Source: Pseudoflavonifractor sp. An184 (lineage in GTDB: Bacteria > Bacillota > Clostridia > Oscillospirales > Oscillospiraceae). From it: DNA of 40,879 nucleotides. Numbering within the stretch: position 1 is the stretch's first letter; every line of letters starts with the position of its first letter. Of this stretch, positions 1 through 40,879 are shown one piece after another. Under the pieces are notes generated by a model. That model saw only the letters and a program-made list of their open reading frames with translations, was not told where the DNA came from and did no database searches. A program made the position numbers and the translations under genes. The DNA lies in assembly GCF_002160305.1 (NCBI RefSeq), contig NZ_NFKI01000031.1, positions 1 to 40,879 on the forward strand, read 5' to 3'.

Positions 1-153
1 GCCCCCAACTACACCTTCACGGCGGACAACGCCATGGACATCGTGCGCAAGGAGACCGGCCTGGTCTTTGCCCAGGTGCTGGAGTGCGCCGGCGTCTATA
101 AGCGCACCCCGGAGGGACAGGCGGCCTTCCTGCGCTTTATCCAGCAGGTGTAA
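1..153 (+). CDS. C-terminal end of an unidentified protein (5' truncated by window)
   Basis: An open frame runs from base 1 to a TAA at 151-153 and encodes the last 50 residues of a protein, ending in FLRFIQQV. Its GC-rich third positions and the strong terminator 28 bases after the stop support a real gene. No motif is visible in the fragment and I do not recognise the family. It converges on the metallophosphoesterase gene. Confidence 0.6.
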   Translation, partial: APNYTFTADNAMDIVRKETGLVFAQVLECAGVYKRTPEGQAAFLRFIQQV

Positions 154-180
154 ACGGACGCGGTCCAAGAGAACAGAAAA

Positions 181-221
181 CATCCCGGCTTCGGCAGACC
201 GCCGAAGCCGGGATGTTTTTT
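181..221 (+). terminator. Bidirectional rho-independent terminator
   Basis: A perfect 15-bp stem (181-195 with 201-215, arm CATCCCGGCTTCGGC) closes a 5-base loop and is followed by TTTTTT. Four A residues precede the left arm, so the same hairpin can stop transcription from the minus-strand gene ending at 235. It separates two convergent genes. Confidence 0.9.
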
Positions 222-234
222 GCATGCCATTTCG

Positions 235-825
235 TCAGTAGTCGAATTTGCAGTAGTCGTAGGCGTTGATGATGTTGGTTGTCCCCCGCACCGTCCACTG
301 GGGGATGTTGACCCCGTAATTTCGGTGGATGTGGCCGTGGACGAAGTACTTGGGCTGGTACCGGTCCAGAAGCCCCACGAAGCACTGAAAGCCCTGGTGG
401 GAGGGGGTGTCAAAGTCGTTGATATGCCGGGCGGGGGCGTGGGTGAGCAGGATGTCGAACCCCTTGTTTTTCCACAACTGGAACTGCATTTTCCGGATGC
501 GGCGGCTCATCTGCCCCTCGGTGTACATATTGCGGCCGTTCTGATAGCGGTGGGAGCCGCCCAGCCCCAGAATCCGCACGCCGCCGCAGACCACGATGCG
601 GTCCTCCGCGCAGATGCAGCCCTCGGGCGGTGAATCCAGAAAGCTGTCGTTGTGGTTGCCCCGGACGTATACCACCGGGCAGCGGGCCAGGGTGGCGAGA
701 AATTCCAGGTACTCCCGCCGCAGATCCCCGCAGGCCAGAATCAGGTCAAACTCGCTCAGCTTGCCCGGGGTGTAGTAGTCGTAGTAATAGGAGGACTCCT
801 TGTCCGCGACAGCCAATACTCTCAT
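235..825 (-). CDS. Calcineurin-like metallophosphoesterase
   Basis: A 196-residue cytoplasmic protein with the metal-binding blocks of the calcineurin-like phosphoesterase superfamily in order: ACGDL near residue 32, VRGNHND near 54, LLTHAP near 127 and VHGHIHRNYG near 165. The substrate cannot be told. The usual first DxH motif is replaced by ADKES at residues 7-11, so the first metal-binding His is not evident. I chose the ATG at 825 because AGGAGG lies 9 bases upstream; a start 14 codons earlier has no such site. The gene follows the ParB/BMP gene by 48 bases on the same strand and may share its transcript. The terminator at 181-215 ends it. Confidence 0.85.
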   Translation of the reverse strand: MRVLAVADKESSYYYDYYTPGKLSEFDLILACGDLRREYLEFLATLARCPVVYVRGNHNDSFLDSPPEGCICAEDRIVVCGGVRILGLGGSHRYQNGRNMYTEGQMSRRIRKMQFQLWKNKGFDILLTHAPARHINDFDTPSHQGFQCFVGLLDRYQPKYFVHGHIHRNYGVNIPQWTVRGTTNIINAYDYCKFDY

Positions 826-873
826 GTCTCCGCCCTCCTGTCCAGACAGCGGGCGGCGTTCCCCCATCCGGTG

Positions 874-2811
874 TTAAGTGTCAGTCTGTTTTTCCTTGGT
901 GGAGGGGACCCCCACAATGCCCACCGTGGCCTTGGCGGCCTCGCTCAGCTCCTCATAGGTGGGAATGGCGCCCACAATGTTGTCCACCAGCCAGTCCATA
1001 TTGATGATGTCCTCTGTGCTCAGAGTGTCGGAGGCTCCGATCACCTGCCGGCCGCCCTGTGCGTACAGGGGACCGTGGAAAGGATGGCAGTTCCCGCTGC
1101 AGATCCCGTCCCGGAGGATGGCGGCCAGCTTCTGGGTGCTGTCCGGCAGCTTATCCGAGCAGCACAGCTCCACCACGCCGGCGGACATGCCCCAGTAGTA
1201 GTTCAGGGCCTTCCGGCTCTCCTGGTACTCCGCCTGGAAGGACTTGTTTCGGATGCGCCGCAGCAGCTCCTCATAGTACACGCCCCACCGCCAGACCGGC
1301 ATGGCCAGGTTCACCTGGCCGTCCTCCCCCACCAGGGAGAGGCCGAAGCTGCTGTCCTTCCAGCCCCCCAGCTTGGTGAGGTCCTGGGCGGAGATGAGGC
1401 GGATGCCCCGGTCGGTCAGACGCTGGACCGCCGTCTCCCCGCTGGACACGGAGGACCACTCCAGATAGACCCGGGTGCGGGGATTGGTCAGCTGGACCCC
1501 CAGAGCGAAGGCGTTGATGGAGGCCACTTGGCCGAAAATGGGGTAGTCCCCCACATAGCCGATGCTGTCTCCGCCGGCCAGCGCCCCCGCGATGGCGCCG
1601 CTGATGAACTTCACCTCGTACATCCGGGCGTAGTAGGTGCGGATGTAGCGGTGGGAGGTGTTCAGCGAGCAGTTCAGGATGAGCGCCTCCGGGTGGTCCA
1701 CCGCCGCCCGCAGGCTGGAGGGGAGGAGACGGGGGGAGGTGGTGAAGAGCACCTGACAGCCCTCTGCGATGGCCTGTTCCATCACCACCAGGGGGTCGCC
1801 GTCCAGGGTGTTGCAGTAGGCGCAGGTCGCCACCTCGCCGGCAAAGACCCGCTCCAGATGCCGGCGGCCCAGCTCATGTCCATAGGTCCATCCGGAGGTC
1901 TCCGGCGCCTTGTCGTGGAGAAAGGCCACCTTCAGGGGCTTTGGGGCCGCCTTCGGGAGCATCTTGGAGAGCAGGTCCCGCTTCCGGGTCTCCTCCTCGG
2001 GGGTCAGCTTCACGTCGATGGGCTCCTCCTCCTGCTGGAGGGTGATCTCCTCCCAGGCCCGGGCCACCGCCCGCCGGATCTCCTCGCCGCTGACGCCCCG
2101 AAGGCTGGGGTAGCCGTAGATCTCCATGTAGGCCAGCATGGCGTCCCCCACCGTGGAGGTGAGCTGCCGGCCGCCGTTGTCCTCATAGGCCCGGCGGAAG
2201 TAGTAGTAGGCGGTGGAGAAGCCGCTGCGCTCCTCGTCGGTCCAGGGGTCGCCCACCCGCTTGCCCACCAGCTCCTGGAGCCGGATGTAGCTGCCCGGCT
2301 TGGAGAACTCGATGAAGTTGATCCGGCTGCACCGGTAAAAATCGATCAGCTCATAGTACAGCTCGGACTCCCGGCTGTCCGTCCGCTTGGGCAGGATGCG
2401 GGTCACATGGGCGTAGATGCTGTCCGCCTCAAAATACTTGAGGACGCTGACCCGCTTGTTCCCCTCCGTCACATAGTAGCGGTTCAGGTACTCATAGGCG
2501 GAGATGGGGTCCCGGATGCCCTCCTCCAGCTGGGACTGGCACAGCTTTTTCCACTTGAAGGCAAACTCCGACTCCTCCTCCATCAACGGCATGAAGTTCC
2601 GGGCGAAGGCCTGGGTCCGCCCGTCCGTCTGGGTGCCCACCACAAACTCCAGCGGCACCTGGATGGTGCCCAGATCCACCGTCCGCAGCAGATCCTCTTG
2701 TGAGACAAATTCGTCCAGAACAGGGAGGTAGGGGTACTCTCCCTTGGCGGTGCAGGAGCGAAATTCCTTCTGCGCCCGTTTCAGAGCGTCACGGTAATAC
2801 TCAGAGGGCAT
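874..2811 (-). CDS. ParB/Srx-like domain fused to BMP (Med/PnrA-type) ligand-binding domain, cytoplasmic
   Basis: A 645-residue protein with no signal peptide or lipobox. The N-terminal part (about 20-150) resembles a ParB/sulfiredoxin-like fold: a hydrophobic segment LGTIQVPLEFVVGT, then YYVTEGNKRVSVLKYF, which matches the ParB E-G-N-(K/R)-R signature. A helical linker (about 150-290) follows. The C-terminal part (about 295-600) looks like the BMP/PnrA solute-binding domain, with phrases such as VAFLHDKAPETSGWTYGHELG, KFISGAIAGAL and GYVGDYPIFGQVASINAFALG. In ordinary importers BMP proteins are secreted lipoproteins that bind nucleosides. Here the lack of an export signal and the ParB-like fusion point to an intracellular sensor or regulator, which is inference. 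Start ATG at 2811 with GGAAAGGA about 8 bases upstream. It probably leads an operon with the metallophosphoesterase. Confidence 0.75.
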   Translation of the reverse strand: MPSEYYRDALKRAQKEFRSCTAKGEYPYLPVLDEFVSQEDLLRTVDLGTIQVPLEFVVGTQTDGRTQAFARNFMPLMEEESEFAFKWKKLCQSQLEEGIRDPISAYEYLNRYYVTEGNKRVSVLKYFEADSIYAHVTRILPKRTDSRESELYYELIDFYRCSRINFIEFSKPGSYIRLQELVGKRVGDPWTDEERSGFSTAYYYFRRAYEDNGGRQLTSTVGDAMLAYMEIYGYPSLRGVSGEEIRRAVARAWEEITLQQEEEPIDVKLTPEEETRKRDLLSKMLPKAAPKPLKVAFLHDKAPETSGWTYGHELGRRHLERVFAGEVATCAYCNTLDGDPLVVMEQAIAEGCQVLFTTSPRLLPSSLRAAVDHPEALILNCSLNTSHRYIRTYYARMYEVKFISGAIAGALAGGDSIGYVGDYPIFGQVASINAFALGVQLTNPRTRVYLEWSSVSSGETAVQRLTDRGIRLISAQDLTKLGGWKDSSFGLSLVGEDGQVNLAMPVWRWGVYYEELLRRIRNKSFQAEYQESRKALNYYWGMSAGVVELCCSDKLPDSTQKLAAILRDGICSGNCHPFHGPLYAQGGRQVIGASDTLSTEDIINMDWLVDNIVGAIPTYEELSEAAKATVGIVGVPSTKEKQTDT

Positions 2812-3100
2812 AGCGTCATTCCTTTCCAGCGATAGAAGCGATCGGCGGATTGAAAGGGACAGTTGGTGAGGGGGACGCGGAGCCTCAGGCTGTGCTGGGC
2901 GAGATATTCAGATTTTTCCTTGCCCTGTTGGCGGAAATACGATCTCCTCTGTCCGTCGGAGCAGGGACAGGCCCTCACCCGGGCAGCCGTCAGAAAATAG
3001 TTCCGCATGTGGATCTCCACATAGGGCGTCTCCCGTTTCCTCTATGAGGATATCACAGCCGCCCCTGAAATTCAACTGAAACGAAGCACGGTCCGTTTCC

Positions 3101-3937
3101 TTATGCCCGGTATGCTTGGCAGGCCCGCCGGGCCAGCTGGGCGTAGTGGTGGTAGAGCACGCCGAAGCGGTAGACATAGCCGGGTTTCCACGGCTTGGCC
3201 TTTCCGCAGAAGTGGAGGATGGCGGTGTGCTCCATCACCCAGGGCAGGTCGTGGGCCCCGGCGCTGCGCAGCCGGTAGTTGTTGTAGTTGCGGGCGTCGT
3301 AGTTCCAGAGGGCGTCGTCCAGGGGCAGGATGCGCCGGCCGTACAGGGCGTTGAGCAGGTCCTGGTCGGGGAGCAGCAGCTCCTTTTTATGATCGGCTAC
3401 ATAGCGGAAGATCTCCTCCGGGGCGATCTCCCGGCGGGCGGCGGCCAGGTCCATCAGCAGTACGCCGGAGTTGTAGTAGTCGCTGCCGCTGTTGAGGCGC
3501 ATCCGGTTGACGCTGTTGGCCAGCTCTGTCTTTCCCGTGTGGGCGGCCGCCGCAAAGAGGTTGCCCTCCAGATCGGTCTCCCACAGGGGGCGCAGGGGGT
3601 TGAGCACCAGAATGTCCGGGTCCAGGTAGAGCACCCGGTCCAGCGTGTCCGGCAGCAGGCGGGAGGCCAGCAGCCGGTAGTACATCTCCTTGGGGTACTG
3701 ACGGCTGACAGGGGCGCCCTGAAACAGGGCGTCATCCACCCGCACCGGGAAAAAGCCATAGCCGAAGGCGGCGCACAGCCGCTCCACTCCGGCCAGCCCC
3801 TCCGGAGAGACGGCGCTCTGGAGCAGATACAGATCCATGTGCTCCCCGGGGTTGTTCAAACGAAGGGAGGTGAGCAGAACATGGAGCTGAGGCAGATAGT
3901 GCTCGTCCAATGCTGCTAAAATGGAAATGGCGTCCAT
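3101..3937 (-). CDS. Glycosyltransferase family 8 (LPS/general-stress type)
   Basis: A 278-residue soluble GT-A type glycosyltransferase. Visible GT8 features are the metal/UDP-sugar DxD in YLDPDILV (residues 104-111), preceded by YYRLLASRLLP; DYYNSGVLLMDL; LLLPDQDLLNALY; and the C-terminal HFCGKAKPW block. These place it with the GT8 enzymes that transfer glucose or galactose from UDP-sugars to surface glycans; the acceptor is unknown. Length is normal for the family. The ATG at 3937 has AAAGGAG about 8 bases upstream. It is separated by 289 bases from the downstream ParB/BMP gene and by 125 bases from the upstream tetR-type gene, both on the same strand, and I see no functional link. Confidence 0.9.
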   Translation of the reverse strand: MDAISILAALDEHYLPQLHVLLTSLRLNNPGEHMDLYLLQSAVSPEGLAGVERLCAAFGYGFFPVRVDDALFQGAPVSRQYPKEMYYRLLASRLLPDTLDRVLYLDPDILVLNPLRPLWETDLEGNLFAAAAHTGKTELANSVNRMRLNSGSDYYNSGVLLMDLAAARREIAPEEIFRYVADHKKELLLPDQDLLNALYGRRILPLDDALWNYDARNYNNYRLRSAGAHDLPWVMEHTAILHFCGKAKPWKPGYVYRFGVLYHHYAQLARRACQAYRA

Positions 3938-4062
3938 GAAAAATTTCTCCTTTCCGATCCCGGCCGCGCGGGAAGCGTTGGGAATCAGTTGTATGGTTGC
4001 AGTAGATGGAAGTCAAAATCACTGGGAAGAGTGGTAGAGAGGCTGTTTCCGAAGCGTGAACG

Positions 4063-4674
4063 TCAACCTCCAGGCAATTTGGAGGCAGGAGTCTCCCCCA
4101 TCAGACGAAGAGCCGCGCCCCGGACGTGGTCCTTCAGCAGCTGATCCACAAATTGGATCAAAGCCTCCGGGCTCTCCTGGATCTCCCCCAGCAGCCAGTC
4201 CTCCATCATGCCGGCCAGCGCCCCCACATAGACCTTGGTCAGCAGCGCGACCTCCCGCTCGTCGGCCGGGTACCGCAGCTCTGCGGCGATCTCCCGGATG
4301 GTGTTCTGGATGATGGCCTGGAGATCAGTCCGGAAAAAGTCCTTCAGGTGTTCCCGGCTCATGGAGTGCAGGGCGCACAGACAGACCGCCCGGTTTTCCT
4401 GAAGATATTGGAACAGCTGAAGCAGGCCGTCCTGCCACAGGGTGACGCCCTCGTGTTCCCGCAGCAAGACCAAGGCCTCCTCCTCGAACATCCACCGCAC
4501 TGCGGCGTAGATATCCTCAAAGTGGTAGTAGAAGTGCTGCCTGGCCATGCCGCAGGCGTGCATAATCTCAGTTACAGTGATCTTGGTCAGCGGCTTTTGT
4601 GCCATCAGCCCCTTGAGGGCGGCGCAGATCTCCCGCTTGGCGGTATCGCTCGCCAGATAGGTCCGTTTTTTCAT
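4063..4674 (-). CDS. TetR-family transcriptional repressor
   Basis: A 203-residue regulator. Residues about 8-50 form the TetR N-terminal helix-turn-helix (KITVTEIMHACGMARQHFYY followed by HFEDIYAAVRWMF). The remainder is the helical ligand-binding and dimer domain, resembling the C-terminal domain of DhaS-like TetR proteins. I chose the ATG at 4674 (MKKRTYLAS), the usual beginning for this group, over an ATG 18 codons upstream that would overlap the promoter. It is divergent from the MMPL exporter operon. A 28-bp palindrome lies over both -35 regions, so it most likely represses itself and the exporter until a ligand releases it. The ligand is unknown. Confidence 0.9.
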   Translation of the reverse strand: MKKRTYLASDTAKREICAALKGLMAQKPLTKITVTEIMHACGMARQHFYYHFEDIYAAVRWMFEEEALVLLREHEGVTLWQDGLLQLFQYLQENRAVCLCALHSMSREHLKDFFRTDLQAIIQNTIREIAAELRYPADEREVALLTKVYVGALAGMMEDWLLGEIQESPEALIQFVDQLLKDHVRGAALRLMGETPASKLPGG

Positions 4675-4718
4675 ACCTGCCCCCCATGCTCTCCCGATGG
4701 GATCTCTTTTTCCATTCA

Positions 4719-4747
4719 AACTTATCACAGATTCAAAAATAGGTCAA
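4719..4747 (-). promoter_or_regulatory. Promoter of the tetR-family gene
   Basis: Read on the minus strand: TTGACC (4742-4747), a 17-base spacer, then TAAGTT (4719-4724). The -35 box lies in the left arm of the 28-bp palindrome, the expected arrangement for autorepression. Confidence 0.65.
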
Positions 4748-4770
4748 GTGTCAGATTTCTGACACTTGAC
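4743..4770. promoter_or_regulatory. 28-bp palindromic operator between tetR-type gene and MMPL operon
   Basis: Two perfect 13-bp arms (GTCAAGTGTCAGA and its complement) flank a TT centre. The right arm ends in TTGAC, the start of a -35 box for the plus strand (TTGACT, 4766-4771), although the -10 on that side is poor. Size, symmetry and position match a TetR-family operator; assignment to the adjacent regulator is inference. Confidence 0.8.
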
Positions 4771-4830
4771 TATATTCTGCATCTTGTATTTACCGCTTCC
4801 ATCTCATATGCTGAAAGAAAATAGGGGCAG

Positions 4831-4930
4831 CCCGGCTGAGAGACGGAGGGCCTTCCGTCCGGCCGGAACCACAGCGGGACAGGGCGTCCCTGACCCGCCG
4901 CAAACCGCTTGCGGCGGGTCCTTTCGATTT
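4831..4930 (+). promoter_or_regulatory. Structured 5' leader of the MMPL operon, attenuator-like
   Basis: The 306 bases between the two start codons hold the promoters and a GC-rich structured leader. A hairpin is centred on GACGGA...TCCGTC (about 4843-4860). Next comes 4874-4898, folding as GCGGG-A-CAGGG-CGT-CCCTG-A-CCCGC. The bases 4892-4903 can instead pair perfectly with 4909-4920 (GACCCGCCGCAA / TTGCGGCGGGTC), giving a 12-bp stem followed by CTTTCGATTT. The two folds compete for 4892-4898, as in antiterminator/terminator switches. The T tract is interrupted, so termination is uncertain. I do not recognise a known riboswitch. Confidence 0.45.
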
Positions 4931-4980
4931 GTCCGGCGCGCCCCGGCGGACAACTGCAGTATTCAGGAGGAATCAACATT

Positions 4981-7488
4981 GTGAGCAAAGACACCGGAAC
5001 AACGTCCTTTTTTGAAAAACTAGCCACATTCATTGTGGATAAACGCAATCTCATCTTCTTTCTCTACGCCTGCGCCCTGATCTTCTGCCTGTTCTCCCGG
5101 AACTGGGTCAGTGTCTGCAACGACATCACGGAGTATCTGCCTGAAAGCACGGAGACCCGCCAGGGGCTGACCCTTATGGAGGAGGAGTTTACCACCTTTG
5201 CCACCGCCCGGGTCATGGTCTCCCATGTAACCTATGAGATGGCGGAGAACTTGGCGGAGCAGATGGAGCAGATCGAAGGGGTCTCCTCGGCCGCCTTTGG
5301 GAGCAGCGATGTCGGCGCGGACACGGAGGAGGACAGCGAGCCGGAGACGCCGGAGGACATCGCGGAGTATTTCAAGGGGGCGGACGCCCTGATCTCCGTG
5401 ACCTTTGACGGGGAGGAGGAGGACGAAATCAGCCTCGCCGCCCTGTCCGCCATTCGGGAGCTGCTGGAGCCCTATGACTTCTACATCGACAGCGCCGTGG
5501 GAAACTCCCAGGCCGCCTCCCTGGCCAATGAGATGGGGATTATTCTGGCGGTGGCGGCGGTGATCATCGTGCTGGTGCTGCTGCTCACCTCCCGCTCCTA
5601 CGCGGAGATCCCGGTGCTGCTGCTCACCTTTGTGGCGGCGGCGGTGCTGAACCTGGGGACGAATTTCATCTTCGGAGAGATCTCCTTTGTGTCCAACTCG
5701 GTGACCGTGGTGCTGCAGCTGGCCCTGGCCATCGACTACGCCATCATCATGCTCCACCGCTTCCTGGAGGAGCGGGAGTACGCCGGGGACCGGGAGGCCT
5801 GCATTGCGGCGGTCAGCGCCTCCATCCCCTCCATCTCCGCCAGCAGCCTGACCACCATCTCCGGTCTGGCCGCCATGATGTTCATGCAGTTCCAAATCGG
5901 GTTTGACATGGGAATCGTTCTCATCAAAGCCATTTTGTTCAGCATGCTGTCCGTTTTTACTCTGATGCCGGGCCTGCTGATGCTCTTTTCCAAGGCCATG
6001 GAAAAGACTCAGCACCGCAGCTTTATCCCCAAAATTGACCGCTGGGGCAAACTCACCCTGAAACTGCGCTATGTGGGGGCGCCCCTGTTCGCGGTGGCTG
6101 TTGTGGCGGGCTTTCTGCTGTCCAACCAGTGCCCCTATGTGTACGGATACAGCCAGATCGAGACTGCCAGGCAGAACGAGACCCAGATCGCGGAGCAGCG
6201 GGTGAACGAGACCTTCGGCACCCAGAATATCATGGCCCTGCTGGTGCCGAAGGGCGACTACGCCAGCGAGAAGGCCCTGCTGAACCGTCTGGAGACCTAC
6301 GACCAGGTGGACTACGCCATGGGACTGTCCAACGTGGAGGTCATGGACGGCTATACCCTCACCGACGCCCTGACGCCCCGGCAGTTTTCTGAGATGACGG
6401 ACCTGGACTACGAGCTGGTGTGCCTGGTATACGCGGCCTATGCGGCGGAACAGGAGGAGTACGGCCGGATCGTAGGCGGGCTGGACGACTATGCGGTCCC
6501 TCTGATGGATATGTTCTTCTTTGCCTACGACAAGGTGGAGGAGGGCTATGTGAACTTGGACGAGGAGCAGCAGGCGGATCTGGACGACCTCTACGTGCAG
6601 CTGTCTGACGCCCAGGAGCAGCTGTTGGGAGAAAATTACACCCGGATGCTGGTCAGCCTGAACCTTCCGGAGGAGGGGGAGGAGACCTTTGCTTTCCTCC
6701 AGACCATCCACCAGGAGGCGGAGCGGTACTACGACGCCGGCAGCGTCTATCTGGTGGGGGACTCCACCAGCGACTATGACCTGTCCGTCTCCTTCGCTCG
6801 GGACAACGTGATGATCAGCGTGCTGTCGGTGGTGTTCGTCATCATCGTCCTGCTGTTCACCTTCCAGTCGGTGGGGCTGCCCCTCCTGCTGATTCTGGTG
6901 ATCCAGGGTAGCATCTGGATCAACTTTTCCTTCCCCGGCATCACCCAGCAGCCTATTTTCTTCATGAGCTATCTGGTGGTGACCTCCATCCAGATGGGGG
7001 CCAATATTGACTATGCCATTGTGATCTCCTCCTGGTACAACGAACTGAAGGGGAGAATGTCCCGTCGGGAGGCGGTCATTCAGGCGCTGAATCTGTCCTT
7101 TCCCACCGTGCTCACCTCGGGGAGCATCCTGTCCGCCGCGGGTTTTCTGATCGGCCGGATCACCACGGAGCCCGCCATTGTAGGCATCGGAGAGTGCCTG
7201 TGCCGGGGAACGCTCATCTCCATGTTCCTGGTCATGTTCATCCTGCCCCAGATCCTGTTTTTGGGGGACCAGGTTGTGGAGCGGACCCGCTTCAATCTCA
7301 AGGTTCCGGAGGTCGGCCGGACGGTCCACGGCACGGTCTATGTGAATGGCCGGGTTCGGGGCCGGATCTCCGGCGTGGTGGACGCCCATATTCAGGGCGT
7401 GATCTACGGCGACGTCTCCGGCATGCTGGAGACCGGAAACTATCAGAACAAGGAGGCTTCAAAAGACAATGAAACGGAACATCAGTAA
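4981..7488 (+). CDS. MMPL/RND-superfamily (HAE3-like) membrane exporter
   Basis: An 835-residue integral membrane protein with the two-repeat layout of the RND/MMPL superfamily: a first transmembrane helix near residues 20-40, an extracytoplasmic loop (about 40-175), a five-helix bundle (about 178-370), a further helix near 375, a second large acidic loop and a second five-helix bundle (about 610-765). Paired intramembrane motifs are seen as LALAIDYAIIMLHRF and GANIDYAIVISSWY, the GxxxDY signature linked to proton coupling. Family members export lipids, peptides or hydrophobic compounds; the substrate here is unknown. I chose GTG at 4981 because AGGAGG lies 10 bases upstream. The hydrophilic tail (about 775-835) carries glycine-spaced repeats ending in GDVSG. 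The 3' end overlaps the next gene by 20 bases. Confidence 0.9.
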   Translation: MSKDTGTTSFFEKLATFIVDKRNLIFFLYACALIFCLFSRNWVSVCNDITEYLPESTETRQGLTLMEEEFTTFATARVMVSHVTYEMAENLAEQMEQIEGVSSAAFGSSDVGADTEEDSEPETPEDIAEYFKGADALISVTFDGEEEDEISLAALSAIRELLEPYDFYIDSAVGNSQAASLANEMGIILAVAAVIIVLVLLLTSRSYAEIPVLLLTFVAAAVLNLGTNFIFGEISFVSNSVTVVLQLALAIDYAIIMLHRFLEEREYAGDREACIAAVSASIPSISASSLTTISGLAAMMFMQFQIGFDMGIVLIKAILFSMLSVFTLMPGLLMLFSKAMEKTQHRSFIPKIDRWGKLTLKLRYVGAPLFAVAVVAGFLLSNQCPYVYGYSQIETARQNETQIAEQRVNETFGTQNIMALLVPKGDYASEKALLNRLETYDQVDYAMGLSNVEVMDGYTLTDALTPRQFSEMTDLDYELVCLVYAAYAAEQEEYGRIVGGLDDYAVPLMDMFFFAYDKVEEGYVNLDEEQQADLDDLYVQLSDAQEQLLGENYTRMLVSLNLPEEGEETFAFLQTIHQEAERYYDAGSVYLVGDSTSDYDLSVSFARDNVMISVLSVVFVIIVLLFTFQSVGLPLLLILVIQGSIWINFSFPGITQQPIFFMSYLVVTSIQMGANIDYAIVISSWYNELKGRMSRREAVIQALNLSFPTVLTSGSILSAAGFLIGRITTEPAIVGIGECLCRGTLISMFLVMFILPQILFLGDQVVERTRFNLKVPEVGRTVHGTVYVNGRVRGRISGVVDAHIQGVIYGDVSGMLETGNYQNKEASKDNETEHQ

Positions 7489-10400
7489 AATTCTGAGCCT
7501 CCTTCTGGCGGCGGTTCTGATTCTCTCTCTCGTTGCCCCAGCCGCTCTGGCGGCTGAGAGCGCCGGTTCCATCTACCTCCGTACGACGGAAGATCTGGCG
7601 GAACTCTCCCGGAACTGTACCCTGGACAGCTGGTCCCAGGGGAAGACGGTCTATCTGGAGGCGGACATTGATCTGACCGGCGTGGATTTTTCCCCCATTC
7701 CCACCTTCGGCGGCACCTTTGAGGGACAGGGCCACACCATCTCCGGCCTGTCTATCACCGGCAGCGGCAATGTGCGGGGCCTGTTCCGGTACATACAGCC
7801 CACCGGCGCTGTGCGGGATCTCCATGTCTCGGGCAGCATCGCCCCCAGTGACCGCAAAAACACCCTGGGCGGCCTGGCGGGGGAGAACCAGGGGACCATC
7901 ACCAACTGCACGTTTTCCGGGGCGGTCAGCGGGGCGGACAGCATCGGCGGAATTGCGGGCATCAACGAGGTCCAGGGACAGATCATCAACTGTTCTTTCT
8001 CCGGCTCAGTCACCGGGGAGCACTATGTGGGCGGCATCGCCGGACAGAACTACGGCTCCGTTGTCCAGTGTGAGAACAGCGGCAGCATCAACACCACAGA
8101 GGTGGACGCGGAGCTGAACCTGGACAATTGGAATCAGGACCAGCTCAACGCCGCGGAGAATGTGCCGGTCTGCACCGACATTGGCGGTATCACCGGTTTT
8201 TCTTCCGGCATTCTGCAGGGCTGCGTCAACACCGGGGCGGTGGGGTACGCCCACGTGGGATACAACATCGGCGGCATCGTGGGGCGGCAGTCCGGCTATC
8301 TGAACGGCTGCACCAATTCCGGGACGGTTTTGGGACGGAAGGATGTGGGCGGTATCGCCGGACAGCTGGAGCCGGAGGTGCGTCTGCTCTACAACGAGGG
8401 ACAGGTGGGTGACCTGCTGGATGAATTGGATGTGCTGCGCGCGCTGATTGACCAGACGGGGGACGACGTCCGCGGTTCCTCCGATGAGATCTCGGAGCGG
8501 ATGCAGGCCATCTCCGACCGGGCGGGGGAGGCCCAGGAGGCCATGAGCAATTTGATGGACTCCGCCACAGACTGGACCAATGAAAATATTGACGAGATCA
8601 ATGACCTGTCCGCCCGGCTCTCCTGGCTCACGGATGAACTGGCCCCCATTCTGGACGACGCCACAGATGCGATGGATCTGATGGAGGAGCTGGCCGGCCA
8701 GATGAATGATGTGATGGACGAGGCCCAGGAGGCCGGCGGCCTGGCCCCAGATGCGGCGGACCGGTTTGAGGACGCCATGGGGGATTTAGGCTCCGCCGCC
8801 CAGCATGGCCGGGACGCTGTGGAGCACCTCAAAACGGCCCTGGCCCATCTGCGGAATGTGCTGGGAAAACCGGACGTGGAGACCGCCCTGTCGGAAATTC
8901 AGAGGGCAGTTTCTGAACTGTCCACGGCGCTCTCAGACATTGCCGGCTGCTTTGCGCGGATGCACCAGATCCTGCAGGAGGCGGAGAGCGAGCTCCAGGG
9001 GACGCCGGAGTGGGATGTGATACAGGAAAAGCTGGCGGCATTTCAGACCGCCTGCGGGGCTCTGCCGGGCTGTCTGCGGGAAGTCGGCGACGCGCTTGCC
9101 CAGGTGGTCCGGACCGGCGCGGACGATCCGGACGCCCTGGTACGCCTGCAAACCGCAGCCGGGAATCTGCTGGCCGCCGGTCAGGCATTTGGGGAGGCCG
9201 GCGCGGAGCTGGCCAAGGCGCTGGCGGATGCCGGCCCCGGCGGGGAGCCGGATTTGACCTCCGCCTATGAGAGATTGCAGACGGCGTCCCAGCAGCTTGC
9301 GGCTGCGCAGGCAGAGGTGGACGACATCCTGAAACATTTGGGAGACACTGAAGCCGGGAAGGATCTGCAAACAGCGCTGGATGAGCTGAATAATGCCATC
9401 GCCGCCGCAGAGCAGGCCGCTGCGGAGGTGGAGGACGCCCTTGCGGCACTGGCCGGCACGGAGGCGGCCCAGGACGCCGCCGAAGCGCTCCGGGCCGAAT
9501 TGACCGCCATCTATGCCAGCCTGGGAGACGCGAAGACAGCCGCGCAGGAACTCGGAGCGGCCGCGGTGAAGCTGGTGCTGCCCTCTGTGGATACTGAGGA
9601 GCTGGAGGCCGCCCGCCGGGAGGTCCGGGCCGCCGGGGATAGTCTGGCCTCCGCGCTGCGGGCGCTGGAGCGCGGCGTGGACAGCGGAGAGGACGCCGTC
9701 CGCCGGCTGCGGGAACTGCTGGAGCAGGCCGGAGACGTTATGGATGAGCTGCAAAACGCCGGAGATACCATGGAGGAGCTGGCCTCTCTGACCTCAAATC
9801 TCAGTGAGGACCTCTATGATGTACTGCATGAGCTGTCTGAGATGCCCACCATTACCATCCACCCCATCAGCAGCGGCCTGCGGGAGCAGGGGGACGCCCT
9901 GGGGGACATCTTCTCCGGCCTGCTGGACGACGGGGACGCCCTGCGGGAGTCCATGTCCAGCAGCATGGACATTCTGCTGGACGATCTGGACGCCATCAAC
10001 CAGCAGTTCGGCGTCATTACCGATCTGCTGCGGGACATTCTGGAGGGTTCGGATGAGGAATTTGAGGACCGCTTTGAGGATGTGTCGGACGAAGCGCCCG
10101 AGACCACGGATACAGGGTATCTGTCCGACGCCCGAAATGACGGAACTGTGGAGGGAGATATCAATGTGGCCGGAATCGTGGGCTCCATGGCCATTGAGTA
10201 CGATTTTGACCCGGAGGACGACCTGATCCAGGAGGGGGACCGCTCTCTGGACTTCCGGTATCAGACCAAAGCCGTGGTCGCCTCCTGCATCAATACGGGA
10301 GAGATCACCGGAAAACAGAACTACACCGGCGGTATCGTGGGTCTGATGGATCTGGGACGAGTGGGGAACTGCGAAAATTACGGCGCGGTCTCCAGCAGCG

Positions 10401-11347
10401 ACGGCGACTATGTGGGCGGCATCGCCGGGGCCTCCTGGGGCAGTATCCGGGACAGCTGGAGCAAGTGCCGCCTGTCCGGCGGGGACTATGTGGGCGGTGT
10501 GGCTGGACTGGGGGCCACTCTGGTCAGCTGCCATACTCTGGTGACCATCGCCGAGGGCTCCGCCTATCTGGGCGCTGTGGCGGGAGATGTGGACGGAGAA
10601 GGTACCATATCCGGCAACACTTTTACCAGCGAGAGCATGGGCGCTTTGGACGGCATCAGCTATGCCGGGCAGGCGGAGCCGGTGGATTTTGACGCCCTGT
10701 GCAGCACGGAGGGCGTGCCGGAGCTGTTTTCCCAGCTGGAGCTGACCTTTGTGGCCAATGGTGTCACGGTGGCCGTCATTCCCTTCCAGTATGGGGAGGG
10801 GGTCGAATCTCTGCCGGAGATCCCGGCGAAAAAGGGGTACTCCGCCTCCTGGCCGGATTTGGATTATACCCATCTGACGGCCAGCCAGACCCTGGAGGCG
10901 GTGTATACCCCCTATACTTCCGCCCTGACCGATGGAGGAGAACTGCCGGAAATTCTGGTGGACGGCAGCTTCAGCAGCCGGGCGGAGGTCTCCCACACGA
11001 CGGAGGATGTAACCTGGACCGATGACCGGGGACGAACTCACGCGGGCACCTCCTATACCGTCACGGTAGAGGACCCTGACCTGGAGCAGGTGTCCTACAC
11101 GGTGCACTACCGCCTGCCGGACTCCGGGAAACGGTATGACCTCTGGGTGCTGGGGGAGGACGGCTGGAACCGAGGGGAGCATGAGATCGACGGTCAGTAT
11201 CTCCTCCTGACCAGCCGGCAGGCGGAAATTACATTCTGCGTTCTGGAACGGCCGGTCAACCTTCTGGCCTGGGGCGCGGCGGCAGGCGCTCTGCTGCTGG
11301 CAGCGGGAGCCTGTGCGGCTGTTCGGTTCCGAAAGCGTCGGCATTGA
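7469..11347 (+). CDS. Secreted, membrane-anchored GLUG-repeat protein with long central helical domain
   Basis: A 1292-residue surface protein. Residues 1-29 are a signal peptide ending AALAA. Residues about 30-310 carry GLUG-type repeats (LGGLAGENQG, IGGIAGINEV, VGGIAGQNYG, IGGITGFSSG, IGGIVGRQSG, VGGIAGQLEP). Residues about 315-890 are Ala/Glu/Leu-rich, predicted helical or coiled coil. GLUG-like repeats resume at about 900-1060 (VAGIVGSMAI, TGGIVGLMDL, VGGIAGASWG, VGGVAGLGAT). A beta-rich region precedes a C-terminal transmembrane helix (about 1265-1285) and RFRKRRH. There is no LPXTG sorting signal. Start ATG at 7469 has AAGGAGG 13-19 bases upstream, inside the exporter gene, so translation is probably coupled. 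The tight overlap argues that it works with the exporter, perhaps as a periplasm/wall-spanning partner; this role is inference. Confidence 0.85.
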   Translation: MKRNISKILSLLLAAVLILSLVAPAALAAESAGSIYLRTTEDLAELSRNCTLDSWSQGKTVYLEADIDLTGVDFSPIPTFGGTFEGQGHTISGLSITGSGNVRGLFRYIQPTGAVRDLHVSGSIAPSDRKNTLGGLAGENQGTITNCTFSGAVSGADSIGGIAGINEVQGQIINCSFSGSVTGEHYVGGIAGQNYGSVVQCENSGSINTTEVDAELNLDNWNQDQLNAAENVPVCTDIGGITGFSSGILQGCVNTGAVGYAHVGYNIGGIVGRQSGYLNGCTNSGTVLGRKDVGGIAGQLEPEVRLLYNEGQVGDLLDELDVLRALIDQTGDDVRGSSDEISERMQAISDRAGEAQEAMSNLMDSATDWTNENIDEINDLSARLSWLTDELAPILDDATDAMDLMEELAGQMNDVMDEAQEAGGLAPDAADRFEDAMGDLGSAAQHGRDAVEHLKTALAHLRNVLGKPDVETALSEIQRAVSELSTALSDIAGCFARMHQILQEAESELQGTPEWDVIQEKLAAFQTACGALPGCLREVGDALAQVVRTGADDPDALVRLQTAAGNLLAAGQAFGEAGAELAKALADAGPGGEPDLTSAYERLQTASQQLAAAQAEVDDILKHLGDTEAGKDLQTALDELNNAIAAAEQAAAEVEDALAALAGTEAAQDAAEALRAELTAIYASLGDAKTAAQELGAAAVKLVLPSVDTEELEAARREVRAAGDSLASALRALERGVDSGEDAVRRLRELLEQAGDVMDELQNAGDTMEELASLTSNLSEDLYDVLHELSEMPTITIHPISSGLREQGDALGDIFSGLLDDGDALRESMSSSMDILLDDLDAINQQFGVITDLLRDILEGSDEEFEDRFEDVSDEAPETTDTGYLSDARNDGTVEGDINVAGIVGSMAIEYDFDPEDDLIQEGDRSLDFRYQTKAVVASCINTGEITGKQNYTGGIVGLMDLGRVGNCENYGAVSSSDGDYVGGIAGASWGSIRDSWSKCRLSGGDYVGGVAGLGATLVSCHTLVTIAEGSAYLGAVAGDVDGEGTISGNTFTSESMGALDGISYAGQAEPVDFDALCSTEGVPELFSQLELTFVANGVTVAVIPFQYGEGVESLPEIPAKKGYSASWPDLDYTHLTASQTLEAVYTPYTSALTDGGELPEILVDGSFSSRAEVSHTTEDVTWTDDRGRTHAGTSYTVTVEDPDLEQVSYTVHYRLPDSGKRYDLWVLGEDGWNRGEHEIDGQYLLLTSRQAEITFCVLERPVNLLAWGAAAGALLLAAGACAAVRFRKRRH

Positions 11348-11809
11348 GCAGGCTGGAGAAAGGAATGGCGCAGTATGGGAACGGAGTAAATAAAGATTCA
11401 GGCTGAGTGCCGTCCATCTCGACCGGCGACAATCCTTACTTGGAAGTGCCGCCCAGAGCGAGCAAAAATTAAGACTTTTCTGGCGGAGAATCTGCAAAAG
11501 ATGGCATATTCTGAGTGTCAGCAATCACTTGAACAAAAACACAGGATCCCGATAAAAGGGACCCTGCGGCACTTATTTTTCTGTTATATCCATAAAAATC
11601 GGATGGAGAATACATTTTGGGGGTCAAAGATAAAATATTCGCAATTATATCGATGCTTTGTCCGCTGATTTGGAACGGTCTGTTTTATCGTGAAAATACC
11701 ATGATCAAATCGAGAGATTGCACGGAGTTTAGGCCATAAATGGCTGCCATCAAAGATTCCCTCAATTTGAGACTGATTAAGACCACTGCCTCAAAATAAG
11801 TTTTATCGC
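11348..11809. other. Intergenic stretch, AT-richer than its surroundings
   Basis: No convincing gene lies in these 462 bases between the GLUG-protein gene and a convergent minus-strand gene. I see one modest minus-strand hairpin (11543-11565) and no clear plus-strand terminator for the exporter operon. The base composition drops sharply after about 11460. Confidence 0.5.
11543..11565 (-). terminator. Possible terminator of the minus-strand gene ending at 11810
   Basis: Read on the minus strand, AGGGTCCC pairs with GGGATCCT (one G-U pair) around a 7-base loop, and GTGTTTTTG follows. It sits about 245 bases beyond the stop codon, which lowers confidence. Confidence 0.4.
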
Positions 11810-12376
11810 TTATTCTTCTTCCGTATATTCGTAAAAGGCGTTAAAAATATAACCTTGATCCAAATCCTGGTCGCCCAAATGTTTTCCAAAATACTGGCAG
11901 AAAACTCTGGGCGGTTCCTGAGAGAAAATATCGATCCATGTGTCCTCGGCGGCAATGACATAGTGAAAAAAATCAGTTTCTCCCTCAAAAAAGCCCTGCT
12001 GCATACACCAATTATAGTAATTGGAGTATTTACACCGGTAGAAGTGAAAAATAGGCTGCGGCAAGTTTGCTGCGGCAGACCGATGCTGCAGGTCAAAAAG
12101 TTTATTTTCCTGATGTACTGTCATCGCAAACATCCGCATACTTTTGATGGTACAGGGAAAGACCATCTTCAGCGTGAAGGAGCGCGGATTGAAATTGTCC
12201 CCATCATTATATTGAAAAACAATGCCGCATTCATTCCAGAAAAATCCATCAAAATAGACAGCAGTATTTGGCGACAGGTTGGGGCAAGGCGTTAGGAATT
12301 CTACGCAGTAGCGGGGGTCCATTTCTTCAAAGTCATAAATAAGATTGCCTTCGTAAGCCGGCAGCTGTTGTTCCAT
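11810..12376 (-). CDS. Hypothetical protein of unknown family, AT-rich
   Basis: A 188-residue predicted soluble protein, rich in Phe, Tyr and acidic residues, with no signal peptide, membrane helix or motif that I recognise. It begins MEQQLPAYEGNLIYDFEE and ends AFYEYTEEE. The ATG at 12376 is preceded by AAGAGGA about 8 bases upstream. Codon use is AT-richer than in all core genes nearby, which suggests acquired DNA, although it lies outside the integrative element: the displaced guaA terminator at 12596-12633 lies between them. The absence of a better frame and the plausible ribosome site support a real gene. Confidence 0.6.
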   Translation of the reverse strand: MEQQLPAYEGNLIYDFEEMDPRYCVEFLTPCPNLSPNTAVYFDGFFWNECGIVFQYNDGDNFNPRSFTLKMVFPCTIKSMRMFAMTVHQENKLFDLQHRSAAANLPQPIFHFYRCKYSNYYNWCMQQGFFEGETDFFHYVIAAEDTWIDIFSQEPPRVFCQYFGKHLGDQDLDQGYIFNAFYEYTEEE

Positions 12377-12595
12377 GACACGGTCCTCTTGTTTATTGAT
12401 TTAACGGTATTTTACTGATGGTGTGCACAGTATAACATAACAAATTGTGCAAAGATTTTAATTATTTCTTAATTCCAGCTTCTTACCGCCCGCCAGAGTC
12501 AAAGAAGCGCCGGGCCGCTTACGGCCCTTTCCCACCTGTTGCCGCTGTTCAGAGATAGCTAGCAAATCTGGCTCGTACAGTCGATGGAACGCAAA
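12377..12595. other. Non-coding stretch upstream of the hypothetical gene
   Basis: These bases carry no recognisable gene. The part next to the 12376 start is AT-rich and may hold its promoter; the rest leads to the displaced guaA terminator. Confidence 0.4.
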
Positions 12596-12633
12596 AAACC
12601 CGCAGAGCCCGATCTGATGGGCTCTGCGGGTTT
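12590..12633 (-). terminator. Native guaA terminator, displaced 15 kb by the island
   Basis: A perfect 15-bp stem (12596-12610 with 12619-12633, minus-strand arm AAACCCGCAGAGCCC) with an 8-base loop; on the minus strand the descending arm runs into TTTTTTGCG. It lies 10 bases from the core repeat that copies the end of guaA (TGGGAATAA). Before insertion it would have followed the guaA stop codon directly. Confidence 0.85.
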
Positions 12634-12643
12634 GAAATTCTAA

Positions 12644-12656
12644 TTATTCCCACTCG
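12644..12656. mobile_element. Left attachment site (attL core) of the guaA island
   Basis: TTATTCCCACTCG is identical to 27874-27886, the last four codons of guaA including its stop, read on the minus strand. The identity ends at both sides (A/C before, C/A after). Position beside the stranded guaA terminator identifies it as the distal junction. Confidence 0.85.
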
Positions 12657-12887
12657 CCGAGTTAAATCCATTTCTAAACTTTTTTGTATAGGGAATTTAA
12701 TTCGTCGTGGTTTTATTTGATGCAGATTATCCTTATCCTAAGGTCTATTCGGACTTTTGCTATCAAAAATCTATCCGGGCCATCCTATCAAGGGTTTTGC
12801 TTGAGACGGACGATTGGGTGGCTTAGGAGTATTATAGCATGATTTTATCGAATTTTCCATAGAAATTTCATTTTGCCTAATCAGACA
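12657..12887. other. Left end of the island, possible integrase arm sites
   Basis: No gene. It contains GCTATCAA (12759-12766), CCTATCAA (12784-12791) and CAAGGGTTTTGC (12789-12800), close copies of which occur near the right end (27787-27805 and 27840-27850). A segment rich in GGGTGG (12813-12825) is repeated in inverted orientation at 27737-27748. These are candidate integrase arm-binding sites. Confidence 0.4.
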
Positions 12888-13595
12888 TTACTCGCTCATA
12901 TAATCCAGCATTTGCTGATTCAGGGTTTCCTTTACTACTCGCCACTCCGGAAAAAAGGTATCCATATACTTCTGGAATTGCTCGTTGTGATTTCGCTCCA
13001 GCAGGTGTACCAATTCATGGGTCACAACATAAGCGAGACACTCTGGAGTTTTCTTTGCAAGCTGGAGGTTAATCCAAATTCTTTTCCGGTCTATATTGCA
13101 GGTTCCCCACTTGGTACGCATGTTTTTGACCTTCCACTCATATGCATGGACACCTACAACCTGTTCACATTTTTGAACTACTTCCGGCAGCTTGCTTTTT
13201 AGCTGCTCCCGATACCAATCATTCAAAACACGCTCGCGCTGCTCCGGGGTGCTTTCAGGCCGCACTTGTAAAATCAGATGCCCGCCTGTAAGGGATACCT
13301 CATTCCTAACATTTGAGTATTGCACATCCAAACGATAACGCCGCCCCCAGACATAGTAACTCTCGCCAGTCACATACTGTCGCTTTGTTTGACGTGCTTG
13401 AGCCTCAAAGCTCGCACGCTGCTTTTTAATCCAGGAAATTCTGGATACCGCAAACATTCGGATCGCGTCATCCCCAGCAGAGTGCGGTACAGTAATTTGG
13501 ACTTTCCCATCGGGCGGCAGAACGCGGATGTACATATTCTTGATGTTCTTTTTTGTAACGGCAATACTCATGTTGCCGATTTGCAGTTCATCCAC
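12888..13595 (-). CDS. DUF45/YgjP-like zinc metallopeptidase
   Basis: A 235-residue soluble protein of the YgjP/DUF45 group of gluzincin-like metallopeptidases. The zinc signature HELVH appears in VVTHELVHLLERNHNEQF near residue 190, with the typical upstream block KNMRTKWGTCNIDRKRIWINLQL. The start is a GTG at 13595 that shares one base with the hsdR stop codon (TAGTG), so it is translationally coupled as the last gene of the restriction operon. Such peptidases are repeatedly found beside type I hsdR genes; their role there is not settled. A function in turnover of the restriction complex would be inference. Confidence 0.85.
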   Translation of the reverse strand: MDELQIGNMSIAVTKKNIKNMYIRVLPPDGKVQITVPHSAGDDAIRMFAVSRISWIKKQRASFEAQARQTKRQYVTGESYYVWGRRYRLDVQYSNVRNEVSLTGGHLILQVRPESTPEQRERVLNDWYREQLKSKLPEVVQKCEQVVGVHAYEWKVKNMRTKWGTCNIDRKRIWINLQLAKKTPECLAYVVTHELVHLLERNHNEQFQKYMDTFFPEWRVVKETLNQQMLDYMSE

Positions 13596-16500
13596 TAGAA
13601 TTCACTCTGCTCCTTTACCAATGCAAGCAACTGATCGGCTTCCTGGTCATCTTTTACGACAGCACGAATAGCCCGCCAGATTTTACGCTCTTTGATTTTG
13701 CTTCCCCGGAAATTGTCCTGTTTGCTTGACATGACTGCGTCATATATCTGATTGGCAACAGCCGTATCCCCATTAAGATGGTCATAAAAGGCTCGCTTGG
13801 CAGCACTCTCCCGGATTTCCGGAGGATATTCTGCGCCGCTTTCCGGCTTATGTACCTTTCTTGCCAGTTCCACAATCTGACGCAAATACTCCTCATAGTT
13901 GATCACGTCATTTTTGCGCTTTTCAATCAATTCTCGAAGAAGCGCAGACATCTTCTCGTAGTATTTGGGGTTACTTTGGGTTCTTTCAACAATTTCCTTG
14001 CCAATATTGTTTTCAATAGTCTCTGCAACTGCTTCCTGCTCTTTGGGTGTGGAGGCAGGCATATCCTTCAGCGCGGAAATCCCGTTGTCTACCAGCAGCT
14101 CGACCAGTGTTGCTCCTCCAAAAGAGGTCAACACACGACTGGGATCAGCCGACAAATAGGTATCGATTAAATGGCGCATGTCCGGATCATATTTCTTCAA
14201 ATCCACATAGTCACCGCTGGCCAGACGCACATCGTCACGCACCTTGATGTAGTAGGTAACTTCTCTCTCCAGCGCTTTGATCTGTTCCACAGTATAGTGG
14301 TACTTTTCCTGTAATTCGCCCGATACTTCACCAAAAGCGCGAAGAGCTGTCGCTGACAGATTGTAAAGCTGTTCCCGCTTAGGCATATTCTCTTCCAATT
14401 CATCCAAGTCAAAGGCTTCGGTATTGGTACCGCAGAAATAATGGTAGTAGTCCACCATATCTTTAGGTGGAGCTACAGGCTCGCACAGCGCGCGCAGAGC
14501 TTCCAGTGAATCCTCCAACTGTTCCTTAGCCTTGTCCAAGCGATCTGTCAGCAGGCCGGAGACATCTTCCTTATCGTAGCTGTCAAATGCTTCGGAAGTA
14601 TAGTCTGCAACCGCATTTTCCAAGGAGCGAAACAGGTCTTTGTAGTCAATAATATATCCAAATTCCTTATCTTCACCATCCAGGCGATTGACACGGCAGA
14701 TTGCCTGGAACAAGCCATGGTCTCGCATAGACTTATCAATATACAGATAAGTGGCAGGCGGAGCATCAAAGCCCGTCAGCAGCTTGTCCACCACGATCAG
14801 CAGTTTCATCTGTTCCGGCTGCTTGATAAACTTTTCCTTGACCTCCTTTTCAAATGCCTTCGGGTCTTTTCCACCCAGCATCTTCATGTAGATCTCGTAT
14901 TGCTCCACCGCCTCGGTCTCGCCATCATCACCTACGGTTTCAGTGCGAATATCGCCCACCGCCGGTTCGTAAGAGGTCACGATAGCGCACTTCCCCTTCA
15001 GCTCGGTCTCCTGGAACAATTCATAAAATTTGCACGCCTGATAGATACTGCCAGCCACCAGCATAGCATTACCCCGCCCATCGTGCAGGCGTGGTTTTGT
15101 CTCCATATCGAAAACAATATCCGCTACAATCTGTCCCAATCGGGCCTTGGAACTGAACATCTTTTGCAGATTGCCCCAACGCTGTTTCAGCTTAGCTTTT
15201 GCCACACCGGTCAGCCCGCGCGTTTTTGCCTCAAACCAGGCGTCGATCCGATCCTGCTGGACAACATTCTGCTCCACCTCTCGGGCCTCATAACGCAAAT
15301 CCAGAACTACCTTATCCCGCACCGCTTCATCAAACTTGTAGCGATGAATATAAGGGCCAAATACCTCCAGACTGGTCTCCTTATCCTTTTTCATCAATGG
15401 AGTACCGGTGAAACCGATAAAGGTGGCATTCGGCAAAATGGTTTCCATCGCTTTGTGGAGCTTGCCGGATTGGGTACGGTGACATTCATCCACAAAGACA
15501 TAGAAATCGCCTTTGGGAGAAAAGTTTTCCGGCAGCGAGCGTTTCAGCTCCTCAATAAATCCAGTATAATCGGACTCGCCGCTTTTGCCTCTGTTTTTCT
15601 TGCCAAACTTGTGAATCAGGGAGCACATCATGACAGGCGAGGTGTCGTTGATCTTCTGAATCAATTCGCTTCCCCGGCGAATACGGACAATGCTCTCATT
15701 GACCCCGGCAAACACCTGCTCGATCTGCACATCCAGCTCGTCCCGGTCGGTGATAATCAGAATACGGCTGTCAGAAATATTTTCCTTAATCCACTTGCTG
15801 AGCCACACCATGGTCAAGGATTTTCCGGAACCTTGGGTGTGCCAGATAATCCCGCCATCATGACGCCGCACAAAATCCCGCGCTGCCATATTGCCAAAGA
15901 ACTGATTAGGCCGACAGGTCTTTTTCACTCCGCTGTCAAATACGATAAAATTGTGCAGCAGCTCTACAAGCCGCTCTTTCCGGCACAGAGAAATCAGGTT
16001 TTTGTCCAGACGCAGGGGATATTTTTCGATTTGAGTGCGTACCGCTACGGAAACCTCATCTTTGGCATTGGGATCTTCTTTCCAGGAAAGATAATACTTT
16101 TCTGGTGTGCCGGTGGTACCGTAACGCGCCCCCTCCGAATCATTGCCAGCCAGGACAAGCCCAATGGTGGCAAAGAACTGCATGATCATATCCGGGCGCT
16201 GGTTGGTCAGGTTCTGGCGGATGCCCTCCGACATGGAAACTGTGCTGCGCTTCAGCTCAATGACGGCAAAAGCGATGCCGTTGATGTACAGCACCAAATC
16301 AGGGCGCTTGTGCTTGATGGTTACTTCCTCAGCGATGTAAAAATCATTTTCAAGGGGATGCTCCCAATCCACAAACTGGACTGTGACCTTATGCTGGCCG
16401 ACAGACTCGCTGACCTTGACGCCGTAGCGCAGCTTTTTATAGGTCTGCTCATTCAAGTCGTAAAGGTTCACCGACTGATCTCCGGCAGCATCCTGCAGCT

Positions 16501-16687
16501 CCTTCAAGGCGCGGCTGATAAGTACCGGCGAATAGCCCTTGCGGATCAGAAACTTCGTCAGCAGTTCGGTTTCAATATTGGAGTTTTTCCGCTCGGTGAA
16601 ATCGCCCAGATAAGTATAACCGAGTTCCTGGGCAAATAGCTTTATGACACGCTTCTGCGTGGCTTTTTCCCGTTGTCCAACAGCCAT
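13595..16687 (-). CDS. hsdR: Type I restriction enzyme, R subunit (HsdR)
   Basis: A 1030-residue motor-nuclease subunit that translocates DNA and cuts it when the HsdMS complex meets unmodified sites. The N-terminal nuclease domain shows the PD-(D/E)xK arrangement (RPDLVLY with Asp near 130, then ELK near 144-146). The helicase core has Walker A TQGSGKS (284-290), motif II VDECH (near 400) and motif III FTGTP (near 425). Full length for the family, with no frame disruption. The start ATG at 16687 uses AAGGAGG placed inside the last codons of hsdS, two bases after whose stop it begins. It follows hsdM and hsdS in one operon. Confidence 0.95.
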   Translation of the reverse strand: MAVGQREKATQKRVIKLFAQELGYTYLGDFTERKNSNIETELLTKFLIRKGYSPVLISRALKELQDAAGDQSVNLYDLNEQTYKKLRYGVKVSESVGQHKVTVQFVDWEHPLENDFYIAEEVTIKHKRPDLVLYINGIAFAVIELKRSTVSMSEGIRQNLTNQRPDMIMQFFATIGLVLAGNDSEGARYGTTGTPEKYYLSWKEDPNAKDEVSVAVRTQIEKYPLRLDKNLISLCRKERLVELLHNFIVFDSGVKKTCRPNQFFGNMAARDFVRRHDGGIIWHTQGSGKSLTMVWLSKWIKENISDSRILIITDRDELDVQIEQVFAGVNESIVRIRRGSELIQKINDTSPVMMCSLIHKFGKKNRGKSGESDYTGFIEELKRSLPENFSPKGDFYVFVDECHRTQSGKLHKAMETILPNATFIGFTGTPLMKKDKETSLEVFGPYIHRYKFDEAVRDKVVLDLRYEAREVEQNVVQQDRIDAWFEAKTRGLTGVAKAKLKQRWGNLQKMFSSKARLGQIVADIVFDMETKPRLHDGRGNAMLVAGSIYQACKFYELFQETELKGKCAIVTSYEPAVGDIRTETVGDDGETEAVEQYEIYMKMLGGKDPKAFEKEVKEKFIKQPEQMKLLIVVDKLLTGFDAPPATYLYIDKSMRDHGLFQAICRVNRLDGEDKEFGYIIDYKDLFRSLENAVADYTSEAFDSYDKEDVSGLLTDRLDKAKEQLEDSLEALRALCEPVAPPKDMVDYYHYFCGTNTEAFDLDELEENMPKREQLYNLSATALRAFGEVSGELQEKYHYTVEQIKALEREVTYYIKVRDDVRLASGDYVDLKKYDPDMRHLIDTYLSADPSRVLTSFGGATLVELLVDNGISALKDMPASTPKEQEAVAETIENNIGKEIVERTQSNPKYYEKMSALLRELIEKRKNDVINYEEYLRQIVELARKVHKPESGAEYPPEIRESAAKRAFYDHLNGDTAVANQIYDAVMSSKQDNFRGSKIKERKIWRAIRAVVKDDQEADQLLALVKEQSEF

Positions 16688-16689
16688 CT

Positions 16690-18492
16690 TTATCCCTCCT
16701 TGTCAGGGAATAGTTCTTGGCAGTGTTTGATGGCTCGCTGAATATCTGCGTCCTTGAAATAAGCCTTTTTCAGCTTATCTCTCCATTCTTTATTGGAATG
16801 GATCAAGTCTTTAATCGAGGCTACGGAAGTTTCCTTACCTTCCCGCCGCAAGTCGCAGATGGCCATATCCACCGTTGCCAAAAGCTCCAGTTCATTGACA
16901 CTTGTGTACTGGAACTGCGACACCAGCCAATCCACATCCCCCTGCTTTCCCCAGTCCTGCAAATAGGTCAACGCCTGCTGCATCTGCACACCTTTTTCAA
17001 AACGGCTGCCCTTTTCGCTTCTTTTGACCTGGATATACTTGTTTTTCTGAGCAATCGGCTCGCCACCTTTATAGCGGATCTCATCAGCGTATGGACCGGC
17101 CGCTTTTTTATGGAAGGCAGAAATATCCGCCTGCTCCTTGCGGCGAACCAGATAGAGCAGCTTCTGAACTTTTTTGCGCCCCAGGGGATACTTCTCGGAA
17201 TAGAATGCATTCACAATTCCTGCAATCATGACCGCATCATCAAAATGCTGATTGTGTGTCGGTTGATGCTGTTTTTCCCGAACCATGTGTGCCTCCGGCG
17301 ACTTTTTGACATCTGCATCTACCAGCCGAATCCGTCCGGTGAGCAGTTCCTGCATCATGCCCTGCTTGATCTGTTGATACTTTGCCAGCTTCTTTTCCAA
17401 CTGCTCAATTTCACTGTCCATATCAGAGAGAACTTGAGCAACTGCCTGTTGTTCAGGAACTTCTGGCATATAGATTTCGAGATTTGAAATCAGCCCTTTT
17501 GTTAATCCTCCGCGACCGCCATCACCAGAAGATAATTCTCTCAAACTTTCATACATACTGTCGATGATATAATACAGAAACCGAGAATCAAATTTTTTAT
17601 CGTTAGGATAAATTGCTGCAATCGACTGATTCGTGCATAGCGAAATATAATTATACGCTGCCGTTCCTCGAGTTTTTCCTTGTCCAGCAAGCCCAATCAA
17701 AACACAGTATTTAGGAATTAAATGCGCACTTGAGTTTTGCATTCCCTTCTGTGTAATTCTCCCCTCAACATCGTAAATCTTTTTGTTATTAAGTTCTCCC
17801 GAACTCATCCATGGAATGCTTCCACCCCAATATTCTGATATTGTGGTGCTAGGAGTTCCGCCAGAGTAAATTTCTGTCATTTCTCCTAAGCGAAATTGAT
17901 TCCATTCCCCAGAAAACTCCGGCAGGCGTTTTTTACCGGTGAGCAGTTCCTGCATAGTCCCCTGCTTGATGGCTTTCTTTTTCTCAATCAGCTTTTGCAG
18001 GGAGGAAATCAGGCTATCTACATCGGAAAGGGCTTCCGCAATAGCGGCTTGTTCTTCTAATGGTGGAAGTAATATTTCCGTATCACAGATAATTCCATTA
18101 TACAATCTTGAAATCGTACTTCCTTCAGATGAAGCCCACTTTATAACTTTGTAATAATGGGCCAGATAATCGTTACAAAGCTGGCTCTTATCAATTTTAA
18201 GCCAAACAATATTCGAATCTTGAAAATAAGCGGGACGCCCGTCAAATACAACGGTTCTGCCCAATGTTCCTGCTGCCGAAATGAGCACATCCCCTTTTTC
18301 CGGGTATGAATATTTAGCCTTATATTCTTCGTATAATTGGCTCGATATATAGGCATCAGCTTCTTTTCCAAACGTGCCTATTTTGTAAAATGGAATATTT
18401 CCAATTTTACTGGTCTGATGCGCAAAAATACGTTTACACATGCAAACTTCTGCAACTTCACCCAGCTTTTTTGTTTTCCATCCGTTCACCAT
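16690..18492 (-). CDS. hsdS: Type I restriction specificity subunit (HsdS) with ~190-residue C-terminal extension
   Basis: A 600-residue protein. Residues 1-405 have the HsdS plan: a first target recognition domain, a conserved coiled coil (EQAAIAEALSDVDSLISSLQ to MQELLTGKKRL), a second recognition domain (from about 200) and a second coiled coil (EQQAVAQVLSDMDSEIEQL to MQELLTGRIRL). Typical HsdS proteins stop there, at about 400 residues. Here about 190 more follow, starting near FDDAVMIAGIVNAFYSEKYP and GRKKVQKLLYLVRR, which recalls the Panacea/SocA-like (DUF4065) domain seen in antitoxins and defence genes; this match is tentative. The ATG overlaps the hsdM stop by 7 bases (ATGGTGA). The two coiled-coil regions share a 20-base identical DNA repeat. 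Confidence 0.9.
   Translation of the reverse strand: MVNGWKTKKLGEVAEVCMCKRIFAHQTSKIGNIPFYKIGTFGKEADAYISSQLYEEYKAKYSYPEKGDVLISAAGTLGRTVVFDGRPAYFQDSNIVWLKIDKSQLCNDYLAHYYKVIKWASSEGSTISRLYNGIICDTEILLPPLEEQAAIAEALSDVDSLISSLQKLIEKKKAIKQGTMQELLTGKKRLPEFSGEWNQFRLGEMTEIYSGGTPSTTISEYWGGSIPWMSSGELNNKKIYDVEGRITQKGMQNSSAHLIPKYCVLIGLAGQGKTRGTAAYNYISLCTNQSIAAIYPNDKKFDSRFLYYIIDSMYESLRELSSGDGGRGGLTKGLISNLEIYMPEVPEQQAVAQVLSDMDSEIEQLEKKLAKYQQIKQGMMQELLTGRIRLVDADVKKSPEAHMVREKQHQPTHNQHFDDAVMIAGIVNAFYSEKYPLGRKKVQKLLYLVRRKEQADISAFHKKAAGPYADEIRYKGGEPIAQKNKYIQVKRSEKGSRFEKGVQMQQALTYLQDWGKQGDVDWLVSQFQYTSVNELELLATVDMAICDLRREGKETSVASIKDLIHSNKEWRDKLKKAYFKDADIQRAIKHCQELFPDKEG
17336..17355. repeat. 20-bp direct repeat inside hsdS, copy 1
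   Basis: CCGGTGAGCAGTTCCTGCAT is identical to 17936-17955, exactly 600 bases (200 codons) away, and CCTGCTTGAT follows in both. It encodes the MQELLTG end of each conserved coiled coil. In-frame spacing would let recombination remove or swap one recognition domain. Confidence 0.85.
17936..17955. repeat. 20-bp direct repeat inside hsdS, copy 2
   Basis: Second copy of the repeat at 17336-17355, in the same frame and orientation. Confidence 0.85.
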
Positions 18493-20936
18493 ACAAACCC
18501 CATCCTTTCCAGATGAGATTTGACCTTGGCCTCGTACTGGTCTACTTCATCCTCACATTCCTTCAAGGTATACTCATACCGCTCCACCAGTTGGGTCACA
18601 CGGGCAGAAAGGTGATGAGACACTGCCTCGTGAATGGCGTCTATCCCGCTGTAAATAGTGGCAAACCACTTTTCCTCCACCAGCAGATGGCGAATCTCCT
18701 CCAGCGTCAGCTGGGGGTATTTTTTCTCCAGTTTGGTATCCAGATCTGCCTCGGCTTGCTTGATTGCCTTCCTGTAATTGCTTTCAGCATCCAACAGAGA
18801 CAGATACTCTTTCAATGCAGCCAGTTCTTCCTTGGCGGTGGGGTCTTTCTTGATTGCCTTGATACGGGCACTGATAGTGGCCTTTTTCAGATTATCCAGC
18901 TGAGCAAACAGTCCGTCCTCACCGCCATTTTCTTCGGCCAGTTCTTCCAGCTTGGCGGACACCTCATCCAGTTGGCCCCGAAGGGTCTCCAGCGCCTTGA
19001 CATCCTCCTCAAAAAAGTGTGCAGCAATCAAAGCCTTGGGGAGCAGCTTTCCCTCAAAGCCCTTGATCTTATCGGTCTTGACCTCAATGGTCTGGCCGTT
19101 TTCTTTTTTCTTCTTGGTCACATACTCATAGGCAATTTCTCGCCCGGCCTCATAGCCGTCATAGCAGACCGCATACACATCGTCCTGCATGGTCTCCGCC
19201 CAGTACTCCATCAGCACTTCATAGACATCGTATTTGTCGAGGAGCGATACCTGGGCAAAATCATCAAGGAGCTGCTCGGAAATTTTGGCAATCAGCTCTT
19301 TGGGGTGAATGGCCCGGCTGAGTTCCATCAAATCGTGGGTAACGGTCGCCTTCCATCGGGCATAGGCATCGTCCACCTGGTCGGCATGGCGGATAAACTC
19401 CGGGTGGGATGTAATCGTGGAAACCACTTCGTCCTTGCCCACCGCCGGACACAGATATCCCGGACGCAGCGGCTGAAACAGGATTTCCTTCAAAGATGGA
19501 TATACCGCCCAATATTCCGCCATGCTGTCCACATCGGGTTCCGGAATGCCGCCGTTCAGGTGAGCATTGATGTCCTGTAAATCTTCCGGCTCGCTGCTAT
19601 CAATATAGCGTGGGATATTCAGGTTGTACTCGTTGGTGACTTTGATCTCCTCGTTCGGAACAAACCGGGCATACTTGGGGTCCGATTCATCCATTGTAAG
19701 GAATGTAGTTACGATCTTATGAATGTCCTGTTCTCGCAGACGGTTTTTGTTGCCGTCCTTCACATAGCCTTTGCTGGCATCAATCATAAAAATGCCGGTA
19801 CGATCAGCAGCATCCTCTTTGTCCAGCACCAGGATACAGGCAGGAATTCCTGTGCCATAGAACAAGTTGGCAGGCAGACCAATAATGCCTTTGATATAAC
19901 CCCGGTCAATGATCTTTTTGCGAATCTCAGCCTCGGCATTGCCACGGAATAGCACACCATGGGGCAAAATGATTGCCGCCTTGCCGGTAGATTTCAAGGA
20001 TTTCAGGACATGCAGCAGCCAGGCGTAGTCGCCGTTTTTCTCCGGCGGCACGCCCAACACAGTCTCACTGTATCTCCCATAAGAGTCAGGTATCGTAATG
20101 CCGTCCATCCAAGATTTATCTGAGAAAGGCGGATTGACTACGATGTAGTTGAAGGTTTTCAGCAGTTCCGGGTTGTTCTCATCTTTATACTGGGGTGCAG
20201 ACAAGGTGCTTTTATTGCCGACAATGATACCAGCACCCTTGTTGTGCAGGACCAGATTCATGCGTGCAAGACCGGCGGTGGAGTTGTCCTTTTCCTGTCC
20301 ATAGATAGAGATCTCACAGGGTGCCTCATCCGCTGCACGAATCAACAGCGAACCGGAACCGCAAGCCGGATCGTAGACTGTCATGCTGGGATCGGTGGCT
20401 TTATCAATACCAATCACCTTTGCCATAATCCGAGAGACTTCGCCCGGCGTATAGAACTGGCCCTTGCTCTTGCCGGAATCCTGGGCAAATTTCCGCATCA
20501 AAAATTCGTAGGCGTCGCCCAAAATGTCATCACCGCCAGCGCGGTTGTTGGTGAAGTCCAACTCCGGTTTCTGGAAAATTTCCACGAGACCAGAGAGCTT
20601 ATCCACCGCTTCTTTGTCGGTGCCCAGTTCATCGCTGTTGAAGTCGGCAATGTCAATAATACCTTTCAAGTCGTTGGCTTCTGCCAGCTTGCCAATGATG
20701 ATATTGATGCCTTCACCAATGTTTTTCTTGTATTTCAGCGCAGAAATATCGTCAAAACTACCGCCTTCCGGCACTTCAATGTCCCAGTTATCGCTGCTCT
20801 TGAAGCGGTCGGACACATACTTTACAAACAGCAGCGTCAGAATGTAATCCTTATAACGAGCCGGTTCCACACCGCCCCGCAGTTTATCACACGCAGCCCA
20901 TATCTGGCTGTAAATTTCGCTCTTTTTGATTGCCAT
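18486..20936 (-). CDS. hsdM: Type I restriction-modification DNA methyltransferase (HsdM)
   Basis: An 816-residue N6-adenine methyltransferase subunit. Residues about 5-130 form the HsdM N-terminal helical domain; GKSKGQFYTPGEVSRIM (about 157-172) precedes the AdoMet-binding motif DPACGSGSLL (about 190-199); the catalytic motif is NPPFSDKSW (about 269-277). The C-terminal third (about 480-816) is a long helical region, making this the extended form of HsdM rather than the roughly 500-residue form. With HsdS it methylates target sites and protects the host. GGAGAGGT sits 5 bases before the ATG at 20936. It begins 44 bases after the Mrr-like gene. Confidence 0.95.
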   Translation of the reverse strand: MAIKKSEIYSQIWAACDKLRGGVEPARYKDYILTLLFVKYVSDRFKSSDNWDIEVPEGGSFDDISALKYKKNIGEGINIIIGKLAEANDLKGIIDIADFNSDELGTDKEAVDKLSGLVEIFQKPELDFTNNRAGGDDILGDAYEFLMRKFAQDSGKSKGQFYTPGEVSRIMAKVIGIDKATDPSMTVYDPACGSGSLLIRAADEAPCEISIYGQEKDNSTAGLARMNLVLHNKGAGIIVGNKSTLSAPQYKDENNPELLKTFNYIVVNPPFSDKSWMDGITIPDSYGRYSETVLGVPPEKNGDYAWLLHVLKSLKSTGKAAIILPHGVLFRGNAEAEIRKKIIDRGYIKGIIGLPANLFYGTGIPACILVLDKEDAADRTGIFMIDASKGYVKDGNKNRLREQDIHKIVTTFLTMDESDPKYARFVPNEEIKVTNEYNLNIPRYIDSSEPEDLQDINAHLNGGIPEPDVDSMAEYWAVYPSLKEILFQPLRPGYLCPAVGKDEVVSTITSHPEFIRHADQVDDAYARWKATVTHDLMELSRAIHPKELIAKISEQLLDDFAQVSLLDKYDVYEVLMEYWAETMQDDVYAVCYDGYEAGREIAYEYVTKKKKENGQTIEVKTDKIKGFEGKLLPKALIAAHFFEEDVKALETLRGQLDEVSAKLEELAEENGGEDGLFAQLDNLKKATISARIKAIKKDPTAKEELAALKEYLSLLDAESNYRKAIKQAEADLDTKLEKKYPQLTLEEIRHLLVEEKWFATIYSGIDAIHEAVSHHLSARVTQLVERYEYTLKECEDEVDQYEAKVKSHLERMGFVW

Positions 20937-20980
20937 CGGTACCTCTCCGTTCTCTTTTTAAATTCCTGTCAGGTTCCCAT

Positions 20981-21970
20981 TTACTCCTCTGGGGGAACGG
21001 GGATGTACACCATTTTCAGGGGGATCATTTTGCGGTATTTGACACTGAGCTGGTCGTAATATTTCAAGACCAGATCCACAAGTTCTGTGCCGTTAATGCC
21101 GCGAATAATAGGGGTGTTATCCAGGTATTTCTGCGCATTTTTGGTATAGTTGGATAGTGTCACAAACAGGCCATAATCTCCTTCACGCATAGCACCTTTC
21201 AGAGACTGGATGGTAGTCTCTTTAATATCTCCATCCTGGCTTTTGACCTGGACAACAATGCGGGGCGGTAGCTCATCTTTATAGGCGGTAATGTCGATAC
21301 CGCTGTCTCCACCATGCGGAGACAGGATCGTGCGGTAGCCCATGGCCTGCAAAAGATTTGCGACAAACGGCTCCAGATCATAGCCTTTCAGATTTTTGCT
21401 CAGCTCTTTTAAAATAAAATCTCGGGTAGCCTCGATAATTTCATCCGCCGTTTGTGCCACTGTCTCATCGGTATCCGGCTCCATGATATTACCTTTGAAG
21501 TCTTTATCTAGCGCCTTCAAATACTCATCCGCGTAGTTCTTCACCAAGAAAAAAGTCAATGCCGATCCTACTTCATGCAGAGCCCCTTGCGAAAAAGCCG
21601 TACGAGGCAGATGTTTGAGCCACTTTACTTTCCGACGATTGTGATACTGTGCAGCTGTACTATCATAAAAATAGGCGCTCTCAACGATTCCAATATTGAT
21701 TTTACGGTCGATCTTAGATGGGAACACGACATAATCGCCTTCTCGCACTTCATGAACAAACCGGTACAGCATTCCAGCACTTGTGGCAATCGAACCTTTT
21801 TTAGCATCCGGATAGGTCGCAATATATTTTTCTTTGTAGGCATCACGAGATGCACTTATGACCGACAAGTCGCCCATCTCTTCCCAGCCAATTGCAATTA
21901 GATTCTGATGCAAAAAAAGGGGATCGTCCATCGTATGAATTCCCCAAACTGTTTTGTTTGCTGCTGCCAT
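20981..21970 (-). CDS. Mrr-type restriction endonuclease with N-terminal PUA/EVE-like domain
   Basis: A 329-residue protein. The C-terminal domain (about 185-300) is an Mrr catalytic domain: LEPFVANLLQAMGYRT, GGDSGIDI (Asp 226) and VVQVKSQ (Gln 241, Lys 243), the D...QxK form of the PD-(D/E)xK nuclease site. The N-terminal 150 residues (VWGIHTMDDPLFLHQNLIAI, GDYVVFPSK, INIGIVES) look like a PUA/EVE-like module of the kind that reads modified bases, which would make this a type IV enzyme cutting modified foreign DNA. That substrate is inference. I chose ATG 21970 (MAAANKTVWG) because GGAG lies 10 bases upstream. It is embedded in the type I operon upstream of hsdM. Confidence 0.8.
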   Translation of the reverse strand: MAAANKTVWGIHTMDDPLFLHQNLIAIGWEEMGDLSVISASRDAYKEKYIATYPDAKKGSIATSAGMLYRFVHEVREGDYVVFPSKIDRKINIGIVESAYFYDSTAAQYHNRRKVKWLKHLPRTAFSQGALHEVGSALTFFLVKNYADEYLKALDKDFKGNIMEPDTDETVAQTADEIIEATRDFILKELSKNLKGYDLEPFVANLLQAMGYRTILSPHGGDSGIDITAYKDELPPRIVVQVKSQDGDIKETTIQSLKGAMREGDYGLFVTLSNYTKNAQKYLDNTPIIRGINGTELVDLVLKYYDQLSVKYRKMIPLKMVYIPVPPEE

Positions 21971-22073
21971 CACAGCCACACTCCTATCCAATCTTTCGCA
22001 GCTTTTCAGCTGCAAAGGTCTTGTGTCCCGAAATTTACCTTCAAATATCAAACCACTTTGTCAAAATTCATGC

Positions 22074-22283
22074 TTATTTTTCTTCCGGAACAAACTCCAG
22101 AATATCGTCCACGCCACACTCCATCACGCGACAAATCTTCTCGATGCTTTCGATGGAAACATACTCGTTGCGCTTTAGGCGGGTGATAATATTGGCACTA
22201 AAACCGGCCTTCTCTTTTAGCTGTGCATTGCTTATCTTTTTATCAATCATCAGGTGGAATAAGCGGTCATAACAAATCGCCAT
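22074..22283 (-). CDS. Small Cro/C1-type HTH regulator
   Basis: A 69-residue single-domain helix-turn-helix protein (LKEKAGFSANIITRLKRNEY is the recognition region). The ATG at 22283 is preceded by GGAGGG about 7 bases upstream; an upstream ATG in frame has no ribosome site and lacks family support. Small XRE proteins of this kind often act as controller proteins timing restriction genes, and it lies directly upstream of the Mrr-like and hsd genes, so that role is likely but not shown. Confidence 0.85.
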   Translation of the reverse strand: MAICYDRLFHLMIDKKISNAQLKEKAGFSANIITRLKRNEYVSIESIEKICRVMECGVDDILEFVPEEK

Positions 22284-22348
22284 TTTAGTCCCTCCAAAGC
22301 AAGAAATGCTTGGATTTATTTTATCACACTTTCGTGAAAAACTCAACT

Positions 22349-22816
22349 TTATGTCGAATCATTATGCTTTATCACTGTTATGAAAAGAGAGCCTTTCTTT
22401 ACTCGCCTTTGAGCATGCTCCAGTAACTCCCGCGCATTGCTGGCGGGGTGCCACGCATAGGCGATGAGGTAGTCTACATGATCCACAACATAGCGATTTG
22501 CTCTCACGATTGCGACCTTGCGCGGAACGCTTTCCATCCCTGGTGGATAGAAGGTGCTGTCAAATCCATCTGGAGTTGGGATGGGCCGCTCTGCCGGATG
22601 ATATGACAATAGCAAAGTGAGCTTCACTTCTGGGTAGAAACGCTTTGCTTCTTTGACTGCTGACGCTGCAAGACGGTCAAATCCGCCGTAGTGGCCAACG
22701 ATAAATTCTGTAACGCCATATTCCAAAATGTGCTGCTCCACAACCGCATACAATGCCGGGTAAATTGCCTCCGATGTTTCCCTGTGACCGATGAAAAAAC
22801 AGCTTTTTCCTCCCAA
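22349..22816 (-). CDS. SLOG-family (YpsA/DUF1273-like) nucleotide-ligand protein
   Basis: A 155-residue soluble protein with Rossmann-like features of the SLOG superfamily: CFFIGHRETSE at the N terminus, VGHYGGFDRLAASAVKEAK (glycine-rich loop plus acidic residue) and DYLIAYAWHPASNARELLEHA. SLOG proteins bind or process nucleotide-derived ligands, and several take part in phage-defence signalling. The start is a TTG at 22816 with AAGGAGGGAG 7 bases upstream. It is the first gene of the restriction operon and lies divergent from an HTH regulator. Its position suggests a sensor role in defence, which is inference; similar genes also occur in mobile elements without restriction genes. Confidence 0.75.
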   Translation of the reverse strand: MGGKSCFFIGHRETSEAIYPALYAVVEQHILEYGVTEFIVGHYGGFDRLAASAVKEAKRFYPEVKLTLLLSYHPAERPIPTPDGFDSTFYPPGMESVPRKVAIVRANRYVVDHVDYLIAYAWHPASNARELLEHAQRRVKKGSLFITVIKHNDST

Positions 22817-22844
22817 ATTTCTCCCTCCTTTTAGTTGTGTTTAT

Positions 22845-22904
22845 CGTTAAAATTATACGATATAAATGATTAAATCACAACGATTTATCAAAGTATAATT
22901 TACG
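22845..22904. promoter_or_regulatory. Divergent promoter/operator with imperfect inverted repeat
   Basis: The left arm 22845-22868 and right arm 22881-22904 are imperfect inverted copies sharing GTATAATTT and ATTTAT blocks. Both arms contain a TATAAT -10 box, one facing each way. The minus-strand promoter is TTGTGA (22875-22880), 17 bases, TATAAT (22852-22857) and would drive the restriction operon. The plus-strand -10 is 22894-22899 for the HTH gene; its -35 is weak. A dimeric HTH protein is the expected binder. Confidence 0.65.
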
Positions 22905-22931
22905 AAGAACACAAGCAAAGGAGTGATGCAG

Positions 22932-23237
22932 GTGAAGGATATTCTCTCGGTTATAACCGCGTATCGAGAGGAGCGGGGCTGGACAGAGTATCAGCTTGCA
23001 GAACGCTCCGGTTTGCCGCAATCCACGATCTCCTCATGGTATCGCAAGAATATGGTTCCGACCATTCCATCCCTGGAGAAAATCTGCACAGCCTTTGGCA
23101 TTACGCTATCTCAACTGTTTGCCGAAGAAGATGCACCGGTTTCCTTAACTGAGGCGCAGAAAAAGCTTCTGGAACGCTGGTCAAGACTAAGTGAAGAACA
23201 GCAGGCTGTTGTATTTGCTTTGATTGATAAGATGTAA
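22932..23237 (+). CDS. XRE-family HTH transcriptional regulator
   Basis: A 101-residue regulator. An XRE helix-turn-helix spans about residues 12-60 (YQLAERSGLPQSTISSWYRK is the DNA-reading part) and a C-terminal helical tail follows (LTEAQKKLLERWSRLSEEQQ). I chose GTG at 22932 because AAGGAG lies 8 bases upstream; ATG at 22926 is too close to that site. It is divergent from the SLOG-led restriction operon and probably binds the inverted repeat at 22845-22904. A strong terminator follows. Confidence 0.85.
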   Translation: MKDILSVITAYREERGWTEYQLAERSGLPQSTISSWYRKNMVPTIPSLEKICTAFGITLSQLFAEEDAPVSLTEAQKKLLERWSRLSEEQQAVVFALIDKM

Positions 23238-23290
23238 AAAATCCGTCAGAGGCGCACCCTTTAGAGTGCTGCTTCTGGCGGATTTTCTTT
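23238..23290 (+). terminator. Terminator after the XRE regulator gene
   Basis: A long hairpin (arm AAATCCGTCAGAGG near 23239-23253, returning at about 23269-23285 as GCTTCTGGCGGATTTT) starts right after the stop codon and ends in TTTTCTTT. The A-rich left flank could serve the convergent minus-strand gene as well. Confidence 0.75.
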
Positions 23291-23294
23291 GCCA

Positions 23295-23540
23295 TCAATC
23301 TAACGGAGTTTTCTTTGTTACTGCTTTTAGATACAATTCAGGGTCCCCATTCAAAATCAGTTCGGCATAAGACAGCGGATCATTATAGATCAGCCAGTCC
23401 AGTTCTGACCGCTGGTACATACTGTTCGCTACCTCGTTCTCCACGGCGGTACAGTCGATGGACAACAGGGTTCCATCTTCCATGCACAGCTCCACGCAGG
23501 CAGTGTCCGGGTTGAACTCACAGGACAAAATCTTTCTCAT
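23295..23540 (-). CDS. DUF6061-like small protein
   Basis: An 81-residue protein beginning MRKILSCEFNPDTACVELCM and containing DGTLLSIDCTAVENEVANS. It resembles the DUF6061 family of small proteins found on Firmicutes mobile elements; no function is known. GGAGG lies 8 bases before the ATG at 23540. Confidence 0.7.
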   Translation of the reverse strand: MRKILSCEFNPDTACVELCMEDGTLLSIDCTAVENEVANSMYQRSELDWLIYNDPLSYAELILNGDPELYLKAVTKKTPLD

Positions 23541-23609
23541 ACTCGTTACCTCCCAATACTTGAATTTCAGTTGATTTTCCGCAGCGGCACAAGGGCCGTT
23601 TCGGTTGTT

Positions 23610-23834
23610 TTAGATACAGGCAAGCAATGCGTGTGGATAGCCACACACAAATCCGGCAAGCAATGCGAGTGTTAATACACACTCACATTTCCTGCCGTCT
23701 GCTTGTTGAGGGCAGCGCCCCCAAGCCCCTTCTGAACACAGAATTTCATTCTGTGGCTGCGCGTTCTCCGAACGCTTTTTGCCCCTGTACCCGGTGCCCT
23801 GTTTCGGGGCATAGGGTGTCGTGAATCGCGACAT
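23610..23834 (-). CDS. Doubtful 74-codon open frame over hairpin repeats
   Basis: The frame begins MSRFTTPYAPKQGTGYRGKK and ends in a hydrophobic, Cys-containing segment encoded by the two hairpin repeats at 23621-23684. A GAGG lies immediately before the ATG, too close for a good ribosome site. It may be a real small gene carried with the element or just an open frame across a structured region. No family is recognised. Confidence 0.25.
   Translation of the reverse strand: MSRFTTPYAPKQGTGYRGKKRSENAQPQNEILCSEGAWGRCPQQADGRKCECVLTLALLAGFVCGYPHALLACI
23621..23684. repeat. Two tandem CAAGCAATGCG-hairpin units
   Basis: CAAGCAATGCG occurs at 23621-23631 and 23657-23667, 36 bases apart. Each copy runs into a 6-bp hairpin: GTGTGG-ATAG-CCACAC and GAGTGT-TAATAC-ACACTC. 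The stems differ in sequence but keep pairing. The unit layout resembles origin or relaxase/Rep binding sites. Confidence 0.6.
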
Positions 23835-23880
23835 CCTCTGATACTTTTAGGGTGTCCTAAAATGGGGCATCCTCCTTGAA

Positions 23881-23913
23881 GATGGGGTGGCAAAATACCA
23901 CCCCATCTTTTTC
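23881..23913 (+). terminator. Plus-strand terminator-like hairpin
   Basis: A 10-bp perfect stem (GATGGGGTGG with CCACCCCATC, loop CAAAATA) is followed by TTTTTCTTTCC. No plus-strand gene precedes it. It may shield the region between DUF6061 and the RepA-like gene or act as part of an origin. Confidence 0.5.
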
Positions 23914-23917
23914 TTTC

Positions 23918-23992
23918 CGCGACGGTGGCGACGGTCGCAACGGTGCTGGGAGCACCCCTCAAAACACCGTCGCGACCGTTGCGAGCGTCGCG
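23918..23992. repeat. GC-rich iteron-like inverted array (CGACGGT / CGCAACGGT units)
   Basis: Two 28-base arms (23918-23945 and 23965-23992) consist of 9-base units of the types CGACGGTNG and CGCAACGGT; the right arm is inverted and has its units in a different order. A 19-base spacer separates them. The array abuts the stop codon of the RepA-like gene, as iterons often do in Rep modules. Confidence 0.5.
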
Positions 23993-23994
23993 CT

Positions 23995-25170
23995 TTACTC
24001 GATTACTTCAAACGCAGGTGCTTCCACCACCATGTAGGTCAGCCGGATACGCCGCCCGGCGTGCTTGGTTTTGTTCTCATACTTTACCTGATGTTCTTCC
24101 AACAGGCGGCTGGCATTCACATTCAGATGCTTGGTGAGCCGATTTACCGCCATATCTGTTTGAATTGCCTGGGCCAGCTCGGTGGGACTGCCTTCCCATT
24201 CGCGGTTGTCAGCAGATACGATCTTTGCTACGGCTTCCAGTACCGGGTCTGGAGGCTGCTTCCAAAGCTCATTCTCTGCATGGTCAAGCCCCCAAACTAG
24301 GCTCTCTTGGTCTTTGCTCAGATACAACCGCTGATCCGGCTGGTCTCTGCCTACCACTTCCAAGGTGGCCCTGCTATCCGTCCGCTTTTCCTTCTGCATC
24401 AGGAGCGCACCATCCGCACAGCCCAGCAAGCCCGTGGTGCCGGAAATCATTTCAAAGCTATCTCCCGCAGGTTGCTTTCTGGTGTGGTGGACAATCAGGA
24501 CGCAAACGCCATATCGGTCAGCAAATTGCTTCAGCTTGCCGATTACCTCATAGTCGCTGGAGTAGCTGTAACTATCGCTCACTGCCTCCCGGACTTTTTG
24601 CAGGGTATCCACGATAATCAGCTTGGTATCACTGTGTTCCCGAACAAACTTTTCCAGCTGTTCATCTAGGCCACCACCGATCATTTTAGCGCTGGTAGCG
24701 AAGTGGAGGGAGCTTGTCCCCTCCACACCGAACATACGGAACATCCGGCGCTGCAGGCGGCTCTCGTCATCTTCCAGCGCCAGATAGAGAACCGTTCCCT
24801 GATGTACTTTGTAGCCCCACAGGTCTTGCCCGGTACTGACATGGTGGGCGATCTGTGCAACCAAGAAGGACTTGCCGATTTTGGGCGCTCCGGCAAGGAT
24901 GTACGCTCCTGTATAGAGCAGATTTTCAATCACCGCAGACTTGCCCTCGAACACATTGTCCATCAGCTCGTCCAGGGTCACAGTATGCAGGTAAGCTGGG
25001 TCGCTCATGCGGCGCATCTTTCGGTAAAGTTCCTCCAAATCTCTTCCTGGGGAATTGCTTTTTTCGTCCGGGTCTGGTATAGTGGTCTTGGAATTTTGAG
25101 AGATTGACTGCCCATCATCTGCGCCAACAGATGAGCCCTGGGCGGTCATTTTCTTTTTTTCATTGATCAT
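23995..25170 (-). CDS. RepA-like (AAA_25/RecA-fold) hexameric helicase ATPase
   Basis: A 391-residue ATPase of the RepA/AAA_25 type. Walker A is GAPKIGKS (94-101), Walker B is LIIVDT, and the block VCVLIVHHTRKQPAG is typical of the group. The last 80 residues probably form a winged-helix region. Related proteins unwind plasmid origins or act as accessory ATPases in integrative elements. The ATG at 25170 lies inside the end of the upstream gene (11-base overlap), with AGGAGG 9 bases before it, so the two are coupled. The iteron-like array directly downstream supports a replication role; this is inference. Confidence 0.8.
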   Translation of the reverse strand: MINEKKKMTAQGSSVGADDGQSISQNSKTTIPDPDEKSNSPGRDLEELYRKMRRMSDPAYLHTVTLDELMDNVFEGKSAVIENLLYTGAYILAGAPKIGKSFLVAQIAHHVSTGQDLWGYKVHQGTVLYLALEDDESRLQRRMFRMFGVEGTSSLHFATSAKMIGGGLDEQLEKFVREHSDTKLIIVDTLQKVREAVSDSYSYSSDYEVIGKLKQFADRYGVCVLIVHHTRKQPAGDSFEMISGTTGLLGCADGALLMQKEKRTDSRATLEVVGRDQPDQRLYLSKDQESLVWGLDHAENELWKQPPDPVLEAVAKIVSADNREWEGSPTELAQAIQTDMAVNRLTKHLNVNASRLLEEHQVKYENKTKHAGRRIRLTYMVVEAPAFEVIE

Positions 25171-25495
25171 AGGCGAAATCCTCCTGCATCCCGTTCATAA
25201 TGGTGGCGATCATCTGGATGGTGTCCAGCAGCTCGCCGTTTACGCCCTGCCCAGCTTCGATCCGGCGGAGTTCGTCCAGCACGGCGGCCAGCTGGTCCCG
25301 CAGGGCCTTGTAGACCCTGGGGTTGCCCTGGACCACCACATCCCGTTCCAGCAGCCGCCGGATGATGTAGTCCTGCTTGGTCAGGCCTGTGAGCTTCACC
25401 AGGGCTTCCAGATGGAGGTCTTCCTCCGCCGACACCCGGAAAGCCACCGTCTTGTTCCTCCAGCGGTTGTGGTTATCGTAGTTCTTCTTGGACAT
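25160..25495 (-). CDS. Ribbon-helix-helix (MobC/relaxosome-like) protein
   Basis: A 111-residue basic protein. The segment RNKTVAFRVSAEEDLHLEAL and KLTGLTKQDYIIRRLL fits a ribbon-helix-helix fold, as in plasmid mobilisation accessory (MobC-like) proteins; a helical tail follows. I chose ATG 25495 because GGGAG lies 9 bases upstream, rather than an ATG inside the integrase gene. It sits between integrase and the RepA-like gene in one operon. No relaxase is visible in the element. Confidence 0.7.
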   Translation of the reverse strand: MSKKNYDNHNRWRNKTVAFRVSAEEDLHLEALVKLTGLTKQDYIIRRLLERDVVVQGNPRVYKALRDQLAAVLDELRRIEAGQGVNGELLDTIQMIATIMNGMQEDFAYDQ

Positions 25496-25499
25496 TTTC

Positions 25500-26582
25500 T
25501 TACACTCCCTTCTCATTTTTCAGTGAATCCAGCTTATCGGCCATTTCCACCTGACGGGTGGGGAACAAATGAGCGTAGCGGTAGGTGATGTCGATGCTCT
25601 CGTGTCCTACGCGCTCCGCAATAGCCAGGGCAGTAAAGCCCATGTCGATCAACAAACTGATGTGGCTATGTCTCAAATCGTGTATGCGAATCCTTTTCAC
25701 CCCAGTTTGCTTGCAGCCACGGTCCATTTCCCGGTGAAGATAGCTTTTGCTGATGGGGAACATCCGGCTGTCCGGCTCCACGCCATAGAGCTGCTTAAGG
25801 TAGTCCTGAAGCTCGTCACAGAGAAACTGGGGCATCTGAATCACCCGGTTGCTCTTTGGTGTCTTGGGGGTGGTAATGACATCCTGCTTGTTGAGCCGCT
25901 GATAGGACTTATTGATGGTGAGGGTGCGCTTCTCAAAATCGAAGTCCGCCGGGGTCAAGGCCAGCAGCTCACCCTCCCGGATGCCGCACCAGTAAAGCAC
26001 CTCAAAGGCGTAGAAGGACAGCGGCTTATCCATCATGGCCTCGGAAAACTTAGTGTACTCCTCCCGGGTCCAGAACAGCATTTCCTTCCGCTCCTCCGCC
26101 CCCATGTTGCCCGCCTGCCGGGCCGGGTTGAGGTTCAGGCCGTAAAACCGGGCAGCATGGTTGAAAATTGCACTAAGTTGATTGTGAACGGTTTTAAGGT
26201 AAGTTTTTGACAGGGGTTTGCCGTGACAGTCCCGCATCTCCCGGATCTCGTTCTGCCAGCGCATAATGTCCTTGGCTGTGATCTCCGAAAGCTTCCGCTT
26301 GGCAAAATAGGGCAGGATTTTCTTTTTGATAATGCTCTCCTTGGTGAGCCAGGTGTTGAGCTTCAACTTGGGCTTAATGTCCCTCTCATAGAGGGCGACG
26401 AAGCTCTCGAAGGTCATGTTCACATCGGCCTGCTTTTCCATCAGGAACTCCCGTTCCCATTCCAGCGCCTCTCGCTTGGTGGCAAAGCCCCTTTTGAGCT
26501 TCTGCTGGCGCTCACCTTTCCAGTCGGTGTAGCGGAACTGCACATACCAGGTGCCGTTGTCCTTGTTCTTAAACGCTGCCAT
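25500..26582 (-). CDS. int: Tyrosine recombinase/integrase of the guaA island
   Basis: A 360-residue site-specific recombinase that inserts and excises the element at the 3' end of guaA. Residues 1-45 form the arm-type DNA-binding domain (GTWYVQFRYTDWKGERQQKL), about 55-150 the SAM-like core-binding domain, and 165-345 the catalytic domain with Arg 202 (GIREGEL), HDLRH (His 301, Arg 304), His 327 (GHES) and the nucleophile Tyr 336 (YRYAH). All catalytic residues are present. GGGGGAG precedes the ATG at 26582. It follows the excisionase-like gene by 2 bases. Confidence 0.95.
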   Translation of the reverse strand: MAAFKNKDNGTWYVQFRYTDWKGERQQKLKRGFATKREALEWEREFLMEKQADVNMTFESFVALYERDIKPKLKLNTWLTKESIIKKKILPYFAKRKLSEITAKDIMRWQNEIREMRDCHGKPLSKTYLKTVHNQLSAIFNHAARFYGLNLNPARQAGNMGAEERKEMLFWTREEYTKFSEAMMDKPLSFYAFEVLYWCGIREGELLALTPADFDFEKRTLTINKSYQRLNKQDVITTPKTPKSNRVIQMPQFLCDELQDYLKQLYGVEPDSRMFPISKSYLHREMDRGCKQTGVKRIRIHDLRHSHISLLIDMGFTALAIAERVGHESIDITYRYAHLFPTRQVEMADKLDSLKNEKGV

Positions 26583-26584
26583 GA

Positions 26585-26788
26585 TTACTCCCCCTTTCTC
26601 GCTGTTTCGGTTCTCGTGCCATAAAACTTCTCGTGGAAGAACTTGCGGTCGATCCGGCCGGAAATCGTGATGCAGCCGGTTTTCGCCAGTTCCTCGTTCA
26701 TCTGCCGGATGAGCTTATAGGCGTAGGGTACGGACACCCCCAGCTCCTCGGCCACTTCATTGACGCGCATAAAAATCTGGTTTGCCAT
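26585..26788 (-). CDS. xis: Excisionase-like small HTH protein
   Basis: A 67-residue protein with a MerR/excisionase-type helix-turn-helix (FMRVNEVAEELGVSVPYAYK followed by LIRQMNEELA) and a basic tail. Located directly upstream of the integrase and cotranscribed with it, it is the likely recombination directionality factor. GGAAGG precedes the ATG at 26788. Confidence 0.75.
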   Translation of the reverse strand: MANQIFMRVNEVAEELGVSVPYAYKLIRQMNEELAKTGCITISGRIDRKFFHEKFYGTRTETARKGE

Positions 26789-26929
26789 GATAAATACCTT
26801 CCTTTCTTAGTCGTTGGTGACTGTGGACTGCAAGCGTTGTGTTTCATAAATGCCTCCTTACTTATGTCCGCCACTTTTTCTCTGTTTCGCAACCAAAAAT
26901 CTGGCGGGCCATTTGATGCGCTATATTAT

Positions 26930-27056
26930 CTAAGCTTATATGCTTAGTATTCTTATGATACTATACATATAAGCTTAGTTCAAGCCTTTTAGAAGAAATA
27001 TTATTAAATAAATTTGCTTAGATTACCTTGACAACACTAAGCAAATATGCTATGTT
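26930..27056. promoter_or_regulatory. Divergent promoters and repeated operators between xis-int and the cI-like gene
   Basis: An inverted repeat CTAAGCTTATATG (26930-26942) / CATATAAGCTTAG (26966-26978) and another TTTGCTTAG (27013-27021) / CTAAGCAAA (27037-27045) share the half-site GCTTAG. The minus promoter is TTGAAC (26978-26983), 17 bases, TATCAT (26955-26960); its spacer holds one arm. The plus promoter is TTGACA (27028-27033), 17 bases, TATGTT (27051-27056), overlapping the second pair. This is a phage-like switch in which one regulator can control both directions. Confidence 0.75.
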
Positions 27057-27091
27057 TCATATAAGAACAACCATAGATGGGAGCTGGATGT

Positions 27092-27580
27092 ATGGCGATT
27101 GGCGAACGGATTCACTTTTTCCGTCTTCTGCGGGGGATGACACAGAAATATCTTGGTATGGCGCTGGGCTTCCCGGAGAAGTCTGCCGATGTGCGTCTTG
27201 CGCAGTACGAAACAGGGTCAAGAACCCCTAAGGCCGATCTGACTGCTGCCCTGGCGCAGGTACTGGATGTCTCGCCCCATGCCCTTTCCGTCCCGGATAT
27301 AGACTCCTATATAGGGCTCATGCACACCCTGTTTACCCTGGAGGACAACTACGGGCTGAAGATCACGGAGCAAGATAGTGAGCTTGCCTTGCAGGTGGAT
27401 TTTCGCAAAAACAAGGATGCTGCCCGGCTGCATGAGATGCTCTGGGCCTGGCGGGAACAGGCAGCCAAACTGGAGGCCGGTGAGATCTCCCAGGAGGAGT
27501 ACGACCGCTGGCGTTACCACTACCCGGAGTACGACAGCAGCCAAATCCGCGCCAAGGTGCCGCCGGAGGGTCTGATCTAA
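27092..27580 (+). CDS. XRE-family (cI-like) regulator of the island
   Basis: A 162-residue regulator with an N-terminal XRE helix-turn-helix (about 1-65; GERIHFFRLLRGMTQKYLGM, then RLAQYETGSRTPKADL) and a C-terminal helical region ending in HYPEYDSSQ. ATG 27092 has GGGAG 10 bases upstream. It is divergent from xis-int and is driven by a near-consensus promoter overlapped by GCTTAG operators, so it most likely represses excision and its own gene. Confidence 0.85.
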   Translation: MAIGERIHFFRLLRGMTQKYLGMALGFPEKSADVRLAQYETGSRTPKADLTAALAQVLDVSPHALSVPDIDSYIGLMHTLFTLEDNYGLKITEQDSELALQVDFRKNKDAARLHEMLWAWREQAAKLEAGEISQEEYDRWRYHYPEYDSSQIRAKVPPEGLI

Positions 27581-27873
27581 CCCTCTCACTTGTAGGCCAC
27601 GGGAAAGGCCGTTTGTTGCGTAAAATCAGAAAATTCAGATAAATGAGAGCAAAATAAAAAAGGTCTAACTGATCAGCAAAAATCAGTTAGACCTTTTACT
27701 TATGAATAAAAAGATAAGGATTTTTAGGCTACTCGCAAGCCACCCGATTTTTCTTTTCAAACTCAATAAATCGGGATTTGACGAGTGCTATCAATCTGCT
27801 ATCAAATGGGGATTTGAAAAATCAAAAAGTCAGTATTTTCAAGGGTTTGCGGGCCCTCATATCCACTTTTTGC
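27581..27873. other. Right end of the island, non-coding, possible integrase arm sites
   Basis: Between the regulator and the guaA stop lie a terminator hairpin, two GCTATCAA repeats (27787-27794, 27798-27805), CAAGGGTTTGC (27840-27850) and an inverted copy of the GGGTGG segment of the left end (27737-27748). No gene is visible. Confidence 0.45.
27658..27697. terminator. Bidirectional terminator at the right end of the island
   Basis: A perfect 16-bp stem (27658-27673 with 27682-27697, arm AAAAGGTCTAACTGAT) closes an 8-base loop. It is flanked by A runs on the left and TTTT on the right, so it can end both the regulator transcript and the guaA transcript, replacing the displaced native guaA terminator. 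Confidence 0.85.
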
Positions 27874-27886
27874 TTATTCCCACTCG
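27874..27886. mobile_element. Right attachment site (attR core) inside the guaA 3' end
   Basis: TTATTCCCACTCG repeats 12644-12656. On the minus strand it encodes the final residues of GMP synthase (E-W-E-stop), so recombination here leaves guaA intact. Confidence 0.85.
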
Positions 27887-29415
27887 ATCGTGGCGGGGGG
27901 CTTGCTCGTGATGTCATAGCAGATGCGGTTGATGCCCTGCACCTCGTTGACGATGCGCACGCTGATGCGGTCCAGCACGTCGTAGGGGATCCGCGCCCAG
28001 TCGGCGGTCATAAAGTCGCTGGTGGTGACGGCGCGGAGAGCCAGAGTGTAGTCATAGGTACGCCCGTCGCCCATGACGCCCACGGAGCGGGTGTTGGTGA
28101 GGACAGCAAAATACTGGTTCAGGTTCTTGTCCTCGCCGGCCTTGGCGATCTCATCCCGAAAGATGAAGTCGGCATCCCGGAGCAAATCGGCCTTCTCCTT
28201 GGTGATCTCCCCGATGATGCGGATGGCCAGGCCGGGGCCGGGGAAGGGCTGGCGGGAGACCAGATACTCGGGCAGGCCCAGCTCCCGGCCCAGCTGTCGG
28301 ACCTCGTCCTTGAACAGCAGGCGCAGGGGCTCGATGATCTCTTTGAAATCCACATAGTCGGGCAGGCCGCCCACGTTGTGGTGGCTCTTGATGACGGCGG
28401 CGTCGCCGGAACCAGACTCGATCACGTCGGGGTAGATGGTGCCCTGGGCCAGGAAGTCCACGGTGCCGATCTTCTTGGCCTCCTCCTCAAAGACCCGGAT
28501 GAACTCCTCGCCGATGATCTTCCGCTTGCGCTCGGGCTCGGAGACACCGGCCAGCTTACTCAGGAAGCGCTGCTCCGCGTCCACCCGGACGAAATTGATG
28601 TCCCATTTGGCGAAGGCGGCCTCTACCTCGTCGCCCTCGTTTTTCCGCATAAGGCCGTGGTCCACAAAGACGCAGGTGAGCTGCTTGCCCACCGCCTCAG
28701 CCAGCAGGGCGGCCACCACGGAGGAGTCCACGCCGCCGGACAGGGCCAGGAGCACCTTGCCGGAGCCAACCTTCTCCCGGACCTGCTGGATGGCGGTCTT
28801 GCAGTAGTCCTCCATGGTCCAGTCACCCTTGGCGAGGCACACCTCATAGAGGAAGTTGCGGATCATGGCGATGCCGTTCTCCGTGTGGTTGACCTCAGGG
28901 TGGTACTGCACGCCGTAGAAGCCCCGGGCCTCGTCGGCGATGGCCACATTGGGGCAGGCGTCGGAGCGGGCGGTGAGGGCGAAGCCCTCAGGCACCTTGG
29001 CCATGTAGTCCCCGTGGCTCATCCAGGAGATGCCCTGCTGGGGCAGGCCATGGAACAGCTTGCAGGTGGTGTCGTAGTAGGTCTGGGTCTTACCGTACTC
29101 CCGGGCGGAGTCGTCCTGGGCCTCGGTGACCTGGCCCCCCAGCAAGTGAGCCATCAGCTGGCAGCCGTAGCAGATGCCCAGAATGGGCACACCCCAGGTA
29201 AAGATCTCCGGGTCCACCTTGGGGGAGGAGTCCAGATACACGCTGTTGGGGCCGCCGGTGAAGATGATGCCGATGGGATTCATGGCCTTCAACTCAGAGA
29301 GGGGAGTGGTGTAGGGCTTGACTTCGCAGTACACGCTGCACTCCCGCACCCGGCGGGCGATGAGCTGATTATACTGTCCGCCGAAGTCCAGCACGATAAC
29401 AGTCTGATGAGACAT
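27874..29415 (-). CDS. guaA: GMP synthase (glutamine-hydrolysing)
   Basis: A 513-residue enzyme converting XMP, ATP and glutamine to GMP, the last step of guanine nucleotide synthesis. The class I glutamine amidotransferase domain (1-195) has nucleophile Cys 82 (GICYGCQ) and the His 172/Glu 174 pair (YHPEV). The ATP pyrophosphatase P-loop is SGGVDSS (226-232), and the C-terminal dimer domain is complete and ends ATIEWE. The last codons and stop form the attachment core of the island. The start ATG at 29415 follows AAAGGG. Its promoter overlaps that of the small divergent gene at 29519. Confidence 0.97.
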
Positions 29416-29463
29416 AAGAGCACCCTTTCTTAAAAATTTTACCTGAGTTTTACTCCAGGATTC

Positions 29464-29514
29464 TTGTTGGGTGGAACGGAACCAATTATACTAAAGAAAA
29501 ACAAAGGAGGTGAA
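29464..29514. promoter_or_regulatory. Overlapping head-to-head promoters of guaA and the 26-codon gene
   Basis: Plus strand: TTGTTG (29464-29469), 17 bases, TATACT (29487-29492). Minus strand: TTCACC (29509-29514), 18 bases, TATAAT (29485-29490). The two -10 boxes share bases, so only one polymerase can be bound at a time. The guaA-side -35 is weak. Confidence 0.6.
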
Positions 29515-29518
29515 CAAT

Positions 29519-29599
29519 ATGGAGCTTCACTGGGACGCCGCCGCCGATCTGGAGGACCTGATCTACGAGTGCAAGGAAGTATCCGCCAGCGAGCGGTGA
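29519..29599 (+). CDS. 26-residue acidic microprotein, unknown function
   Basis: A short frame starts at ATG 29519 with a full-length Shine-Dalgarno sequence (AAAGGAGGTG) 6 bases upstream, a good promoter and a strong terminator 17 bases after the TGA. The product begins MELHWDAAADLEDLIYE, is acidic with one Cys, and could form an amphipathic helix. It is not a shadow of another gene: guaA and carB end or begin outside it. I recognise no family. The compact promoter-gene-terminator unit of about 145 bases may also act as a small RNA. Confidence 0.6.
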   Translation: MELHWDAAADLEDLIYECKEVSASER

Positions 29600-29616
29600 G
29601 CATACATTTTCTGGAG

Positions 29617-29642
29617 AACCACACCGGAGGGTGTGGTTTTTT
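29617..29642 (+). terminator. Terminator of the microprotein gene
   Basis: AACCACACC (29617-29625) pairs with GGTGTGGTT (29630-29638) around GGAG and ends in TTTTTT. Confidence 0.9.
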
Positions 29643-29655
29643 CGTATCCGGAAAA

Positions 29656-29686
29656 ACAGCCGGGGAGGGGAAGTATCCCCTCCCCG
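29656..29686 (-). terminator. Terminator of carAB
   Basis: On the minus strand CGGGGAGGGG pairs with CCCCTCCCCG (29661-29670 with 29677-29686, 6-base loop) and GCTGTTTTT follows, 13 bases beyond the carB stop. Confidence 0.85.
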
Positions 29687-29698
29687 AAGTGTTTGGGT

Positions 29699-32600
29699 TT
29701 AAATCTTGGTGATGTCGATGGGGGTCAGGTCCTCGCTGCGGCTCTGCTCCCGGACGGTGAGAACGGCCCGGGCGGTGTCGATGGCGGTGACACAGGCCAC
29801 AGAGTGCTCCACGGCGGAGCGGCGGATCTTGAAGCCGTCGCTGTCGTGCTTGCGGCCCTTGGTGGGAGTGTTGATGATCAGGTCCACGGTGCCGCTCTGG
29901 ATCATATCCAGAATATTGGGGTGGGACTGGGACACCCGGTTCACCCGCTTGCAGGCGATGCCGGCGGCGGTGAGAGCGTCGCAGGTGCCGGAGGTGGCGT
30001 AGATCTCAATGCCCATCTCCTCAAAGCCGCGGGCAATGCCGATCATCTCGGGCTTGTCCTCGTCCTTCACAGTGACGATGATCCGGCTGCCCCGCTTGGG
30101 CACCCGCAGGCCGCAGCCCTTGAAGGCCTTCAGAAGGGCCTGGGGATAGGTCTCGGCCAGGCCCAGCACCTCGCCGGTGGACTTCATCTCCGGGCCAAGG
30201 CCGGTGTCCACGTCGGTGAGCTTCTCGAAGGAGAACACAGGGGCCTTGACGGCGTAGTAGTCGGCTTCCTTGTAGATGCCGGTGCCGTAGCCCAAGTCCT
30301 TCAGCTTCTGTCCCAGCATCACCTTGGTGGCCAGGTCGATGATGGGCACGCCGGTCACCTTGGAGATATAGGGGATGGTGCGGGAGGAGCGGGGGTTGAC
30401 CTCGATGACATAGATGTCGTCGTTGTAGAGGATATACTGGGCGTTGATCAGGCCGATGACGTTCAGGTGCTTGGCCATGTTCTTGGTGTGCTTCAGGATG
30501 AGCTCCCGGTGCTTGTCCTCCAGGTTGATGGGGGGGTACACCGCGATGGAGTCGCCGGAGTGGACGCCGGCCCGCTCCACGTGCTCCATGATGCCGGGGA
30601 TGAGGATGTCCTCCCCGTCGAACACGCCGTCCACCTCCAGCTCCCGGCCCATCAGATACTTGTCGATGAGGATGGGGTGCTCCTGGACGGTCATGTTGAT
30701 GATCTTCATGAAGTCCTCAATGTTGCGGTCGTTGTAGGCGATCTCCATGCCCTGGCCGCCCAGCACGTAGGAGGGGCGGACCAGCACGGGGTAGCCCAGC
30801 TCGTTGGCCGCCTGCAGGGCCTCCTGGGTGGTGAAGACGGTGCGGCCCTTGGCGCGGGGGATGCCGCACTTCTCCAGAATCTCGTCAAAGCGCTCCCGGT
30901 CCTCGGCGGCGTCCACGCCGTCGGCGGAGGTGCCCAGGATCTGGACGCCCATCTCGGTCAGGGCCTTGGCCAGCTTGATGGCGGTCTGGCCGCCGAACTG
31001 GACCACGGCGCCCCAGGGCTTCTCCTGCTCCACGATGTTCTGCACGTCCTCGGCGGTGAGGGGCTCGAAGTACAGCTTGTCGGCCACGTCGAAGTCGGTG
31101 GAGACGGTCTCGGGGTTGTTGTTGATGATGATGGTCTCATAGCCCATGCGCTTGAAGGCCCACACGGAGTGGACGGAACAGTAGTCAAACTCAATGCCCT
31201 GGCCGATGCGGATGGGGCCGGAGCCCAGCACCAGCACCTTCTTGCGGTCGCTGGTCTCCACAGCCTCGTTCTCTCCGTCGTAGGAGGAGTAGTAGTAGGG
31301 GGTCTCCGCGTCGAACTCGGCGGCGCAGGTGTCCACCATCTTGAAGGAGGGGACGATGCCGTACTTCTCCCGCAGGGCCTTGACCTCGGCCTGCTTCATG
31401 CCGCACAGGGTGCCGATATAGCTGTCGGCGAAGCACATCTCCTTGGCCCGCTTCAGGGTGTCGGCGGAGGGCACGTCCTTGCACCGCTCCAGCTCGTTCT
31501 CCATGTCGATGATCCGCTGGAAGCCCTCCAGGAACCAGATGTCCATCTTGGTGATGTGGTTGATCTTCTGGGGGGAGAACCCGCGCCGCAGGGCCTCGGC
31601 CACCACGAAGAGCCGCTCGTCGGTGACCTGGACCAGCAGGTCCTCGATCTCGTCGGTATAGAGCCCCTCCAGCTTGTCCAGCTTCAGAGCCCGCACGTTC
31701 AGCTCCAGGGAGCGGATGGCCTTCATCAGGGCCCCCTCGAAGGAGTTGGCGATGGCCATGACCTCGCCGGTGGCCTTCATCTGGGTGCCCAGGGTGCGGC
31801 TGGCGGTGGTGAACTTGTCGAAGGGCAGACGGGGGATTTTCAGCACGCAGTAGTCCAGGGTGGGCTCGAAGCAGGCGGTGGTCTTGCCGGTCACCGCGTT
31901 GGGGATCTCGTCCAGGTGGTAGCCCAGGGCGATCTTGGCGGCCACCTTGGCGATGGGGTAGCCGGTGGCCTTGGAGGCCAGGGCGGAGGAACGGGACACA
32001 CGGGGGTTGACCTCGATGACCGCGTACTCATAGCTGTCGGGGTTCAGGGCGAACTGCACGTTGCACCCGCCCTCGATCTCCAGGGCGGTGATGATGTCCA
32101 GAGCGGCGGTGCGGAGCATCTGATACTCCTTGTTGGCCAGGGTCTGGGTGGGGGCCACCACGATGGAGTCGCCGGTGTGCACGCCCACGGGGTCGATGTT
32201 CTCCATGGAGCACACGGTGATCACGTTGCCGGCGCCGTCCCGCATGACCTCGAACTCGATCTCCTTCCAGCCGGCGATGCACCGCTCGATGAGCACCTGG
32301 CCCACCCGGGAGAGGTGGATGCCCCGGTCGGAGATCTCCTCCAGGGAGGCCCGGTCATAGGCGATGCCGCCGCCGGTGCCGCCCAGGGTGTAGGCGGGAC
32401 GGACGATGACCGGGTAGCCGATCTTCTCGGCGAAGGCCACGGCGTCCTCCACGCTCTCCACCACCTCGGAGGTGACGCAGGGCTGGCCGATGGACTCCAT
32501 GCAGTCCTTGAAGCCCTGGCGGTCCTCCGCCTTGCGGATGGAGTCGGGGCTGGTGCCCAGCAGCTTCACCCCGTACTTCTCCAGGGTGCCGTCCTCATAC

Positions 32601-32905
32601 AGGGCCATGGCCAGGTTCAGGCCGGTCTGGCCGCCCAGAGTGGGCAGGATGGAGTCGGGCTTCTCCTTCTCAATGACCTGAGTGACGGAGGGGATGTTCA
32701 GGGGCTCGATATACACATGGTCGGCGATGTCCTTGTCCGTCATGATGGTGGCGGGGTTGGAGTTCACCAGCACCACCTCAATGCCCTCTTCCTTCAGGGC
32801 GCGGCAGGCCTGGGTGCCGGCGTAGTCAAACTCGGCGGCCTGGCCGATGACGATGGGGCCGGAGCCCAGCACCAGAACTTTTTTGATATTCGGATTCTTC
32901 GGCAT
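29699..32905 (-). CDS. carB: Carbamoyl-phosphate synthase large subunit
   Basis: A 1068-residue synthetase that makes carbamoyl phosphate from bicarbonate, two ATP and ammonia supplied by CarA, feeding pyrimidine and arginine synthesis. It has two homologous ATP-grasp halves, each opening with a VLVLGSGPI block (near residues 10 and 560), the biotin-carboxylase-like block [10 protein letters not shown] and its counterpart [10 protein letters not shown], and the metal-binding ENPRxSR-type segments [14 protein letters not shown] and [11 protein letters not shown]. The C-terminal allosteric domain is complete. The ATG overlaps the carA stop by one base (TAATG). Confidence 0.97.
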
Positions 32906-33987
32906 TACCGGTCACCTCCCATAGAAGCCACAAAGCGGTCGAACAGGTACTCCGTATCCTTGGGGCCGGGGCTGGCCTCGGGATGGAACTGTGTGGTGAA
33001 GCAGTTGGGGCGCTTGTAGCGCAGGCCCTCGCAGGTGCCGTCGTTCACGTTGATGTGGGACACCTCGGCCACGGCGGGGTCCACCGTCTCGGACAGCACC
33101 ACATAGCCGTGGTTCTGGCTGGTGATGAACACCCGGTCCTCGGCCAGGTCCTTCACCGGGTGGTTGCCGCCCCGGTGGCCGTAGGCCAGCCGGCCGGTCT
33201 TGGCGCCGGTGGCCAGGGCCATCAGCTGGTGGCCCAGGCAGACGGCGTACAGGGGGAGGGTGCTCTCATAGAGCTTCTTGACCTCCCCGATGATGGCCAC
33301 GTTGTCGGCGGGGTCGCCGGGGCCGTTGGAGAGCATCACCCCGTCAAAGCCGCCGGTGAGGATGGTCTCGGCGGGGGTGGCGGCGGGGAACACGGTGACA
33401 TGGCAGCCCCGGCGGCGCAGGCACTCGATCATGTTCTGCTTCACGCCGTAGTCCATCATAGCCACCTTGTACTTCTCCTCGCCGTAGGCGGGGCAGTCCT
33501 CGGGCTCCTTCCGGGAGACACGCTCCACGGTGCCCTCCACCCGGTAGGCCTTCAGCTTCTCCAGAATCTCCGCTACATTAAAATGCTCCGCACAGGTGAC
33601 CATGCCGTTCATGCTCCCCTGGCTGCGGAGTATTTTCGTCAGGGCACGGGTGTCTACTCCCTCAATGCCCGTGATGTCGTGTTTTTTCAGGTAGTGGTCC
33701 AGCGTCTCCTCACAGCGGAAATTGCTTCCGATGGGGGAGAGGTGGCGGACCACAAAGGCCTCCGCCCAGGGACGGCTGGACTCGTTGTCCTCATGGTTGA
33801 CGCCGTAGTTCCCGATGAGGGGATAGGACATCACGATCCCCTGTCCCGCGTAGGAGGGGTCGGTCAGAATCTCCTGATACCCGGTCATGGAGGTGTTGAA
33901 CACCATCTCGCACACCCGGTCGGAGGTACTGCCGATGCTGGTCCCGGAAAATACGCTTCCGTTGGCCAGGATCAAAGTCGCTTTCAT
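32905..33987 (-). CDS. carA: Carbamoyl-phosphate synthase small subunit
   Basis: A 360-residue glutaminase subunit that hydrolyses glutamine and channels ammonia to CarB. The N-terminal domain is typical ([35 protein letters not shown]). The class I amidotransferase domain contains SNGPGDP, the nucleophile Cys in [10 protein letters not shown] and the His/Glu pair in [12 protein letters not shown] chose ATG 33987; an in-frame GTG four codons upstream is also possible because GGAAGGG lies only three bases before it. Confidence 0.95.
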
Positions 33988-34060
33988 CAATTCTCTCACA
34001 CGCCCTTCCGTTCCAGTTCACAATTCAGATACGATCCACGCGCAAAGTGTTTCAAGATAT

Positions 34061-34089
34061 TGTATCGGAAATCGACGCGCTTTGCAAGG
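34061..34089 (-). promoter_or_regulatory. carAB promoter
   Basis: On the minus strand TTGCAA (34084-34089), 17-base spacer, TACAAT (34061-34066), about 75 bases before carA. A GCGCAAAG / CGCGCTTTGC inverted segment (34042-34087) brackets the -10 region and may be an operator. Confidence 0.65.
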
Positions 34090-34211
34090 GGTGGGGGAAT
34101 CTTTTTTCATAAAACTTTTTCCGCAGTACGGAGGATCTCTCGGATACTTTCTCCAAGAGAGGGAAAGACTGAACCAAAAGCGCACTCGCGCTCCGCAGTG
34201 AGGTGACCGAC

Positions 34212-34910
34212 ATGTTTACCGGCCTGATCCGGACCATCATCCTATACCTGCTCATCATCGCCGGCATCCGGCTCATGGGCAAGCGCCAGGTGGGGGAGCT
34301 GGAGCCCTCGGAGCTGGTGCTCTCCCTGATCATCGCCGATCTGGCCGCCGTCCCCATGCAGGATTTCGGTATCCCCCTGCTCACGGGGATCGTGCCCATT
34401 CTGACCCTCCTGTCCCTGACCATGATCCTGTCGGTGCTCACCATGAAGAGCACCCGCTTCCGCACCCTCATGTGCGGCCGGCCCAGCGTCATCATCCGCA
34501 AGGGAAAGATCGACCAGGGGGAGATGCGCCGCAACCGGCTGACGGTGGACGAGCTGCTGGAGGAGCTGCGGGCCCAGGGATATGCGGGCCCCGCCGGAAT
34601 CGAATATGCCATCCTGGAGACCAACGGTCAACTGTCCATCCTGCCCTGGGAGCGGGAGAAGCCCCCCACTCAGAGCCAGCTGGGGCTTGAGGCGGAGGAG
34701 ACCGGACTGCCCCTGGTGCTCATCAGCGATGGAAAGCTCCTGACTCGGAACCTGACCGCCCGGGGTTATGACGGGGTGTGGCTGCAAAAGCAGCTCGCGA
34801 AGCACGGGCTGAAGGACCCGGGGCAGGTATTTTTGATGACAGTGGATGAGGCGGGCGGCGTCTATCTGGCGCCCAGGTCGGGGCAGGAAGAGGGGAGGAG
34901 GAGAGCATGA
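34212..34910 (+). CDS. YetF/DUF421 family membrane protein
   Basis: A 232-residue protein with three N-terminal transmembrane helices (about 3-85; IILYLLIIAGIRLMGKRQVG carries the family signature) and a cytoplasmic two-part DUF421 domain (about 85-225) with GRPSVIIRKGKID and the LTVDELLEELRAQG block. YetF-type proteins are found in spore-formers, and their biochemical role is unsettled. I chose ATG 34212, placed 6 bases after GAGGTG; a GTG three codons earlier is the alternative. It overlaps the next gene by 4 bases (ATGA), a constant partner in Clostridia. Confidence 0.9.
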   Translation: MFTGLIRTIILYLLIIAGIRLMGKRQVGELEPSELVLSLIIADLAAVPMQDFGIPLLTGIVPILTLLSLTMILSVLTMKSTRFRTLMCGRPSVIIRKGKIDQGEMRRNRLTVDELLEELRAQGYAGPAGIEYAILETNGQLSILPWEREKPPTQSQLGLEAEETGLPLVLISDGKLLTRNLTARGYDGVWLQKQLAKHGLKDPGQVFLMTVDEAGGVYLAPRSGQEEGRRRA

Positions 34911-35287
34911 AACGTCTGTGGGCGGCGGCGGCCATTCTGGCGGTTCTGCTGGGGGGCACCCTGTGGAACGCCTGGTACGCCGAACGGCTGACCGGCGGAA
35001 TGATCCAGCAGCTGAAGCAGGCCCAGGAGCGGACCGCCCAGGGGGACTGGGAAGGGGCCGCCGAACTGAGCGAGCAGGCGTTCCAGAGCTGGCAGGACCA
35101 TGAGGCGTATCTTCACATCCTTATGCGGCACAGCGACACCGACGAGATTTTGAGCTCCTTCCGGGCTCTGGAGCAGTACCTGGCCCTGGAGGAGACCGAC
35201 CAGTATACCGCCGCCAACGCGGAGCTGATGACTCAGCTGGAGCTTTTGGCCGAGATGGAGCAGCCGTCGCTGGTAAACATTTTTTAA
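34907..35287 (+). CDS. DUF4363 family protein
   Basis: A 126-residue protein with an N-terminal signal anchor (LWAAAAILAVLLGGTLWNAW) and an extracytoplasmic helical domain of TPR-like appearance. It matches DUF4363 proteins, which follow DUF421 genes in Clostridia. Coupled to the YetF-like gene by a 4-base overlap with GGAGGAGAG upstream. Function unknown; a joint envelope role is inferred from linkage. Confidence 0.85.
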   Translation: MKRLWAAAAILAVLLGGTLWNAWYAERLTGGMIQQLKQAQERTAQGDWEGAAELSEQAFQSWQDHEAYLHILMRHSDTDEILSSFRALEQYLALEETDQYTAANAELMTQLELLAEMEQPSLVNIF

Positions 35288-35295
35288 GGAGGGAA

Positions 35296-35780
35296 GGGTT
35301 TCGCCGCCTGCGGGCGGCGACCTTCTTTTTCTATGGCGAAAAAGAAGGCAAAACGCCACCGGGGAAGGCTCAAAATGAGCGCTGACGCTGAGGGTCCGGC
35401 AGCCTTTGCGGGATGCTCCTGCGGATGAAAAGCGCGCCTTTTGGCGTGGGTGGGACTCAAGTGCGGCTCAGAGAGACGGCGGAGACGCACCGGGCGCGTT
35501 GGCTGGAAACATCAAGGCGCGGACCTTGAACTGCAACAGCGGCAATTTTTGCAAACCCAGGGCCCAGTGGCCCGGCGGGAATTTAGATACCCACTCATAT
35601 TTTCACGCGCCGGAAGGGCTGTTTTACGTACAGGAGAGCACTCCCGTAATTGGGGGTCCGGGGGAAAGCGGTCCTATGGACCTAGGCGGAGCCGTAGTCC
35701 ATCGGCCGCGTCCCCCGGTGGCGTTTTGCCTACTTTGCCGCCACGGGCAAAGTAGGTCGCCGCCGGGGCGGCGAAATCCC
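35296..35780. repeat. ~485-bp foldback element with 69/68-bp inverted terminal arms
   Basis: The left arm 35296-35364 and right arm 35713-35780 are near-identical inverted copies. Each arm has two internal hairpins. One is TCGCCGCC...GGCGGCGA. The other is CCTTCTTTTTC...GAAAAAGAAGG on the left, but CCTACTTTGCC...GGCAAAGTAGG (read on the minus strand) on the right. The differing bases are paired changes. No credible gene lies between the arms. The whole 583-base gap between DUF4363 and the transporter is filled by this element and the transporter terminator. It may be a non-autonomous mobile element or a structured RNA/DNA repeat. Confidence 0.75.
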
Positions 35781-35787
35781 TCTCGAA

Positions 35788-35830
35788 AAAGTGAAAGACA
35801 GCCGCCCGGGAAGCCCCAGGCGGCTGTCTT
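35788..35830 (-). terminator. Terminator of the osmolyte ABC transporter operon
   Basis: A 12-bp stem (35795-35806 with 35819-35830, arm AAGACAGCCGCC); on the minus strand it is followed by TCACTTTTT. It lies 40 bases beyond the stop codon at 35871. Confidence 0.8.
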
Positions 35831-35870
35831 GTACCTTATTGATAGGAGCCAATATGACAAAATCGAGCGG

Positions 35871-37406
35871 TTACTCCTCCAGAAGCCCGGCGCTGACCAG
35901 GAACTCATGGGCCACTTCGTCCACATCCCGGCCCTCCACGTCCACGTAGTAGGTGAGCTCGCTCATCATCTCGTCGGTGAACTGGTTGTTGAGGAGCTTC
36001 AGGGTGTCCTCCAGGCCGGGGGCCTGATCGGCGAAGCGCTCAAACACGTCGTTGCGCACCAGGATGGTGCCGTAGTAGTCGGGGAAGAAGTGCTGATCGT
36101 CCTCCAGCAGGGTCAGGTTGGCCCGCTTGTTCAGACCGTCGGTGGCGTAGACTACCATGACATCGTAGGCCCCCTGCTCCACCAGGGTGTATTTCATCAT
36201 AATGTCCACCGGCTTGACCTCGGCAAACTCCAGGCCGTAGGCCTCCGCCATGGGGCCGAACTTCATATTGCCCGCGTCGGTGAAGAAGTCCTGCTCGGCG
36301 CCGAAGCGCAGCTCCCCGGCGATGGGGACAAGGTCGCTGATGGTCTTGGGGTTGTAGGTGTCCACCACCTCCTGGGTGACGCCCAGGATATAGGTGTTGT
36401 TGACGCCGATTTTGCCCAGCATGTGCATATCGTATTCGTCGTTCATCTTCTCATTGACAAAGTCATAGAGGGTCTGCCCATCCGGGATGTCGGTGGTGTC
36501 CAGCCCCATAATCGTCGTCAAGAGGGTGCCGTCCCAGGTGTACATCAGGTCACAGGTGTGGCCGTCTCCCGTCATGGCGTTAAAGTTGTTCACTGCGGTC
36601 ATCTCGTCCTGGATGGTGACGGTGAGGTCGTGGCGGTCCTCCACCAGCTGCTTGATCATGCTGTTGACCAGCTTTATTTCGGAATACTGCCCCTCATAGA
36701 GAAGCAGGCCCTCAGTGCTCTTGGGCAGGAAGGCGTAGACGCACAGCACCACCGCGGCGGCGGCAGAGAGGACGGCCGCACCCCGGGCGGCGTACCGGCT
36801 GCCCTTGGAGCGCTGGCTGCTCCGGCTGTTCAGGTACCGCTCGGCCAGCCCCATGAGCAGGTCCAGGATCAGGGCGGCGGCCATCAGCACCCCGGTGCCG
36901 CCCAGGATGGCCGTCATGTCCTCCTGGCGGATGCCGGTGGTGATGACGCTGCCCAACCCGCCGCCGCCCACGAAGGAGGCGAACACCGCGGTCCCGATGG
37001 CGGTGACGGTGGCGATGCGGATACCGGTGAAGATGATGGGAGCGGCAATGGGAATCTCCACATGGATCAGGCGGTACATCCGGGTCATGCCCATCCCTTT
37101 GCCCGCCTCAATCAGATGCTCCGGCACCTGATCCAGTCCCAGACAGGTGTTGCGTACAATGGGCAGCAGGGAGTAGAGGGCCAGGCCCACGATGACCGTG
37201 GGTTTGCCCGGGTTCATGATGACCATGATGATGCCCAGCAGGGCCAGGGCGGGGGTGGTCTGGATCAGGTCCACCACCCGGAGGATCACCTTGCGGGTGG
37301 AGGGATAGAAGTAACAGATGATGCCCAGGGGAATGCCGGCCAGAATCGCGAAGAGGAGAGCGGCCACCACCAGGGACATGTGCTCCAGAATCATGGTGAA
37401 AGTCAT
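35871..37406 (-). CDS. Osmolyte ABC transporter permease fused to its substrate-binding domain (OpuB/OpuC type)
   Basis: A 511-residue fusion. Residues 1-205 are an OpuBB-like permease with five or six helices and the EAA loop (EHLIEAGKGMGMTRMYRLIHVEIP). A linker and one more helix (about 215-232) lead to an extracellular OpuBC/QAT-type binding domain (235-505; VNSMIKQLVEDRHDLTVTI, HTCDLMYTWDGTLL, YNPKTISDL). Such fusions import glycine betaine, choline or carnitine as osmoprotectants. The ligand cannot be fixed from sequence alone. The gene overlaps the upstream permease by 4 bases. Confidence 0.9.
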   Translation of the reverse strand: MTFTMILEHMSLVVAALLFAILAGIPLGIICYFYPSTRKVILRVVDLIQTTPALALLGIIMVIMNPGKPTVIVGLALYSLLPIVRNTCLGLDQVPEHLIEAGKGMGMTRMYRLIHVEIPIAAPIIFTGIRIATVTAIGTAVFASFVGGGGLGSVITTGIRQEDMTAILGGTGVLMAAALILDLLMGLAERYLNSRSSQRSKGSRYAARGAAVLSAAAAVVLCVYAFLPKSTEGLLLYEGQYSEIKLVNSMIKQLVEDRHDLTVTIQDEMTAVNNFNAMTGDGHTCDLMYTWDGTLLTTIMGLDTTDIPDGQTLYDFVNEKMNDEYDMHMLGKIGVNNTYILGVTQEVVDTYNPKTISDLVPIAGELRFGAEQDFFTDAGNMKFGPMAEAYGLEFAEVKPVDIMMKYTLVEQGAYDVMVVYATDGLNKRANLTLLEDDQHFFPDYYGTILVRNDVFERFADQAPGLEDTLKLLNNQFTDEMMSELTYYVDVEGRDVDEVAHEFLVSAGLLEE

Positions 37407-38029
37407 GCGGCGCTCCCTCCCCTCCGGATTCCCTTGGGAACCACTTTTCGCTGAAGGGCGTCCACCAGGGAGCCCAGCACAAAGGCCAGCAGCGCAGCCG
37501 GAATCGCTCCCATGAGGATGAGCTCGCTGTTGTCCGAGCTTAGACCGGCATAGATGAAATCACCCAGGCCGCCGCCCCCGATCATGGAGGCCAGCACGGC
37601 CCAGCTGACGGTGTAGACGGTGGACATGCGCAGCCCGCCGATGATGGTGGGCATGGCCAGGGGGAGCTCCACCTGGGTCAGGCTCTGTATGGCGCTCATG
37701 CCGCAGCCCTTGGCGGCTTCAATATACTGCGGGTCCACCGATACCAGCCCCGCGTAGGTGTTTTTCAGCACCGGGAAGGTGGCGTACACCCCCAGAGCCA
37801 CCAGCACCGTCGCCGACTGGGCCCCCCACACCAGCACCAGCAGTCCGATAAAGACGATGCCAGGGATGGTGTTGAATACTGAGAGGATGGGCAGGACAAT
37901 GCCGGAGAGCTTAGGCTTCCGGGACAGCAGGATGCCGATGAGCACCCCCAGCAGGAAACCGATGGCCACGGGGACCAGGGTGAAAAAGAGATGCTGCACT
38001 AATTTGGCGGGAAGATCTTGAATCGTCAA
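37403..38029 (-). CDS. Osmolyte ABC transporter permease (OpuBB/OpuCB-like)
   Basis: A 208-residue membrane protein with about five helices and the permease EAA loop (QYIEAAKGCGMSAIQSLTQV followed by ELPLAMPTI). It has the sequence SWAVLASMIGGGGLGDFIYAGL typical of the family. It pairs with the fused permease/binding protein and the ATPase as a heterodimeric importer. Starts at ATG 38029, 6 bases after the ATPase stop. Confidence 0.92.
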   Translation of the reverse strand: MTIQDLPAKLVQHLFFTLVPVAIGFLLGVLIGILLSRKPKLSGIVLPILSVFNTIPGIVFIGLLVLVWGAQSATVLVALGVYATFPVLKNTYAGLVSVDPQYIEAAKGCGMSAIQSLTQVELPLAMPTIIGGLRMSTVYTVSWAVLASMIGGGGLGDFIYAGLSSDNSELILMGAIPAALLAFVLGSLVDALQRKVVPKGIRRGGSAA

Positions 38030-38035
38030 AACGTC

Positions 38036-39148
38036 TCACCCCCAGAGCTGTTCCGCCATGGCGGAGGTCATGCTGGTCTTGGTGATGAGACCGTCCACCT
38101 TCTCCTCCTCGTCCAGAACAATGAGATAGGGGGCGCCGCTGGAGATGAGCAGGTCAAAGCAGTCCTTGGCGCTGTCGCCGGTGTGGACGGTGGGGGTGTT
38201 GCAGCGGATGAGGGGCTCGATGGTCTTGACCACGTGGCCGGTGAGACGGATGTCCGCGATGGACACCGTCCCCTGGTACCGGTCCTGGTCGTCCACTACA
38301 ATGAGGGTATCCACGTTGCGCCGCTGCATCTTGCTGACGCACTCATTGACCCCTCGGGTGGCCGAGACCGTGGACACGCCGGGGCGCATGAAGTCGGCGG
38401 CGGTGAGCTCCTTCTGGGCATGGGTGTCGATGAATTTGCCGAGGAAATCCTGGATCTGGCCGCTGGCGGGGTGGGCCAGCATCTCCTCCGGGGGCGCCAT
38501 CTGGACGATCTTTCCGTGGTCCATAAAGATGATGACGTCGGCCAGATCCAGAGCCTCCTCCATGTCGTGGGTGACAAAGACGAAGGTCTTGTTCAGCTTC
38601 TGCTGGAGAGAGCGCACCTCCTGCTGGAGGGACCGGCGGGTCATGGGGTCCAGGGCGGAGAAGGGCTCGTCCATGAGTACGATGGGGGGCGAGGCCGCCA
38701 GCGCCCGCAGGATGCCGATGCGCTGCTGCTGTCCGCCGGACATCTCAGAGGGGTACTTGTGGGCGTACTGCTCATAGGGCATGTTGACCAGCTCCAGCAG
38801 AGAGTGGACGATCTTGTCACACTCCTCCTTGCTGTATTTCAGCAGGGTGGGCACCACGCAGATATTCTGGGCCACCGTCATGTTGGGAAACAGGCCGATC
38901 TGCTGGATCACATAGCCAATATGGCGGCGCAGCTCCACCTTGTCCTTGGCGGTGATGTCCTCCTCGTTGAGGTAGATCTTGCCCGCCGAGGGCTCGATGA
39001 GGCGGTTGATCATCTTCAGCGTGGTGGTCTTACCGCAGCCGGACGGCCCGATCAGGACAGCCATCTGGCCCTCCTGGATCTCGAAGGACAGGTCGTCCAG
39101 AATCTTCTGGCTGCCGTAAGACAGCGATACGTGTTCAAAACGAAGCAA
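38036..39148 (-). CDS. Osmolyte ABC transporter ATP-binding protein with CBS domains (OpuCA/ProV-like)
   Basis: A 370-residue ATPase. Walker A is GPSGCGKTTT (about 34-43), the signature is MSGGQQQRIGILRAL, Walker B is PPIVLMDEPFSALD, and the switch His lies in VFVTHDMEEA. Residues about 250-365 hold two CBS domains (VSATRGVNECVSKMQ, DTLIVVDDQDRYQG; PLIRCNTPTVHTGDSAKD), which in OpuA-type systems sense ionic strength or cyclic di-AMP. The start is TTG at 39148 with AAGGAGG 7 bases upstream. First gene of the operon. Confidence 0.93.
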   Translation of the reverse strand: MLRFEHVSLSYGSQKILDDLSFEIQEGQMAVLIGPSGCGKTTTLKMINRLIEPSAGKIYLNEEDITAKDKVELRRHIGYVIQQIGLFPNMTVAQNICVVPTLLKYSKEECDKIVHSLLELVNMPYEQYAHKYPSEMSGGQQQRIGILRALAASPPIVLMDEPFSALDPMTRRSLQQEVRSLQQKLNKTFVFVTHDMEEALDLADVIIFMDHGKIVQMAPPEEMLAHPASGQIQDFLGKFIDTHAQKELTAADFMRPGVSTVSATRGVNECVSKMQRRNVDTLIVVDDQDRYQGTVSIADIRLTGHVVKTIEPLIRCNTPTVHTGDSAKDCFDLLISSGAPYLIVLDEEEKVDGLITKTSMTSAMAEQLWG

Positions 39149-39172
39149 CAGGGCACCTCCTTAAAACGTCGC

Positions 39173-39278
39173 GTTGACAGGCCCGGACGCCGGTATTCCG
39201 GCCCACGCGGGCGGGTCAACCTGTGGTTCGGTCGAAAGTGTACAAATACAGTATAGCAAAATGTTGTAATTTAGTCAA
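39173..39278 (-). promoter_or_regulatory. Promoter and leader hairpin of the osmolyte transporter operon
   Basis: On the minus strand TTGACT (39273-39278), 17 bases, TATACT (39250-39255). The transcribed leader contains a GC-rich foldback (GGTTGACCCGCCCG near 39222-39209, returning as CGGGCCTGTCAAC near 39186-39173). The rest of the 271-base gap up to the GT2 gene is AT-rich with no gene. Confidence 0.7.
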
Positions 39279-39419
39279 ATAAACAAGCTGTAAATTCAAA
39301 GCAGGGATGCCCTTTTGGAAACCTTAAAAAATTTTCAAAAAAACTTAATAAAGTTTGTGGCAGAACCTTAACATTCCTCTGGTACACTGGGAACACAAAG
39401 AGAGAAGGAGGGAGCCCAT

Positions 39420-40691
39420 ATGGCGTGGATGGCATATTTGTGGATGGGAGCGGCGGCTCTGGTAGGAGCGGGCATGACCCTGTGGGGCGGCTATTATCTG
39501 GTGACCGCCCTCATGTCCTGGCGCAAGCCTATGGACTATGGCCGGCACCCGGCCAGCACCCGCTTTGCGATTCTGGTGGCCGCCCGGAATGAGGAACTGG
39601 TGATCGGCAATCTGATCAACAGCCTGCTGGCCCAGGATTATCCTCGGGAGCTGTACGACATCTGGGTTATCCCCAACAACTGTACCGACCATACCGCCCA
39701 GGCCGCCCGGGATTTCGGGGCCAATGTCATGGAGTGCACCGTCCCCGTGAAGTGCAAGGGAGATGTGATGCGCTTTGCCTACCGGCAGCTGCGGGACAAG
39801 GGGTACGACGCCTTCTGCGTCTTTGATGCGGATAATGTGGCCGATCCCCGGTTCCTGCGGGAGATGAACAACGCCTACCGGGCGGGGGCCCGGGCGGCCC
39901 AGGGCTACCGGGACAGCAAGAACCCCTTTGACAGCGCCATCTCAGGCTGCTACTCCATCTACTATTGGATGATGGACCGGTTCCACAACCAGGGCAAGGC
40001 GGGGCTGGGCATGTCGGCCATGCTGGGAGGCACCGGATTCATGGTGTCCGCCGCCGCCTTTGACAAGATGGGCGGCTGGTGCACCCAGAGCATCAGCGAG
40101 GACCTGGAGATGTCCGCCCAGTGTGCCCTGGCCGGAGTGCCCATCGCCTGGGTGCCCAAGGCGGTGACCTATGACGAGCAGCCCCTCACCTTCCGGGAGT
40201 CCATCAAGCAGCGCCGCCGCTGGACCAGCGGCACCCTCCAGATCGCGGGGGAGTGGCTGCCGGTGCTGGGCCGGAGCCTGGCGGAGCGCCCCGCCGTCCA
40301 GCCTCTGGACATGGGGGCCACCATGCTGATCCCCGCCTATCAGGCGGCCGCCCTGGTGAGCATGGCGGTGACCGCCCTGGCGGCCGGTTTCGTCCATCCG
40401 GGGCACTTCTCCCTGCTGCTGTGTCTGGGGTACATCGCGGGCAATCTGCTGATTACCGTGCTGGGAGCCACTTTGTCGGCGGTGCTGGTGATTACGGTGG
40501 AGAACAAGTGGGACCGGCGGCTGCTGCCCGCCCTGGCGGTGTACTGGTTTTTCCTGCTCAGCTGGGTGGTGCTCACGGTGGGCTGCATCTTTAAAAAGAC
40601 CACCGTGTGGGAGGAGATCCGCCACACCAGAAATGTGTCCCTGCCCAAGGGCGGAAAGATGAAGCGCAGCAATCAGGTCCTGGCTCCCTAA
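39420..40691 (+). CDS. Membrane glycosyltransferase family 2
   Basis: A 423-residue processive-type GT2 enzyme. An N-terminal helix (about 8-30) precedes the GT-A domain: ILVAARNEE (51-59), the DAD metal site in FDADN (135-139), GGTGFMVS, SED (226-228) and QRRRW (264-268), the acceptor-binding signature of cellulose/hyaluronan-synthase-like enzymes. Three to four C-terminal helices (about 300-400) follow. It probably polymerises or adds a sugar to an extracellular glycan; the sugar is unknown. GGAGGG lies 7 bases before ATG 39420. Confidence 0.92.
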   Translation: MAWMAYLWMGAAALVGAGMTLWGGYYLVTALMSWRKPMDYGRHPASTRFAILVAARNEELVIGNLINSLLAQDYPRELYDIWVIPNNCTDHTAQAARDFGANVMECTVPVKCKGDVMRFAYRQLRDKGYDAFCVFDADNVADPRFLREMNNAYRAGARAAQGYRDSKNPFDSAISGCYSIYYWMMDRFHNQGKAGLGMSAMLGGTGFMVSAAAFDKMGGWCTQSISEDLEMSAQCALAGVPIAWVPKAVTYDEQPLTFRESIKQRRRWTSGTLQIAGEWLPVLGRSLAERPAVQPLDMGATMLIPAYQAAALVSMAVTALAAGFVHPGHFSLLLCLGYIAGNLLITVLGATLSAVLVITVENKWDRRLLPALAVYWFFLLSWVVLTVGCIFKKTTVWEEIRHTRNVSLPKGGKMKRSNQVLAP

Positions 40692-40740
40692 AGCAAATCG
40701 ACTGGGTACCAAGGGAAACAGAGCTTGTATATATAAAAGC

Positions 40741-40770
40741 AGGAGCCCGGGGCAGCCGCCCCGGGCTCCT
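40741..40770 (+). terminator. Terminator-like hairpin after the GT2 gene
   Basis: A perfect 13-bp stem AGGAGCCCGGGGC with its complement around AGCC, 49 bases after the stop codon. No T tract follows, so it may act as part of the adjoining repeat rather than as a classical terminator. Confidence 0.55.
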
Positions 40771-40879
40771 CAGGCTGTCAAAAAAGTCTAAGGACTTTTC
40801 CGACAGCCTGCAAAAATGCCGTTACTTTCCCGCCGCTGTGCGGCGGAAAAGTCCTCGCTGCGCTCGCTGAACGCCTTGC
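40771..40879. repeat. Intergenic hairpin repeats, cut by the window end
   Basis: CAGGCTGTC (40771-40779) pairs with GACAGCCTG (40802-40810), enclosing AAAAGTC/GACTTTT. A second hairpin, ACTTTCCCGCCG...CGGCGGAAAAGT (about 40828-40856), follows. There is no gene. The motif style (CCGCCG stems flanked by AAAAGT) recalls the foldback element at 35296-35780. Confidence 0.55.

Follow-up and report, generated by a model that had tools for sequence, protein, structure and literature searches.

A 15-kb, probably mobile restriction-modification element placed exactly at the guaA stop codon in a gut bacterium

How does a gene keep the end of both its protein and its transcript when 15 kb of DNA come to lie directly behind its stop codon? 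The question is raised by guaA in the stretch of 40,879 bases analysed here (the window), in which a sequence-only reading had proposed a site-specific island at the guaA stop codon. This proposal is borne out by a 13-bp repeat, by the contrast in G+C content (48.6% in the island against 60.2% and 62.1% in the flanks) and by a family of related integrases linked to guaA. As had also been proposed, the 13-bp core, TTATTCCCACTCG, defines both junctions: it has exactly two copies in the window and none in the opposite orientation, and its proximal copy consists of the last codons and the stop codon of guaA (Table 1). The exact unit is 15,230 bp long and runs from 12657 to 27886, or equivalently from 12644 to 27873; the start given earlier, 12590, lies in host DNA. 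Chance was rejected as the origin of the repeat, as a shared word of at least 13 letters was found in only 6 of 5000 Markov shuffles of the 200 nt around each junction. Insertion into a tRNA gene was likewise rejected, the window containing no tRNA, and no known RNA family reached the gathering threshold at the junctions or upstream of guaA (11000-29500 and 29300-34400). On the other side of the balance, the sole near-identical relative among 64 genomes of the genus, G010, carries the same island in the same place, and an orthologous island-free site was found solely at the paralogue guaA2 in G008. From sequence comparison we regard the junctions and the target as established.

Table 1. Features of the island and its junctions (positions in the window)
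Feature	Position	Strand	Basis or remark
Displaced host hairpin, first terminator-like site past the R-M operon	12596..12633	-	15 pairs
Core repeat, far (distal) junction	12644..12656	.	Repeat search
Distal arm-like repeats, imperfect (TGATAGC, TGATAGG on the minus strand)	12759..12790	.	Comparison
YgjP-like metallopeptidase, last gene of the R-M operon	12888..13595	-	Profile match
HsdR	13595..16687	-	End-to-end profile match
HsdS with 200-aa C-terminal extension	16690..18492	-	Extension is a weak DarG-like match
HsdM	18486..20936	-	End-to-end profile match
Mrr-like restriction endonuclease	20981..22051	-	PADLOC PDC-S02
Cro/C1-type HTH protein	22074..22346	-	Profile match
SLOG-like protein	22349..22816	-	Weak YpsA match, 22.4 bits, below cut-off 27.7
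XRE-type regulator	22923..23237	+	Profile match
DUF6061 protein	23295..23540	-	Profile match
oriT-like stretch with hairpin CACAGAATTTCATTCTGTG	23699..23779	.	Match to relaxase-adjacent sequence
AAA_25 ATPase	23995..25170	-	Profile match
NikA-like mobilisation accessory protein	25160..25516	-	Pfam NikA-like
Tyrosine integrase with arm-binding domain, full length (predicted)	25500..26582	-	Pfam Arm-DNA-bind_4, Phage_int_SAM_3, Phage_integrase
Xis-like small HTH protein, 67 aa	26585..26788	-	HTH_17, 22.6 bits, below cut-off 27
XRE-type regulator, convergent with guaA	27077..27580	+	Pfam HTH_3
Head hairpin with T-tail, proposed replacement terminator	27658..27697	-	17 pairs, ~180 nt past the guaA stop
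Proximal paired repeat TGCTATCAA x2, 11-bp period; putative integrase arm sites	27786..27805	.	Sequence comparison
Core repeat, guaA-side (proximal) junction	27874..27886	.	Holds the guaA stop codon
guaA, full-length GMP synthase, 513 aa, insertion target	27874..29415	-	Pfam GATase, GMP_synt_C

The cargo had been described as defence, rightly so: the island carries a type I restriction-modification (R-M) operon, a system predicted from profile matches in which hsdR, hsdM and hsdS are all full length, together with an Mrr-like nuclease.

The island belongs to a broad family of elements at the end of guaA and is a new member of a known sort. Named loci are the best 80 of 161 confirmed integrase relatives, and among these 80 guaA ends within 3.5 kb upstream in 57 (within 1.7 kb in 55), 16 have the core without guaA there, five have neither, two of them with less than 1,300 nt upstream, and two are too short. 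A sister element occurs at different sites in G000 and G017, and its two copies match at 100% over 8,858 bp, a sign of recent movement. Other observations concern what such elements carry or adjoin: sister elements at guaA hold restriction systems and tetracycline-resistance genes, and, with regard to a plasmid origin, one plasmid record from Subdoligranulum variabile (OY725880.1) contains a 99.4% match adjoining a predicted tet(W).

The claim that guaA is a known insertion site for integrative elements agrees with the descriptions of GIsul2, ATE-1 and streptococcal ICEs and IMEs. The available part of the GIsul2 report demonstrates that its tyrosine integrase excises and integrates at guaA, and GIsul2 and its relatives share with our island the guaA 3' end and the core letters (site GAGTGGGA; PMC9376610). 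GIsul2 is, however, gammaproteobacterial and carries sul2, and it is likened to the island by description. ATE-1 of Trueperella pyogenes and streptococcal ICEs, IMEs and islands also occupy the guaA 3' end, with repeats that hold the exact gene end, according to the available parts of their reports (PMC5704250, PMC5357655, PMC4701971, PMC12479173, PMC10383233); they live in other hosts, our island differs in having no relaxase and in its R-M genes, and here too the likeness is one of description only.

The attachment site exceeds the core, since repeats with an 11-bp period lie inside both ends. We compared 64 guaA-side junctions, namely the window and 63 of the 80 best loci, the other 17 having been dropped because they show no strict core at 900-1700 nt. 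The proximal arm-like pair is present in 63 of these 64 junctions and in 4 of 400 random windows. The distal repeats of the island are spaced roughly as in other delimited elements, and distal and proximal arm classes agree at all 13 hand-listed ends, as judged by eye and with imperfect second copies in G000, G010, G020 and G011, as well as in 6 of 6 further loci. An automated scan for arm pairs missed arms evident by eye (e.g. in G017); its label of no arm pair was never the sole criterion.

Two hairpins frame the island, one at its head, close to guaA, and one in the host DNA beyond its far end. Both appear in the list of minus-strand terminator-like sites, with folding z-scores against shuffles of -7.52 (head) and -6.65 (displaced). 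Since the window-wide scan for such sites is not enriched (21 sites against 17.3 expected), the weight lies on the comparison with relatives. In 60 of the 64 cases, four failing, the guaA-side junction is followed by a T-tailed stem of at least 12 pairs, against 0 of 320 shuffles and 11 of 315 windows drawn at random from these loci (7 of 315 once windows overlapping a junction are removed). These junctions are related, with 49 distinct 330-nt sequences among the 64 and 20 distinct hairpins, one of which occurs 20 times. Pairing is kept in 231 of 231 cells of the alignment, and 9 of 13 pairs show changes on both sides (shuffled mean 5.3, 9 being reached in 1 of 500), as do 42 cells (shuffled mean 12.6, 0 of 500; slid controls 1-7). 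The head hairpin is, across the sequences compared, a fixed part of the family, and in the family it seems to restore termination of guaA transcription; the earlier suggestion that it replaces a lost terminator thus finds support in both comparison and covariation. We found no description of a replacement terminator at such insertions in the openly accessible literature searched: the word terminator is absent from the available text of PMC4701971 and PMC5704250, and in the available parts of papers that combine the relevant terms it concerns other matters.

It is quite possible, though we hold this tentatively, that the head hairpin is the terminator of the XRE gene only, or a shared bidirectional one, and that any benefit to guaA is incidental. 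Convergent genes often share one terminator, and this XRE gene, which converges with guaA, ends 78 nt before the hairpin, whose stem has T-runs on both strands. XRE relatives (29-82% identity where seen) occupy the matching position in other elements, and in 9 of 9 loci checked for its absence (L204, L211, L215, L216, L218-L222) an antisense relative of 29-33% identity was present. Set against this is the direction of the T-tail, the sole evidence here that favours guaA: in 20 distinct hairpins, chosen without regard to their tails, the T content of the tail in the guaA sense equals or exceeds that on the other strand in all 20 and strictly exceeds it in 16, a moderate bias with a mean of 7.85 against 6.25 T in 10 nt. 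A shared terminator would, moreover, serve guaA anyway.

The hairpin beyond the far end is terminator-like and belongs to the host, as the sequence-only reading held, but its orthologue is the terminator of a paralogue, guaA2. In G008, the one relative found with an orthologous left flank and without the island, this orthologue comes directly after guaA2, which is shortened; the gene order is carB-guaA2-hairpin, with roughly 230 bp of flank orthologous at 74% identity. The expected island-free relative with this hairpin directly after guaA was therefore seen, except that the gene there is guaA2. G031 has the order carB-guaA1-guaA2, the window has carB-guaA1-island-hairpin and its own genome contains no guaA2; from these gene orders, guaA2 has probably been lost from this genome. 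No T-tailed hairpin was found within 70 nt at any of six element-free guaA1 sites of the genus (G001, G003, G014, G022, G029, G035), a count that leaves out guaA2 of G012 (arm remnant), G058 (adjacent integrase of another family) and those loci whose sequence stops within some 110 nt. The earlier reading had looked to island-free relatives for its test, and by that test this result counts against the hairpin having been the terminator of this guaA. That it was nonetheless the old terminator of guaA1, guaA2 never having stood at the locus, would fit the gene order of the window and a genome without guaA2; given the order and the orthologous flank in G008, and the presence of both genes behind carB in G031, we consider this rather unlikely.

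The displaced hairpin is probably not idle, as it is the first terminator detected past the gene that closes the R-M operon. The last gene runs in the guaA sense at 11 of 13 far ends, with a terminator before the core in 1 of the 11, and at 6 of 7 further far ends, again with one terminator (1 of 6). The same detector thus finds a T-tailed hairpin at 2 of 17 guaA-sense far ends as against 59 of 64 heads, the yardsticks being heads and randomly placed windows (10 of 315) rather than ordinary gene ends. Since far ends mostly have no hairpin, cargo transcripts probably end at the displaced host hairpin or at that of the next island. The scarcity at far ends, and the position of the head hairpin beside the proximal arm repeats, could also be taken to mean that it is a DNA structure of the attachment site, serving recombination or protein binding. 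We judge this improbable, because a T-tail is present and because the letters vary while pairing is kept, a pattern more readily expected of an RNA stem than of a binding sequence. Reading the head hairpin as a terminator, we can put forward, at a little under even chances, a terminator relay. Elements of the kind that part a stop codon from its terminator would carry one terminator, at the head, and mostly none at the tail; the head hairpin would end transcription of the upstream gene or element, and the tail would borrow the next terminator downstream, either the displaced host hairpin or the head of a following element.

As for transfer, the oriT-like stretch is an 83% match over about 80 bp to sequence adjoining a MobA/VirD2-type relaxase gene in G000:C85, and its motif also adjoins such a gene in G003:C16. 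No relaxase family was found among the island proteins scanned; sister elements encode Mob_Pre-type relaxases. The island was rejected as an ICE, as no type IV secretion genes were found among the same proteins. The oriT-like stretch suggests mobilisation by a helper, a reading that draws on this one match and the shared motif. IMEs devoid of a relaxase are a described class ('oriT and RAF'; MGIs mobilised by SXT ICEs) in the available part of PMC5704250, and the island is like them in having an accessory protein and an oriT-like stretch that resembles that of a relaxase-bearing element, although here the oriT is a candidate drawn from the short match.

Integrases, XRE regulators and AAA ATPases occur in phage satellites too, and all three are present here. 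The integrase has matches in 2275 phage records, of which just two exceed 60% identity, both short unannotated faecal contigs. A remnant prophage or phage satellite, rather than an element dependent on conjugation, is nevertheless very improbable in our view: no capsid, terminase, portal or packaging family was found among the island proteins scanned (PHROGs left out), and the NikA-like gene and the Mob_Pre-type relaxases of sister elements argue against it.

We consider it likely that 12657-27886 is an integrative, probably mobilisable element with its own head terminator, cargo transcripts ending at the host hairpin and transfer by a helper. The tyrosine integrase would recombine the 13-bp core in the final guaA codons with the matching copy that the element carries, and because the cores are identical the guaA protein and stop codon would be unchanged. 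Insertion would part the stop codon from the host hairpin downstream, and the T-tailed hairpin of the element would compensate for this displacement. With no far-end terminator of its own seen, the R-M operon probably ends at the displaced hairpin; where elements stand in tandem, the head hairpin of the following one would take over this role. Transfer, if any, would probably rely on a MobA/VirD2-type relaxase from a helper, which together with the NikA-like protein would act at the oriT-like stretch.

Insertion at the guaA end has been considered mild because the coding sequence is restored (PMC10383233, in the part available), and insertion at the 3' end of a gene has been said to minimise the impact on the host (PMC4701971, likewise in part). 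The family at the guaA end seems to restore termination too, the compensatory base changes pointing to selection, and seems to employ the old terminator of the host for its cargo. If the relay is true, units with different cargo could line up one after another past a housekeeping gene with no transcription running from one into the next, and the attachment module would include the head hairpin as a portable part kept by selection. This would give a simple, testable rule for the stacking of islands behind a housekeeping gene, and the core, arm pair and hairpin together offer a practical marker for the boundaries of such elements.

The 13-bp core word TTATTCCCACTCG occurs only twice in the window, once at each end of the island, and the leftward-reading guaA ends in one of the two copies. 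The island spans 15,230 bp and has a G+C content of 48.6%, compared to 60.2% and 62.1% in its flanks. Its proteins were annotated using Pfam, PADLOC and NCBIfam, and no relaxase, secretion or phage structural families were found among them with these resources. The insertion at the guaA stop codon was correctly spotted in the sequence-only reading.

Features of the island and its junctions in the window, genes being ordered inwards from guaA
Feature	Position (nt)	Order from guaA	Remarks
Island	12657-27886, or equally 12644-27873
Core copy, near end	27874-27886		guaA ends here
Head hairpin	27658-27697
XRE regulator		1
Xis-like HTH protein		2	profile match below cut-off
Tyrosine integrase		3
NikA-like protein		4
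AAA_25 ATPase		5
Intergenic stretch with hairpins		between AAA_25 ATPase and DUF6061
DUF6061 protein		after intergenic stretch
Two HTH proteins		after DUF6061
SLOG-like protein		after two HTH proteins	profile match below cut-off
Mrr-like nuclease		after SLOG-like protein	PADLOC PDC-S02
HsdM, HsdS, HsdR	hsdS 16690-18492	in that order, after Mrr-like nuclease
YgjP-like metallopeptidase		after HsdR	last listed gene
oriT-like stretch	23699-23779
Core copy, far end	12644-12656
Displaced host hairpin	12596-12633

Relatives of the island integrase (E <= 0.001), many of them distant, were found in 62 of the 64 genus genomes. One scan of named genomes confirmed 161 integrase loci, of which the best 80 were retained. 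Of these best 80, 57 have guaA ending no more than 3.5 kb upstream from the integrase gene, and 55 of the 57 no more than 1.7 kb, the remaining two having a core closer in; 16 have a core without guaA there, five have neither (two of these with less than 1,300 nt upstream) and two were too short to judge. Record names include Pseudoflavonifractor, Flavonifractor, Faecalibacterium, Holdemania, Selenomonas and Mitsuokella. Tandem pairs of elements were observed behind guaA, or behind its shortened paralogue guaA2, in four genus genomes (G017, G020, G005 and G061).

We compared 64 guaA-side junctions: the one in the window plus those of 63 named loci, the other 17 of the 80 having been dropped because no strict core lay at 900-1700 nt. 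A head hairpin with a stem of at least 12 pairs and a T-rich tail was present at 60 of the 64, compared with none of the 320 Markov shuffles and 11 of the 315 random windows, though the 60 are non-independent (20 distinct hairpins, one occurring 20 times; 49 distinct 330-nt junction sequences among the 64). When random windows overlapping the junction were excluded and tails were judged by the stricter far-end criterion, 7 of 315 held such a hairpin. For covariation, 19 hairpins taken from 25 listed were aligned, giving 18 distinct rows. Pairing in the 13-pair stem was kept in 231 of 231 cells, which is partly built in because the sequences had been selected for hairpin formation. Two-sided changes, seen at nine stem pairs (shuffled mean 5.3; nine attained in 1 of 500) and in 42 cells (shuffled mean 12.6; reached in 0 of 500; slid controls 1-7 cells), are the stronger evidence for the predicted stem. 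In 20 hairpins picked irrespective of their tails, the 10-nt tail held on average 7.85 T in the guaA sense versus 6.25 on the other strand, the guaA-sense tail being T-richer in 16 and equal in four. We read the head hairpin as a predicted terminator facing guaA, probably a bidirectional one and possibly shared with the convergent XRE gene.

The attachment site extends beyond the core. In most of the 24 guaA-side ends that were aligned, two direct repeats at a period of 11 bp come next after the core, ahead of the hairpin; the second repeat is degenerate at the guaA2 near end of G012. The period-11 pair was detected in 63 of 64 junctions compared to 4 of 400 random windows. At far ends the repeats precede the end of the core by about 120 and 132 nt; in G000 (the genome holding the window), G010, G020 and G011 the second copy is imperfect. 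Far-end and near-end repeats were of the same class for all 13 hand-listed far ends, judged by eye, and for six of six further loci compared by script.

Of the 13 hand-listed far ends, among them the near-duplicates G000 and G010, 11 have a last gene oriented like guaA, as do six of seven further far ends that a script picked out of the 80 loci. An intrinsic terminator between this gene and the core was detected at one of the 11 (G061) and one of the six (locus L169). The same detector was positive at 59 of the 64 heads and in 10 of the 315 random windows; set against these two groups, the far ends resemble random DNA and not heads. Within 80 nt beyond the core, a T-tailed hairpin was present at 6 of the 13 (G000, G010, the G017 array end, G007, G060 and G011, where another element starts beyond the core) and at four of the seven. 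Six of the 13 double as the near end of a following element; five of these shared heads passed the near-end hairpin scanner and one (L080_2828) failed. At the far end in the window, the first hairpin met is the displaced host hairpin.

About 230 bp of window flank including this hairpin match G008 at 74%, and there the matching hairpin lies directly after guaA2, in the order carB-guaA2-hairpin. guaA2 encodes a GuaA paralogue of 429 aa whose glutaminase domain is shortened, the Pfam GATase match covering positions 2-76 of 190. The gene (e.g. L074:7205-8491 in G008) occurs in many genus genomes and also serves as an insertion site. In G031, where the order is carB-guaA1-guaA2 (guaA1 being the full-length gene), an element end follows guaA2. 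No guaA2 match was found in G000 or G010. The simplest account would be that guaA2 was lost from between two guaA ends at this locus, perhaps by recombination between cores. At element-free sites, counted with G012 and G058 left out, a T-tailed hairpin followed guaA1 within 70 nt at none of six genus sites (G001, G003, G014, G022, G029, G035) and followed guaA2 at two of five (present in G008 and G001; absent in G016, G029 and G035). These counts argue against a general rule of a hairpin after guaA.

Ten defence-like proteins were hand-chosen from three sister elements, of which two belong to G017 and one to G022; PADLOC matched seven of the ten, each to an R-M or PDC-S02 entry. Elements of G020, G060 and G000:C1 (another contig of the same genome) encode Tet(M)/Tet(W)-type proteins, and one G017 element encodes a metal-transporting ATPase. 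Between G000 and G010, island and flank align in blocks 93.1% and 96.7% identical. G010 carries another hsdS allele, which lacks the C-terminal extension and lies next to an extra ORF. This gene (compared at L072:17535-19897) diverges strongly from the window hsdS while the rest of the island aligns, the pattern that an exchange of the specificity gene would leave. The 200-aa C-terminal extension of the window HsdS weakly matches the antitoxin DarG, scoring 33 bits where the cut-off is 250.

The sister element in G000:C1 (L081:2693-11550) shares 8,858 bp at 100% identity with a G017 element, which is the second unit behind guaA1; cross-contamination of assemblies may be the source of this identity. 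The G000:C1 copy lies away from guaA and its far junction, inspected by eye, shares only GAG of the core. Its Tet(M)/Tet(W)-type protein scored above cut-off; the relaxase matched Mob_Pre above cut-off in the G017 copy and NCBIfam MobV below cut-off in the G000 copy. Four consecutive ORFs nearby (L112:10718-18698) resemble what we take to be a Wadjet (JetABCD) system. An integrase relative at 99.4% adjoins a predicted tet(W) in a record labelled as a Subdoligranulum plasmid (OY725880.1, 55145-62224; L223).

The oriT-like stretch of the window element, itself without a relaxase, matches at 83% DNA adjoining a MobA/VirD2-type relaxase gene in G000:C85. Allowing up to two mismatches, a 37-base motif taken from the window stretch occurs in six genus genomes out of 64. 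In four of them (G000, G010, G017 and G061) it lies in guaA elements; in G003:C16 it adjoins a MobA/VirD2-type relaxase gene, and in G078 it is close to the start of a contig. The G000:C85 site diverges too far for the pattern to match; a reverse transcriptase gene (L126:10689-12761) lies directly upstream of the relaxase gene there.

In the available text of the papers cited here, the guaA 3' end is an established insertion site, with integrase activity demonstrated for GIsul2 at GAGTGGGA (PMC9376610). It is used by streptococcal ICEs whose repeats contain the exact gene end (PMC4701971), by IMEs (PMC5357655, PMC7563491, PMC12479173) and by a pneumococcal island that restores the coding sequence (PMC10383233); ATE-1, IMEs without a relaxase and tandem arrays are also described (PMC5704250). 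IME_Rho_tet is a separate, serine-recombinase family (PMC12904643). Our literature search found, in the available text of its sources, no description of a conserved replacement terminator in such elements. The element is of an ordinary, already known type at an established site, with an unexpected conserved part, the head hairpin.
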